53,531 bases of DNA from assembly GCA_902774155.1 (NCBI GenBank), contig CACYHF010000004.1:1-53531 (forward strand), read 5' to 3'. The DNA comes from an uncultured Bacteroidia bacterium. GTDB taxonomy: Bacteria; Bacteroidota; Bacteroidia; Bacteroidales; UBA932. Shown piece after piece: positions 1 to 53,531 of the stretch (its first letter is position 1; every line of letters starts with the position of its first letter). The notes under the pieces are model-generated. The model did not search any database. It had not been told where the DNA came from and saw only the letters and a list, made by a program, of their open reading frames with translations. The position numbers were made by a program, and so were the translations under genes.

Positions 1-1
1 G

Positions 2-809
2 GGCTCCACCTTTACCCTGCGCCTTCCGCTGGTGCAAAAAGGCGCCAGCGTGAGCGAAGGCAAAGCGGCATCGGCCTATACGGAGCGCTACGAGGAGACC
101 TATCTCCGCGAGGACAGCCACAAGCAGGAGGCCGCCAGCCGGGTGAGCGAAAGCGACCGTCCCACCATACTAGTGGTGGACGACAACGCAGACCTTCGCC
201 GCTTCATTGGCACACTGCTGGAAGGCGAATACCGCATTCTGAGCGCCTGCGACGGCCGGGAGGCCTTGGAAAAAGCCACGCGCGAACTGCCGGACCTGGT
301 GGTATCGGACGTGATGATGCCCGTCATGGACGGCTTGGAACTATGCAAGGCGCTCAAGGGGCAGCTGGCCACCAGCCACATCCCCGTCATCCTCCTTACC
401 GCCAAATCGCTGGAAGACCAGCGCGCGGAGGGCTACGATTCCGGTGCCGATGCCTACATTTCCAAGCCCTTCAGCGAACGGGTGCTGCTGGCCGCAGGAG
501 AATGACTTCCTTTCCCGCTTCCGTGCGCTGGTCCGCGAGCACCTGGGAGACGAAAACCTGAGCGTGGAGCAGCTGGGCTCCGACCTGGGCCTCTCGCGCG
601 TGCAACTGTATAGGAAGGTGAAAGCCCTTACCGGCTACTCCCCCGTTGAGCTGGTGCGCATTACGCGCCTGAAAGCGGCGGAACAGTTGCTCAAAACCAC
701 GGACAAAACCGTAGCGGAGGTCGCCTATGCCGTGGGCTTCGGAACGCCGTCCTATTTTTCCAAATGTTTCAAGGAACTCTTTGGGCGCCAACCCGGTGAA
801 AGACGGTAG
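2..809 (+). pseudogene. 3' part of a hybrid two-component system regulator, broken by an out-of-frame deletion
   Basis: The gene enters from the left edge. The first residues (GSTFTLRLPL) are the end of a histidine-kinase ATPase domain. A response-regulator receiver domain follows, with the acidic pair in VVDDNAD, the phospho-acceptor region VVSDVMMPVMDG and the ISKPF lysine; this frame stops at 505. An AraC-type helix-turn-helix domain (FRALVREHLGDENLSVEQLG through SYFSKCFKELFG) is complete but lies in the next frame, from about 494 to 809. In the family a linker of roughly 40 residues separates receiver and AraC domains. Here the receiver ends at ERVLLA and the other frame resumes at QENDFLSRF almost at once, so both linker and frame are lost. 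Intact members sense glycan fragments in the periplasm and activate polysaccharide loci. I cannot tell a true pseudogene from an assembly or base-calling error. Confidence 0.85.
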
Positions 810-824
810 TTTTTGAGGGAAAAA

Positions 825-855
825 TTTGGTTTTCAAAGAAAAAACCGTATCTTTG
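825..855 (+). promoter_or_regulatory. Bacteroidota-type promoter of the rplU-rpmA-serS operon
   Basis: TTTG at 825-828 and TATCTTTG at 848-855 are separated by 19 nt, matching the phylum consensus of TTTG and TAnnTTTG. It lies just after the broken regulator and leaves a leader of about 90 nt before rplU. Confidence 0.8.
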
Positions 856-875
856 CAGTCCATTTTTTGAGATGA

Positions 876-942
876 CCGCTAAGCTCAGGCAAGACCTGCC
901 AGCAAGGGCAGGCGCTTACGGCCCAAAACTTTACTAAGTTTT
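876..942 (+). promoter_or_regulatory. Structured 5' leader of rplU (candidate r-protein autoregulatory RNA)
   Basis: Two helices are visible. The outer is CCG (876-878) plus TAAGC (880-884) pairing with GCTTA (914-918) plus CGG (919-921). The inner is CCTGCC (895-900) with GGCAGG (907-912). A third, AT-rich hairpin, AAAACTT (925-931) with AAGTTTT (936-942), ends six bases before the start codon and could hide the initiation region. Leaders that bind a product protein are known for ribosomal operons; that this one binds L21 is inference. Confidence 0.45.
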
Positions 943-948
943 TGTACA

Positions 949-1260
949 ATGTACGCAATTGTAGACATTGCAAGTCAGCAGTTTAAGGTAGAAGCTGGCA
1001 TGGACATCTTCGTGAACCGCCTTCAGGCCAAGAACGGAGAATCCGTAGAATTCAACAAGGTGCTCCTCCTGGACAATGAGGGTGCCGTGAAAGTAGGTAC
1101 TCCCTATGTAGAGGGTGCTGTGGTAAAGGCCACCGTCCTGGACGACGACGCCAAAGCCAAGAAGGTGCTTGTTTTCAAGAAAATCCGTCGCAAGGGTTTC
1201 CAGACGCTCAATGGCCATCGCCAGAAGCTCACCAAACTCCACATCGACGCTATCGCTTAA
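949..1260 (+). CDS. rplU: 50S ribosomal protein L21
   Basis: This 103-residue protein matches bacterial bL21 over its whole length, from the N-terminal MYAIVDIASQQFKVE strand to the basic C-terminal KKIRRKGFQTLNGHRQ segment that contacts 23S rRNA. The length is normal for the family. It is the first gene of rplU-rpmA-serS; rpmA starts 20 bases downstream, the usual L21-L27 pairing in bacteria. The ATG at 949 is chosen because it begins the conserved MYAIV motif. Expression should depend on the promoter at 825-855 and perhaps on the structured leader between them. No Shine-Dalgarno sequence is evident, as is normal for this phylum. Confidence 0.98.
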   Translation: MYAIVDIASQQFKVEAGMDIFVNRLQAKNGESVEFNKVLLLDNEGAVKVGTPYVEGAVVKATVLDDDAKAKKVLVFKKIRRKGFQTLNGHRQKLTKLHIDAIA

Positions 1261-1280
1261 CTTTAAAAGACTGAAAGATT

Positions 1281-1541
1281 ATGGCACACAAGAAAGGTCA
1301 ATCCAGTTCCAAGAACGGTCGTGAGTCGCATTCCAAGCGTCTCGGCATCAAGAAGTTCGGCGAAGAAGTCGTAAAGGCCGGCAACATCATCGTGCGTCAG
1401 CGCGGTACTGCCCACAACCCGGGTCTGAACGTGGGTATGGGTAAAGACCACACCCTGTACGCCCTCATCGACGGCACGGTTAAGTTCACCCGCAAGCGTG
1501 AGAACAAATCTTATGTTTCCGTACTTCCTTTGGAGAACTAA
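1281..1541 (+). CDS. rpmA: 50S ribosomal protein L27
   Basis: An 86-residue bL27. The N terminus [16 protein letters not shown] is the flexible basic tail that reaches toward the peptidyl-transferase centre, and the body carries the family signature region around [15 protein letters not shown]. There is no Firmicutes-type N-terminal cleavage extension. The gene lies 20 bases after rplU and three bases before serS, so the three are almost certainly one transcript. Length and composition are normal, and nothing in the coding sequence is unusual. Confidence 0.98.
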
Positions 1542-1544
1542 GAC

Positions 1545-2816
1545 ATGTTAACCCTGAAACTTTTGCGCGAGTCTCCGGATTTTGTAATCCGGAGACTTGC
1601 TGTTAAAAACTTTGACGCCAAGGACATTGTAAACAAAATCATTGTCCTGGACGATCACAGAAAGGCCTTCCAAACCCGCAGCGACTCCTATCTGGCGCAG
1701 CAGAAGAAATATGCTGCCGCCATCGGCCAGCTTATGAAGGAAGGCAAGAAGGAAGAGGCCGAAGCAGCCAAAGAAGAAGTGGCCAAGATGAAAGCCCGCT
1801 CCAGCGAACTGCTGAAAATGGCCGATGAAAACAACGAGAAGCTGAACGAACTCCTGGCCCTGCTGCCCAACATCCCCTGCGATCAAGTTCCTGAAGGAAA
1901 AGGCGCAGAGGACAATGTGGTGGTAAGAATGGGCGGTCCGGAGCCGCAGCTTCCGGAAGGCGCCCTCCCCCATTGGGACCTGGCCAAAAAGTACGATATC
2001 ATCGACTTCGACCTGGGCGTGAAGATTACCGGTGCCGGTTTCCCCGTGTATAAAGGTAAGGGTGCCCGCCTGCAGCGCGCCCTCATCAACTTCTTCCTGG
2101 ACCGCAACACCGCGGCCGGCTACAAGGAAGTGGAACCGCCCGTGCTGGTGAACGCCGCTTCCGGTTTCGGTACCGGTCAGCTGCCGGACAAGGAAGGTCA
2201 GATGTACTTCTGCAACGAGGACAAGTTTTATCTGGTCCCCACCGCCGAAGTTCCCGTAACCAACATTTTCCGGGATGTGATTCTCTCCGAAGACCAGTTC
2301 CCCCAGAAGCTTACGGCCTATACGCCCTGCTTCCGCCGGGAAGCCGGTTCCTATGGCAAAGATGTGCGCGGCCTCAACCGCCTGCACCAGTTCGACAAAG
2401 TGGAGATCGTGCGCATCGAGAAGCCGGAGAACAGCTACGCCGCCCTGGACGAAATGATCGCCCACGTGGAAGGCCTGGTGAACGCCCTGGGACTGAAGTA
2501 TCGCATCCTGCGCCTGTGCGGCGGCGACATGAGCTTCACCTCGGCCATCACCTACGATTTTGAGCTCTGGAGCGCTGCCCAGGGCCGTTGGCTGGAAATC
2601 TCCTCCGTGTCCAACTTCGAGAGCTTCCAGGCCAACCGCCTGAAATGCCGCTACAAGGACGAAAACGGCAAGACCCAGCTGGTCCACACCCTCAACGGCA
2701 GCTCCCTGGCCCTGCCCCGCGTAGTAGCCGCCCTGCTGGAAGACAACCAGAAAGACGGATACATCGAAATCCCGGAGGTCCTCAGACCTTACACAGGTTT
2801 CGACCGCATCGACTAA
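1545..2816 (+). CDS. serS: Seryl-tRNA synthetase
   Basis: A 423-residue class II aminoacyl-tRNA synthetase that charges tRNA-Ser. The N-terminal 110 residues are rich in Lys, Glu and Ala (KEGKKEEAEAAKEEVAKMKA), typical of the antiparallel coiled-coil arm that grips the tRNA long arm. Motif 2 is visible as FRREAGSYGKDVRGLNRLHQ and motif 3 near the C terminus as NGSSLALPRVVAALLE. The length matches bacterial enzymes. It is the last gene of the rplU operon and is followed by a strong hairpin at 2860-2895, which separates it from the convergent sirtuin operon. Confidence 0.97.
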   Translation: MLTLKLLRESPDFVIRRLAVKNFDAKDIVNKIIVLDDHRKAFQTRSDSYLAQQKKYAAAIGQLMKEGKKEEAEAAKEEVAKMKARSSELLKMADENNEKLNELLALLPNIPCDQVPEGKGAEDNVVVRMGGPEPQLPEGALPHWDLAKKYDIIDFDLGVKITGAGFPVYKGKGARLQRALINFFLDRNTAAGYKEVEPPVLVNAASGFGTGQLPDKEGQMYFCNEDKFYLVPTAEVPVTNIFRDVILSEDQFPQKLTAYTPCFRREAGSYGKDVRGLNRLHQFDKVEIVRIEKPENSYAALDEMIAHVEGLVNALGLKYRILRLCGGDMSFTSAITYDFELWSAAQGRWLEISSVSNFESFQANRLKCRYKDENGKTQLVHTLNGSSLALPRVVAALLEDNQKDGYIEIPEVLRPYTGFDRID

Positions 2817-2859
2817 GCGGCGTGCGTGGAGGCAAACGCCTCTGGCACTGTAAGTTATA

Positions 2860-2895
2860 AAAAATCGATTACCCCAAACGGAGTAATCGATTTTT
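2860..2895. terminator. Bidirectional hairpin terminator between serS and the sirtuin gene
   Basis: A perfect 13-bp stem, AAAAATCGATTAC (2860-2872) with GTAATCGATTTTT (2883-2895), encloses a 10-nt loop. A/T runs at both edges supply a U tract in either direction, as suits two convergent genes. Confidence 0.85.
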
Positions 2896-2911
2896 CGTTA
2901 TGATCTGTCTG

Positions 2912-3622
2912 TCAGTCGTTTACCTCCACGAGCTCCACGAACCGCGCCATGCCTTTGGTGGCTACGTCCTGGATAAAGGTGACGCGGGGGTCGGAGATGG
3001 GTACGGGTTTGGGATCGATCACGTAGATAGGGCAGTCGTTGCGCGCATAGCGGTAGAGTCCGGCGGCGGGATAGACCTGCAGGGAGGAGCCCACGATGAG
3101 GAGGATATCGGCCTGTTCCACCAGGTCGATGGCTTTGCCGATATTGGGCACCGCTTCACCGAAAAACACGATATGAGGCCGCAGCTGGCTGCCGTTGGGG
3201 GCCAAATCGCCCAAGATGACGGGCCGATAACCCACGTCGATGACCTCGGCCTCCGATTCCGTGCGGTCGTAGATGCCGTTTTCCGGACGCACCTTGGTGA
3301 GTTCCCCGTGCAGATGCAGCACACGGGTGGAGCCGGCACGTTCGTGCAGGTTGTCCACATTCTGGGTGATGACGTCCACCCGGTAATCCTTCTCCAGCTG
3401 GGCCATAGCCACGTGGGCGGCGTTGGGCTTGGCATCCTTAAGCTGGGCCCGGCGCTGGTTGTAAAACTCCAGCACCAGCTTCCGGTTGCGGTACCAGCCC
3501 TCGATGGAGGCTACGTCGTTCACGTCATACTGTTCCCACAGACCACCTGTGTCGCGGAAGGTGGCGAATCCGCTTTCGGCCGAAACCCCGGCCCCGGTCA
3601 GAATCACTAAATGCTTTTTCAT
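2912..3622 (-). CDS. cobB: NAD-dependent protein deacylase, class III sirtuin (CobB-like)
   Basis: A 236-residue Sir2 protein predicted to remove acyl groups from lysines using NAD+. Visible motifs are GAGVSAESGFATFR (NAD binding), TQNVDNLHERAG, the catalytic His in LHLHGE, and GSSLQVYPAAG. Tyr54 and Arg57 (FYNQRR) match the pair that gives class III sirtuins a preference for succinyl and malonyl groups. The zinc-binding cysteines found in most sirtuins are absent: no Cys follows the catalytic His until near the C terminus. The start at 3622 is preferred over an upstream one because its ATG overlaps the preceding stop as ATGA, indicating translational coupling. It is the last of four coupled genes that begin with the EF-hand protein. 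Confidence 0.9.
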   Translation of the reverse strand: MKKHLVILTGAGVSAESGFATFRDTGGLWEQYDVNDVASIEGWYRNRKLVLEFYNQRRAQLKDAKPNAAHVAMAQLEKDYRVDVITQNVDNLHERAGSTRVLHLHGELTKVRPENGIYDRTESEAEVIDVGYRPVILGDLAPNGSQLRPHIVFFGEAVPNIGKAIDLVEQADILLIVGSSLQVYPAAGLYRYARNDCPIYVIDPKPVPISDPRVTFIQDVATKGMARFVELVEVND

Positions 3623-4809
3623 TTCATGCGCGTGCTGTAAAAAACTGTTCCGTCCTGGGAAGTCCATTCTATCTTGTCACGGGAGGCGTCCATCCTCACC
3701 TTTCTTGCATTTCGGGAGATTCCCTCAAGTGCCCGGGTATAATCCCGCTCCCATTCCTTCCGGTACTCCTTAACCCTGGCATCCAGGCTGTCCTTCTTCC
3801 CTTCCACGGCCACCATTTCCGAGATATCCAGATTCACGACAACTGACTTCGGATCATTGACCATGATGAGGGAGTCCCCCTGCAAACGCCACTTGCCACC
3901 CCACTCCAATCTCGTTTTCAAGGTACCCGACCAATCAGCCGTAATCCAGGGCTGCTGGGTGTATGCGACAAAGGAGAAAAGACTGTCTTTCCGGAACTCG
4001 TAATAGTTCTGGGCATTGCCCTGGGCATGCTCCATCTTCCAGGTTCCCAACAACTTCCTGGCTGTAACGGCCACGCCCGTCTGGGTGATGCTGTTGATGT
4101 AGTCGTCCATCTCCTGGTCTGTGATTCCCATCATGAATTTGTTTTCGTCATTCATCCGGGACCAGTTGTCGATATACTGACTGATCAGGCGTGCCCGGAT
4201 GGGGGCGCTGTCCAGGAAATAACGGACACCCTTTTCGGAGAACTTCCGCTTCAGATACTTCCGGACCAGATTCTCATAATCTTCCCCCGTTTGATAATCG
4301 GCATCGTAGATATACTCCCGGTACTCCTTCTGGGGAACAGGATAAATAAACTTGTCATCCGTATTAAGCAGATCCTCCAGTCCACGGCGGGAATAATAGA
4401 AAGACTGCACGTTGTCGATGAACTTCACGCTGCCCAGGTTCTGCCAGGAATCCTGGCTGCTGTGGAAAATCCGTTCCTTGGAATCGTCAAAATGGAAATC
4501 CCCTCCGTCGTTGAACAACCATTCCAACACCGGATAAATGGAATCGTACGGGGCCGTCTCCAGGCTGTCCGGCTGTTCCCGCCAAAGCCGGGACCTGGAG
4601 CCTTGCACCTCCTCCTGCTTCTTGATCGTTTTCAAATCCTCCACGGTATTGTCAATATCGTGGATAATCATGATGGCCGTAAGCCGCTGTGCCCGTCCCT
4701 TTTTGTTGCTTTCCCGTATCCCGTTAAGGGTGAAGGTGAGCGCCACGCCGATGGCGGTACCCAGCAGGGTGACCAGGAACTGTTTCCAGTTAATGCCTTT
4801 GTTGTCCAT
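3619..4809 (-). CDS. Membrane-anchored protein of unknown function
   Basis: I do not recognise a family for this 396-residue protein. Residues 9-29 (KQFLVTLLGTAIGVALTFTLN) form one hydrophobic segment without a cleavage site, so it is probably anchored in the inner membrane with most of the chain on one side. The middle is charged and mostly helical. The part from about residue 255 (LLGTWKMEHAQGNAQNYYEF through TRLEWGGKWRLQGDSLIMV) reads like a small beta domain of the lipocalin-like type that starts with a GTW motif. It sits two bases after the ATPase stop, and its own stop overlaps the sirtuin start, so the products are likely made together. Confidence 0.8.
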   Translation of the reverse strand: MDNKGINWKQFLVTLLGTAIGVALTFTLNGIRESNKKGRAQRLTAIMIIHDIDNTVEDLKTIKKQEEVQGSRSRLWREQPDSLETAPYDSIYPVLEWLFNDGGDFHFDDSKERIFHSSQDSWQNLGSVKFIDNVQSFYYSRRGLEDLLNTDDKFIYPVPQKEYREYIYDADYQTGEDYENLVRKYLKRKFSEKGVRYFLDSAPIRARLISQYIDNWSRMNDENKFMMGITDQEMDDYINSITQTGVAVTARKLLGTWKMEHAQGNAQNYYEFRKDSLFSFVAYTQQPWITADWSGTLKTRLEWGGKWRLQGDSLIMVNDPKSVVVNLDISEMVAVEGKKDSLDARVKEYRKEWERDYTRALEGISRNARKVRMDASRDKIEWTSQDGTVFYSTRMK

Positions 4810-4811
4810 CT

Positions 4812-5960
4812 TTACTCCTTGATCTCAAAATAGTACTTGCGCAACCAATACTCGAACAGCGGGTCCTGAAACAATGGCGCGTCGTTCTGATCAAAGGTGA
4901 GCACTTCCTTTTTCATGAGGGCATCCTTCACGCGTTTCACGTTGGCCGATGAGTTAAGCCCGTACTTGCGGATGACATCGGCCGCACTGAACCGCGTTAC
5001 GCCCTCCAGGGTGGCCTTGAGCAGGTTCACCTGATGCGTGGTGAGACCGTTCACCATTTCCCGGAAACGGGGCGTGTGGAGGGAAATGAGGTCCTCCAGG
5101 GCCTCCACGAACACCGGTTCCATGATGTAGCCGCGACTTTTGGCGTCGCAGATGGAGGCAAAGTTGTTCAGATACCACAGATTCCCCTTGAACAGCCGGC
5201 AGGCTCCCAGGATGAGCTCCTGGTTCACCACTTTGCCGCTGGACAGGAAGCCCCGCTGGATGTGCTCGCAGATCTCACGCTCGGGTATCGGAGTAAGCGG
5301 CACATGTTCCACCACCCGGTGGAAGAGCATTCCTGAGGTAAAAAGAGACCTCATGGCGTTCACCCCGGAGCCGCAGAACACGAACACAAACAGGCGCCGG
5401 TCCCGCTGCTCCCGCAAAACGGCATCCAGGGGGCGCAGGATTACGTCGGGGTCTTCCAGCAAGCCCAGGCTCTGGAATTCGTCCACCACCAGGATCATGC
5501 GGTCACCGCGGTCCGCGGCCAGGCGGAACGGCAGGCGCAGCAGGGCCAGGACATCGTCCCGGTCCAGGTCCCAGCTCAGGGACAGCACCTGGCCGTTCTC
5601 CGAGAAAGCACGAGGGTCGAAGACGAAGTGCGTCCCCTGCAGGTAGCGTTTCACCAGGGCGATGTATTCATCGGCCGAGTTGGCCACCATACGCATCACG
5701 GTGGTTCCCAGGCGCAGGAGGAAGGCCTCCGGTGTGCGCACGTTCAGGGCCGAGAACTGCCCCACATAAAAGGATTTCCCGCCCAGACGCAGCGTGAAAA
5801 GGGTTTGCTGCACCAGCGAGGTTTTCCCGGCTTTGGGCGGTTCCCAGAGGGCTACGTGTTCCCCCTGGGAAAGCAGGTTTCCCAGGAGGGTGATGTCGGC
5901 CTTCCTGCCAATGAACTGCTTGCCGCTTACATACTGGGCGTATGGGAAGGGCGTTTCCAT
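4812..5960 (-). CDS. P-loop ATPase of the archaeal-ATPase/STAND-related type with C-terminal winged helix
   Basis: A 382-residue ATPase. The Walker A region is WEPPKAGKTSLV (residues 39-50), with Pro-Pro where the first glycine of the motif is usual. Walker B is MILVVDEFQ (residues 155-163). The C-terminal third (VTRFSAADVIRKYGLNSSANV, then LFQDPLFEYWLRKYYF) resembles the winged helix and closing PLFEYWLR motif of archaeal-type ATPases, which are often linked to signalling, defence or plasmid systems. No nuclease, protease or other effector domain is fused. Its start overlaps the EF-hand gene stop by one base (TAATG), so it is translationally coupled to that membrane protein. The substrate is unknown. 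Confidence 0.85.
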   Translation of the reverse strand: METPFPYAQYVSGKQFIGRKADITLLGNLLSQGEHVALWEPPKAGKTSLVQQTLFTLRLGGKSFYVGQFSALNVRTPEAFLLRLGTTVMRMVANSADEYIALVKRYLQGTHFVFDPRAFSENGQVLSLSWDLDRDDVLALLRLPFRLAADRGDRMILVVDEFQSLGLLEDPDVILRPLDAVLREQRDRRLFVFVFCGSGVNAMRSLFTSGMLFHRVVEHVPLTPIPEREICEHIQRGFLSSGKVVNQELILGACRLFKGNLWYLNNFASICDAKSRGYIMEPVFVEALEDLISLHTPRFREMVNGLTTHQVNLLKATLEGVTRFSAADVIRKYGLNSSANVKRVKDALMKKEVLTFDQNDAPLFQDPLFEYWLRKYYFEIKE

Positions 5961-8068
5961 TAGAAGAGCGGGCTCTTAAGACCGCAAGGGGCGAACATAT
6001 CGCACAGCCACAGCGCGATGCAGGCGATTACCAGCACCACGCACAGCCAGCACCAGAAACGGCGCCAGGCCGCTTTCTTGTGGGCAGCGGAATCCACGGC
6101 GGTGAGCTTGGGATATTTCACCAGCGTGGTGAGGGTCTTGCCGAACTTCACGTTCACCAGGGAGGCGGCGTTGATGGCCCAGCCATTGGCGTTGAGCAGC
6201 GGGCCCAGGTCACGCTTGCGCAGCTTGCGCCAAGCGATGAACATAGACGGGCCGGAGATGAGCAGCATCACAACGGCCACAATCAGGAGGAACTGCCAGA
6301 AGGTGATGCCCTTCAGGGCGGCTATCACGCCGGCCAGGGCGGCGCCAATCAGGCCGACAGCCATTCCCACGGCAGCGAAAATGCCGGCATACTTGCCAAT
6401 GTCGAACGGGACGGCCGGGGCTTTTCCATCGGCCGCGGTGTTGGTGGCATCGGTGAGGCCGGCCATGGATTTCTCGTTCTTTTCGGCCGCTTTCTTGTCT
6501 ATGCGGTCGTTCACCATCCGCGCCACTTTCTTATACGGGGCCCAGAAGGCCTGGCGCACGGAGATGGGGTTGTCCACGATGGCGGTAACCTTGGCGGTGT
6601 AGTCGTTGCCTTCCCGGTCGTAGAAGACGGCATTCTTTCCTACGCGCAGGCCGTCTACGTCGCCGTCCGTGAGCACGGCGGCAATGTTGAAGCTCTTGCC
6701 CAGTTTTTCGCTGGTGCAGGCGCAATAGAGGATGTACATGCCGCTGAGGGAGGAGATTTCCGGAGCGGGACCGTCCACTTTTACGCAGAGGTCTGTGCTG
6801 CGCTGGTCAATGTACAGGCGGCCGGCCTGGAAGATGGCCAGGCGGTCGGGGTCGTAGAAATCGGCCAGGACAACATAATTATTCAGGAAGCGGTAGAAGT
6901 GCTTGTTCAGGCGAAGGAGTTTGTCCACTTCCTCGATGGAAAGGGCGTTGGCTTCCTCGGCCTTGTCCTGGGCCAGCAGGTCCAGCAGAACGGCCTTCTT
7001 GTCCTCTTTCAGGATGGCTTTCACGGCGTCCAGGCCCAGCGCCTCCACTTCTGCGCCCTTCTTGGCGTCCAGCCAGGCGATATACGGGGCGAACTTGGCC
7101 AGGAGGGCGTTCCATTCGGCCTCGTCGATGCTGGCTTTCTCAATGCCACAAAGGCTCACCATATTGTCAATGGCGCCCTTCCAGGCGGGGTTCACGGCTT
7201 TCAGGACCAGTTTTCCGTCGGCGGTGGGCTTGGCCAGGGGCTGCAGGGCAATCTCCGCGGCAGCATCGGCCAGGTTCCCTTCAATGGCGGCGATCTTGTC
7301 CACGCTCACATCCACGGCGGGCGCGGTGGCCACGTCGAAGCCGATGAGCTTGCAGCGCATGAAGTAGTCGGCCATCTTGGGCATAACGGCGTTCACGGCG
7401 GCCAGGGCGGCAGGGGTGGTGTCTTTGAACGGAAGGACTTCCGGCGTGCAGGCTTCCTGCCAGGCGGCATAGTCTGCGCAGGCGGTATAGAAGGCCTCCA
7501 CGTGATCGGCCGTTATACCGGACACGCCGCTGCGGTCCTGGGCCGATGCAATGCCGGCGATGGTCTCGATGAGCTTGGCGGTGGGCTCATCTTCGGCGCT
7601 GGCGGGGGTGATGATGCCGTCGCCGTTGAAACGGGTATCCGCAAAGATCTTCACGTTGTCGGCGGTGTCTTCCAGGCCGATTTCCTCCTTCTCCAGCTTC
7701 AGGTTCTTCAGGATTTGCCGGGCCGATGCCTGCAGGCGGGCGCCGTCCGGGTCTTCGGTGTTGAAGTTGTCGAAGGAGAGGCTGCCGCTTTCCTTGAGCA
7801 GTTCATCGGGGTCTTTCACCACGCGGGTGAGCCACTGGGCGGTTGCGATTACGTCGTCCACGCGGATTTTCCCATCCGAATTGGCATCGATGAGCTGGAG
7901 GGTTTTGGCATCGAATTCCAGCCCCTGCACCGGGCAGCTCAGGACGGTCCACATTTTACGGTCCAGCTGGGGCAGATTGCAGATATCGGCACCGCTTTCC
8001 AGCTTTACACGGACGGTTCCACCCACGGAAGCAAACTTCCAGGGAGAGGTTTCGGCTTGTTTTTTCAT
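5960..8068 (-). CDS. EF-hand, multi-pass membrane protein of unknown function
   Basis: A 702-residue protein. Residues 61-72 (DANSDGKIRVDD) form a canonical calcium-binding EF-hand loop. Residues 144-155 (DTRFNGDGIITP) look like a second, less regular one. There is no signal peptide. A long, mostly helical, alanine-rich middle follows. Near the C terminus are three hydrophobic segments, roughly at residues 560-582, 588-610 and 672-692. The bulk is therefore likely cytoplasmic, tethered through the C-terminal membrane part, and may respond to calcium or use the EF-hand as a structural site. It is the first gene of the operon ending in the sirtuin and has its own promoter element, divergent from rpsU. 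Function is unknown. Confidence 0.85.
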   Translation of the reverse strand: MKKQAETSPWKFASVGGTVRVKLESGADICNLPQLDRKMWTVLSCPVQGLEFDAKTLQLIDANSDGKIRVDDVIATAQWLTRVVKDPDELLKESGSLSFDNFNTEDPDGARLQASARQILKNLKLEKEEIGLEDTADNVKIFADTRFNGDGIITPASAEDEPTAKLIETIAGIASAQDRSGVSGITADHVEAFYTACADYAAWQEACTPEVLPFKDTTPAALAAVNAVMPKMADYFMRCKLIGFDVATAPAVDVSVDKIAAIEGNLADAAAEIALQPLAKPTADGKLVLKAVNPAWKGAIDNMVSLCGIEKASIDEAEWNALLAKFAPYIAWLDAKKGAEVEALGLDAVKAILKEDKKAVLLDLLAQDKAEEANALSIEEVDKLLRLNKHFYRFLNNYVVLADFYDPDRLAIFQAGRLYIDQRSTDLCVKVDGPAPEISSLSGMYILYCACTSEKLGKSFNIAAVLTDGDVDGLRVGKNAVFYDREGNDYTAKVTAIVDNPISVRQAFWAPYKKVARMVNDRIDKKAAEKNEKSMAGLTDATNTAADGKAPAVPFDIGKYAGIFAAVGMAVGLIGAALAGVIAALKGITFWQFLLIVAVVMLLISGPSMFIAWRKLRKRDLGPLLNANGWAINAASLVNVKFGKTLTTLVKYPKLTAVDSAAHKKAAWRRFWCWLCVVLVIACIALWLCDMFAPCGLKSPLF

Positions 8069-8110
8069 ATGGCTTAGTGTTTTGGTTTGGCGATAACATT
8101 CTTGTTACTA

Positions 8111-8118
8111 CAAATATA
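8111..8118 (-). promoter_or_regulatory. -7 element for the EF-hand/ATPase/sirtuin operon
   Basis: On the minus strand 8118-8111 reads TATATTTG, a full match to TAnnTTTG, 42 bases before the EF-hand start. No clear TTTG is seen at the expected -33 distance. It overlaps the divergent rpsU promoter region. Confidence 0.5.
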
Positions 8119-8128
8119 GGAAATTATT

Positions 8129-8159
8129 TTTGTGCATTTACATTTTTTTTCTACCTTTG
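8129..8159 (+). promoter_or_regulatory. Bacteroidota-type promoter of rpsU
   Basis: TTTG at 8129-8132 and TACCTTTG at 8152-8159 are 19 nt apart, the same spacing as in the rplU promoter. The leader to the rpsU start codon is about 30 nt. Confidence 0.8.
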
Positions 8160-8174
8160 CAGTCCATTTAGAAA

Positions 8175-8183
8175 AAGGAGGTG
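8175..8183 (+). promoter_or_regulatory. Perfect Shine-Dalgarno sequence of rpsU
   Basis: AAGGAGGTG ends eight bases before the ATG at 8192. Most genes here lack any Shine-Dalgarno sequence, as known for the phylum, whose ribosomes hide the anti-SD in a pocket that includes protein bS21. A strong SD on the bS21 gene itself fits reported autoregulation: ribosomes lacking bS21 would expose the anti-SD and translate rpsU. Confidence 0.85.
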
Positions 8184-8191
8184 TAAAAGCA

Positions 8192-8386
8192 ATGATCATC
8201 GTTCCCGTCAAAGAAGGCGAAAATATCGAAAGAGCCCTGAAGAAATTCAAGCGTAAGTTCGAAAAGACCGGTGCCGTCCGCGAGATGCGCGCCCGCAAGA
8301 ACTTTGAGAAGCCTTCCGTACTCAAGCGTATGGCTCGTATGAAGGCCATCTATGTTCAGCAGCTTCGTCTTAAGGAAGAGCAGTAA
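8192..8386 (+). CDS. rpsU: 30S ribosomal protein S21
   Basis: A 64-residue bS21 (MIIVPVKEGENIERALKKFK at the N terminus, RKNFEKPS in the middle), rich in Lys and Arg and of normal length. In Bacteroidota this protein helps sequester the 3' end of 16S rRNA. The start at 8192 is chosen because it begins the conserved MIIVPV motif and follows the perfect Shine-Dalgarno sequence at good spacing; an upstream in-frame codon at 8132 lies inside the promoter. The gene is monocistronic, with its own promoter and a hairpin downstream. Confidence 0.97.
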   Translation: MIIVPVKEGENIERALKKFKRKFEKTGAVREMRARKNFEKPSVLKRMARMKAIYVQQLRLKEEQ

Positions 8387-8406
8387 GCTTTTTACACTTT
8401 TTTAAT

Positions 8407-8443
8407 ACAAGAAGGGCAACCATCACGGCTGCCCTTAACTTGT
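8407..8443. terminator. Hairpin downstream of rpsU
   Basis: AAGGGCA (8412-8418) pairs with TGCCCTT (8430-8436), and ACAAG (8407-8411) can extend the stem with CTTGT (8439-8443) across a two-base bulge. There is no strong U tract, so this is a probable rather than certain terminator between the convergent rpsU and lptB. Confidence 0.55.
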
Positions 8444-8450
8444 ACCTATT

Positions 8451-8489
8451 ATTAACTAAACCAACTAAAACTAACCGCGTTTAGTTAAT
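8451..8489. repeat. Perfect 10-bp inverted repeat between rpsU and lptB
   Basis: ATTAACTAAA (8451-8460) and TTTAGTTAAT (8480-8489) flank 19 nt that contain further copies of the AACTAAA motif in direct orientation. It may be a second terminator, serving the lptB side. Confidence 0.6.
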
Positions 8490-8510
8490 GCAAGAGGTGT
8501 GCCAAACTGT

Positions 8511-9314
8511 TCAAACTTTTTTTTCGTGGGCTACTTCGGCCCTGGCGCGTTCCACGGATTTGGAGCGTTTGAGCACGAAGCCGGAGCCCAGGTATTTGGT
8601 GCGAACATCCTCATCTGCAGCCAGTTCCTCCGGCGTTCCAGCCTGCAGGATAACCCCTTCATACAGGAGATAGGCGCGGTCCGTGATGGCCAAAGTTTCG
8701 CCCACATTGTGGTCGGTGATGATGACGCCGATGTTGCGGTATTTGAGTTTGGCAATAATATACTGGATGTCTTCCACGGCGATGGGGTCCACGCCGGCGA
8801 ACGGTTCGTCCAGCAGAATGAACTTGGGATCTACGGCCAGGGCGCGGGCAATTTCGCAGCGACGGCGCTCACCGCCGGAGAGCTGGATACCCAGGGATTT
8901 GCGCACCTTGGAGAGGTTGAATTCGTCGATCAGCTGCTCCATACGGGCCACCCTTTCGGCCTTGGTCATATTTTCCGTGCTCTTGGACAATTCCATCACG
9001 GACATGATGTTGTCTTCTACGGACATTTTGCGGAAAACGGAGGCTTCCTGCGGCAGATAGCCGATGCCCTGCTGGGCCCGCTGGTACATAGGAAGCTGGG
9101 TGATCTCGATGGTGTTACCTTGGTCGTCGTCCAGGAAAATGCGGCCGCCGTTGGGCTTGATCTGCCCGGTAATCATATAGAAGCTGGTGGTCTTGCCGGC
9201 GCCGTTGGGCCCCAGGAAGCCCACAATCTCTCCCTGCTGCACCTCCATGGAAACGCCCTTCACTACCGTGCGGACACCGTATTTCTTGACTAATTTCTCT
9301 GCTCTTAGTTTCAT
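8511..9314 (-). CDS. lptB: LPS export ABC transporter ATP-binding protein LptB
   Basis: A 267-residue ABC ATPase that powers extraction of lipopolysaccharide from the inner membrane with LptF/LptG. Walker A is GPNGAGKTT (residues 35-43), the signature is [15 protein letters not shown], Walker B is [13 protein letters not shown], and the H-loop is IITDHN. The order and wording match LptB rather than other ABC ATPases, including the [21 protein letters not shown]-loop region. The C-terminal tail (about 25 basic residues after GSGFVLKR) is longer than in proteobacterial LptB. It lies five bases after the dnaX stop and is probably transcribed with it. The LptF/G partners are not in the window. 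Confidence 0.95.
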
Positions 9315-9319
9315 AGGCG

Positions 9320-11023
9320 TTACTTGGTATCTAATCCCATATCGGCCACGAAGGCACGGACTTCGGGGTTGCGCTCCATCAGGTCCTTGGCTTTTTCTTC
9401 CGGCATATAGGGCTTTCTTTCTTCTTCCTCCATAGGGGTGACCGACACCAGCACGTTCACCTTGGGGCAGCCGGTTAGGTCTCGCAGCTTGCCTTCCAGT
9501 TCACGGAGCATCTTCTCTTCCACCCACTGTTTCTGGGCGTCGTTGGTCACGAAGAATTCTATCAGCTTTACGCCTGCGTCTTCGGAGATGTTCACATTCC
9601 CGCTGGAAAGCATACTGGCCAGCCGGGGCTTGGCGCTGTATTGTCCGGCCAGTTCCTTCCACTTGAGACGGAGGGTGTCATCGTCGGGCAGCTGCACTTC
9701 CTGCGGACCGGTAACGGGAGCCGCCTCTTCCGGCTTCTCCTCCATAATGGCGCTCATACTCAGGGCCGAGCCGCTCTTGGGAGTCCTTCTCCTTACGGCG
9801 GGGGCGGCCACTACAGTGGCTTCGGCCTTTTTTTCAGTCTCCGGAGGCGTTGCATTCACCGGAGCGGCCACGGCCGGGGCGGGTTTCGGGGCTACAGCTA
9901 CGGTAGCAACAGGAGCAACCACGGCGGGTTTCGCCTGGATGTAACTGAGCTTCATAAGGGCGAACTCGATGTGCAGGCGCGGGTTCACGGCAGCTTTGTA
10001 GCCGGTTTCGCAGGCGGTGGTGATGCCCAGGGCTTCATACAGGAATGCGTGGGAGCAACGGGCCGCTTGCTCTGCGTAACGTTTCTTGAGGGAATCCGGC
10101 AGTTCCAGCAGCGGTTCCAGGCCGCCGGTCTTGGCCACTACCAGGTTGCGCAGATGGCTGGACAGCGAGGCCACGAAGTGCAGGGCATTGAAGCCTTTGG
10201 CCAGAATCTCGTCCAGTACCAGGAAAGCGGTGGCATAATCGCCCCCCAGGAAAGCATCCACCAGCTTGAAGCTGTATTCGTGGTCCAGGACGTTCAGGTT
10301 GCGGATTACATCGGCATATTGGACCTCCTTGCCGCAGAAAGCCACCGTCTGATCGAAGATGGTGAGGGCGTCGCGCATGGCGCCATCGGCCTTGGAGGCA
10401 ATCACGTGCAGGGATTCTTCGTCTATGGTAACATCCTCTTTCTGAGCAATTTCCCGCAGGTTGCGCACCATGTCCGGGATGCTGATCCGGTTGAAATCGT
10501 AGGTTTGGCAGCGGCTTAGGATGGTGGGCAGGATCTTGTGCTTTTCCGTGGTGGCCAGGATGAAGATGGCGTGTGCCGGCGGTTCCTCCAGCGTTTTGAG
10601 GAAAGCATTGAAGGCCGATTGCGACAGCATATGCACCTCATCAATGATGTAGACGCTGTACCTTCCCACCTGGGGCGGCACCTGCACCTGTTCCATAAGC
10701 GTCTTGATGTCTTCCACCGAGTTGTTGGAAGCGGCATCCAGCTCATGGATGCAGTACGACCGTCCCTCCTGGAAGCTCACGCAGGATTCGCACTCCCCGC
10801 AGGGTTCCATATCCGGTCCGGGATTGGCGCAGTTGATCATTTTGGCGAAGATGCGCGCCGTGGTGGTTTTGCCCACCCCGCGGGGACCGCAGAACAGGTA
10901 TGCGTGTGCCAGCTGCCCGCGACGGATGGAATTGGACAGCGTCCGGGCAATGGTGTCCTGGCCGATCAGGCGCCCGAAGGAATCCGGCCGGTACTTCCGG
11001 GCCGATACGATATACTCACTCAT
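9320..11023 (-). CDS. dnaX: DNA polymerase III subunit gamma/tau
   Basis: A 567-residue clamp-loader ATPase. The N terminus is [22 protein letters not shown], the P-loop GPRGVGKTT spans residues 46-54, a four-cysteine zinc module lies near residues 64-82 ([17 protein letters not shown]), and Walker B is [10 protein letters not shown] Pro/Ala/Val-rich linker (residues about 370-430) separates the AAA+ and collar domains from the short tau-like C-terminal domain. The start at 11023 is preferred because an upstream extension of 72 codons would cross the repeat-rich spacer and encode non-conserved residues. Within the linker, codons 397-399 hold an in-phase A AAA AAG slippery heptamer followed by a hairpin, annotated separately. 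lptB follows after five bases. Confidence 0.95.
9807..9833 (-). promoter_or_regulatory. Candidate -1 ribosomal frameshift signal in dnaX
   Basis: On the coding strand A AAA AAG occupies 9833-9827 in the phase used by E. coli dnaX. After a 6-nt spacer comes GCCAC (9820-9816), loop TGTA, GTGGC (9811-9807). A -1 shift would add 49 codons and stop at 9678, giving a protein of about 448 residues against 567 for the full product. The hairpin is short, so this is a proposal. Confidence 0.45.
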
Positions 11024-11029
11024 AGCACA

Positions 11030-11037
11030 CAAAGATA
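11030..11037 (-). promoter_or_regulatory. -7 promoter element of dnaX, six bases from the start codon
   Basis: The minus strand reads TATCTTTG at 11037-11030, with only six bases to the ATG at 11023, so the transcript would be leaderless or nearly so. The nearest TTTG (11055-11052) is 14 nt upstream, closer than the usual 19-21. Confidence 0.55.
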
Positions 11038-11118
11038 ATAAAAATCTGAGCCAAATACCACCCCTGACCGGAAGATTAGGAGGGGTCGGCCGGGTCCAGC
11101 TCCAGAATCCGAAGCAAT

Positions 11119-11198
11119 CGGGAGCAGAAGTGGGGTGTTTTGCTCCCGGATGAGGTAATTTGTTGTTTTCGGGAGCAAAAAAGGGGTAATTTGCTCCC
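11119..11198. repeat. Two tandem hairpin repeats with conserved loop
   Basis: GGGAGCA (11120-11126) pairs with TGCTCCC (11141-11147), and the same arms recur at 11171-11177 and 11192-11198. Both loops are exactly 14 nt and share GGGGT at the same place. The units start 51 bp apart, and the bases between them (GAGGTAATTTG) repeat the right-hand half a third time. Confidence 0.8.
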
Positions 11199-11282
11199 AA
11201 ATTGTCATTTTGAGGAACCGGGCGGCTTCCGGCGTACATGGTTGGTCAAAGTGCTGTAGATGTTCGGTTTTGGATGACACAT

Positions 11283-11305
11283 AACAATCTATCAATCAGG
11301 CATTT
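11283..11305. repeat. 23-bp palindromic element, weak copy F
   Basis: About 14 of 23 bases match AAATTGCTGATNATCAGCAATTT. It is followed by TTTACGAAAAGT, like the TTTACGCAAAA flank of other copies, and leads directly into a hairpin as copy E does. Confidence 0.45.
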
Positions 11306-11351
11306 ACGAAAAGTTCTCTCCTCGTTTTTTTTGCGCAGAGAACTTTTCGTA
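11305..11351. terminator. 15-bp perfect stem-loop downstream of the protease operon
   Basis: TACGAAAAGTTCTCT (11305-11319) and AGAGAACTTTTCGTA (11337-11351) enclose a 17-nt loop containing eight T in a row. It lies about 40 bases past the protease stop. No U tract follows the stem. Confidence 0.65.
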
Positions 11352-11392
11352 TCCGACTGATAATCAAATAGATACTGGCCAGCAAAAACCCC

Positions 11393-12979
11393 CTACAGGG
11401 TTTCAAGGGCTTTGTCTACCGTGGTGTCTACGGGGAGGTAGTACTTGTAGAAGGCGTTTTCGCCCAGTTTGGAGTAGCGGGCGATGAGGGCGCGCAGCTG
11501 GGGCAACAGGTAGGGTGCTGTCCGGTCCCATTCCGCCTCCGTGCAGGGGATGCCGTCTTTCTGGCGGGCAAAGGCGGGGAAATCCACCTTCAGGTTGAGC
11601 CCGTCCAGGAAACGGTCCATTTCCGGATAGGTTGCGATGGAAGCCAGTTTGGTGGTATACCGGTCAAACACCTGCGAAGCGAAACGCATCTGCGTGGCTT
11701 TCTTGTTGCAGGCTACGTAGAAGTCCGAGGCCCGGGAAGTATCCACCGGCACAAACACGTCCGGCATGATGCCGCCACCGCCATAGACCACCCGGCCTTT
11801 GCGCGTATGATGCACATCGGTGGTATCCAGGCGAACGCTGTCGGCGCTGAAGACTTCTCCATCGGCATAGCGGTTATAGATATCGTAGGCGTAGTCCCTG
11901 CCACCTTTATCATAAGGCTTCTGGATGCAGCGGCCGCTGGGCGTGTAGTAACGCGCCACGGTGAGCCGGATGCCGGATTCGTCGTTGAAGAAGAAGGGCT
12001 CCTGCACCAGTCCCTTGCCAAAGGAGCGGCGGCCCACCACCGTACCTCTGTCGTTGTCCTGGATGGCCCCGGCGAAAATCTCGCTGGCCGATGCCGAATT
12101 CTCACTGATGAGGATGGTAAGGCCCATGGTCTGGAACAGACCTCTTCCATCGGCCTTGTATACCTCACGCGGCCGATGCCGGCCCTCGATGTACACGATG
12201 GTATCCCCGGACGAGAGGAAATCGTTGGACAGCAGCAGCGCCTGGTCCATATAGCCGCCGGTATTGTCCCGGATGTCGAAAATCAGGTGCGTCATCCCCT
12301 GCCCCATCAGATCCAGGGCGGCCTCGTGGCACTCCTTGAAAGTGGTACGGGAGAATTTCCCCAGCCGGATGTAGCCCACGCTGTCGCGCAGCATAAACGC
12401 GGCGTCCAGGCTGTGCAGGGGAATCTTGCCACGGGTAATCTCGAAGGGAATCTCTTCCCCGCCCCGCTTCACGGTTACGGTAACCTTGGTTCCGGAAGGA
12501 CCCTTGATGTGCCGGACCATGCTGTCCTGCGGGAAATGCACGCCGGCAATCACTTTGTCGTCCACCTTGAGCAGACGGTCCCCGATCATCATGCCCACTT
12601 TCTCGGCCGGACCGCCGGCTATGACCTCCAGCACCACGGCGGTGTCATTGGGCACGTTGAACTGGATACCAATCCCGTCGAAATTACCGGACAGTTCCTC
12701 CTCCGAGGCACTGAGCTGCACCGGCGGCAGGTACACCGAATGCGGGTCCAGTTTGGCCAGGGCGGCCGATACGGCGGCATCCGTCATGCCGCTTTTGTCC
12801 AAAGTATCCACGTAATGCCGGTCCACAATGTCCAGGATGAGGTTCAATTTTCCCCAATCTGTCCGGCTGATGCGGCTGATGCGGCGGCTGTCCCGGTAAC
12901 GGACGGCCACCAGGGTGATGAGCACGCCGATCACGACGCCCAGCACCAATTGCAGAATCTGGCTTAAGGTTCTGTTCAT
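11393..12979 (-). CDS. C-terminal processing peptidase (S41 family, PDZ domain)
   Basis: A 528-residue periplasmic serine protease that trims proteins from the C terminus. Residues 8-28 (ILQLVLGVVIGVLITLVAVRY) form an uncleaved N-terminal membrane anchor. A PDZ domain follows (FDGIGIQFNVPNDTAVVLEV, then AEKVGMMIGDRLLKVDD). The S41 core carries the nucleophile in ISENSASASEIFAGA and the lysine base in GRRSFGKGLVQ. The C-terminal 120 residues are a family-specific tail. The start at 12979 is chosen because its ATG overlaps the upstream dCMP deaminase stop as ATGA and begins just before the membrane anchor. The longer open frame upstream would read through the deaminase gene in another frame. 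Confidence 0.93.
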   Translation of the reverse strand: MNRTLSQILQLVLGVVIGVLITLVAVRYRDSRRISRISRTDWGKLNLILDIVDRHYVDTLDKSGMTDAAVSAALAKLDPHSVYLPPVQLSASEEELSGNFDGIGIQFNVPNDTAVVLEVIAGGPAEKVGMMIGDRLLKVDDKVIAGVHFPQDSMVRHIKGPSGTKVTVTVKRGGEEIPFEITRGKIPLHSLDAAFMLRDSVGYIRLGKFSRTTFKECHEAALDLMGQGMTHLIFDIRDNTGGYMDQALLLSNDFLSSGDTIVYIEGRHRPREVYKADGRGLFQTMGLTILISENSASASEIFAGAIQDNDRGTVVGRRSFGKGLVQEPFFFNDESGIRLTVARYYTPSGRCIQKPYDKGGRDYAYDIYNRYADGEVFSADSVRLDTTDVHHTRKGRVVYGGGGIMPDVFVPVDTSRASDFYVACNKKATQMRFASQVFDRYTTKLASIATYPEMDRFLDGLNLKVDFPAFARQKDGIPCTEAEWDRTAPYLLPQLRALIARYSKLGENAFYKYYLPVDTTVDKALETL

Positions 12980-13380
12980 AAGGCTTGTTCTACTTCCACG
13001 CCGGCCCGTTTCAAAAGGTCGATTCCGTCCGTGAGGCGGTATGCATCCCGGTAGACCACCCGCTTGATGCCGGCCTGAATGATAAGCTTGGCGCATTCGG
13101 CGCAGGGAGAGGCCGTCACGTAGAGCGTGGCCCCCTCACTGCTGTTCCCGCTTTTGGCCACCTTGGTGATGGCATTGGCTTCCGCGTGCAACACATAAGG
13201 CTTGGTGACGCCGTTTTCATCTTCGCAGATGTTCTCGAAACCGGAAGGCGTGCCATTATAGCCGTCGGAAATGATGGTGCGGTCCTTGACCAGCAAGGCC
13301 CCCACCTTCCTGCGCTTGCAGTAGGAGTTCTGGGCCCAGACTTCGGCCATGGCCAGATAGGAATGGTCGAATTTTGCCAT
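12976..13380 (-). CDS. Deoxycytidylate (dCMP) deaminase
   Basis: A 134-residue zinc enzyme that converts dCMP to dUMP for thymidylate synthesis. The zinc ligands and the catalytic Glu are in LHAEANAI and SPCAECAK, the classic HxE and PCxxC pair. The N terminus MAKFDHSYLAMAEVWAQNSYCKRRKVGALLV matches the ComEB/dCMP deaminase group rather than cytidine deaminases. The ATG at 13380 is one base after the acyl-CoA ligase stop. Its own stop overlaps the protease start, so three functionally unrelated genes are tightly coupled. Confidence 0.93.
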   Translation of the reverse strand: MAKFDHSYLAMAEVWAQNSYCKRRKVGALLVKDRTIISDGYNGTPSGFENICEDENGVTKPYVLHAEANAITKVAKSGNSSEGATLYVTASPCAECAKLIIQAGIKRVVYRDAYRLTDGIDLLKRAGVEVEQAL

Positions 13381-13381
13381 A

Positions 13382-15037
13382 CTAGTTACGCTGATACAGA
13401 TAACGTTTGATGCTCTTCTTGGGGGTGCGCTCGAAGTCTTCGGGCATAAGCTCGATCTTCTTGATCTGCGCATACTTGGGCAGTTCGTCGTTGATAGCCG
13501 GGAGCATGCCGATAATGTGCTTCTTGAACTCCGAACGGGTGTAGCCGTCCAGTTCGCCCTGGTGCCAGTCCGGATAGATGAGGGCGGTGAGGCTGCCGTC
13601 GTCCTCCACTACCAGGGAATCCACCACATAGTTGAAGTTGTTGATGGTGGCCTCCACCTCTTCCGGATAGATATTCTGGCCGGAAGGACCCAGTACCATA
13701 CACTTGGAACGGCCGCGGAGGAAGAGATAGCCATCGGCATCCATCACACCCATATCGCCGGTGCGGAACCAGCCGTCGGCGGTGAAGGACTTGGCCGTGG
13801 TGTCCGGATTCTTGTAATAGCCCAGGCATACGTTGGGGCCTTTCACCTGAACCTCGCCGGGAATACGCTGAGGATCGGCGGAATCGATGCGGATTTGCAT
13901 ATTCAGCGCGGCACGGCCGGCCGATCCCACCTTCACCTTGTCCCAGTGGGCATAGCAGATGATGGGGCCGCATTCCGTCATTCCGTAGCCTACGGTATAG
14001 TGGAAGCCGATCTTGTTCAGGAACTTCTCCACCTCCGGGTTCACGGCGGCACCACCCATAATCACTTCCTCGAACTTACCGCCGAAAGCATTGGTTAGCT
14101 CCGTGCAGATACGCTTCTCGATGGCCTTGTCCAGCACGGGGATGCGCATCAGGTATTTCCGCTTGTCGATGAGCGGTTTGAGCTTGGTCTTATACACCTT
14201 CTCAATCACCAGCGGAACGGCGATGATGATGTCCGGGTGAATGTCTCCCAGGGCCTGCATAATGATTTTAGGACTGGGGACACGGCTCAGGAAATGCACG
14301 TGCATACCGATGCTGATCTCGAAGAGGAACTCGAACATCATCCCGTACATATGGGCCGACGGCAACATAGCCACCACGTTCATACCGGCCTTGAGCATAG
14401 GGCAGGCATCCTTGGAGGCGAACTCGATGTTGGAATAGAGGGAACGGTAAGGCAGCATAACGCCCTTGGAGAAACCGGAAGTGCCTGAGGTGTAGTTAAT
14501 GACAGCCAAATCTTCCGGACCGTCCTCCCAGTAATCCAGGTTTTCGGGTTCGAAGTTATTAGGATAGCGCCGGCCGAATTCCTCGTTCAGGTGTTCGCGC
14601 ACCTGTGCCAGTTCTTCCGAGGCAGCATACAGGAACTTGAAGGTGTTGATCTGGACCACCACGCTCAGATCCGGCATTTCATCGGCCGATAAACCTTCCC
14701 AGATGACCTCGTCCACGAAGAGGACGCGGGCTTCCGAGTGATTGACCAGATAATGTATATTGCCGGGTTTGAATTCGTGCAGGATGGGAACGGCTACGGC
14801 GCCGTAGGTGATGGCGGCCAGGAAGCTCACGCCCCAGTTGGCCTGGTTGCGGGAGCAAATAGCCACCTTATCCCCTTTCTGAAGGCCGCACTGCTCGAAG
14901 GCGATGTGCAGCTTGGCAATCCTCCGGGCCACATCCCGGTAGGCCAGCGTCATGCCCTGATAATTGGTGAGGGCAGGCCGGTCCCAGTTTTGGATGAGGC
15001 TTTCCTGAAGGATTTTGTTAACGGATTTGAATTCCAT
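13382..15037 (-). CDS. Long-chain fatty acid-CoA ligase (AMP-binding enzyme)
   Basis: A 551-residue adenylate-forming enzyme that activates fatty acids to acyl-CoA through an acyl-AMP. The P-loop-like motif is INYTSGTSGFSKGVMLP, the A5 motif is YGMTECGP, and GWFRTGDMGVMDADGYLFLRGR marks the hinge. The C-terminal lysine region reads RTPKKSIKRYLY, close to the end of the chain. It is slightly shorter than typical FadD enzymes and lacks any signal, so it is cytoplasmic or membrane-peripheral. It lies 15 bases after the stop of the large unknown envelope protein and one base before the deaminase gene. Confidence 0.92.
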   Translation of the reverse strand: MEFKSVNKILQESLIQNWDRPALTNYQGMTLAYRDVARRIAKLHIAFEQCGLQKGDKVAICSRNQANWGVSFLAAITYGAVAVPILHEFKPGNIHYLVNHSEARVLFVDEVIWEGLSADEMPDLSVVVQINTFKFLYAASEELAQVREHLNEEFGRRYPNNFEPENLDYWEDGPEDLAVINYTSGTSGFSKGVMLPYRSLYSNIEFASKDACPMLKAGMNVVAMLPSAHMYGMMFEFLFEISIGMHVHFLSRVPSPKIIMQALGDIHPDIIIAVPLVIEKVYKTKLKPLIDKRKYLMRIPVLDKAIEKRICTELTNAFGGKFEEVIMGGAAVNPEVEKFLNKIGFHYTVGYGMTECGPIICYAHWDKVKVGSAGRAALNMQIRIDSADPQRIPGEVQVKGPNVCLGYYKNPDTTAKSFTADGWFRTGDMGVMDADGYLFLRGRSKCMVLGPSGQNIYPEEVEATINNFNYVVDSLVVEDDGSLTALIYPDWHQGELDGYTRSEFKKHIIGMLPAINDELPKYAQIKKIELMPEDFERTPKKSIKRYLYQRN

Positions 15038-15052
15038 ATGATCAGGTTCGGT

Positions 15053-17179
15053 TTAGTTCAGTTTGAAGTCACGGGTGCGGCCGTCGTAGCATTCGGCCGA
15101 GACCCCTTTGGCGGTGGGGGTGAGCACGGCATCTGGCTTGATCATCTTGCCGCCCTCATCCTTGAGGTTCAGGGCGTCGCCGCCCTCGAAGGGATACAGG
15201 AGCGTGCGGATGGAAGTGCGCACCGCCCAATAGCGTTTTCCCTTTTGCGTTTCCACGAGCTCCGGCAGGTTCTTGATGGTTTCCGGTGCCCGGATGCCTT
15301 TCCAGCCTTCCGGTTTCTGGCCGTGCAGGTTGTAGCGCTCCAGGCTGCCGTCCTTGTGTAACACCATGATGGTGTAGCCGCCCGCTCCGGTGAAGTCGTA
15401 TGCGTCGGGACCCAGGAGGACGGGCTTGGGCAGTTTCACGGGGAAGCCGTTCACCCAATGACCCAGGCGGTCCAGCAGGTACAGTTTGTCGCCGGCGCAG
15501 AACAGGAACTGGATTTTCTTGCTGTTGTAATAGTCGATGCACTGCACGCGGCCGCAGAGGTCTTCCTTGAAGGGAATGCCCCATACGCCCTTGCCGTTCT
15601 CGTCGTTCAGACAGATGGATTTCTGTGCGTTCTGATACAGGTAATTGGTTTTTCCCGTGCTGAAATTGATTACCGGGAACAAACCGGTGGGAACCACCAC
15701 GGTGGTATCGCGCTCCAGTACCTGTACCTTCGTGCCTTTCAGCACACGGGTGTCCACGCTGACGCGCAGCGAAGGACGTTCATCCAACAAATCCATTCCC
15801 AAGCTGGCCGGAGCGAAGCCCGCCCCCTGCACAAAATTCTGCAGCGGTTGGGCCAGGTTGGCCGAAAAGAGGTTCTGGATGGTTTCCGGGTTGTCCGACA
15901 GCGAAGCATAGGCCACGAAGCCGTCCGGAAGGGAGACGGAAGCGTCTGACAGACGCTCCTTGAGCTTATAACTCATGAAATCTTTATCGGCGAAGGCTCG
16001 CAGGGTGGGAAGGTCTCCGTACAGCGTCCAGTGGCTGTTGAGGCTGGCGCAAAGCGTATCCGGCGCACTGAAATCGTTCCCCAGCAGAAGGGCCAGGCAG
16101 CCACGATAGGGATTAGGGGCTTCGGAGCCCAGTTTCAGGTCTCGGGCGCTGCGTACCAGCAGGGCGTCGCGCTCCACGCCGTCGTCGGTGCGGAAACGGG
16201 CGTGTACCACCTCCCGGGGCTGCAGGTTCACGAACCACTCTTCCGGCGACTGGGGCCGGCCGCTCTTGCTTTTCAGGGCTTTGTTATAGGCCACCAGGCG
16301 GCCGTTGCCGTCTTCGAAGCTGCGGCGGGCGTTCAGCAGGGCCTGGGCATCGGCCACGGGGATGGAAAAGGCGGCGCAGGTGCCATAGGGCAGCACTTCC
16401 GGGAATTCCGCCTTGGCCGACGGGATGCCCGCAAAGGCGCGGAAATAACTGGCGGCCGATTCTCCGGGCAGGGCGGTTCCTTTGAGGACGATATGATCTT
16501 TCTCCAAATCCCGGACGCTCCAGGCGCTCCAGGCGGTGAGATTTTTCACGAATGTGGCTTGCTGGCGATAGGCCGTTCCGGCATAGGTCTGGACCAGTTT
16601 TCCGGCCTGGGCGTGGGACAGGAAAAGCACGGCCGGGCCGGAGACGCCGTGCAGGAGGTCCTGCAGATGCCGGGTGCCCAGGATGGAACTTTCTTCGTCC
16701 AGGTGACGGGCGGCAGCATTGAGGAAGGTCTCCGAACGGGAGGCCAGGAAGAAGCCGTCTTTCTTGAGGGTTTTGAGCCCGGCGCGGGCGGCCCGGACCA
16801 GGGTTAGGGAATCCGGCTCTGTTACCTCCGCGGCCACCAGCGGAACCAGCGAACCGCTGTTGTGCAGGGAAACGGCCATACGGCTGCGGTCCAGACCTTG
16901 CAGGAAGGCCATAAGCGCCGGATTTTCCGGGGCGATGAAGCCCTGCACGAAGCCGGCGGAATCTGCCAGGACACGGGCGGCTTTGGCCGATCCGTCGAAC
17001 ACCCAGACAGCGTTGGCATCGGAGGGAATGGCTTTCAGGACAGACCAGGAAGCGGGGGTGGTTTCCGTGGCCACAGGGGCCTCAGGACCGTTTTTATACA
17101 GACGCAACACCGCCAGGACAATACCTGCTATCAGGAGCGCTAAAGCCGCGACGGCCACAATGGTAAATCGTTTTCCCAT
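15053..17179 (-). CDS. Large membrane-anchored envelope protein of unknown function
   Basis: I do not recognise a family with confidence. The 708-residue protein starts with a single hydrophobic segment (residues 5-27, FTIVAVAALALLIAGIVLAVLRL) with no obvious cleavage site, so it is probably held in the inner membrane facing the periplasm. The middle, from AIPSDANAVWVFDG, reads like repeated alpha/beta modules of proteins that describe a per-residue score or state. The last 230 residues contain repeated beta strands (DKLYLLDRLGHWVNGFPVKL, GGYTIMVLHKDGSLERYNLH) resembling blades of a propeller. The start at 17179 is the only ATG; an upstream TTG at 17188 overlaps the promoter element. It heads the operon that continues with the acyl-CoA ligase. 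Confidence 0.75.
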   Translation of the reverse strand: MGKRFTIVAVAALALLIAGIVLAVLRLYKNGPEAPVATETTPASWSVLKAIPSDANAVWVFDGSAKAARVLADSAGFVQGFIAPENPALMAFLQGLDRSRMAVSLHNSGSLVPLVAAEVTEPDSLTLVRAARAGLKTLKKDGFFLASRSETFLNAAARHLDEESSILGTRHLQDLLHGVSGPAVLFLSHAQAGKLVQTYAGTAYRQQATFVKNLTAWSAWSVRDLEKDHIVLKGTALPGESAASYFRAFAGIPSAKAEFPEVLPYGTCAAFSIPVADAQALLNARRSFEDGNGRLVAYNKALKSKSGRPQSPEEWFVNLQPREVVHARFRTDDGVERDALLVRSARDLKLGSEAPNPYRGCLALLLGNDFSAPDTLCASLNSHWTLYGDLPTLRAFADKDFMSYKLKERLSDASVSLPDGFVAYASLSDNPETIQNLFSANLAQPLQNFVQGAGFAPASLGMDLLDERPSLRVSVDTRVLKGTKVQVLERDTTVVVPTGLFPVINFSTGKTNYLYQNAQKSICLNDENGKGVWGIPFKEDLCGRVQCIDYYNSKKIQFLFCAGDKLYLLDRLGHWVNGFPVKLPKPVLLGPDAYDFTGAGGYTIMVLHKDGSLERYNLHGQKPEGWKGIRAPETIKNLPELVETQKGKRYWAVRTSIRTLLYPFEGGDALNLKDEGGKMIKPDAVLTPTAKGVSAECYDGRTRDFKLN

Positions 17180-17185
17180 AGAACG

Positions 17186-17193
17186 CAAAGGTA
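17186..17193 (-). promoter_or_regulatory. -7 promoter element of the envelope-protein operon, six bases from the start codon
   Basis: The minus strand reads TACCTTTG at 17193-17186, then six bases, then the ATG. This is the same spacing as for dnaX, again implying a leaderless transcript. No TTTG is seen at the -33 distance. Confidence 0.5.
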
Positions 17194-17217
17194 AGCATTT
17201 TTTTCAAATATCTTTCG

Positions 17218-17225
17218 TATCTTTG
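17218..17225 (+). promoter_or_regulatory. -7 promoter element of the mannosidase operon
   Basis: TATCTTTG lies 20 bases before the ATG at 17246. A TTTG at -33 is not clear; a T-rich run occupies that place. It is divergent from the promoter at 17186-17193. Confidence 0.55.
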
Positions 17226-17245
17226 TGCTAACTGAAGCTGATACC

Positions 17246-20101
17246 ATGAAACATCGTATTCCCGGGCTTTCGGCACTGGCCCTCGCAGCCCTTCTCACTG
17301 CTTGTACGGGAACGGGGAAAGCCCCCATTTCCCAAGTTCATTCTTTTAACGGAACCGGCGAACACGGGCACACCTATCCCGGCGCCACCACGCCTTTCGG
17401 CCTGGTGCAACTGAGTCCGGATACCCGCACCGCCGGCTGGGACGGCTGCTCCGGCTACCATTATTCCGACAGCACCATCCTGGGTTTCAGTCATACACAC
17501 CTGAGCGGCACCGGCTGTGCAGACCTGGGAGATTTTCTCTTCACACCCGGTCTGGACAAGGTAGCTCCACTCCCGCTGGACCACAAAATGGAACAAGCCC
17601 AGCCCGGTTACTACAAAGTGGAGTGCCCGGGGATCGGCATCACGGTGGAACTCACCGCCACCCCGCACGTGGGCGTACACCGCTACACCTTCAGCGGCAA
17701 GGGAGCGCGTCAGGTTCTCATTGACGCCCTGCACAGCATCGGCGAGGGCACCCACGTCCAGAGCGCCAGCCTGGAAGTGGAAGGCAACCAGGAAGTGAAC
17801 GGGCACCGGCTGGTGAGCGGATGGGCCGAAAACCGCGACATCTACCTGTCGGCCACCTTCTCCGTGCCGTTCCAGAAGGCCGAAGAACCGGAGCCCGGCA
17901 AGCTGCTGCTCACCTTCCCCGAAGGTCTTCAGGAACTGGTGGTGTACGCCGGCATTTCCTACACCGGCGTTGAAGGCGCCAAGGCCAACCGCCTGGCCGA
18001 AACGGCCGAAACCGGCTTCAACCGGATGCGCGCCCTGGCCACGGCCCAGTGGGAGACGGCCCTGAGCAGCATCCGCGTGAAGGGCGGTCCCACGGAGCAG
18101 TTCTATACCTGCCTGTATCACACGCTGGTATGCCCCAACCGTATGGAAGACGTGGACGGCCTGTACCGCAACTTCAAGAACCAGAACGTGCAGTGGAAAG
18201 GAGGCACGCATTATTACTCCACCCTTTCCCTCTGGGATACTTTCCGCAGCTGGAATCCGCTCCAGACCCTGGTGAACCCCACTCTGGTGAACGATATGAT
18301 CGCCAGTATGCTGGACATCTTCGACTGCACCGGAGAACTGCCCATCTGGCCGCTGGCCAACTGGGAGACCCACACCATGATCGGCTATCACAGCGTGCCG
18401 GTCATCGCCGATGCCTGGCTGCACGGCATCCGCGGCTACGACGGAGAAAAGGCCCTGCAGGCCATGGTGGCTTCGTCCAACCGCTACAAGGGCAAGAACA
18501 TATCGGCCCTGTACACCCAATACGGCTATGTGCCCGCCAACCTCACCCGGGAAGCCACGTCCCAGACGCTGGAATTCGCCTACGACGACTGGTGCATCGC
18601 CCGGATGGCAGAATCCCTGGGCCACCAGGACATCGCCCAGGCCTATGACCGCCGCGCCCGCCATTACCAGAACGTGTTCGAAGGATCCACCGGCTTTATG
18701 CGCGGCCGCAAGACCGACGGCGGCTGGACGGCACCCTTCGACCCTATCTCCAGCACCCGCGATTACACGGAAGCCATTCCCTGGCAGGCCCGTTTCTTCG
18801 TCCCGCACGACGTAGCCGGCCACACTTCCCTGATGGGCGGGCAGGAGCCTATGCTGGCCGCATTGGATTCCCTGTTCACCTATGAAGAACGCAGCAAGGA
18901 TGTCACCATCTCCGACATCAGCGGCTACCTGGGCCAGTACGCCCACGGCAACGAGCCCAGCCATCATATGGCCTACATCTTCAACTGGCTGGGGGCTCCT
19001 TCCCGCACCCAGGAGATTGTGCGGGAACTGCTTACCACTATGTACGACACCACGCCGGAAGGCGTCTGCGGCAACGAGGACTGCGGCCAGATGAGCGCCT
19101 GGTACATCCTCTCCTCGCTGGGCATCTATCCCGCCTGCCCCGGCAGCGGAGAGTACCAGTTGGTGGCGCCCCTGTTCAAGGAAGCCGTGATCAAACTGGG
19201 CAATGGCAAAACCCTCACCATCCAGGCCGATCATCCCGAGCGTCCGTATATCGCCGATGTGCAGTTGAACGGAAAGCCGGTAGAACGCAATTTCCTGCTG
19301 TACGAAGAGATTATGGAAGGCGGCACGCTTTCCTTCCGCTTATCGGCCACGCCGGACCACAGCCGGGACGGCCTGCCGGCCCCTTATTCCCTGAGCACCG
19401 AACCTATGGTCTCCACGCCTTATGTGCTGGAAGACCTGGAGCTATTCATAGACAAGACCACCGTTACTATGGGGTGCCGAACCCCGGGCGCCGTGATCCG
19501 CTATACGCTGGACGGCAGTGAGCCCACGCAGGAGAGTCCGGAATACAACCTGCCGTTCGAGATTACCCAAAGCTGCCCGGTCAAGGCCCGCGCCTTCCTG
19601 GAGGGATATAAGCCCTCCCCTGTCCTCTCCGTGATGGCCACCAAGGCGCTGTTCCGGGAGCCCACCCGCATCAGCGGGCTCAACCAGGGTTGCCGCTACA
19701 CCTATCACCGGGGCACCTTCAGCTGCACGGCCGATGTCCTGGCCAGCCCGGTGGCCGCATCCGGCACAATGCAGGCGCCTTCCATCCGCCTGGCGCCGGA
19801 CGAGGACCACTTCGGCTATGTGTTCAGCGGCTATTTACTGGTGCCGGAAGACGGCGTCTGGGAGTTCACCGTAGTGAGCGACGACGGCGCCGTGCTGGAT
19901 ATCGACGGCACCCGCGTGGTGGACAACGACGGTTCCCACTCGGCCATCCCTTCATCGGGCCGCTTCCCGCTGAAGAAGGGCCTGCACCCTTATCGGCTCA
20001 TTTATCTGGAAGATTATGAAGGCCAGGCGCTGTTCTGGACCTGGCGGGCCCCGGGCCAACCCCGTTTCTCCCGCATCCCTGTCGAAAACCTCTATTACTA
20101 A
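17246..20101 (+). CDS. GH92 alpha-mannosidase lipoprotein with C-terminal PA14 domain
   Basis: A 951-residue secreted exo-alpha-mannosidase. The signal ends in the lipobox LTAC, so it is probably lipid-anchored. The GH92 body spans roughly residues 35-730. Family motifs are HTHLSGTGCADLGDF near the N terminus, the GNEPSHHMAYIFNWLG catalytic-region motif, and GNEDCGQMSAWYILSSLG. A short beta domain follows (GAVIRYTLDGSEPTQESPEY, chitobiase C-terminal type). The last 140 residues form a PA14-like domain (HFGYVFSGYLLVPEDGVWEF, then SDDGAVLDIDGTRVV), often a sugar-binding module. The start at 17246 begins the signal peptide. It is first in a five-gene operon with six bases to the next gene. GH92 enzymes act on alpha-1,2, 1,3, 1,4 or 1,6 mannosides; the linkage cannot be told here. 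Confidence 0.95.
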   Translation: MKHRIPGLSALALAALLTACTGTGKAPISQVHSFNGTGEHGHTYPGATTPFGLVQLSPDTRTAGWDGCSGYHYSDSTILGFSHTHLSGTGCADLGDFLFTPGLDKVAPLPLDHKMEQAQPGYYKVECPGIGITVELTATPHVGVHRYTFSGKGARQVLIDALHSIGEGTHVQSASLEVEGNQEVNGHRLVSGWAENRDIYLSATFSVPFQKAEEPEPGKLLLTFPEGLQELVVYAGISYTGVEGAKANRLAETAETGFNRMRALATAQWETALSSIRVKGGPTEQFYTCLYHTLVCPNRMEDVDGLYRNFKNQNVQWKGGTHYYSTLSLWDTFRSWNPLQTLVNPTLVNDMIASMLDIFDCTGELPIWPLANWETHTMIGYHSVPVIADAWLHGIRGYDGEKALQAMVASSNRYKGKNISALYTQYGYVPANLTREATSQTLEFAYDDWCIARMAESLGHQDIAQAYDRRARHYQNVFEGSTGFMRGRKTDGGWTAPFDPISSTRDYTEAIPWQARFFVPHDVAGHTSLMGGQEPMLAALDSLFTYEERSKDVTISDISGYLGQYAHGNEPSHHMAYIFNWLGAPSRTQEIVRELLTTMYDTTPEGVCGNEDCGQMSAWYILSSLGIYPACPGSGEYQLVAPLFKEAVIKLGNGKTLTIQADHPERPYIADVQLNGKPVERNFLLYEEIMEGGTLSFRLSATPDHSRDGLPAPYSLSTEPMVSTPYVLEDLELFIDKTTVTMGCRTPGAVIRYTLDGSEPTQESPEYNLPFEITQSCPVKARAFLEGYKPSPVLSVMATKALFREPTRISGLNQGCRYTYHRGTFSCTADVLASPVAASGTMQAPSIRLAPDEDHFGYVFSGYLLVPEDGVWEFTVVSDDGAVLDIDGTRVVDNDGSHSAIPSSGRFPLKKGLHPYRLIYLEDYEGQALFWTWRAPGQPRFSRIPVENLYY

Positions 20102-20107
20102 ACCCAT

Positions 20108-22033
20108 ATGAAAAAACTGCTGCTTTTCCTGTGCTGCCTGCTGCCGCTTTCGGCCGCAGCCCAGCTGCCGGTGATCCTGCATTCCCACAACGACTATGTG
20201 CGCACCGTACCTTTCTGGGAGGCCTATTCACAGCACTGCGCCTCCATCGAGGCCGATGTCCACCTGTATGAGGGACAATTGCTGGTAGGACACGATTTAA
20301 AGGACCTCACGCCGGAGCGCACCTTCGACGGTATGTATGTGCAGCCCGTCGTCCAGACCTTCCGGGCCAACGGAGGTAAGATGTGGCCCGGCAGCCAGGA
20401 CCGCCTGATCCTGATGGTGGAACTCAAGAGCCCCACCGAGCCGGAACTCACGGAAATAATCAAGGTCCTGGAACAGTATCCGGATGTGTTCTGCAGTCCG
20501 GACGGCGTGCAGGTGGTGATTACCGGCAATACACCCGCCCCCGAAAAGTTCACCGAATACCCCAAGTGGATTTACTACGACGGCGATATCCGCGACAATT
20601 ACACGCCGGAACAGCTGGCCCAGGTGGGGATGGTGAGCAATTCTTTCCGGATGTTCGCCAAAAAGTGGAACGGCAAGGGCCGTATGATAGATACTGAGCT
20701 GGACGCTGTCAAGGCCGCCATTGCCAAGGTACACGCCATGGGCAAACCCATCCGCTTCTGGGAGGCCCCGGAAGGCACCACCGCTTACTTCACTTTCTGG
20801 AAACTGGGCGTGGACATCATCAATACGGACAAGCCGGCAGTAGCCTCGCTCTTTTTCAGCGACTGGGGCAACAAGAACTTCATCATGGGCAAACATGAGG
20901 TGCAGGCCGGCGTCACCGGCACCAAGAAGCTGGACAAGGCCACCCGCAGTTTCTCCGGCTTCCAGAACGAAAAACTGCAGCTCACCCAGTGCATTCCTAC
21001 TTATACGCCCACGTACCGGAACGACGGCAGCAACAAGAAGATCAAGAACGTCATCTTCCTCATCGGCGACGGAATGGGCCTGAACCAGATCGTGGCCGGT
21101 GCCTATGCCAACAACCGCGATCTGAGCCTCCTCAAGCTCAAGAGCATCGGCATCCAGTTCTACAATCCGCAGGATGATTTCATCGGTGACTCCGCTTCCG
21201 GCGGCAGCGCCCTGGCCACCGGCCGGCTGTCCTGGACGCGCCATATATCGGCCAACCACGACGGTTCTGAGGAATATTCCCCGCTCACGGACTATTTCAA
21301 GGCTCTGGGCAAGGCTACGGGCGTAGTTTCCCTGGGTGACATCGCCGATGCCACTCCCGCCGTGTTCTACGGCCACACTTCCGAGCGCGACAGCACCGAC
21401 CGCATCACCCGCTACTGGCTCACCAGCGACGTGGACCTCATCTGCGGCCCTGGAACCGACTATGTGGAAAAACCCCGCCAGGACGGCGTGGATATGCTTT
21501 CCGGCATCAAGGCCAACGGCTACAGCTACACCAAGGACGCCACGGCCGTGAACCAGGTGAGCGGCAAGCTCATCTGCCTGGACAACCGGATGGGCGCCTA
21601 CGCCACGGAAGAGACGCTGGGTTTCCTGGCCGAAATCACCAAGTCTTCCATCGAGAAACTGTCCAAGGACTCCAGGAAGGGCTTCTTCCTGATGGTGGAA
21701 GGCGCCAAGATTGACTATGCCGGCCATTCGGACTGCTTCCCCGCCTCCGTGATTGAGCAGCTGGGCTTCGACCTGGCCGTGGCCGAGGCCCTTAAGTTCG
21801 CCGATTCCAACGGCGAAACCCTGGTGGTGGTCACGGCCGACCATGAAACCGGCGGCCTCACCCTCCTGGACGGAGACCTGGAGACGGGCCACGTGCTGGC
21901 CGTGTACAACTCCGACGACCACACCCCTACCGTGGTACCGGTCTTCGCCTACGGCCCCGGCTCCCGGGAGTTTATGGGAACGTACATCAACATCGAGATT
22001 CCTAACACCATTAAACGGCTGGTGACAAAATGA
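20108..22033 (+). CDS. Fusion of glycerophosphodiester-phosphodiesterase-like and alkaline phosphatase domains
   Basis: A 641-residue secreted two-domain enzyme. After a signal peptide cut near AAAQ, residues about 22-265 form a TIM-barrel phosphodiesterase-like domain (HSHNDY, IEADVHLYEGQLLVGHD, ELK). Residues about 310-641 are an alkaline phosphatase with metal site IFLIGDGMG, the nucleophile in GDSASGGSALATG, and ADHETGG. The two domains together could release an alcohol from a phosphodiester and then remove the phosphate from the other product. The order is clear and no frameshift separates them. The stop overlaps the next start as ATGA. The placement between GH92 and a GH63-like enzyme suggests a phosphorylated mannoside substrate, which is inference. 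Confidence 0.9.
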   Translation: MKKLLLFLCCLLPLSAAAQLPVILHSHNDYVRTVPFWEAYSQHCASIEADVHLYEGQLLVGHDLKDLTPERTFDGMYVQPVVQTFRANGGKMWPGSQDRLILMVELKSPTEPELTEIIKVLEQYPDVFCSPDGVQVVITGNTPAPEKFTEYPKWIYYDGDIRDNYTPEQLAQVGMVSNSFRMFAKKWNGKGRMIDTELDAVKAAIAKVHAMGKPIRFWEAPEGTTAYFTFWKLGVDIINTDKPAVASLFFSDWGNKNFIMGKHEVQAGVTGTKKLDKATRSFSGFQNEKLQLTQCIPTYTPTYRNDGSNKKIKNVIFLIGDGMGLNQIVAGAYANNRDLSLLKLKSIGIQFYNPQDDFIGDSASGGSALATGRLSWTRHISANHDGSEEYSPLTDYFKALGKATGVVSLGDIADATPAVFYGHTSERDSTDRITRYWLTSDVDLICGPGTDYVEKPRQDGVDMLSGIKANGYSYTKDATAVNQVSGKLICLDNRMGAYATEETLGFLAEITKSSIEKLSKDSRKGFFLMVEGAKIDYAGHSDCFPASVIEQLGFDLAVAEALKFADSNGETLVVVTADHETGGLTLLDGDLETGHVLAVYNSDDHTPTVVPVFAYGPGSREFMGTYINIEIPNTIKRLVTK

Positions 22034-23631
22034 GAAAAATCCTTCTGAGCGGTCTCCTGCTGGCCCTTCCCCTGCTGGGATGGGCCCAGGACCTCCGGAG
22101 CGGCCCCTATGAGCTGCCCTACAAGAACACCTATGTGAAGAACATCTTCGTGGCGGAGAATCCTTACCGCACCCTGCAGCGGGAAACCCTGAAGCCCGGC
22201 ACGTTCGAGGAGGCCCGCAAGGTGCTGCCCTCCCCCATCTGGGAAGGCCATCAGCAGGAAGTGGATATGTACTGGCACGCCTGGAAGATTGCCATCGGCA
22301 ATATCCGCCAGCCGCAGGAAGGCTCCGGCTTCGTTTCGCCCTACCTGGACGTGGCCTACAACGGCAACATCTTCATGTGGGACGATAGCTTCATGATGCT
22401 TTTCGCCCGTTACGGTTACCGCTTCTTCCCTTTCCAGCGCACCCTGGACAACTTCTACGCAAAACAGCACCAGGACGGCTTCATCTGCCGGGAAATACGC
22501 GCCGATGGTTCCGACTGCTTCGAGCGGTACGACCCGGTGAGCACCGGTCCCAACCTCCTGCCCTGGGCGGAACTGCTGTACTATAAGCAGTTCGGCGACA
22601 TAGACCGCCTGCACCGTGTCTTCCCCGCCCTGGTGGCCTATGCCCAGTGGTGGCAGCTGAACCGCACCTGGCAGAATGGCACCTACTGGAGCTCCGGCTG
22701 GGGAACGGGTATGGACAACCAGCCCCGCGTGCCCGACGGTTACAACCCCATCTTCTCCAACGGCCACATCACCTGGCTGGACACCAACCTGCAGCAGTGG
22801 CTGGTGGACGACTGCCTCATGCAGATTGGCTTTTACATCGAGCGCTGGCAGGAGATTGAGGAGCTGGAAGACGAGATGAAGTTCCTCAAGGCCTGGATCA
22901 ACGATAATATGTGGGACCCGGAAACCGGTTTCCTGTACGATGTCCTGCGGGACGGCAGCCGCGGCAGCGCCAAGGGCATCAGCGCCTTCTGGGCCCTGCA
23001 GACGGACGTGCTGGAAAAAGAGCGCCTGGATACGCTGGTGGCCCATTTGTCGGACAGCACGGAGTTCGCCCGCACCCACCAGGTCCCTTCCCTGAGCGCC
23101 GACAACAAGAAGTACAATCCCCTGGGCCGCTACTGGCAGGGCGGCGTCTGGCCGGGCACCAATTACATGGTGATCGACGGCCTGTGGCGCAAAGGATACA
23201 AAGACCTGGCCCGGACGGTAGCCAACAACCACTACGGCAATGTGTTCCAGGTATGGAAAGACACCGGCACCTTCTGGGAATATTACGCACCGGAGAAAGT
23301 GGCGCCCGGCTTTATGGCCCGCAAGGACTTCGTGGGCTGGGCCGGCCTGCCGCCCATCGCGGAATTCATCGAATGCATCCTGGGCATCCGTTCCGACTTC
23401 TCGGAAAGCCGCATCGAGTGGGATGTGCAGCAGCTGGAAGCGCACGGCATCGAGCGCTATCCTTTCGGCCCGGAAGGCGTGGTGAGCCTGAAAGTGGCCG
23501 CCCGGAAAGGGGCCGATGAGAAACCTTCCGTTACGGTGACTACCAACGTGCCCTTCGACCTCACCCTGCTGTGGGGCGACGGTCAAAGCGCCACCGTACA
23601 CGTAGAGAAAAGTGGAAAAGTGAAATATTAA
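22030..23631 (+). CDS. GH63/trehalase-like (mannosylglycerate-hydrolase-type) glycoside hydrolase
   Basis: A 533-residue secreted protein with a signal peptide (MRKILLSGLLLALPLLGWAQ). The body is an (alpha/alpha)6 barrel, with FMWDDSFMMLFARYGY holding the likely acid Asp, then SSGWGTGMDNQPRV and, near the C terminus, WGGVWPGTNYMVIDGLWRKGY-type residues (QGGVWPGTNYM). This pattern fits the MGH1-like/GH63 group, which includes mannosylglycerate hydrolases and processing glucosidases, and is related to GH37 trehalases. The substrate cannot be fixed from sequence. It is translationally coupled to the phosphatase fusion upstream and followed after 11 bases by the ROK kinase. Confidence 0.85.
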   Translation: MRKILLSGLLLALPLLGWAQDLRSGPYELPYKNTYVKNIFVAENPYRTLQRETLKPGTFEEARKVLPSPIWEGHQQEVDMYWHAWKIAIGNIRQPQEGSGFVSPYLDVAYNGNIFMWDDSFMMLFARYGYRFFPFQRTLDNFYAKQHQDGFICREIRADGSDCFERYDPVSTGPNLLPWAELLYYKQFGDIDRLHRVFPALVAYAQWWQLNRTWQNGTYWSSGWGTGMDNQPRVPDGYNPIFSNGHITWLDTNLQQWLVDDCLMQIGFYIERWQEIEELEDEMKFLKAWINDNMWDPETGFLYDVLRDGSRGSAKGISAFWALQTDVLEKERLDTLVAHLSDSTEFARTHQVPSLSADNKKYNPLGRYWQGGVWPGTNYMVIDGLWRKGYKDLARTVANNHYGNVFQVWKDTGTFWEYYAPEKVAPGFMARKDFVGWAGLPPIAEFIECILGIRSDFSESRIEWDVQQLEAHGIERYPFGPEGVVSLKVAARKGADEKPSVTVTTNVPFDLTLLWGDGQSATVHVEKSGKVKY

Positions 23632-23642
23632 ACCTGAACGCC

Positions 23643-24449
23643 ATGTATATTGGAATTGACCTGGGCGGCACCAACATCCGTGTAGCCGCCATCGAAGACG
23701 GAAAGATTCTGCAAATGCAGGCCGAACCTACCAACGCAAAAGGTGCCGAAAACGTGGTGCTGGAGCAGATGGCGCGCCTCATTGAAGCCGTTATCACGCC
23801 CGAAGTGAAGGGGATCGGCATCGGCGTACCCTCCGTAGTGGACCGGGAGAAAGGCATCGTGTACAACGTGGTAGGCATTCCTTCCTGGAAAGAAGTGCAT
23901 CTGAAAAGCTTCCTGGAAGATCGCTTCCACCTGCCGGTGGCCATCAACAACGACGCCAACTGCTTCGCCCTGGGCGTGGCGCACTACGGCTCCCTGCGCA
24001 AGAGCAAGGAAATCTTCTGCGTTACGCTGGGAACGGGCGTGGGCGGTGCCCTGGTGCTGAAAGGAAAGCTGTACAACGGCCACAATACCGGTGCCGGTGA
24101 GATTGGCAGCATCCCCTACCTGGACAAGGACTACGAATACTATTGCTCCAGCCGCTTCTTCGTGGGCAAAGGAACCACGGGCAAGGATGCCGCCATAGCC
24201 GGTCCCGGCCCCATCTGGGAGGAATTTGGCCAGCATGTGGGAAAACTGGTGCAGTTAATCCTGTATGCCTTTGACCCTGAGGCTATCATCGTGGGCGGCA
24301 GCATCGCCAAAGCCTTCCCGCTGTATCAGGAGCCTATGTGGAAGGAAATCCGGAACTTTCCCTACCCGGCCAGTGTGGAAAACCTGAAAATCGGCCCGGC
24401 CGATGTGAACGACGCCGGTATCCTGGGCGCCGCATTACTCTGTGAATAA
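23643..24449 (+). CDS. ROK family sugar kinase
   Basis: A 268-residue cytoplasmic kinase. The phosphate-binding loop is IGIDLGGTNIRV at residues 3-14, and the catalytic Asp is in INNDANCFALG. The glycine-rich segment VTLGTGVGGALVL and the C-terminal DPEAIIVGGSIAKAF are also present. The zinc motif CxCGxxGCxE typical of ROK proteins is missing; the equivalent region reads SIPYLDKDYEYYCSS, and the chain is about 30-50 residues shorter than usual. It probably phosphorylates the monosaccharide released by its neighbours, mannose being the best guess. The start at 23643 is the ATG of the conserved MYIGIDLGGTN; a longer frame overlaps the previous gene. Confidence 0.88.
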   Translation: MYIGIDLGGTNIRVAAIEDGKILQMQAEPTNAKGAENVVLEQMARLIEAVITPEVKGIGIGVPSVVDREKGIVYNVVGIPSWKEVHLKSFLEDRFHLPVAINNDANCFALGVAHYGSLRKSKEIFCVTLGTGVGGALVLKGKLYNGHNTGAGEIGSIPYLDKDYEYYCSSRFFVGKGTTGKDAAIAGPGPIWEEFGQHVGKLVQLILYAFDPEAIIVGGSIAKAFPLYQEPMWKEIRNFPYPASVENLKIGPADVNDAGILGAALLCE

Positions 24450-24462
24450 ATTATTTACCCAT

Positions 24463-25302
24463 ATGAAGAGAATCTTTTTAATACTGGCAGCCCTGCTGCC
24501 CCTGAGTCTGGCTTGCCACTCGCAGGAAACGGAAACCCTCAAAGTGATGTCCTATAACATCCGTTACGGCACGGCCGATGACGGAGACTATGTCTGGGCC
24601 AATCGCCGGGAAGCGGCGGCCGCTATGGTACTGGACCAGCGTCCGGCCTGCTTCGGCGTGCAGGAAGCCCTGGATTTCCAGCTGACGTATTTGCAGGAGA
24701 ACTGCCCGGGCTACAAGTATGTGGGCGTAGGCCGCGAGGACGGCAAGCATGACGGTGAACATATGGCCGTTTTCTATGACACGGACCGCGTGGCGTTGGA
24801 AAAATGGGGTACCTACTGGCTGTCCGAAACCCCTGAAGTACCTTCTTATGGCTGGGATGCCGCCTGCAAGCGTACCGCCACCTGGACCCTCCTTAAAGAC
24901 CTGGATACCGGCAAGCATTTTTACTTTGTGAACACGCACCTGGACCACGTGGGCGTGGAAGCCCGTCGCCAGGGGCTGCTCCTGCTGGTAGACCGGATCG
25001 GCCAGATGAATCCCGAAGGGTATCCGATGATCCTGTGCGGGGACTTCAACGTCCACCCGGACAATCCCTGCCTGGACGAACTCCGCGAACTCATGACCGA
25101 CGCCTGGCAAACCGCCCGGATGGCCGATTTCAACCTCACCTGGCACGACTGGGGCAAGAACAAGCGGGACCACACCCCCATCGACTACATCTTCTACTCC
25201 GGTTTCAGCGCCTGCGACAGTATGCTCCGCGTCACCCAGCCCTACAAGGGTTGCCCCTACGTCTCCGACCACTATCCCGTCACCGCCGTCCTGGAATACT
25301 AG
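24463..25302 (+). CDS. Secreted endonuclease/exonuclease/phosphatase-fold lipoprotein
   Basis: A 279-residue protein with a lipobox (SLAC) after a short signal. The fold motifs are all present: MSYNIRYGTADDGD, GVQEAL with the metal-binding Glu, NTHLDH, CGDFNVHPD and SDHYPV. The family covers nucleases, sphingomyelinases and inositol phosphatases, and secreted Bacteroidales members sit mostly in glycan loci. A phosphodiester-cleaving role would fit the phosphodiesterase-phosphatase fusion in the same operon. The ATG at 24463 is chosen because it begins the signal peptide; a GTG at 24442 overlaps the ROK gene. It is the last gene of the operon, and its stop is part of the inverted repeat at 25300-25410. 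Confidence 0.9.
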   Translation: MKRIFLILAALLPLSLACHSQETETLKVMSYNIRYGTADDGDYVWANRREAAAAMVLDQRPACFGVQEALDFQLTYLQENCPGYKYVGVGREDGKHDGEHMAVFYDTDRVALEKWGTYWLSETPEVPSYGWDAACKRTATWTLLKDLDTGKHFYFVNTHLDHVGVEARRQGLLLLVDRIGQMNPEGYPMILCGDFNVHPDNPCLDELRELMTDAWQTARMADFNLTWHDWGKNKRDHTPIDYIFYSGFSACDSMLRVTQPYKGCPYVSDHYPVTAVLEY

Positions 25303-25310
25303 TGGCAGCC

Positions 25311-25333
25311 AATCCGCTGATCATCAGCCACTT
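25311..25333. repeat. 23-bp palindromic element, copy E
   Basis: AATCC, GCTGATCATCAGC, CACTT: about 17 of 23 bases match AAATTGCTGATNATCAGCAATTT. It is followed by ACGCAAAA as in copy B. This copy is purely intergenic. Confidence 0.7.
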
Positions 25334-25338
25334 ACGCA

Positions 25339-25371
25339 AAAGTCCTCGTTCAAAAATCGAACGAGGACTTT
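25339..25371. terminator. Bidirectional terminator between convergent operons
   Basis: A 13-bp perfect stem, AAAGTCCTCGTTC (25339-25351) with GAACGAGGACTTT (25359-25371), around a 7-nt loop. It separates the mannoside operon from the long minus-strand cluster. Confidence 0.85.
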
Positions 25372-25407
25372 CTGTTAAACTGCTCAGTAGCAGTTAGTTA
25401 GCTGCCA

Positions 25408-26283
25408 CTACTTGGAATACGTAGGCTTGACGAAGCAGGCGTTCAGGAGGTAATCGGCGCTTTCGCGGAAGCTGATGAGGATATCGTCGTGCTTGTAGCG
25501 CTCGATTTCTACCACGAAGTCCTGGAGACCGGCTTTATCGGCATTCTTGAAGATGGCGTCGAAGCCAACCATACCGCTCTGGCCCACCTCCCATTCGTCC
25601 TTGATGTGCAGCATCTTGAAACGGCCGGGATAGCGCTCGAAGTAATCTACGGGAGAAGCCTTGCCAATCACGGTCCAGTACACGTCCATCTGGAAGAACA
25701 CCAGAGCCGGATCCGTGTGTTCCAGGAGATAGTCGTACATCACCTGGCCTTCCACTTTCTCGAACTCATAGGCGTGGTTGTGGTAGCCGTACTGGAGGCC
25801 GGCGGCCTTGCAGCGGCGGCCCACCTCGTTCAGGTAATCACAATAGACCTGGAGGTCATGGATACTCTTCTGGAGGCCCATCCAGGGCGTTACCAGATAC
25901 TTCATGCCAGCCTGCACGTGGGTCTCGATGCACTTGTCCCACCACTCGAGGGCTGCTGTGAGGTCTCCGCTGGCCAGTTCTTCGGCCGAAAGACCGCGGG
26001 ACACGTGGGCGCTGAGCACCTTCATGCCGGCACCTTCCACCTTCTTCTTGAAGACATCGGGCTGGTCGCCGTAGATGAGGCCATTATCGTAGCTGGCCGT
26101 TTCCACGGCGGTGTAACCCATTTCGGCGATGGTCTTCAACACATCGGCATAGTTATCGTGGTTGATGATACTGCGGGCCGAATACATCTGCACGCACATA
26201 TCCTTCTTCACGGGAGCCGTTTCCTTGGGGGCGCAAGCCAGTGCCAGGGCCATACAAGCTATAGCTAAGAAAACTTTTCTCAT
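25408..26283 (-). CDS. Sugar phosphate isomerase/epimerase-like TIM-barrel lipoprotein
   Basis: A 291-residue member of the xylose-isomerase-like TIM barrel family. The lipobox (LALAC) points to export, so a phosphorylated cytoplasmic substrate is unlikely. Metal-ligand-type motifs are GYTAVETASYDN, YHNHAYEFEK and LHIKDEW. Together with the DUF1080 protein and the Gfo/Idh/MocA oxidoreductase just upstream it makes a three-gene set known from 3-keto-glycoside pathways, in which an oxidised sugar is cleaved by elimination rather than classical hydrolysis. Relatives also act in C-glycoside cleavage. It is the last gene of the cluster; three bases separate it from the DUF1080 gene. Confidence 0.88.
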   Translation of the reverse strand: MRKVFLAIACMALALACAPKETAPVKKDMCVQMYSARSIINHDNYADVLKTIAEMGYTAVETASYDNGLIYGDQPDVFKKKVEGAGMKVLSAHVSRGLSAEELASGDLTAALEWWDKCIETHVQAGMKYLVTPWMGLQKSIHDLQVYCDYLNEVGRRCKAAGLQYGYHNHAYEFEKVEGQVMYDYLLEHTDPALVFFQMDVYWTVIGKASPVDYFERYPGRFKMLHIKDEWEVGQSGMVGFDAIFKNADKAGLQDFVVEIERYKHDDILISFRESADYLLNACFVKPTYSK

Positions 26284-26286
26284 AGC

Positions 26287-27123
26287 TTAGTCCATCAGTT
26301 TGATGCGGATGTTCCGGTACCAGACATCGTCGCCGTGGTCCTGCAGGCCGATGTAACCTTCGTGATTCTCACCGCCGCAGTTGTTCAGCAGTTCGAAGGC
26401 CAGGGGCCAGGCTTTCTCGCTGAACTTGCTGTTCTGCAGCATATCGGTCCACTGCGGGGTCCAGAGGTGATATTCCAGCACCTTCTCATCGTTCTGGAAG
26501 TGCACCACGGTGCCCTTGTACACCAGGATCTTCACCTTGTTCCATTCACCGTAAGGGTTCTGGTTCTGGGGCTTGGCGGGGATCATATCGTACAGGGAAG
26601 CGCTCTGGCGGTTGCCATCCACACCCAGCAGGGCATCCGGATGGTTGGCGTTGTCCAGCACCTGGTATTCCGGAGCGGAGATGTAGATGGGCTCATAACG
26701 GTCTTTTCCATTCTCGTCCTTGGTGGTCACTTCCTTGGCCAGGTAGAAAATACCGGAATTGCCGCCTTTGGAAATCTTCCATTCCATTTCCAGGGTGAAG
26801 TTCTTGAACTGGTGGGCGAAAATCACATCGCCGCCTTCGCCGGTCTGACCTTCGCCGGTACCGGTGCCGTTGAACTTGAGGCAGCCATCTTCCACGGTCC
26901 AGCGACCGGGCAGTTCCGTTTTGCCGTAACCGCGCCAGCCCTTGGTGGAAGTACCGTCGAAGAGCACCACATAACCATCCTCATCCACGGGGAATTCGTC
27001 CAGGTTCACCTGGGCGGCCTCTACCACGGTGTAGGCGGGAACACCGCCTTTCTTGTTATTCTTGCAGGATACTGCACCTACCAGCAGGGCGGCCAGGGCA
27101 GCGAAAAGCATCACTTTTTTCAT
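26287..27123 (-). CDS. DUF1080 lipoprotein (3-keto-disaccharide hydrolase type)
   Basis: A 278-residue lipoprotein (lipobox VSC after a 20-residue signal). The body has the concanavalin-like fold of DUF1080: DGYVVLFDGTSTKGWRGYGK, GRWTVEDGCLKFNGTG, FTLEMEWKISKGGNSGIFYL and PEYQVLDNANHPDA. Members of this family have been assigned 3-keto-glycoside cleaving or binding roles. Its place between a Gfo/Idh/MocA enzyme and a TIM-barrel isomerase supports the same here. It is periplasmic or surface-exposed through the lipid anchor. The genes on both sides are 3 and 21 bases away. Confidence 0.9.
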   Translation of the reverse strand: MKKVMLFAALAALLVGAVSCKNNKKGGVPAYTVVEAAQVNLDEFPVDEDGYVVLFDGTSTKGWRGYGKTELPGRWTVEDGCLKFNGTGTGEGQTGEGGDVIFAHQFKNFTLEMEWKISKGGNSGIFYLAKEVTTKDENGKDRYEPIYISAPEYQVLDNANHPDALLGVDGNRQSASLYDMIPAKPQNQNPYGEWNKVKILVYKGTVVHFQNDEKVLEYHLWTPQWTDMLQNSKFSEKAWPLAFELLNNCGGENHEGYIGLQDHGDDVWYRNIRIKLMD

Positions 27124-27144
27124 ATCGTTCTTGAGTTTTAAGGT

Positions 27145-28629
27145 TTAGTCTTTGGGCATTTCCGGCAGCGTCCAACCCTCACGGAAGACGGGCTTGATAA
27201 GCTGGGCGGCATATTCGTTGGCATCTACCGGATCCGTGTACACATTCTCGAAGGTGGGGTGACCGTCGTGGATGGAGAAGCCGTCGTGAATCATCGTGCG
27301 GATGGTGGCACCCTTAGGAATGTTGGTGAAACGCATGTTGTCACCGTCCCATTCCAGTTCCTGGTTCAGGCTCTGGAGGCGCACTGCCACCACACCCATG
27401 GCTACCATTTCGTTGAACGGGCCGGCCTGGGCGAAGTCGGACACGCACGGGACGCGATAGTCGGGGTGCTCCTTGCAGGCGCGGACCCAGTCCTGCTGAT
27501 GGGACGTGGTGACCTCACGCAGCACCTTCGGGGCGTCCGGGGTACGGCCGCTGAGCAGGTACGGGCGTACGCCATAGCAGCCGCAGATGAGGGTATCCTT
27601 GGTGCCGTGGAAGATGAGGCAGCCGCCGGAATCGTTCATATTCACGCCTGCGGGCAGTCCTTCGGGACGATCCGGGAGGATGCCGCCGTCGGTCCAGGTA
27701 ACCACCACTTCCGGCATAGCCACCTTGGGCATATTGTCACGGGCGGGGAATACGAAGCGAACCTTTTCGGCCTGCGGGCAGGATTCGGTGAGGAGGGCGG
27801 TGGAACTGCCCTGCACCTTGATGGGATAACCCAGCTTCAGGGCTGCAAAAACGGGATGCAGGATGTGGCAGGCCATATCGCCCAGGGCGCCGGTACCGAA
27901 ATCCCACCAGCCACGGAAGTTCCAGGGGGTATAGATGGAATGATAAGGACGCATGGGAGCCGGGCCGATGAAGCAGTCCCAGTTCAGGGTCTTGGGCACT
28001 TTCTCCGCCTTTTCGGGACGCTCCAGGCCCTGGGGCCAGATGGGACGGTCCGTGAAGGCATCCACGCGGGTTACCTCGCCGATTTCGCCGTTCCAGATCC
28101 ATTCGCAAACCTTGCGCACACCTTCGGCCGATGCGCCCTGGTTACCCATCTGGGTGGCTACGCGATATTTCTTGGCCAGTTTGGTGAGGAGGCGGCTCTC
28201 ATACACGGTACGGGTGAGCGGCTTCTCGCAGTATACATGCTTGCCGGCAGCGATGGCTTCGGCCGCGATGATGGCGTGCGTATGGTCTGCCGTTGCCACG
28301 ATGACGGCATCGGCCTCCGGAAGCAATTCCTTGAACATCACGCGGTAGTCGCTGTACTTCTTGGCGTTGGGATAGGTTTTGAATACGTGATCTGCGTACT
28401 TCCAGTCCACGTCGCACAGGCCGATGATTTCTTCGGTCTTGGCTACCTCCGCGATGTCTGCGGCACCACGGCCACCAATACCCACGGCCAGCACCTTCAG
28501 TTTGCGATCCAGCGGCGGCGGGGGGACATCTTTCGCCTTGGCCAAAACAGACTTAGGTGCCACGGACAGGCCGATGGCAGCGGCGGTTCCCGCCTTGAGG
28601 AACGACCTTCTTGAGATTTCTTTGGACAT
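27145..28629 (-). CDS. Gfo/Idh/MocA family oxidoreductase with Tat signal
   Basis: A 494-residue NAD(P)-linked sugar oxidoreductase. The N terminus (SRRSFLKAGTAAAIGLSVAP) is a twin-arginine signal, so the folded, cofactor-loaded enzyme is exported. The nucleotide-binding fold shows VLAVGIGGRGAADIAEV, then IIGLCDVD, and CEKPLTR holds the conserved Lys-Pro. The expected reaction is oxidation of a glycoside at C3, giving the 3-keto sugar used by the next two genes. The ATG at 28629 is preferred over a start at 28662 because it places the twin arginines near the N terminus. It follows a GH78 rhamnosidase after 55 bases. Confidence 0.92.
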   Translation of the reverse strand: MSKEISRRSFLKAGTAAAIGLSVAPKSVLAKAKDVPPPPLDRKLKVLAVGIGGRGAADIAEVAKTEEIIGLCDVDWKYADHVFKTYPNAKKYSDYRVMFKELLPEADAVIVATADHTHAIIAAEAIAAGKHVYCEKPLTRTVYESRLLTKLAKKYRVATQMGNQGASAEGVRKVCEWIWNGEIGEVTRVDAFTDRPIWPQGLERPEKAEKVPKTLNWDCFIGPAPMRPYHSIYTPWNFRGWWDFGTGALGDMACHILHPVFAALKLGYPIKVQGSSTALLTESCPQAEKVRFVFPARDNMPKVAMPEVVVTWTDGGILPDRPEGLPAGVNMNDSGGCLIFHGTKDTLICGCYGVRPYLLSGRTPDAPKVLREVTTSHQQDWVRACKEHPDYRVPCVSDFAQAGPFNEMVAMGVVAVRLQSLNQELEWDGDNMRFTNIPKGATIRTMIHDGFSIHDGHPTFENVYTDPVDANEYAAQLIKPVFREGWTLPEMPKD

Positions 28630-28684
28630 AATTATAGTGTTTTGTGTTAGTGTATTTTCCAAAAAATGGACTGATTGGGTAAAA

Positions 28685-31168
28685 TTAGAAAAAATAATTT
28701 AAATTCCAATGGCCATTTCCGAAAGTTTTTCCTTGAATCTCAGCAGTTACACCCACCGGAATCTCCACTTCCAAAGAGGAGCCGTTGCGATAAACCGTGA
28801 TGGGACCGTACGGCGTATTCCGCGTCACGCGTACCCACTCCAGTCCTTCCGGTACCTGGGGCACGATGCGGACCTGCCGATAACCCGGCGCCGTGGGGAT
28901 GATGCCGCCCAGGGCCTGGTAGAACCAGCTGCCGATTCCATTGTAGCAATTGTGCAGGTGACTGCGTCCGCCGTCCCACTCTTCCCAGACGCCGGTTCCA
29001 CCCTGCTCCAGCATATACAGATAACCGGGATAGCCAGGCTGTTTGAGCAGCTCGTAAAACCAGTTACACTCCTGCGACAGGGTGGCCCATTCCGTGAGCA
29101 CCGGAATGCCCACCAGGCCGGTGGCCAGGTGGCCGTTGTACAAGGCAGCCGTGCGCTCCTTCAACTGCGCCACCACCGAAGGCATCAGGGTTTCCGGGAC
29201 AGCGCCCACCAGCAGCGGGAACACCAGGTCCAGCTGGCTCCCGGAGCCGTACAGGCCCGTTTCCGGGTGATAAAACACCTGATGGATGCGCTGGGCCAAC
29301 GCCTCATAACGCAGGCGGAACTTCGCAGCGGCCGCCGGATTCTCTAATACCAGGGCAATCTGCTCCAGGTCCAGATACACCTGGCACAGGGCACAGTTGT
29401 TCACCAGGTCGATGGATTCCGGATCCTCCACGTTCACGCCCTCCGGAGCTGCCCAGTCGCCCAGGTACCAGCCGCGGTACTTGTGGTTGGGCCATTGCTT
29501 GAGCAGGCCGTCCACCGTATAGGCATCCACATAGTCCAGCCAGTGGACCATAGCCGGATAGAAACGCTCCAGCAGCCGTTTATCGGCATAACTTACATAA
29601 CTGCGCCACGTCGCCTGCACCAGGAAACTGCACCAGTAGGGACCGCCGCCGGCCGTGTAGGGATTGGGGGCGGTGTGCGGCAGGCCGCCGTCCGGCTGCT
29701 GGGAATCGGCCCAGGCCTGCAGCCAGTTCAGGTACAGCGGATCCACATCGGCCATATCCTGCAGCGTGAGGGTGGAGGCGTTGCCGTCGCCGCCATAGCC
29801 CAGCCGTTCGATGCTGGCGCAGTCCACCATATAGCCGTCGAAGGCCAGATTCTCCACCGTCCAGTCCACCAGGTTGTAGATGCGGTTCAGATCCGGGTCG
29901 GAGCATTCGAAAGACCCGCGCTTGGGGAAATCCGTGCGCATACGGTAAGCCACGATTTCCAAAGGCTTCTCCGGCAGGTTATCCAACCTCACATACCGGA
30001 ACACGTGGTGGTTAAAACGGTTCAGGAAGATGTCTCCTTCCGGGACGCCGGAAGAAAAATAGGTGTCGTAGCCGCAGATGGCGGGATCCAGGTTATCGGG
30101 CTGGTTGTCGCCAAACCAGACAGGCGTCACGTGGCCTTCCGGCAAACAAGGCAACTGGGTATACAGCTGGGCATTCACCACCCGGCCGAAATCCACCAGC
30201 CAGCTGTCTTCGCTCACGAGGGTGACGCTTACCGGCTTCAGGGTTTCCTGAATGGTGCAGGGCTCGCACATCTGCATGGTGGCTTGGACGGTGTCCACTT
30301 TCACCACATCCACCGGGGCCCATTGCGGCTCCGTATGGGCGCGGATCACCTCCCCGGCAAACCCGTGCGGGCCCCAGGTGCCGTGGTCGGCGTAACCGCT
30401 CCAGCCCCCTTCCCAGGACGCATCGGTCACCAGAAAAGGTTCCCCGTCCAAATCCAGTTCGGCCTTCACCAGCGGCCCTTCATAAGCGGTGCCGAACGTG
30501 GTAGGTTTGTACCAGCCGGAACCGGCGGCGATGAACAGCTGGTTGATGCCCCTTTTCAAGAAATCCGTCACATCGTACACCACGATGAGCGAGCGTTTGT
30601 TCAGCTGCGAAACAGCCGGGGTAAGGACTGCTTTCGAGACCCTTCGGCCATTGAGCGAAATTTCGTGATAGCCCAGCGAATTCACGTACAGAAGCGCCTG
30701 ACGGGGCGTTTTTTTCAAAGGGAACGCCCTTCCCAGCAGCGGCGCGCGGCCTTCTCCCGGCACGGCGCCGATATAGGAGCCCCGCAGCGTATCCGGCGCC
30801 ACGATGCCCACGCCAAAGCGCTGCCAGGCGCTCCAGCGGGACGCCTTGTCATCCTGGTTCCACACCCGTACGCGCCAACGGCTCTGCTGGCGCGAAGCCA
30901 ACGCCACGCCCTCATAAGGCACCATCACCTGCTGGTTAGACTCCACCTTACCGGAGCGCCACAACTTCCCGTCCACCTCCACTTCGTAGGCGCACTGGGT
31001 CATCGGCTTCTCAGAAGCAATCTTCCAGCTGAAATGCGGCGTGGTGGAATCTATGCCCAGCGGCTCCACCAGACCCTCGCAGCGAAGGTCTACCACCTGG
31101 AAATCGGGCCGGCAGGCCGATAATAGCAAAAGGACCGCCCCAGCGGTCCAGATACGGTTTATCCTCAT
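28685..31168 (-). CDS. GH78-type alpha-L-rhamnosidase lipoprotein
   Basis: An 827-residue lipoprotein (lipobox LSAC). Domain order follows GH78: an N-terminal Ig-like domain (LGIDSTTPHFSWKIASEKPMTQCAYEVEV), a beta-sandwich domain with LYVNSLGYHEISLNGRRV, the (alpha/alpha)6 catalytic barrel from about residue 400, and a C-terminal beta domain. The family acid-residue motif appears as VDCASIERLGYGGDGNAS, a variant of DCPxRxERxGWxGD. It removes terminal alpha-L-rhamnose, as found in pectin side chains and plant glycosides. Its start overlaps the stop of the neighbouring rhamnosidase-like gene as ATGA. Confidence 0.9.
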   Translation of the reverse strand: MRINRIWTAGAVLLLLSACRPDFQVVDLRCEGLVEPLGIDSTTPHFSWKIASEKPMTQCAYEVEVDGKLWRSGKVESNQQVMVPYEGVALASRQQSRWRVRVWNQDDKASRWSAWQRFGVGIVAPDTLRGSYIGAVPGEGRAPLLGRAFPLKKTPRQALLYVNSLGYHEISLNGRRVSKAVLTPAVSQLNKRSLIVVYDVTDFLKRGINQLFIAAGSGWYKPTTFGTAYEGPLVKAELDLDGEPFLVTDASWEGGWSGYADHGTWGPHGFAGEVIRAHTEPQWAPVDVVKVDTVQATMQMCEPCTIQETLKPVSVTLVSEDSWLVDFGRVVNAQLYTQLPCLPEGHVTPVWFGDNQPDNLDPAICGYDTYFSSGVPEGDIFLNRFNHHVFRYVRLDNLPEKPLEIVAYRMRTDFPKRGSFECSDPDLNRIYNLVDWTVENLAFDGYMVDCASIERLGYGGDGNASTLTLQDMADVDPLYLNWLQAWADSQQPDGGLPHTAPNPYTAGGGPYWCSFLVQATWRSYVSYADKRLLERFYPAMVHWLDYVDAYTVDGLLKQWPNHKYRGWYLGDWAAPEGVNVEDPESIDLVNNCALCQVYLDLEQIALVLENPAAAAKFRLRYEALAQRIHQVFYHPETGLYGSGSQLDLVFPLLVGAVPETLMPSVVAQLKERTAALYNGHLATGLVGIPVLTEWATLSQECNWFYELLKQPGYPGYLYMLEQGGTGVWEEWDGGRSHLHNCYNGIGSWFYQALGGIIPTAPGYRQVRIVPQVPEGLEWVRVTRNTPYGPITVYRNGSSLEVEIPVGVTAEIQGKTFGNGHWNLNYFF

Positions 31169-32877
31169 TTGACTTGCTTAATCCCCTTGGGGAGTTTCAC
31201 TTTAGAACGAATACTGCCGTCGCTCCGCAGGCTGTGCGACACCTCAATCACACCGTAGGGCGTGGGGAAGGTGCCTTCGGCCCATTCCAACTGGCCCAGA
31301 TGAGGCGTAATGCGCACGGTCTTGCAGCCGGGATCCACGGGCTCGATGCCCAGGACGTGGGCGCTGAGCCAGGCCGTGGGGCCGCTGGCCCACCCGTGGC
31401 AGAAACTGTGGCGCAGACCCACATAGCACCAGGCGCCGCCATCGGCGTGGATGTCGAAGCGCCCTTCCGGCACCACTTCGTCTATGCGGGCAGCGTTTTT
31501 CGCATCCCGGTAATTGAAGTCTTCCCAGAACGTGGTGGCACCCAGGTCCAGCATCCGTCCCCAGTATTCGGACATCAGCTGCATGGCTTCGGCATAATGC
31601 CCGCTGCGGGCCAGGGCCTCCAACAAGTAGTAGCCCATAAACGAAGTGAACGCCTCCGGGCCGTTTTGCAGGATAATGGCCGATGCCTCCGCTACCCCCA
31701 CCATACCGGAAAGGGACAGGAGGGCGGCCGCCTGGCTGTTGCCCACCATATCGGGCACATACTGCCGCAGTTCGCGGGACACGCTCAGGCACTTCTCTTT
31801 CAAGGCCGAATCTCCCAGCCATCCGGCCATTTCGGCCCCGGCTTCCAGCGCACGTACGCTGAGGGCCTGCAGGCCGGCGTGGATCACCGCCGGCTGGTCG
31901 TTGGAAGGCCAGTCGATGAAACGGCCCTCCGGAAAGGCCTCACGCGTGCCGTTCATCTGCTCCATCACGTGATTCAGCAGGGCAGCCAGATAGATATATT
32001 GCTCCTGCAGATAAGCTTGATCGCCATACCACTGGTACAGGTGATGCTGGATGATGATCCACCACAGGGAATAAGAGCAGATGCCGTTCATCCAGTCATT
32101 GGCCGGCGTGTTGTCCCGCACATAATCCAGGCTTTTGCGAATCACGGCCTGGTTGCCGAAAACCGTGTTGGCGGTCATCACCTCCGGGTGCATATCGCCC
32201 ATCCACACCAGACGGTCACGCTTTACCCCGTCCCACAGGTAATCCTGCATACACAGATGTACGGTATAAGCGCCGGTCTGCCAGATTTGGTTCAGACGCT
32301 CGTCACTGCAACGGAAAGAACCCAGATAAGGGATGTTCCGCAGGCGGGAAATGGCCCGGACGGTCACCAGCCCAACTGCCTCCCCATCGGCATCCAACAG
32401 GTCCAGCCGCACGAAACGGAAACCGCTGTTGCCGTATTCCATACTTCCCAGCCAGGGAACGGAAATCTCCACGTCGCGGGCCGAATGGTCATTGGTGGCG
32501 GTGGTTCCCGGCGCATCCACGCGGCTCAGGGCCTCGGTCACGGATTCGCCCAGACACAGGCGGAACCGGGCGGCCTGGTGGGATCCGTCGATGGTGCGCA
32601 CGATCTGGATGCCGCCCTGGATTTCCTTGCCGAAGTCCAGCAGGATGGAGGCTCCCTCGTGCAGCATCACCACTTCGTCCTCACTGGTGGACACCTGCCC
32701 TTCGTAAGGTTGCAGCAGATACTGCACATCCTCCACCGGGCCGATGGCCTGCATTACCCGGACAGGCGTAAGGTATTCCGTCACAAATTCCGGCTGCGGG
32801 CACTCACCGGCCGGGCCTTCGCAGGCACAGAGCAGCAGTCCCAGCGCTGCGCAAAACGTCAAATGCAGTTGGTTCAT
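31165..32877 (-). CDS. Rhamnosidase-type six-hairpin glycosidase lipoprotein
   Basis: A 570-residue lipoprotein (lipobox LCAC). It is shorter than the two other rhamnosidases of the cluster because the N-terminal Ig module is missing. It starts with a short beta domain (SILLDFGKEIQGGIQIV, FRFVRLDLLDADGEAV) followed by the (alpha/alpha)6 barrel, in which the catalytic motif is DGVKRDRLVWMGDMHPE. A C-terminal beta strand set (TPYGVIEVSHSLRSDGSI) closes the chain. Relatives are labelled GH78 or related families, so rhamnose removal is likely but another deoxy or uronic sugar is possible. It is coupled by ATGA to the next rhamnosidase and is six bases after the GH2 gene. Confidence 0.82.
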   Translation of the reverse strand: MNQLHLTFCAALGLLLCACEGPAGECPQPEFVTEYLTPVRVMQAIGPVEDVQYLLQPYEGQVSTSEDEVVMLHEGASILLDFGKEIQGGIQIVRTIDGSHQAARFRLCLGESVTEALSRVDAPGTTATNDHSARDVEISVPWLGSMEYGNSGFRFVRLDLLDADGEAVGLVTVRAISRLRNIPYLGSFRCSDERLNQIWQTGAYTVHLCMQDYLWDGVKRDRLVWMGDMHPEVMTANTVFGNQAVIRKSLDYVRDNTPANDWMNGICSYSLWWIIIQHHLYQWYGDQAYLQEQYIYLAALLNHVMEQMNGTREAFPEGRFIDWPSNDQPAVIHAGLQALSVRALEAGAEMAGWLGDSALKEKCLSVSRELRQYVPDMVGNSQAAALLSLSGMVGVAEASAIILQNGPEAFTSFMGYYLLEALARSGHYAEAMQLMSEYWGRMLDLGATTFWEDFNYRDAKNAARIDEVVPEGRFDIHADGGAWCYVGLRHSFCHGWASGPTAWLSAHVLGIEPVDPGCKTVRITPHLGQLEWAEGTFPTPYGVIEVSHSLRSDGSIRSKVKLPKGIKQVK

Positions 32878-32883
32878 CGTAGC

Positions 32884-36405
<3,522 letters not shown>

Positions 36406-38994
36406 CTAGATTTGGATAGTGTAAGTACCGGGGCTGTAGCGCTTGTCTTCGTATTCGCCCGGGAGGGTGACATAAGCCTCCTTCACCCCTTCAGGAATGG
36501 TGAAGGTCCAGATCCAGGTGTCGCCTTCATACTTCCAGGCGCTCTTGACCACGCCGCGAGGGGTCTTGTATTCGGCCTCCAGCCAGCCCAGGCGTTTGTC
36601 GGGAACCGGATGCAGATACAGGCACTCGAAGCCGGGCAGGTTCACGCTGGTGTCGATGCCGGCGGCATATTCCCACAGCCACTGGCACACGCAGCCATAG
36701 GCATAGTGGTTGAAGCTGTTCATACCGCTGGGGCCCATACCGGAATCCTTCATATAGCTGTTCCAGCGTTCCCAGATGGTGGTGGCGCCGTTATCCACGG
36801 AGTACAGCCAGCTGGGGTTCTTCCGCTGGAAAAGGAGTTCATATGCAATGTCCTCCATATGGGATTCCGTGAGGGTGGGCAAAAGGATAGAAGTGCCCAG
36901 GAAACCGGTCTGCAGGCAGTTGTCGTGCTCCTGGAAGTTCTTCCGCAGGCGTTCTCTGGCCACATAAGCGGCTTCTTCAGTGAACAGGTTCAGTTTCAGG
37001 CCGAAGAGGGTGGGGGTCTGCATGGTGTTCAGGATGTCCAGCTTGAACGATCCGTCTACAGTTAAGAAACGCTCCCGCAGATACTCCCAGGCCGCAAAAC
37101 TCATATCCTCATACTTGCTGGCGTCGCGGTCGGTGTCCAGGGCCATCTGGGCCATCATCTGGGCATCCAGGAGCCAGTAGCAGCCTCCCAGGAAGCTCCA
37201 GTATTCCTCGGCCTGCTTGCGCGTGGCTTTGTCCTTGAAGGCGCGGCCGCTGCAGCTTTCCAGATCTTCGTAGCTGAGCCAGTCGGCCCAGTTGTAGTTC
37301 CCGTTTTCTTCCCGGAGGGCGGCGTGGTCGTACTTGGTGGCGTTGATGTGGTCCATAAACTTCTCCATGGATTCCCAGTTTTCGTCCACGATGGTCTTGT
37401 CGCCGAACTGCTTCCAGACGGTCCAGGGAACGATGATGCCGGCATCGGCCCAGCCCAGGCGCATCTTTTCATTGCCATACTGTCCATAGGGCGCCACACC
37501 CGGATAACCGCCGGTTTCGGGGTCCTGGCTGTCGCGGATGTCGCGGGTCCACTTGTGGAAGAAACGGTCCGTGTTGGCGAAGAAGGTGCCGGTTTCCGTA
37601 AATACCTGGGTATCGGCCATCCAGCCCAGACGTTCGTTGCGCTGCGGGCAGTCCGTGGGGACCGACAGATAGTTGGAGCGCATGCCCCAGATGGTATTGG
37701 AGATGAGCTGGTTGATGCTCTCGTTACCGGTATTGAGCGTGCCGATTTCCATAGCCTGGCTGATGGAAGTGACCGGAATGGATACAAGACTCTGGAACTG
37801 GACCGGGGCGTCCGCCGTCACGGCGATGTAACGGTAGCCCCAGAAGGAACAGCGCGGCGTGAAGGAAACGAAATCCTCCGACGGGCCGAAGGTGTAGGTG
37901 AGCCAGATCTCGCCCGGATCCACGCGCAGGTTCCTGCGATGCGTGCTGCCTTCCGGACCGTCCATACCGCGTTTTTCCGCGCCATTGCCGTCGTTCAGGA
38001 TTTCGGAAGGATTGCAGATGAGTTTGGTGCCCTGGGCGGCCTTGAACACGAAGGAAGGGGCGGCGGCGGCATTCTGGCCGAAGTCCACCACCAGGGTTTC
38101 CCCGGGATTCAACTCAACGGTTTCGCCGGGCTGGTAGGTGCGCTTGATCACCACCTTTCCATACTCCACTTCTTCCTCTTTTTCCGCCTCCACGGCACCG
38201 GTTACGCCTTCCCAGACGTAAATCTGTACGGGCTGGAGCGTGAGGTCCGTGCGCTGATAGATTTCGGCACCGTTATCCGGCAGGATTTCTCCCGCGAATT
38301 CCGTATTCACTTCCGGAGTTTTCAGCAGCTCGGGCGTCTCATAGCCCATGGGCTCGCGGGCATCGTATTCCTCGCCGTCGAAGATGCCGGCGTGCTTGAC
38401 CGGGCCGGCGATACCGGCCGTCCAGTGCTCCGTGTCGGTGCCCAGCAGCTGCTTGCTGCCATCGGCATAGGTGAGTTCCAGCACGCCGCGGAAGGCGCAT
38501 TTGAGACCCTGCATGGTTTCCAGATGGCCGGGGGTGACAATCTTATCGGCCCACCAGCCGGGCGTCACCTGGGCGCTGAGCTGGTTCTGCTCACCGGCCT
38601 TCAGGTTCAGAATGGGAGTGATATCGTAGGTGAAGGACCGTTTGGTCTTGGCGTAATGGGTAAAGCCGGGCTTGAGCACTTCCTTCCCCACCAGCTGGCC
38701 GTTCACGTAGAGGTCGTATACGCCCAGACCGGTGGTCATCCAGATGGCCTGCTTTACCTTCTTTTCGTTCTGTACGGTGGACAGGAACCAGTTGGCGCCG
38801 GGCGCGCTGCAATAGTTTTCCTTGCCGGGGCCATCGGCTATGGGGGCATCCACCACGGAAATCCACTGGGAGGCCTCCCAGGCCGTATTCTCCAGGGCGG
38901 GCACCAGGGGCAGGTCTTCGGCTGCCGGTTTTTCCTGATTACAGGCCGTCAGGGCGAGGGCCATCGCCAGACAATAAACGATTCGCTTCATCAT
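36406..38994 (-). CDS. GH78 alpha-L-rhamnosidase lipoprotein
   Basis: An 862-residue lipoprotein (lipobox LTAC). It has the full GH78 layout: N-terminal beta-sandwich (GVYDLYVNGQLVGKEVLKPGF), a second beta domain with ETLVVDFGQNAAAAPSF, and the catalytic barrel with the canonical motif DCPQRNERLGWMADTQVF. A second conserved region is SGMNSFNHYAYG, and the C-terminal beta domain ends the chain. Two adjacent ATG codons are possible (38994 and 38991). It is three bases before the GH2 gene, so the two enzymes are likely made together. A gap of 67 bases separates it from the metallo-beta-lactamase-fold gene upstream, where an internal promoter is possible but no good consensus is seen. Confidence 0.93.
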   Translation of the reverse strand: MMKRIVYCLAMALALTACNQEKPAAEDLPLVPALENTAWEASQWISVVDAPIADGPGKENYCSAPGANWFLSTVQNEKKVKQAIWMTTGLGVYDLYVNGQLVGKEVLKPGFTHYAKTKRSFTYDITPILNLKAGEQNQLSAQVTPGWWADKIVTPGHLETMQGLKCAFRGVLELTYADGSKQLLGTDTEHWTAGIAGPVKHAGIFDGEEYDAREPMGYETPELLKTPEVNTEFAGEILPDNGAEIYQRTDLTLQPVQIYVWEGVTGAVEAEKEEEVEYGKVVIKRTYQPGETVELNPGETLVVDFGQNAAAAPSFVFKAAQGTKLICNPSEILNDGNGAEKRGMDGPEGSTHRRNLRVDPGEIWLTYTFGPSEDFVSFTPRCSFWGYRYIAVTADAPVQFQSLVSIPVTSISQAMEIGTLNTGNESINQLISNTIWGMRSNYLSVPTDCPQRNERLGWMADTQVFTETGTFFANTDRFFHKWTRDIRDSQDPETGGYPGVAPYGQYGNEKMRLGWADAGIIVPWTVWKQFGDKTIVDENWESMEKFMDHINATKYDHAALREENGNYNWADWLSYEDLESCSGRAFKDKATRKQAEEYWSFLGGCYWLLDAQMMAQMALDTDRDASKYEDMSFAAWEYLRERFLTVDGSFKLDILNTMQTPTLFGLKLNLFTEEAAYVARERLRKNFQEHDNCLQTGFLGTSILLPTLTESHMEDIAYELLFQRKNPSWLYSVDNGATTIWERWNSYMKDSGMGPSGMNSFNHYAYGCVCQWLWEYAAGIDTSVNLPGFECLYLHPVPDKRLGWLEAEYKTPRGVVKSAWKYEGDTWIWTFTIPEGVKEAYVTLPGEYEDKRYSPGTYTIQI

Positions 38995-39061
38995 ATCTCA
39001 GTGTGTTATTAATTCTTGTAAATATAGGTTTTTTCCGCCACAAAAGCAAGGTGATACCGGC

Positions 39062-39952
39062 TTACTCCAGAACCCAGTCCGTTTCCTCGCAGCTCGCGTG
39101 ATGCTCCGTGATGCCTTTTTCGTCCATCCAGCGGCGCGTGTCCCAGGTTTTGAGCCAGGTGTTTTCCGGCGAAGGCGCCCATACCCAACTGGGGGTGGGC
39201 CAGAGGCAGACGCGGAAGTTGATGGCCTTGTAAAACGCCTCCGAGCAGCCGTTCTGGCCGTGATGCGCCATCTGTAGGTAGTCGCAGTCCAGATACTCTT
39301 TGTACTGGGCCAGCACGCTGTCGCCGCGGTGCTCTTCGGCATCGCCCAGGAACACCACGCTCTTGCTGTCGTCCCACATCCGGATAATCATGGACTGCTC
39401 GTTGAAATGCTTCACGGGAAGGCTCATATCGGCCACGCTCAGGATCATAATGCCCACGCCGTCAATATCGAAGCGCTGGCCGGTCTGATGCACGTTGATG
39501 AAGTCGGTTCCGTCCATAAAATCGTCCAGAGCCTTGTAATACTTGCGGGCCTCCACGCCGCTGCCCGGTTCGCAGTTCAGGAATTCGTCCGGCAGACGGG
39601 AATAGATCACTTTGTCCACGGTGATATCTTGCGGGTCGTTCAGGATGGTGGCCAGGGCCTCCATATGGTCCTCGTGCGGATGCGTGATGAACCACAGGTC
39701 CACGTGATTCCCTGCCTTGGCCAGATGCCCGCGGAGCTTCTCCACATCGGAGGCATAGCCGCCGTCCACCATTATCACCTTGCCGCCCTTCGTCTGCATG
39801 AGATAGGACTCGCCGATGGTGTCGGTGGCCGATGAAATCTGCGTGAGCCGGAAATGTCCCTTAGCCTCGGACGAGGTGACGGGGACGCAGGAAGCCAGCG
39901 CCACACCTGCGGCCGCCGCTCCGGAAACTTTGATGAAATCTCTTCTATCCAT
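39062..39952 (-). CDS. Exported metallo-beta-lactamase-fold hydrolase
   Basis: A 296-residue protein. The start MDRRDFIKVSGAAAAGVALASC combines a twin-arginine motif with a possible lipobox. The fold shows VIMVDGGYAS, the metal motif THPHEDHMEA (HxHxDH), and VFLGDAEEHRG with a further Asp ligand. It resembles the ComEC/Rec2-type hydrolases of the superfamily, without the membrane part. A role in glycan breakdown is not established for this type; it could act on an ester or phosphodiester of the substrate. It is nine bases after the GH9 gene. The closely similar Tat start of the metallophosphoesterase at 45192 suggests shared export. Confidence 0.82.
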   Translation of the reverse strand: MDRRDFIKVSGAAAAGVALASCVPVTSSEAKGHFRLTQISSATDTIGESYLMQTKGGKVIMVDGGYASDVEKLRGHLAKAGNHVDLWFITHPHEDHMEALATILNDPQDITVDKVIYSRLPDEFLNCEPGSGVEARKYYKALDDFMDGTDFINVHQTGQRFDIDGVGIMILSVADMSLPVKHFNEQSMIIRMWDDSKSVVFLGDAEEHRGDSVLAQYKEYLDCDYLQMAHHGQNGCSEAFYKAINFRVCLWPTPSWVWAPSPENTWLKTWDTRRWMDEKGITEHHASCEETDWVLE

Positions 39953-39961
39953 ATCGATTTG

Positions 39962-42232
39962 CTATTGATTTGACAGATAAGTGGCCAGGGTGCCCACAAA
40001 ACGGGAAACCGGCTCTACCCAAACTTCGTGCGAGGTGGCGTTGGCGGTACCGTTCCAGAACGGTTCATCGCGGTGGAAACAATCCACGCCCACCGGAATG
40101 GCACCCTTCACATTTTTCGTGCTATAAACGAAGTTGGGAGCGTAATTGTAGCCCACCCCGTACATCAGGCTGGCGCCGAAAGGATTGCGGCCCAGCGTCC
40201 ATTCCAGTTGTTCCTGCACCAGGTTCATCGCCTCCTGGTCTTCCAACAGCTTGGCTGCCGCAGCCAGCGCCCAGGCCTGTGAAAGGTGGAAGTTGGTGGC
40301 GCCGTGGAACACGTGGTCCTTCCAGATGGGGAAGGTGCGGATGGCGTAATGCTCATTGATCTGGGTGCCGGCTTCGTATTGTGCCAGATCGTCCGGGGTG
40401 CGCATATCGGCCCTTCGGAAGATGCCGGCCGGCAAAAGATGATAAGGGGCCGATAGTTGGCTACCGGGCTTCAGGTATGCATCCAGATAGAGCCGCGCCG
40501 CCTCCTTCCAGGGGGCCGACTGCCCGGGGAATACACGGCTGAGTTCACTTAAGGCCAGCATAGGCGCCTCGTTGAAAGCGGCATGATGGTCCTGCACAAG
40601 ACCCTGGCGACGGGTATTCGAATAGAAATAGCCGGCGTAGGGAATACCGTCCACAAAATCCTGTTCCTGGCAGCGGAAAAGCAGATGGGCAAAGAGCAAA
40701 GCGGCATCCCGGTAGCGGATTTGTCCATGTCTTTCATATAAGAGGGCCGATGCCACTGCACCCCAGGAAGCCTCCAGGTAGTTGGCCTCCTCCCAAGTCG
40801 ATGCCCGTTGAGCCGCCTCCCAGTCCTCCACAGCAGCCTTTTCCTTTCCCGCCTTGGAGAACACGGCCGAAGTAAGGAAGAGTTCCCAGGGGTTGTATAC
40901 CGCCGGACTCATTACATCGTCCGGAGTACCCACTTCCCCGTCGGTATACATGCGAACCGTAGACCAGCTCATGTGGCGGCCATCGGTAAAGCGGGTTTTC
41001 AGGAGCCAGTCCACACCCCAGGCGGCTTCCTCCGTTTCTCCGGCTTCCAAGAGCGCGTAACAGGCATAAGCCGTGCGCCAGGCGCCCTGCGAGAGGTCGC
41101 CGGCATCGTGCCAGCCGCCGTTCACGGGCTTGATTTCATCCCCATAGAAGCCCAGTACATCCTGATGGCAGACCCCATGGATGCCCTCGACGGGATAGCC
41201 GCAGCGCTGATGGTAATAGAAGTTTACGGCAGCTTTCAGCGGCTGCTGCCAAATCTCTTCCCCAATGGTAAACGACTGAGAAACAGCATTTCCGTAATGG
41301 ATAGTATACTTACCGGGCTGCTGGAAAGCACTGAAATCCAAGATGGCAAAGCGATTGCCTTTTTGCTGCACCCACTGCACTTCACTTTCCCATACCTTCT
41401 TTCCCCGCCGGTTCAGCAGTGAAAACGTATTGGCCTCTCCCGCTGCAGCCAAGGCCACTTTTTTATCGGCCGGCCTGTAGCCAACATGCGAGAAAACGAT
41501 TTCGCCGGCGGGAAGGTCCCAGCCTTCATAGTGATCGGCCTCCACTTTCTGGAGTTCCAGGTCATCGAAGTCGATAGTTACATACTGCTCCCCTGTCTCC
41601 CGGTCATAGCCGGTGCAGGTTTGGCAAATCTCAAAGCGCAGTATGCTGTCCCGCGGATAATAGTCTATCTCCCAGAGCACCTGCACCCATCGGCCCTGTG
41701 GAATGTCCAGATTGGTTTCCCGGCTGGGCGTGAGCGTTCCGTCCGGCGTGGTGCTCACCAGGTCCAGGGCGAAGCTCACGTTGGGATTCTTGGAGGGATG
41801 AATGTATACCCAGAGCGATATGCGGTTCCACTGACTCCAGTCCTGCGGCCGGTCGAACTCCAGCGCCACGCAGGTCATGCCACCCTGTTCCCCGTAGAAG
41901 CTGTTCCAAGCTGTACGGTTGGCAGGATCCTGAATCTGCGTGCTGTCCACCAGCGATAGCCGTTGGCGTAGCGCCTGCCGGCCCTGATGGACATTCTCAC
42001 GGGTATAGTCCAACTCCGGATGGCCTTCGCGCACCACCCATCGGCCCTCCCCTTCCATATCATCTACAAGGCAGGAGGCCAGCACCGGCTTCTGCGCCCA
42101 ACGGTCCAGCATGGACACTTCCGGCTTCCCCGCTCCCTGCGGCGCACAGGCCGTAAAATGTAAACCACTGACAAGCAGCAATTTACACAAAATCGATTGA
42201 GCGACCAGGACTAATCGTTTTCCCGCAAACAT
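39962..42232 (-). CDS. GH9 family glycoside hydrolase lipoprotein
   Basis: A 756-residue lipoprotein (lipobox FTAC). Residues about 40-235 form a carbohydrate-binding beta domain (SFYGEQGGMTCVALEFDRPQ, VTIDFDDLELQKV). An Ig-like cellulase domain follows (EIVFSHVGYRPADKKVALA), then the (alpha/alpha)6 GH9 barrel with GGWHDAGDLSQG, whose Asp residues serve as base, and a C-terminal Glu in ATSHEVWVEP as acid. GH9 proteins include endoglucanases and exo-glucosaminidases; in a pectin-type locus the target may be xyloglucan or a glucan contaminant. The N terminus shares QSILCK and the following hydrophobic core with the DUF4838 gene and lies over palindromic elements A and H. Confidence 0.88.
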   Translation of the reverse strand: MFAGKRLVLVAQSILCKLLLVSGLHFTACAPQGAGKPEVSMLDRWAQKPVLASCLVDDMEGEGRWVVREGHPELDYTRENVHQGRQALRQRLSLVDSTQIQDPANRTAWNSFYGEQGGMTCVALEFDRPQDWSQWNRISLWVYIHPSKNPNVSFALDLVSTTPDGTLTPSRETNLDIPQGRWVQVLWEIDYYPRDSILRFEICQTCTGYDRETGEQYVTIDFDDLELQKVEADHYEGWDLPAGEIVFSHVGYRPADKKVALAAAGEANTFSLLNRRGKKVWESEVQWVQQKGNRFAILDFSAFQQPGKYTIHYGNAVSQSFTIGEEIWQQPLKAAVNFYYHQRCGYPVEGIHGVCHQDVLGFYGDEIKPVNGGWHDAGDLSQGAWRTAYACYALLEAGETEEAAWGVDWLLKTRFTDGRHMSWSTVRMYTDGEVGTPDDVMSPAVYNPWELFLTSAVFSKAGKEKAAVEDWEAAQRASTWEEANYLEASWGAVASALLYERHGQIRYRDAALLFAHLLFRCQEQDFVDGIPYAGYFYSNTRRQGLVQDHHAAFNEAPMLALSELSRVFPGQSAPWKEAARLYLDAYLKPGSQLSAPYHLLPAGIFRRADMRTPDDLAQYEAGTQINEHYAIRTFPIWKDHVFHGATNFHLSQAWALAAAAKLLEDQEAMNLVQEQLEWTLGRNPFGASLMYGVGYNYAPNFVYSTKNVKGAIPVGVDCFHRDEPFWNGTANATSHEVWVEPVSRFVGTLATYLSNQ
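42162..42184. repeat. 23-bp palindromic element, copy A (in the GH9 signal peptide)
   Basis: About 18 of 23 bases match AAATTGCTGATNATCAGCAATTT. It is flanked by ACACAAAATCGATTG as in copy C. Read on the coding strand it encodes KLLLVSGL, the hydrophobic core of the signal peptide. Confidence 0.6.
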
Positions 42233-42249
42233 CTAATAGTTAGCAACTT
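42227..42249. repeat. 23-bp palindromic element, copy H (over the GH9 start codon)
   Basis: About 16 of 23 bases match the consensus. It is followed by ACCTCCACG, the flank shared with copy G and resembling that of D. It overlaps the start codon of the GH9 gene and fills the 27-base gap to the next gene. Confidence 0.55.
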
Positions 42250-42259
42250 ACCTCCACGC

Positions 42260-43171
42260 CTATTCGAACACATCCATAGGGATACCGCGCCAGCTCTGGG
42301 GAACCGGGAGGTTCAGGATCTTGGCCACCGTGGCGGCAATGTCGTATTCCAGCACGGTCTCCTGGATTTCGTGGTTCTTCTTCACGCCCTTTCCCCAGAT
42401 CACGAACGGGGTTTCCATTTCCAGCATACTGGTACCCCCATGGCCGGTACCCAGATGACCATGGTCGGAGGTAAGCAGGATGATGCTGTCTTCATAGATA
42501 CCGGCCGCCTTGATGCCCTCTACGATGCGCTGTACGCGGCCATCCACCAGGGGTAGTTCGGCATAGTATTCCGGAGAACCCTGTCCGTTGGCATGTCCCT
42601 TGTGGTCCAGGGCATCGATGTGGATGAAGCACAGGACCGGTTTCTTCTCCTGGATGTATTTTACACTTTCCTCCACTACGGCTTCCGTGAAGGTTTCGGG
42701 ATCGTGAATCTTCTTCTGGTAATCCACGCAGGCGGGATCCGTGTAGTTCAGGAAGTCTCCCCATTCGCAGATGACACCTGTTTCGGCTTCCGGACACACC
42801 TGCTTGAGCTGGTGGAAGAAGGTGGGCTGGGCATTGTGCTCCGTGAGCACCAGGGGCTTGAAGTCCGGTGTAGCGTTATTGCTGATGATACCGGTGGCCT
42901 CTACGGGCGTTCCGTTCATCATGGCCGCCCAGTTGGGACCGCTGGAGGAAGGAAGGACCGTACGTTTGTTCAGCGTATAAGATCCCTCCTGCATCATCTC
43001 CCGGATAAAGGGGCATTCCCCCGTCTCCATACACCAGCTTCCCCAGCCGTCCAGGCCGATCAGAAAGACATGGGAGGCAATAGGCTCCGTCTGAGCCGTT
43101 TCTTTGCAATCACAGGCCCCTAGAGACAGGAGGGCCGATAAGGCCAAAGTGGCAGAAATAATACGTTTCAT
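42260..43171 (-). CDS. Alkaline-phosphatase-superfamily phosphodiesterase lipoprotein
   Basis: A 303-residue lipoprotein (lipobox LGAC). It belongs to the type I phosphodiesterase/nucleotide pyrophosphatase group. Metal and nucleophile motifs are FLIGLDGWGSW, the likely nucleophile in PSSSGPNWAAMMNG, HIDALDHKGHANG, LTSDHGHLGTGHGG, and HxxP-like residues near the end. The family cleaves phosphodiesters or sulfate/phosphonate monoesters; this enzyme carries no obvious sulfatase CxPxR signature. Its place inside a plant-glycan cluster beside a metallophosphoesterase suggests removal of a phosphate-linked group, but the substrate is unknown. It is 11 bases after the DUF2490 gene. Confidence 0.87.
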   Translation of the reverse strand: MKRIISATLALSALLSLGACDCKETAQTEPIASHVFLIGLDGWGSWCMETGECPFIREMMQEGSYTLNKRTVLPSSSGPNWAAMMNGTPVEATGIISNNATPDFKPLVLTEHNAQPTFFHQLKQVCPEAETGVICEWGDFLNYTDPACVDYQKKIHDPETFTEAVVEESVKYIQEKKPVLCFIHIDALDHKGHANGQGSPEYYAELPLVDGRVQRIVEGIKAAGIYEDSIILLTSDHGHLGTGHGGTSMLEMETPFVIWGKGVKKNHEIQETVLEYDIAATVAKILNLPVPQSWRGIPMDVFE

Positions 43172-43182
43172 CGTCTAAAATC

Positions 43183-43839
43183 CTATAAGCTAATATTCAA
43201 ACCCAGGCCGATGACATGCTCGGCGGGAGCGTTTTTGAAAGTATAATACATGTAATAGGCTTCCAGCTGGAAAGTCTTGTTAATATCGAAAGTGCAGCCC
43301 ACGTAATGGCGGGTTTTTTTCCACGTTTCCCAGGTGAAAACCTCGATGGCCAGGTAAGGGCTGAAATGGCTCTTGGGGATGGCGTACTGTGCCTTCAGCT
43401 GGGAGCGGAGCACATTGTCCTGCTTCCCTTCGTCCGCCAACCAGTCGTGGACATACCGCTCCCGGAGGGAGACCTTCAGGTTCCCTTGCGTCAGCGTACC
43501 GGTAAGGTTAAATAGGGCCTTGTGCGTAAGGACACCGCCCGGTTCATACAAGAAATCGTAGGCGACATCGGCCTTGAGCCAGGGGAGGATCTTCACACCA
43601 AACGTGGTACGGGTGTACCAACAGTCGAGTTGCTTATACTCGTAGTTGTCGTGCTCAAAGTAAATGGACGCATAGAGGGGGGCCTTCTTGAAATTGTAGC
43701 TCACTTCAATGAACTCCCATCCGCCGTAGGTATTTTTTTTCTCCTCCTGCGCCAAGGCTGGAAGCGTGAAACACAAACAGCTGATTACCAGCAGTTTACG
43801 CAAAATCATGTTGGTGTTTATTACTACCTGATTTTTCAT
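43183..43839 (-). CDS. DUF2490-type outer-membrane beta-barrel protein
   Basis: A 218-residue secreted protein with a signal peptide cut at LPALAQ. The mature part consists of alternating strands with aromatic girdles (WEFIEVSYNFKKAPLYASIYFEHDNYEYKQ, in sections, then FQLEAYYMYYTFKN), ending in a terminal aromatic-free GLGLNISL strand. This is the look of DUF2490 barrels, whose role is unclear; a passive pore is possible. The ATG at 43809 (MILRKLLVIS) would give a tighter signal peptide than the one at 43839; both are in frame. It carries palindromic element B in its signal-peptide region and element D just before its start. Confidence 0.8.
   Translation of the reverse strand: MKNQVVINTNMILRKLLVISCLCFTLPALAQEEKKNTYGGWEFIEVSYNFKKAPLYASIYFEHDNYEYKQLDCWYTRTTFGVKILPWLKADVAYDFLYEPGGVLTHKALFNLTGTLTQGNLKVSLRERYVHDWLADEGKQDNVLRSQLKAQYAIPKSHFSPYLAIEVFTWETWKKTRHYVGCTFDINKTFQLEAYYMYYTFKNAPAEHVIGLGLNISL
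43775..43797. repeat. 23-bp palindromic element, copy B (in the DUF2490 signal peptide)
   Basis: AAACAGCTGATTACCAGCAG then TTT: about 18-19 of 23 bases match. It is followed by ACGCAAAAT, as in copy E. The coding strand reads KLLVISCL. Confidence 0.65.
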
Positions 43840-43862
43840 AAATTACTGATTATCTGTTATTT
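43840..43862. repeat. 23-bp palindromic element, copy D (intergenic)
   Basis: AAATTACTGATTATC then TGTTATTT: about 18 of 23 bases match. It sits exactly between the metallophosphoesterase stop and the DUF2490 start and is followed by ACATTTCACG. Confidence 0.65.
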
Positions 43863-45192
43863 ACATTTCACGCCGATGAAATCGTTTGACATCCATTACG
43901 GAGCCGGTGAAGATATTGTGAACGGTTATTTGCAGCTGGCCATCCACAATCCGGCCTTCCATCACGGTAGGATATTCATTATCGTTCATGCGCGGACCAC
44001 CTCCCACCATCTGGGTCCAGCAACGGCCGGGGCCGGGAGCATCCACCCGGTAATGGTGCATATGGGCTGTAATGAGCAGCTGACAGCCCGCCTTATCCAG
44101 CAGCGGTCCCCACATATTGCCGCAGGTACGCTGCCAATAAGCGAAGTCGGCGGAATACTGCGGATCGTAATCGGCCGGCGCTACATCGCCGGGATTGTGG
44201 GTGGGATCGGCATCGAAGAGCGGAATGTGGCAGAAGGCTACCAGGAAGGGAGCTTCGGCTATCTCTTTCCGGCTCAGGGCATCGCGCAGCCAGGCCGTCT
44301 GGGCCTCCCGGTATTCGGCGCTTTTGAACAGACCGGCAAAGATGGGATTCGTATCCAGTTTGTCCTCGGCGGTATCCAGGCCGATGAGGGCGATATCACC
44401 CATCCTGACGGCGAAATTACGACCCAGGTCCCAGTCGCGTACATCCCTTTCTTCGGGTTGCCGGTACATCCACACCCGTTCCAGATGGCGGTTGGCCCAA
44501 CCGCGGGAATCATGGTTGCCGGGGCAGAAGAGATAAGGGGTTTCGGCGGCATAATCTTTCCGCTCAATGGGCTGATCCAGATAGATTTGCACCTGGTTTT
44601 CCAGCTTCTCTTCCGAGTTGGAGGCATCTCCGTTCCAGATTACACAGGACGGTGCCAGAACTGCCAGTTTGTCCTGGATGGGGCCGAAGGACTCCCAGCG
44701 CTTATGCGTATCGTTAATCACGCAGAAACTACTGTCTTTCAGTCCCTTACCCGCCGTAACAAAGCTGTACACCCGAGGATCTTCCTCCGTGCCCAGCACC
44801 TTCATGTCGTAGCCGTGGCCATAGTGAACGCGATGGGCGCCAATACGGTAATAATAGCGCGTAGCCGGCTTCAAGTCCGTCAGGCGCACCTGGATCACGC
44901 GGTCGTCGATATCGGCCAGCCTATAGCCGCCGCAGAGCACTTTCCGGGCATCAGAAAGGTCGGGGTTCTCGCCGATGAGCACGTATCCGTTGGCCAGTGC
45001 ATTCACGGCAAAGGCAACGCCCACCGAAGTCTCGGCGTAGTTTTGCAGCATGGGGGCCGATGCCAGCAACTGCTTCACTTCTTCCTCCGGAAGAGCCGTC
45101 TGGGCCCGTTCGGCCGCCTTGACCAGGCCTTCAGCGCCCGACACCGCCACGGCTACCGCAGCGGTACTTTTCAGAAAATCTCGTCTATCCAT
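43861..45192 (-). CDS. Tat-exported metallophosphoesterase with purple-acid-phosphatase-like N domain
   Basis: A 443-residue protein starting MDRRDFLKSTAAVAVAVSG, a twin-arginine signal. Residues about 60-150 form a fibronectin-like domain with KPATRYYYRIGAHRVHYG, as in purple acid phosphatases. The calcineurin-like core has the metal motifs VINDTHKRWE, WNGDASNSEE, CPGNHDSRGW, FCHIPLFDADPTH and ITAHMHHYR. It should remove phosphate from a small ester or diester in the periplasm. Together with the neighbouring phosphodiesterase it makes a second phospho-ester pair in the window, the first being the fusion at 20108-22033. Its stop codon lies inside palindromic element D. Confidence 0.88.
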   Translation of the reverse strand: MDRRDFLKSTAAVAVAVSGAEGLVKAAERAQTALPEEEVKQLLASAPMLQNYAETSVGVAFAVNALANGYVLIGENPDLSDARKVLCGGYRLADIDDRVIQVRLTDLKPATRYYYRIGAHRVHYGHGYDMKVLGTEEDPRVYSFVTAGKGLKDSSFCVINDTHKRWESFGPIQDKLAVLAPSCVIWNGDASNSEEKLENQVQIYLDQPIERKDYAAETPYLFCPGNHDSRGWANRHLERVWMYRQPEERDVRDWDLGRNFAVRMGDIALIGLDTAEDKLDTNPIFAGLFKSAEYREAQTAWLRDALSRKEIAEAPFLVAFCHIPLFDADPTHNPGDVAPADYDPQYSADFAYWQRTCGNMWGPLLDKAGCQLLITAHMHHYRVDAPGPGRCWTQMVGGGPRMNDNEYPTVMEGRIVDGQLQITVHNIFTGSVMDVKRFHRREM

Positions 45193-45235
45193 AAAATAAA
45201 TATTTATTATTATTCACGTTACCCCCTCCTCAACT

Positions 45236-47800
45236 TTATTCGTTCCAAATACTGTCGGAGAAATCCAACATCCAATGCCAGTCGATGGCGGCGATGCCGT
45301 GGCCCTGGTCACGCCGGACATACCCGATCCGGGGGCCGATGGCCGCCGTATCATAATCGGCCGGCCAGGCTACCGCCGGCATGCCTTTTTCTCCCAGGAA
45401 GGTCCACACCGGAGAGGCGGCCTGCAGGGCCAGGAATTCTCCCTTGGTGTCGAACCAGGGCTTGTCGAAGCCTTCGATCAGCAGGGCGCGGGGCGCCACG
45501 CAAGCGAGCAGCAGATGCTGGTCAAAGGGCATGGAAGCCGTATCGTAGGCGTACTGGTCGTAGGCGCGGCAGAACCAGTGCCGGAAGGAGGAGACCTCCG
45601 TGGCGATCTTCTCGCCGTAGTCGCGTTTGGCCAGCGGAGCGCCGCCGCCACCCGTCTGGACGGGCACCACCACGGGGATCCTTTCGTCAAAGGCCCCCGC
45701 CAGCAGGGCGGCTTTGCCCAGGCGGGAGTAGCCCGTGAGCACCACCCGGTTCTGGTCCAGCGCAGGGTCCTGCACAATCATGTCCATGCCCCGCATCAGG
45801 CCCCACGCCCAGGCGGCCAGAGCGGTAGTATTGTCAGTCTTTTCCGGATCCCGGGGTCCCCAGAGGTCGAACACCCCGGTATAGGCGAAGGTATCCTGCA
45901 GGATGGCGCCGTCTTTTTCCACCAGCGGATCCGGATCCGGGGAAATATCACAGTAACAGGCGGCAACCAGCGCGTAACCCCTTGCCAGCAAGGTGCTTAC
46001 AGGAAAAACCGTGTCGTTGCCGTCCGGGTTGAACTTGCCGCGGGTGCGCTGGGAGGCCTTGTGCGGCGTTTCCCGCAGCCAGGATTCCGTGACCAGGATT
46101 TCCTTATCTTCCAGCAGCTCGTGGTTGCCCGTATAATTCAGTAACAAAATGGCGGGACAGGGGCCTTGCACCTGGGTGGGGATCAGCTCCAGCCAGTCGA
46201 TATGAGGGCCGGTATGATCGGCCCGGAACCACATGCGCACCTGCCTGCGCCGGGCAAAACCCGCCAGCGTGGTGCCTTCCTCCAGCGTTTCCAGGAAGAT
46301 ATCGGCCGAAGGGGGCATCTGCCCGTACATCTGCCGCTGGAAGATATCCAGAATCTCTTTCCTCCGCTCCGGCCACTGCTTCCGGGAACGCAGCTTGCGG
46401 CCGTCGGCAAAGCATAGCGGGTCTTCCAGGGTATAGGGCGGGATGGCCGATTCGTCGTAATTCACCGTTGCATAGGCCCTGGTGCGCACTTCGTTCTGCT
46501 GCACGGCCGACCAAACGCCCGGAACGGACAGGACCTGACGGGCCTCCGCCGTGCCCTTGAGCATCTCCACCACGTCTTTTCCTTCCAGCGTAACGTTCAG
46601 CAGTTCATACTGGTCCGACAACTCCATATCCAGCACCTGCCGGCACTCTACGCGGATATCCTGAAGGGCGATGTCGTTGCAGACGGAAACAGGCATGTTT
46701 TCCCGCTCCTCCATCTGGTAATACTGCGTCCAGGGCCGGATGCGCAGGATGGAGCCCACCTTGCCCGCCACGTCTTCCACGCGGATGAATTCGTAATGCT
46801 GCGGGGTGTCGGGGCGCAGTTTCAGGTGCAGGACATTATAGGCGGCCTCCGAAATGCAGTGCCGGAGGATGACATTCCGGTCCTCGACGGATTCGCTGCC
46901 CAGGGTGAGGCAGGCGTGGGTCTGGCCGAAGGTACAGTCCTCCACGATGATGTCGTTGTTGGGACCGTTCTCCGCGGCTTTATCGGCCCAGGTGCCCTTA
47001 CCGCCCTTGAGCACTACCCCGTCGTCGCAGACATCCATGTAGCAGCCCTTTACCAGCACGTCATGGCAGTTGTCCAGGTCGATGGCATCGGTGCTGTAGC
47101 CCACTACCTCGCCGCTGGAGGGGGAGGTGATGTGCAGGTCCAGAAAGCGCAGGTGATGACTGCGGTAGGCGTGGTTGGTCCAGAAGGGGCTGTCTTTCAT
47201 GCGCAGGTCCTGTACCGTCACGTTGGCGCTGTTGGCGATGTACACCAGGCGGGGCCGCTGCCCGTCCTTGTTGATGGCGTCTTTCTTCCAGGACCAGCGG
47301 ATCTTCATTTCCCGCCAGAACTCCGTTCCGCTGCCATCCAGGAGGCCCGGACCGCCCAGCACAAAACCGTCCACACCTTCGATGTTGACGAGGGCCGGAA
47401 AATACCGGCAGGTCTGTCCCTCGATGCGGGTGGTGGTGAGCGGATAGTCCTTCACCCGGTCCGACCCCATCAAGGTTCCTTCCACCCACAGGTTCGTTCC
47501 CTGGGGGAAGTGCAGGGCTCCGCTGCGGAACACCCCTTGGGGCACCACGATAACCCCGCCGCCCTGCGTGGCTGCCAGGTCGATGACCTGCTGGATGGCA
47601 CCGGTCTGGACATCGGGCAGGTTTGCCTTCACGCCATAGTCCGTGAGGACATACTGACGTCCCAGGTTGTCCAGGGATTCCTTCCGGGCCTTGCCAAACC
47701 AGGCCGATATCTTCTTCCCGTCCGGGAAACGCTCCTGTGCAGACAAGGGCACTTCCAGGGCCAGGAAGCACAGGCAGCTGAGGATCAATAGTTTTCTCAT
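45236..47800 (-). CDS. Fusion of GH28 polygalacturonase-type domain and CE15-type esterase
   Basis: An 854-residue secreted enzyme with a signal peptide (cut near PLSAQ). Residues about 45-430 are a GH28-like right-handed beta-helix: DYGVKANLPDVQTGAIQQVI, GGGVIVVPQGVFRSGALHF, the catalytic-type Asp motifs STDAIDLDN and VCDDGVVLKGG, then HACLTLGSES. Residues about 470-854 are an alpha/beta hydrolase like CE15 glucuronoyl esterases, with nucleophile Ser in LTGYSRLGKAALLAG and His in RRDQGHGIAAIDWHW. One chain therefore could cut a galacturonan backbone and remove an ester on a uronic acid. The reading frame is continuous. It is six bases after the GH43 gene, and 43 bases separate it from the phosphoesterase. 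Confidence 0.88.
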   Translation of the reverse strand: MRKLLILSCLCFLALEVPLSAQERFPDGKKISAWFGKARKESLDNLGRQYVLTDYGVKANLPDVQTGAIQQVIDLAATQGGGVIVVPQGVFRSGALHFPQGTNLWVEGTLMGSDRVKDYPLTTTRIEGQTCRYFPALVNIEGVDGFVLGGPGLLDGSGTEFWREMKIRWSWKKDAINKDGQRPRLVYIANSANVTVQDLRMKDSPFWTNHAYRSHHLRFLDLHITSPSSGEVVGYSTDAIDLDNCHDVLVKGCYMDVCDDGVVLKGGKGTWADKAAENGPNNDIIVEDCTFGQTHACLTLGSESVEDRNVILRHCISEAAYNVLHLKLRPDTPQHYEFIRVEDVAGKVGSILRIRPWTQYYQMEERENMPVSVCNDIALQDIRVECRQVLDMELSDQYELLNVTLEGKDVVEMLKGTAEARQVLSVPGVWSAVQQNEVRTRAYATVNYDESAIPPYTLEDPLCFADGRKLRSRKQWPERRKEILDIFQRQMYGQMPPSADIFLETLEEGTTLAGFARRRQVRMWFRADHTGPHIDWLELIPTQVQGPCPAILLLNYTGNHELLEDKEILVTESWLRETPHKASQRTRGKFNPDGNDTVFPVSTLLARGYALVAACYCDISPDPDPLVEKDGAILQDTFAYTGVFDLWGPRDPEKTDNTTALAAWAWGLMRGMDMIVQDPALDQNRVVLTGYSRLGKAALLAGAFDERIPVVVPVQTGGGGAPLAKRDYGEKIATEVSSFRHWFCRAYDQYAYDTASMPFDQHLLLACVAPRALLIEGFDKPWFDTKGEFLALQAASPVWTFLGEKGMPAVAWPADYDTAAIGPRIGYVRRDQGHGIAAIDWHWMLDFSDSIWNE

Positions 47801-47806
47801 ACGCGT

Positions 47807-49198
47807 TTACTCAAATACCATCCAATCGATGTCGAAGAGTTCCGGTCTTTCCTTCCAGGATTCTCCGGGGCCGCTGAACATGAGCCAGAGGGCATGAGGA
47901 CCCGCTGCTGCATTTTCCACCTCGCAGGACAGGGTCTGCCATTCACCCTTTCCTGCAGGCACGTCCAGCCAGGCGATCTGGCCGGAGAAAGACTGGTCCT
48001 GGGCCACGGTAATGGTGCCGCCGGCCAGGGCGCGCACCCGAACCGTCAGTTTCTTAGTCTCAGGGCCGAAAGCCACATATTTCCAGGCGGCCTTGCTGCC
48101 GTCCAGAATGCCGGAAACGATTTCCCGGTCTGTGCTGCCATCCATCAGACGGATGTGCGGTCCGCCGTTGAAGAGGCATGCGCGTGCGGCATCGATGGTT
48201 TCATAGGCCGATAACGGCGCTCCGGCGCCCTGGGAGGTCATTTCCACTTCGTTGATAGTGCCATCGGCATTGAAGGTAATGGGCTCGATGCAGGCCTTGC
48301 GGAGCTTGCTGGTATGGTGGGTGGAACGATGATACAACACGTACCATTGCCCATTGAACTCCACCACGGAACCGTGGTTGTTCCAGACGTCGGGATCGCA
48401 GCCGTTGCTGTCCACGATCACGCCCTTGTATTCATAAGGGCCGAAGACATGGCGGGACATGGAATAGCCGATGCAGGTGGGCATATTCTGGCGGCTGATA
48501 TCGGCATACACGTAGTAATACCAGCCGTCGCGCTTGAACACAAAGCTGCCCTCGTGGAAATAATGGTCCTTTTCCGTGACGATACCTTCGTGCAGGGTGG
48601 ACATGTCCAGCGTCTTCATATCCGGGTTCAATTTGGCACCCCTCGCGCTGAACTGGTCCCAGAAATAGTAGGCCTGTCCGTCGTCGTCAATGAACACGGT
48701 TGGGTCAATGCCGGTGATGTCGCCGATACGCTGCCCGCTGTGGAAGGGCCCCGCCGGGCTGTCGGCCTCGGCCACGCCTTCGGTCCAGTCGGACATGTCG
48801 TAGTAGAGGTAATACTTTTCATCCTTTTCTGCAATGTCCGGAGCGTAAAGGTCGGCGTCCGCATAGGAAACTTCGTCATATTCTCCCCTGGTGGCGAATA
48901 CATTGGGGTGCAGGGTCCAGTGGAGGGCATCCTCCGAGGAAAGCATATGGTGATAGGGCGAGCACCAGAGATCGGTGGTCAGGTCCAGAGAACAGGCCAC
49001 ATACAGCTTCCCGTCTATTACTTTGGCGCTTGGATCGGCCATGTACACACCCATGGGGCAGATGGGATTGTGACCCAGGTTCCCAGCCGGAACCGGTTCG
49101 CGGCCAGGTTCCAAACGGACCGTCACATCCTGGCTGCCCTGAGCGCACGAAACTGCCAGCAAGAGGGCCAAAATAATGAGCAAAGAATTTCTTTTCAT
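47807..49198 (-). CDS. GH43 glycosidase lipoprotein with C-terminal CBM6-like domain
   Basis: A 463-residue lipoprotein (lipobox VSC). The five-bladed propeller carries all three catalytic acids: base Asp in YMADPSAKVIDGKLYV, modulator Asp in ITGIDPTVFIDDDG, and acid Glu in YFHEGSFVFKRDG. From about residue 335 a beta-sandwich (AARACLFNGGPHIRLMDGST, WKYVAFGPETKKLTVRVRA) resembles a family 6 carbohydrate-binding module. GH43 members are mostly alpha-L-arabinofuranosidases, beta-xylosidases or galactosidases, fitting arabinan or arabinogalactan side chains. It is four bases after the DUF4838 gene. It makes a useful comparison for the second GH43 in the cluster, which lacks the base. Confidence 0.92.
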   Translation of the reverse strand: MKRNSLLIILALLLAVSCAQGSQDVTVRLEPGREPVPAGNLGHNPICPMGVYMADPSAKVIDGKLYVACSLDLTTDLWCSPYHHMLSSEDALHWTLHPNVFATRGEYDEVSYADADLYAPDIAEKDEKYYLYYDMSDWTEGVAEADSPAGPFHSGQRIGDITGIDPTVFIDDDGQAYYFWDQFSARGAKLNPDMKTLDMSTLHEGIVTEKDHYFHEGSFVFKRDGWYYYVYADISRQNMPTCIGYSMSRHVFGPYEYKGVIVDSNGCDPDVWNNHGSVVEFNGQWYVLYHRSTHHTSKLRKACIEPITFNADGTINEVEMTSQGAGAPLSAYETIDAARACLFNGGPHIRLMDGSTDREIVSGILDGSKAAWKYVAFGPETKKLTVRVRALAGGTITVAQDQSFSGQIAWLDVPAGKGEWQTLSCEVENAAAGPHALWLMFSGPGESWKERPELFDIDWMVFE

Positions 49199-49202
49199 AG
49201 TA

Positions 49203-51440
49203 TCAGATAGTTAAACATAGGTCTGTCTCTTTTCCATCGGGGCCCGTGAGCCGGACAGAGAGAATTTGTCCTTCACAATCTTCAAAATAGCGGAGTTCCA
49301 GGTGATGGAAGCCTTTCTCCAACAACAAATAGCAGAAGCCGGTTTCCGGAGAATGGGAGCCGTCCAGCTCCAGGACCCGTTTTCCGTCCATCAGGAGCAC
49401 CGTCCCGTCGTCAGAGGTGATCCGGAACTGGTACAAGCCCTCTTCGGTAGCTTCCAGCCAGCCTTCGAACACATAGCCGAAGTGATCGGCCTCGGGACGG
49501 GTATCGATGGCTATCTCCTCCATAGTCCCCTGCTCCACCACTTTGCCTTTGCGAAGCATCTCCTCCGTGGACATGAAATTCCCTTCGTAGCGGGTAAAGC
49601 GGACGCCTTTCTTTGTGGGATTCGCCGCCATTGCCGGCATTAGCTCACTCTTCTCAATTTCCTTCCGGATCCTGTCATAGTCGGCCAGCAGGTCTTTTGC
49701 GGTCATCGTTCCACCCGCCCAGACGCCTTCGGCCAGGCGGTTCATACCCTCGCGTTCCACCACGCGACGGACCAGTTCATCGGCCTGTTCCCGAAAACCC
49801 TGCAACGGGTTTTTGACCATTTGCAGGAAGCAGAGCGGCATTTCGGCGGTTTCCACCCGGTCATACAGGGTCTGGTTATCGGCCACCGCCTCCTTGGCCT
49901 GGGCGAAAATGGCCCGGCCTTCCCGGATGAACTCTAACGTAAACATGGTGTCGGAAGGGTGTACATAGCAGTTGCCGTGTACTCCGGGGCGGCGCAGGAT
50001 GCGTTCCTCCAGGTCCAGATAGTCCCGGATGTAACGGCCGGCGGGGCCGTAATACCCGTCCGTAAAATCGCGGATGAGGGCATCTACATCGGCATCGGGA
50101 TTCCACATGAGCTTGGACAGCAGCCAGGTGCGCATTTCCCGGAGTTCGCAGGAAACCGTCTGATAATCCCCTTCTTCCAGGATGCCGATAGCATGGTTGT
50201 CCCGGAAATCCTGAATATGCGGCTGCAGGGTTTTCCAATTGGCCACCGGCAGGCAGTACTGGGCAAAGTCTGTCACATAATCCCAGATGTACAGATGCGG
50301 GGCCAGGGTGCCCCAGTCTTCCAAGTCCTTCAGGAAGGCCAAGTTCTGCTCACATTCGTCGTAGCCGTGCCACATGCAGCACTCGATGCTGCACAGACGG
50401 ACTACCACGTTTTCACGGGGCTGGATGTTCTTGGGCGCATGGCGCGTATATTGGTAGGCAAAGGTGCCGATGAACTTGTCCGGGAATTCGTCCCTGACGG
50501 CATCGGCCACCTGGTTCACGAACCAGATCATCACGCCGGACTGCCCGCCGTATTGTTCGGCAAGCGCCTCGCAGGCATCGCACTGGCAGAACAGCTGATT
50601 GTCGTTCTGCTCCACCGAATAGATGAGAAAGTCCGGCTGCTCCCGCATAATCTTGCGAACGCTTTCGATGGTAATCTGCAACACCTCTGGATTGGACAGA
50701 CAGGGCTGACCGTAACCGCCGTAGCGTTTGCCGTCCCGCAGGCAGAAGTATTCCGGATGGGTGGAGAAATATTTGCCCACCGGAACATGGGTTCCCAAAG
50801 CGTGAACGCCCCAGTAACCTTCGGCGCTGCCGGGAATGGTTCCTGTCCCGTCAGGCGAGGGAATCCGCACGAAATTATTGCGCAGGCGGGCCGAGAACAC
50901 CGGTTGGGTCCGCGGATCCAGGTAGCAATTGTCGCGGATCCGGATGCCAGGAGCCTCCTGGCAGCGTAGTTTTCCAAAACGCCAGCTGTCTTTATGCGGC
51001 GCCACGCTAACTTTCAGCGAATACCAGCGGCAGTCCAGTTCGTTCTCCAGGAAGGCATATACGGCATACAGCGTACCCCGGGGGCCATTTCCCCGGAAAT
51101 GGATATCGGCACCCTCCGTGAAATAGACAAAGGAGTCGTCCCTCCCCTGCCGGTCTTCCGTTTCCAGGATCAGCCGATTCCCGGCGGGAGCCTCCGCAGT
51201 GATGGGAATCCGCACACCGCTCACCTGCTCCAGCCAAGTCTGCAACTCCAAGGCAGCATAACGCTCAATCTCCGTAGCCTGGCTGTCCAGTACAATGGTA
51301 TAGGAAGACTCGCCGTCTTCAAACAGCGTATTCTGGGGCGAACAGGAGTTAGCCCCTCCCAGGAGCGTGGGGACTAAGCAGCTGATTATTAACGATTTAC
51401 ACAAAATCGATTGTACAATTTCAAGCAATCGTTTTTTCAT
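49203..51440 (-). CDS. DUF4838 (alpha-glucuronidase-like) protein with C-terminal PA14 domain
   Basis: A 745-residue exported protein. The N domain (YAALELQTWLEQVSGVRIPI, LYAVYAFLENELDCRWYS) is the type found before GH67 and GH20 barrels. The central TIM-barrel-like DUF4838 region includes FLIYSVEQNDNQLFCQCDAC and VVRLCSIECCMWHGYDECEQ. The last 120 residues form a PA14 domain (HFGYVFEGWLEATEEGLYQF, SDDGTVLLMDGKRVLELDGS) closely alike in layout to that of the GH92 protein at 17246. Family function is unproven; a uronic-acid or hexosamine glycosidase is likely. The signal region contains palindromic element C, and the start follows element G. Confidence 0.85.
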   Translation of the reverse strand: MKKRLLEIVQSILCKSLIISCLVPTLLGGANSCSPQNTLFEDGESSYTIVLDSQATEIERYAALELQTWLEQVSGVRIPITAEAPAGNRLILETEDRQGRDDSFVYFTEGADIHFRGNGPRGTLYAVYAFLENELDCRWYSLKVSVAPHKDSWRFGKLRCQEAPGIRIRDNCYLDPRTQPVFSARLRNNFVRIPSPDGTGTIPGSAEGYWGVHALGTHVPVGKYFSTHPEYFCLRDGKRYGGYGQPCLSNPEVLQITIESVRKIMREQPDFLIYSVEQNDNQLFCQCDACEALAEQYGGQSGVMIWFVNQVADAVRDEFPDKFIGTFAYQYTRHAPKNIQPRENVVVRLCSIECCMWHGYDECEQNLAFLKDLEDWGTLAPHLYIWDYVTDFAQYCLPVANWKTLQPHIQDFRDNHAIGILEEGDYQTVSCELREMRTWLLSKLMWNPDADVDALIRDFTDGYYGPAGRYIRDYLDLEERILRRPGVHGNCYVHPSDTMFTLEFIREGRAIFAQAKEAVADNQTLYDRVETAEMPLCFLQMVKNPLQGFREQADELVRRVVEREGMNRLAEGVWAGGTMTAKDLLADYDRIRKEIEKSELMPAMAANPTKKGVRFTRYEGNFMSTEEMLRKGKVVEQGTMEEIAIDTRPEADHFGYVFEGWLEATEEGLYQFRITSDDGTVLLMDGKRVLELDGSHSPETGFCYLLLEKGFHHLELRYFEDCEGQILSVRLTGPDGKETDLCLTI
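51376..51398. repeat. 23-bp palindromic element, copy C (in the DUF4838 signal peptide)
   Basis: AAGCAGCTGATTATTAACG then ATTT: about 16-17 of 23 bases match. It is followed by ACACAAAATCGATTG, the same flank as copy A. The coding strand reads KSLIISCL. Confidence 0.6.
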
Positions 51441-51463
51441 AATTCGTTGATTATTAATAATTT
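51441..51463. repeat. 23-bp palindromic element, copy G (intergenic)
   Basis: AATTCGTTGATTATTAATAA then TTT: about 17 of 23 bases match. It fills the gap between the second GH43 stop and the DUF4838 start and is followed by ATCTCCACGG, close to the flank of copy H. Confidence 0.55.
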
Positions 51464-51475
51464 ATCTCCACGGCG

Positions 51476-52960
51476 CTACTCAAAGCGAAAGTATTTGACA
51501 CGGAAGGGTGCCGTTTTGGCCACCAGATAGACCGCCTCTTTGCCGGAAGCATCCACTTGCAGCGGGACGGTCTGCTCTTTCCACTTCCAGCCGGTGTCCG
51601 GAATCTCCATCGTAGCCATGACAGGGCCGTCCGGAGCGCCTTTCCGCAACTCCAGCTGCCCGCCGGGCTGTCCGGATTTAACGCACACGGTAAGGGTGGC
51701 CGGTGCCTGGGAGCAATCCACATAGCGGTAACCGGTCCACTGGCCATCGGCCTGGAAGAAGATGACGGGATACTCTTTCCTTTTCAGCTCCACCATCTCT
51801 GCACCGGCTCGGCCCAGGGAGTATTCCACGGCGGCGGATGCCTGTATCTTGTCGCCCGGCCGGAAAGCGCCCCGAATACCGGAGGAAGACATTTTCACCT
51901 CCCGGATGGTACCGTCTTCGTTGAATTCCAACGGGTCCAGACAGGCAACGCGCGTGAGGGCCAGACCGGGAACACTGCGGTGATACTGCACCACCCACTG
52001 CCCGTCCCAACACTCGAAGGAGCCGTGGACATTGCCTGTATTGGGATACTCGTGGTTGGTCACAATGAGACCCTGGTAGGTATAGGGGCCCAGCGGCTCT
52101 TTAGCCGTGAGATAGGCCATCCGGGTAGGAATCCAGCCGGTATCCACTATCCGGCCCGTATTCTGGATGTAAATGTAGTAATACGTATCGCCCCGTTTGC
52201 GCAGCGACGGCCCCTCGAAGGGATCGTTGTCCTTGGGCATCACCGGGGTGAGGTCCCGCACGGTTTCCGGCAGGATGCGGGAATAATCGGCCGGATCCAA
52301 CTGCGCTACGATGAACTTGGGAAGGGCCAGGTACACTTTTCCGTCGTCATCCACCAGGATGCCCGGATCGATGTGGCCCAGTTCCTCCCCGTTCAGGGTA
52401 ACGGTGCGGGCGTTCGTGAACGGACCTTCCGGACTGTCGGCATCCAGGATGAAGACTTTGTCGTTGTTGGTGCAGGTGACCATGTGGAACTTCCCGGTCT
52501 GCGGATCCTGGAACACGTCCGGTGCCCACAGGCGGATGCCACCGCCCTTTACCTCTTCAGGGATATCCCTCAGGTTCAGCGCTTCCCCCGCATCGGTCCA
52601 GTGCAGCAGGTCGTCGGACCAGAGCACGTGGTAATTGTCGGAGCACCATTCCCGCCGGCCATCCGGTCCATAGCCGTCGTAGTTGTCCCGCGAGCCGAAG
52701 ATATACATGCGACCGTCAAAAACATGAATCCAGACATCGCCGGCCGATAACGCGAGGACCTCTCCCCGCTTGTTCACCTGCGCCACCGCTTCATCGCCGG
52801 AAAACCACTCCAACTTCCGCGGGGGTATTCCTTTAAGATTCAGTTGAAAGCTCTGGCCCTCATCCAGCATAGTGGCCGCCCGATCCAGTTTCCAGGGCCC
52901 GGCCGGCTGCTGCTGGCAGGAAAGCGCCAGCGCAAGGAATATCCAAGGAGCTATCTTCAT
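51476..52960 (-). CDS. GH43-like lipoprotein, probably missing the catalytic base
   Basis: A 494-residue lipoprotein (lipobox LSC). Residues about 35-75 look like a bacterial Ig-like (Big_2) domain (LKGIPPRKLEWFSGDEAVAQ, GEVLALSAGDV). The chain then passes straight into the first GH43 strand (IHVFDGRMYIFGSRD). In GH43 that strand is preceded by the base Asp in a DPS motif, and in Big_2 the domain needs about 20 more residues after ALSAG. Both are absent, as if an in-frame deletion had joined them near residue 76. The other two acids remain: GHIDPGILVDDDG and DPFEGPSLRKRG. A C-terminal beta-sandwich follows. The ATG at 52960 is used; a TTG lies nine bases upstream. Confidence 0.85.
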   Translation of the reverse strand: MKIAPWIFLALALSCQQQPAGPWKLDRAATMLDEGQSFQLNLKGIPPRKLEWFSGDEAVAQVNKRGEVLALSAGDVWIHVFDGRMYIFGSRDNYDGYGPDGRREWCSDNYHVLWSDDLLHWTDAGEALNLRDIPEEVKGGGIRLWAPDVFQDPQTGKFHMVTCTNNDKVFILDADSPEGPFTNARTVTLNGEELGHIDPGILVDDDGKVYLALPKFIVAQLDPADYSRILPETVRDLTPVMPKDNDPFEGPSLRKRGDTYYYIYIQNTGRIVDTGWIPTRMAYLTAKEPLGPYTYQGLIVTNHEYPNTGNVHGSFECWDGQWVVQYHRSVPGLALTRVACLDPLEFNEDGTIREVKMSSSGIRGAFRPGDKIQASAAVEYSLGRAGAEMVELKRKEYPVIFFQADGQWTGYRYVDCSQAPATLTVCVKSGQPGGQLELRKGAPDGPVMATMEIPDTGWKWKEQTVPLQVDASGKEAVYLVAKTAPFRVKYFRFE

Positions 52961-52973
52961 AATAGTCAATTTA

Positions 52974-53531
52974 TTATCTTTTTATGCCACGCGACTCCAC
53001 GAAGACATTCTTCACGGCGTCCAGATAGCCATAGCCGTAAACATTGTCCGGCTGGAGGTAACTGGTTTCGGTCCATTCGTTCCAGGAGTTGATGGTGATG
53101 AGCGGATGCAGGCCGGGACGGGCGTCCACCCAGGCCTTGGCCCGGCGGAGGGCTTCCTCAAAACGCTCGGGCGTATTCTCCTTCACCACGGCGCTTTCGC
53201 CGAAACGGGGGCTGTTGTCCCAGCCGATGGACACGTGCGGATAGTACGGGATGGTGAATTCGGCATCCAGTTTGTCCCATTCTTCATAGGCCCGGTTCAG
53301 GATGTTCTGATAATCGTCGTCCATCCAGATGAAGTGGCAGAACTGGTAATGGGACATACTGTTGAAGCCCAGCCCACGGATGAAATCCTCCCGGGGCCGG
53401 CCGGCCTTCACCTTGGCTTCATCCACACCGCTGTAGTTGAACTGGCTGTCCCACATAGTGAACTGCAGTTCCAAATCCGGGAAACCGGCCTTTTTCACCT
53501 CTTTCCGGAACCAGGCCAGGGCATCCCGGGC
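52974..53531 (-). CDS. GH99/WbsX-like glycan-active protein, 5' end beyond the window
   Basis: Only the C-terminal 185 residues are present; the reading frame continues past the right edge. The fragment contains SWNEWTETSYLQPDNVYGYG and YYPHVSIGWDNSPRF, hallmarks of the WbsX domain group related to GH99 endo-mannosidases and often found in Bacteroidales glycan loci. The conserved Asn-Glu-Trp-Thr-Glu stretch probably carries the catalytic acid. The first codons suggested by a GTG at 53498 are inside the domain, so no start is visible here. It is 13 bases before the second GH43 gene, so the operon begins outside the window. Confidence 0.85.
   Translation of the reverse strand, partial: ARDALAWFRKEVKKAGFPDLELQFTMWDSQFNYSGVDEAKVKAGRPREDFIRGLGFNSMSHYQFCHFIWMDDDYQNILNRAYEEWDKLDAEFTIPYYPHVSIGWDNSPRFGESAVVKENTPERFEEALRRAKAWVDARPGLHPLITINSWNEWTETSYLQPDNVYGYGYLDAVKNVFVESRGIKR

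Follow-up and report, generated by a model that had tools for sequence, protein, structure and literature searches.

GGCCGAT, a heptamer in strong excess throughout an uncultured Bacteroidales genome, may serve as a self-recognition mark for DNA exchange or repair

The window and its GGCCGAT copies

The window, by which we mean the whole stretch of 53,531 nt analysed here, lies on contig CACYHF010000004.1 of assembly GCA_902774155.1, an uncultured Bacteroidales MAG of 2.43 Mb. It carries two genes at 949-1260 and 1281-1541 that, judged by eye from the sequence, we take to be those of ribosomal proteins L21 and L27, and an ORF at 23571-24449 (+) that was overlooked by the coding-score gene caller. 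Distributed along it are exactly 96 copies of GGCCGAT, read as 48 GGCCGAT and 48 ATCGGCC on the plus strand (Table 1), where a first-pass annotation had estimated about 90 (47 and 46 by orientation) at a GC content of about 57% (58.3% when measured). That annotation put the chance level near ten copies; 100 dinucleotide shuffles of the window gave a mean of 13.1 and a maximum of 22, and a third-order Markov model expected 22.1 (z 15.7), both means far below the observed number, with GGCCGAT at the top among the 7-mers scored. Its companion statement that GGCCGAA and GGCCGAC are far rarer holds for GGCCGAC (15 copies; GGCCGAG has 14) but fails for GGCCGAA, with 50 copies versus 21.6 expected. 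Both ribosomal protein genes indeed have zero copies, but they also have zero counted dipeptide opportunities, and their lack of the word is therefore no evidence of avoidance.

Table 1. Positions of GGCCGAT in the window by strand, from an exact pattern count over its whole length, with two composite sites.
Feature	Position	Strand	Remark
Palindromic overlap ATCGGCCGAT	14681..14690		one of 63 in genome
Close inverted pair ATCGGCC-C-GGCCGAT	24390..24404		within ORF 23571-24449 (+)
GGCCGAT	70..76	-	
GGCCGAT	1722..1728	-	
GGCCGAT	1820..1826	+	
GGCCGAT	3107..3113	-	
GGCCGAT	3222..3228	+	
GGCCGAT	4944..4950	+	
GGCCGAT	4977..4983	-	
GGCCGAT	5670..5676	-	
GGCCGAT	6428..6434	-	
GGCCGAT	6860..6866	-	
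GGCCGAT	7265..7271	-	
GGCCGAT	7505..7511	-	
GGCCGAT	7541..7547	+	
GGCCGAT	7675..7681	+	
GGCCGAT	7721..7727	+	
GGCCGAT	9341..9347	-	
GGCCGAT	10385..10391	-	
GGCCGAT	10613..10619	+	
GGCCGAT	10960..10966	+	
GGCCGAT	11000..11006	+	
GGCCGAT	12086..12092	+	
GGCCGAT	12149..12155	-	
GGCCGAT	12171..12177	+	
GGCCGAT	12764..12770	+	
GGCCGAT	13919..13925	+	
GGCCGAT	14681..14687	-	
GGCCGAT	14684..14690	+	
GGCCGAT	16349..16355	-	
GGCCGAT	16454..16460	+	
GGCCGAT	16985..16991	+	
GGCCGAT	18502..18508	-	
GGCCGAT	19225..19231	+	
GGCCGAT	19342..19348	-	
GGCCGAT	19729..19735	+	
GGCCGAT	20251..20257	+	
GGCCGAT	21247..21253	-	
GGCCGAT	23511..23517	+	
GGCCGAT	24390..24396	-	
GGCCGAT	24398..24404	+	
GGCCGAT	24573..24579	+	
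GGCCGAT	24997..25003	-	
GGCCGAT	25122..25128	+	
GGCCGAT	26346..26352	+	
GGCCGAT	27963..27969	+	
GGCCGAT	28126..28132	+	
GGCCGAT	28309..28315	-	
GGCCGAT	28419..28425	+	
GGCCGAT	28569..28575	+	
GGCCGAT	29705..29711	-	
GGCCGAT	29747..29753	-	
GGCCGAT	31115..31121	+	
GGCCGAT	31678..31684	+	
GGCCGAT	32739..32745	+	
GGCCGAT	33330..33336	+	
GGCCGAT	34366..34372	+	
GGCCGAT	34429..34435	-	
GGCCGAT	34463..34469	+	
GGCCGAT	34657..34663	-	
GGCCGAT	35782..35788	-	
GGCCGAT	35917..35923	+	
GGCCGAT	37444..37450	-	
GGCCGAT	37612..37618	-	
GGCCGAT	38545..38551	-	
GGCCGAT	39428..39434	-	
GGCCGAT	39827..39833	+	
GGCCGAT	40406..40412	-	
GGCCGAT	40448..40454	+	
GGCCGAT	40745..40751	+	
GGCCGAT	41465..41471	-	
GGCCGAT	41534..41540	-	
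GGCCGAT	41689..41695	-	
GGCCGAT	42040..42046	-	
GGCCGAT	43054..43060	+	
GGCCGAT	43133..43139	+	
GGCCGAT	43206..43212	+	
GGCCGAT	43567..43573	-	
GGCCGAT	44170..44176	-	
GGCCGAT	44379..44385	+	
GGCCGAT	44911..44917	-	
GGCCGAT	45055..45061	+	
GGCCGAT	45334..45340	+	
GGCCGAT	45356..45362	-	
GGCCGAT	46217..46223	-	
GGCCGAT	46301..46307	-	
GGCCGAT	46445..46451	+	
GGCCGAT	46982..46988	-	
GGCCGAT	47702..47708	+	
GGCCGAT	48206..48212	+	
GGCCGAT	49034..49040	-	
GGCCGAT	49485..49491	-	
GGCCGAT	49779..49785	-	
GGCCGAT	49878..49884	-	
GGCCGAT	50502..50508	-	
GGCCGAT	51746..51752	-	
GGCCGAT	52286..52292	-	
GGCCGAT	52742..52748	+	

The same picture holds in a sample of 453,531 bases from this genome (the window together with twenty 20-kb stretches), where 758 copies stand against a third-order Markov expectation of 197 (z 40). 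The word again ranks first, as it did in the window, when 7-mers are ranked in the way the first-pass annotation had proposed, and the recount of 96 is not below the 40 or so copies at which that annotation would have given up its claim. Across the whole MAG there are 3,748 copies (1,907 and 1,841), approximately one per 650 bp, versus 297 (142 and 155) for the reversed-pattern control. The observed/expected ratio is 4.37 for the exact word and 1.15, 0.94 and 0.99 with one, two and three mismatches, the one-mismatch forms being only slightly in excess. These counts confirm that the excess is genuine, and bigger than first claimed. Spacing is random (CV 1.008), density is uniform (counts per 5 kb have a mean of 8.37 and a variance of 8.74) and the flanks carry almost no information. 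Close inverted pairs are not enriched, with 32 gaps below 25 bp versus 31.4 expected; 16 of these are the palindromic overlap itself, found at 63 places (126 copies) among the 3,748 genome-wide, and 10 of the other 16 are inverted.

Codons, strands and conservation

Within coding sequence of the 453-kb sample we found 726 copies, in near-equal orientations relative to the gene (375 versus 351). All six codon phases are occupied, as had been noted, but unevenly: G|GCC|GAT accounts for 346 copies, A|TCG|GCC for 193, ATC|GGC|C for 139 and the remaining three for 48. This concentration of 678 of the 726 copies in three phases, together with a slight surplus of Ser-Ala (O/E 1.13 versus 0.94 in motif-free relatives; Ala-Asp 1.18 versus 1.13), is what codon-pair or dipeptide preference as the sole cause could draw upon. 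However, synonymous shuffles returned only 149-168 copies, the upper figure from a shuffle that preserved the protein, codon usage and neighbouring bases, and because these fall so far short of 726, codon preference is excluded, in line with the first-pass opinion that it would not suffice. The near-equal orientations and the excess in noncoding DNA speak against it as well, and we give this cause virtually no chance. In strict noncoding DNA of this genome there are 8 copies versus 1.3 expected (5 versus 1.0 under the strictest mask), in five relatives 26 versus 6.9, and in six motif-free relatives 4 versus 3.7; the noncoding excess is 4-6-fold, on small counts.

At synonymous sites all seven positions are pulled toward the motif base, with odds ratios of 1.9-38.9, compared with 0-2.4 in six motif-free congeners. 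No strand bias was seen in the 453-kb sample when strand was assigned by the GC skew of each 20-kb piece and of the window (390 copies on the G-rich strand versus 368, p 0.45), nor in any of ten contigs tested (p 0.15-1.0). Conserved genes are not enriched, at 0.37-0.43 copies per opportunity across five conservation classes. Of six comparisons of site-by-site conservation, five lay above the composition-matched mean and one below it (23 of 124 sites, 0.19 versus 0.28), and orthologous sequences without the motif differ from GGCCGAT at many positions, not one. The excess is shown not to depend on codons, on strand, on the direction of transcription or on how conserved a class of genes is, and the force behind its spread acts on DNA, not on proteins.

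Relatives and candidate machinery

Among 400 congeners surveyed, GGCCGAT reaches 1,500 copies or more in 56; of the remainder some prefer GCCGATG or TGCCGATG and some have no excess. The preferred words of neighbouring species, namely GGCCGAT(A), GCCGATG or TGCCGATG, share the single core GCCGAT, and we accordingly describe the recognition site as asymmetric, with this core, G or T as left neighbour and A or G as right neighbour. A fit to phylogeny was seen for motif density alone, on a single-gene quick tree. With its graded dialects in hundreds of genomes of one genus, the motif lends itself to a comparative search for the reader protein.

ComEC (PF03772) was present in all 34 genomes searched, including 12 of 12 GGCCGAT-poor ones, and shows no link with the motif. 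Four of its loci were read, two each from dense and poor genomes, and all four encode a short version (356-373 aa) to which the Competence domain alone matched. The one pilus family searched, the pilus/secretion ATPase PF00437, was over cut-off in none of 16 motif genomes and in one of 8 poor ones, while 15 of the 16 have at least one weak match below it. All 20 genomes searched for PF12705 (PDDEXK_1, AddB-like), 7 of 7 poor ones among them, have a match over cut-off; the copy in this genome gives partial matches to AddB models far below their cut-offs, in a stretch that ends inside the gene. Vsr had no match in this genome, and fewer of the dense genomes carry it (5 of 27) than of the poor ones (13 of 22). 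Among the three methyltransferase families searched in motif-dense genomes, C5 (PF00145) was found in 6 of 18, N6_N4 (PF01555) in 1 of 14 and Eco57I (PF07669) in 5 of 14. All three were absent over cut-off in 5 of 14 (this genome, G000, and G081, G242, G334 and G339, incomplete MAGs at 90-97% completeness). Vsr and these three families appear not to be required for the motif.

Explanations and known systems

Of the options first listed, an uptake-type signal fits the pattern best, and single-step mutational bias is excluded because all seven positions are pulled. We tentatively favour, at somewhat less than an even chance, a reading in which GGCCGAT is an asymmetric site for recognising self-DNA, propagated through biased uptake and recombination in the manner of uptake sequences but with no type IV pilus involved. 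A drive acting on the whole motif would spread and maintain GGCCGAT in part of this Cryptobacteroides-like genus, and we infer that it may be self-DNA recognition during natural transformation: a putative surface or periplasmic DNA receptor would favour motif-bearing fragments, and homologous recombination after uptake would turn near-motifs into motifs faster than mutation destroys them. The system would resemble that of Neisseriaceae and Pasteurellaceae with their DNA uptake sequences, minus the type IV pilus, like other transformable Bacteroidota. The copy number, of the same order as the thousands described for uptake-sequence genomes by Frye (2013), was counted in its favour, as were the shortfall of the synonymous shuffles, the pull on all seven positions, the noncoding excess and the occurrence of ComEC in every genome searched; an excess that falls with mismatch load is also described for uptake sequences by Bakkali (2007), and dialects between related species by Frye (2013). 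According to published accounts, transformation of P. gingivalis requires ComEA and ComEC, its T4P-like conjugation pilus reportedly being unused for uptake, Riemerella requires ComEC, DprA, ComF and RecA as well as proteins that lack known homologues, and R. columbina favours its own DNA. Counted against uptake were the equal presence of ComEC in poor genomes, its short form at the four loci read, the lack of a pilus ATPase over cut-off, of an inverted-pair excess (paired uptake sequences at terminators are described as common in Neisseriaceae; Frye 2013) and of conserved-gene enrichment, the one comparison below mean conservation, and the slight one-mismatch excess. We found no report of uptake or competence in this genus in print.

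The main rival, which we consider unlikely, is a Chi-like AddAB site, at which trimming of broken DNA halts and recombination starts, so that a self mark accumulates. The word is asymmetric and genome-wide, an AddB-like gene is universal in the genomes searched, and Chi in AddAB-bearing firmicutes varies in size and composition in the account of Rocha (2005); yet poor relatives carry the same gene and strand skew is lacking. The first-pass doubt about Chi on the ground of balanced strands stands in that respect, but the AddB-like gene weakens it. Chi sites are typically 5-8 nt and asymmetric, and that of E. coli is strand-skewed; we know of no Chi with an accumulation as strong as 726 copies per 1,802 dipeptide opportunities. 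Less likely again is that an abundant protein which organises the chromosome binds GGCCGAT and must be loaded chromosome-wide, with dispersed copies under selection. Uniform density, equal across gene classes, would suit it and dialects could track an altered DNA-binding domain, but spacing is random rather than even, we found no candidate protein, and each of several thousand redundant sites would need similar selection.

A little below this we rank a methylation-coupled repeat in the manner of HIP1, whose target a methyltransferase and mismatch repair would create and keep. Elhai (2015) describes matching methyltransferases alongside cyanobacterial HIP1 and its alternates, and some motif-dense genomes carry such enzymes; against this, HIP1 is palindromic where few copies here are, five dense genomes lack the three families over cut-off, and Vsr is distributed the wrong way. 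We regard an unselected, context-dependent mutation or repair bias as improbable: random spacing and indifference to gene conservation fit a function-blind process, but such a bias would need a different base change at each of several motif positions to pull all seven, and would have to be switched off in congeners; orthologues without the motif, moreover, differ at many of its positions.

Should GGCCGAT be an uptake sequence, it would show that signals of this kind have arisen in the absence of a type IV pilus. The wider proposal, to which we give about a one-in-three chance, is that Bacteroidota possess pilus-independent self-DNA uptake with an uptake sequence of their own, that the GCCGAT dialect series (GGCCGATA, GGCCGATG, TGCCGATG) restricts gene exchange to kin in this genus, and that the putative receptor shifts specificity between close species. 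To the best of our knowledge few kinds of strongly driven genome word exist (uptake sequences, HIP1 and Chi), and none was described in Bacteroidota among the matches listed from the open-access literature outside bioRxiv.

Very-short-patch repair by Vsr could likewise favour a single word genome-wide, but would pull one position and not seven, and no match to it was found in this genome. Chi sites of RecBCD or AddAB are similarly short, asymmetric and dispersed, with an AddB-like gene at hand, but differ in strand skew and in strength of excess. HIP1 and the alternate HIPs are dense dispersed words with lineage-specific alternates, their density being near one per 1 kb according to Elhai (2015) versus one per 0.65 kb here, but HIP1 is palindromic and tied to a methyltransferase whereas GGCCGAT is asymmetric. 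The uptake sequences of Neisseriaceae (DUS) and Pasteurellaceae (USS) are 10-12-mers, or 9-mers with flanks, whereas GGCCGAT has seven bases and nearly uninformative flanks, no close inverted-pair excess and no pilus ATPase over cut-off. It is like them in being present by the thousand, on either strand and in coding as well as noncoding DNA, in an excess that drops with mismatches, and in dialects among related species.

Abundance, distribution and dialects of GGCCGAT

The heptamer GGCCGAT and its complement ATCGGCC were found 96 times in the window (both strands summed), as compared to a mean of 13.1 and a maximum of 22 in 100 dinucleotide shuffles and to 22.1 expected under a third-order Markov model, where GGCCGAT was the top over-represented word among the 7-mers scored. 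It also ranked first in 453,531 bases made up of the window and 20 stretches of 20 kb from the source genome, with 758 copies versus 197 from the Markov model (z 40). In the whole source MAG (2,428,135 bases in 88 contigs, 92% complete, 3.6% contamination) we counted 1,907 + 1,841 copies versus 142 + 155 for a reversed-pattern control, which is a rough one, given that genome G036 shows 632 versus 87 yet has no excess over the synonymous null (12 versus 17.8). The strong over-representation on both strands reported in the first-pass annotation is therefore borne out, as is the leading rank under the Markov check that it had set. Judged by sequence similarity, the host is probably a member of the Bacteroidales from a Cryptobacteroides-like genus: its seryl-tRNA synthetase protein shares 92% identity with the one from MAG RUG487 and 79% with the one from Candidatus Cryptobacteroides intestinipullorum, and further near matches come from the rumen or from other gut samples of ruminants.

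Of the 400 genomes of the genus, 56 carry 1,500 copies or more (a hand count that includes the source genome), the remaining genomes forming a gradient that falls as low as the reversed control, and no count approached those of the dense genomes among 24 genomes from 24 other families of the order. A genome from another family (G053, 2.7 Mb) carries 474 copies versus 34 for the reversed control, which might mark the presence of the signal in a second lineage or reflect composition alone.

Synonymous shuffles of 22 sampled genomes (coding samples of between 13 and 421 kb) revealed dialects set by the bases flanking a GCCGAT core, G or T on the left and A or G on the right. GGCCGAT was the first 7-mer in the source genome and in G289, G393, G204 and G212, G327 was led by GCCGATA together with GGCCGAT, GCCGATG led in G097, G078, G133 and G370, and G188 was led by CCGATGC and GCCGATG with GGCCGAT at expectation (4 versus 3.7). 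Weaker excesses that did not rank first were seen in G389 and G322, the GCCGAT excess was absent in G335, G091, G013, G063, G279, G163 and G036, and the coding samples of G003 and G173 are too small for a decision either way. Whole-genome counts of GGCCGAT and GCCGATG are consistent with these dialects (3,900 and 2,432 in G289; 868 and 2,250 in G188; 1,164 and 2,387 in G370). A quick tree built on one gene (49 rows) placed the window in an 11-row group (SH-aLRT 92) with the named loci whose density, taken from the 12-21 kb surrounding the gene, reached 1 copy per kb; sparser loci sit in that group as well. Four stretches of G097 (L121-L124) hold octamers that include TGTGGTTT, GTTGTGGT, CTACATCA and TAGAAAAG, each 30-37 times, which, if adjacent, are perhaps pieces of one CRISPR repeat.

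That no described signal of this sequence is known in Bacteroidota agrees with the open-access literature (bioRxiv excluded): among the matches listed for GGCCGAT itself none concerned, by title, a genome-wide bacterial word, and no such motif appeared among those listed for heptamers of Bacteroidetes or for uptake sequences of Bacteroidetes or Bacteroidales. The same literature gave no description of transformation in Cryptobacteroides.

A DNA-level signal of seven bases

Coding sequence holds 726 copies, as opposed to means of 149, 156 and 168 under three synonymous codon shuffles (genome-wide, within genes, and with neighbouring bases fixed), and the phase A-TCG-GCC alone accounts for 193 copies versus 8-16. 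Codon and codon-pair bias are thereby ruled out, in keeping with the earlier judgement that codon-pair preference does not suffice. When the motif base was compared with its synonyms at every codon third position within the motif, all seven positions in the source genome were biased toward the motif base (odds ratios 1.9 to 38.9), the corresponding values being 0 to 2.4 in a pool of six motif-free relatives (G335, G091, G013, G063, G279 and G163). Since all seven positions are drawn to the motif, a mutational or repair bias acting on one base, such as deamination or Vsr activity, cannot produce the excess, and the mutational explanation first offered is excluded in its one-base form.

Strict noncoding DNA contained 8 copies versus 1.3 expected in the source genome (small counts), 26 versus 6.9 in five relatives that share its dialect, and 4 versus 3.7 in six motif-free relatives. 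Three stricter masks of the source genome gave 8 versus 1.5, 8 versus 1.3 and 5 versus 1.0, GGCCGAT standing outside the six top 7-mers under the strictest; a looser count of 30 versus 5.4 was set aside because its mask had let missed genes in. The two orientations relative to genes are nearly equal (375 versus 351 copies), which rules out an RNA-level signal. GGCCGAT is a DNA-level signal.

Observed-to-expected ratios for 0, 1, 2 and 3 mismatches were 4.37, 1.15, 0.94 and 0.99, the most tolerated one-base changes being GGCCGAA (2.03) and TGCCGAT (2.01). GGCCGAA, roughly 2-fold enriched even over the synonymous null (396 versus 195 in the window and the 20 stretches), is a weak variant of the signal. 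The 30 bases on each side hold little information beyond slight effects within about 3 bases and a clear departure at position +8 alone, where C occurs at 0.47 of expectation, and extended flanks are thus ruled out. A general avoidance of GATC in the window (294 versus 522 expected) may account for this depletion. CGATCG is strongly avoided as well (18 versus 163 in the 453 kb of window and stretches), both avoidances being as expected under restriction or modification pressure.

Gaps between copies follow an exponential distribution (CV 1.008) and the number of copies in 5-kb bins is Poisson-distributed (mean 8.37, variance 8.74), which excludes both even spacing and clustering. Close inverted pairs are not in excess: 32 gaps fall below 25 bp versus 31.4 expected, 16 of them being the palindromic overlap ATCGGCCGAT, and 10 of the other 16 are inverted. 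This overlap occurs at 63 places genome-wide, so that about 97% of copies are non-palindromic and a palindromic signal is ruled out. Other palindromes (TCCGGA, GAATTC, TGCGCA and GATATC) are 1.6-1.9-fold over-represented in the window and the 20 stretches, the excess of TCCGGA extending to motif-free congeners (G335, for example), and GTGCGCAC was counted 14 times over both strands of the window versus 1.4 expected, which, it being palindromic, corresponds to 7 places.

Placement in genes and turnover between relatives

The 726 coding copies compare with 1,802 opportunities, defined here as particular dipeptides (Ala-Asp, Ser-Ala, and Ile-Gly followed by Pro, His, Gln, Arg or Leu), with 48 of the copies lying in other phases. 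Copies per opportunity ranged from 0.37 to 0.43 across five gene conservation classes built on partial relative genomes, with no difference between conserved and non-conserved genes, and a restriction to conserved genes is thus ruled out; 8 of 345 genes combined at least 6 opportunities with zero copies. The ribosomal protein genes of the window do lack the motif, as noted at first, but offer zero opportunities, and avoidance is dismissed. Decile counts along genes (window and the 20 stretches) were 55, 100, 62, 57, 66, 86, 90, 72, 59 and 59, peaking at 10-20% of gene length.

Regions singled out during the analysis
Location	Strand	Feature	Content
window:31165-51440	minus	Run of polysaccharide-degradation genes, resembling a cluster for pectin use	Two rhamnosidases, GH2 with ricin-type lectin domains, GH9, GH28 with glucuronyl-esterase domain, GH43, DUF4838 (scan of all but four intervening genes)
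L101:10000-20000 (source genome)		Thinnest 10 kb for the motif	Presumably genes for lipoprotein-like and transposase-like products, assigned by eye

GGCCGAT copies are both gained and lost between relatives. In pairwise alignments at 78-81% identity, retention was higher than the mean of 7-mers of the same GC count in five of six comparisons and lower in one, and the sequences replacing the motif were changed at many motif positions.

Motif copies kept between the source genome (G000) and two relatives
Comparison	Copies kept	Mean of matched 7-mers
G000 in G424	39/89	0.27
G424 in G000	39/68	0.29
G000 in G425	23/124	0.28
G425 in G000	23/55	0.26
G424 in G425	23/46	0.40
G425 in G424	23/34	0.38

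Candidate machinery and mechanism

Vsr, the methyltransferases, PF00437, ComEC and the AddB-like PF12705 (20/20 genomes) do not explain presence versus absence of the motif; in draft genomes such as these, the absence of a single gene weighs little.

Candidate genes in dense (at least 1,500 GGCCGAT), intermediate and poor genomes (close to the reversed control; motif-free by the synonymous null for six)
Gene	Dense	Intermediate	Poor	Source genome
Vsr	5/27	2/7	13/22	none
C5 methyltransferase	6/18	3/6	8/16	none
N6_N4 over cut-off	1/14	3/5	4/10	none
Eco57I over cut-off	5/14	5/5	8/10	none
PF00437 pilus/secretion ATPase over cut-off	0/12	0/4	1/8
ComEC	17/17	5/5	12/12

For a methylation motif, another option raised at the outset, the results bear on three candidate partners: C5, N6_N4 and Eco57I are all missing over the cut-off in 5 of 14 dense genomes, which rules them out as necessary as far as MAG completeness permits. 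A congener, G351, has eleven C5-methyltransferase matches. The suggested look at competence genes did find ComEC in 34/34 genomes, but equally in dense and poor ones; at four loci read (L171-L174, four genomes) it is a short form of 356-373 aa with the Competence domain as its sole Pfam match, and its neighbourhood in four relatives, where some have what we take by eye to be acetate kinase and ApbE-like genes, gave no lead. Weak PF00437 matches below the cut-off occur in 15 of 16 motif genomes. The sole match over the cut-off in 24 genomes is a strong ATPase (E 1.4e-120) on stretch L245 of the motif-free congener G335.

The signal would call for a process that reads all seven bases as a unit, whichever way they point and whatever the gene, and whose specificity would shift between close species. 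Biased uptake followed by recombination would fit these properties best, and we hold an uptake role for GGCCGAT tentatively, at somewhat less than an even chance. Its main rival is a Chi-like role in recombination by AddAB. The balanced strands had been taken to argue against a Chi-like site, and the absence of skew is upheld: the G-rich strand carries 390 copies versus 368 on the other (p 0.45), with no strand bias in any of ten contigs (p 0.15-1.0). This counts against the Chi-like role, short of excluding it, and it stays the main rival. As for biased uptake, other Bacteroidota transform without a known pilus route. P. gingivalis is reported to need ComEA and ComEC and to make no use of its T4P-like conjugation pilus in uptake (PMC11532111). 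In Riemerella anatipestifer, ComEC, DprA, ComF and RecA are listed as essential, along with proteins whose function is unknown (PMC8459023), and R. columbina, for which the question of an uptake sequence is left open, is reported to take up its own DNA preferentially (PMC7965970).
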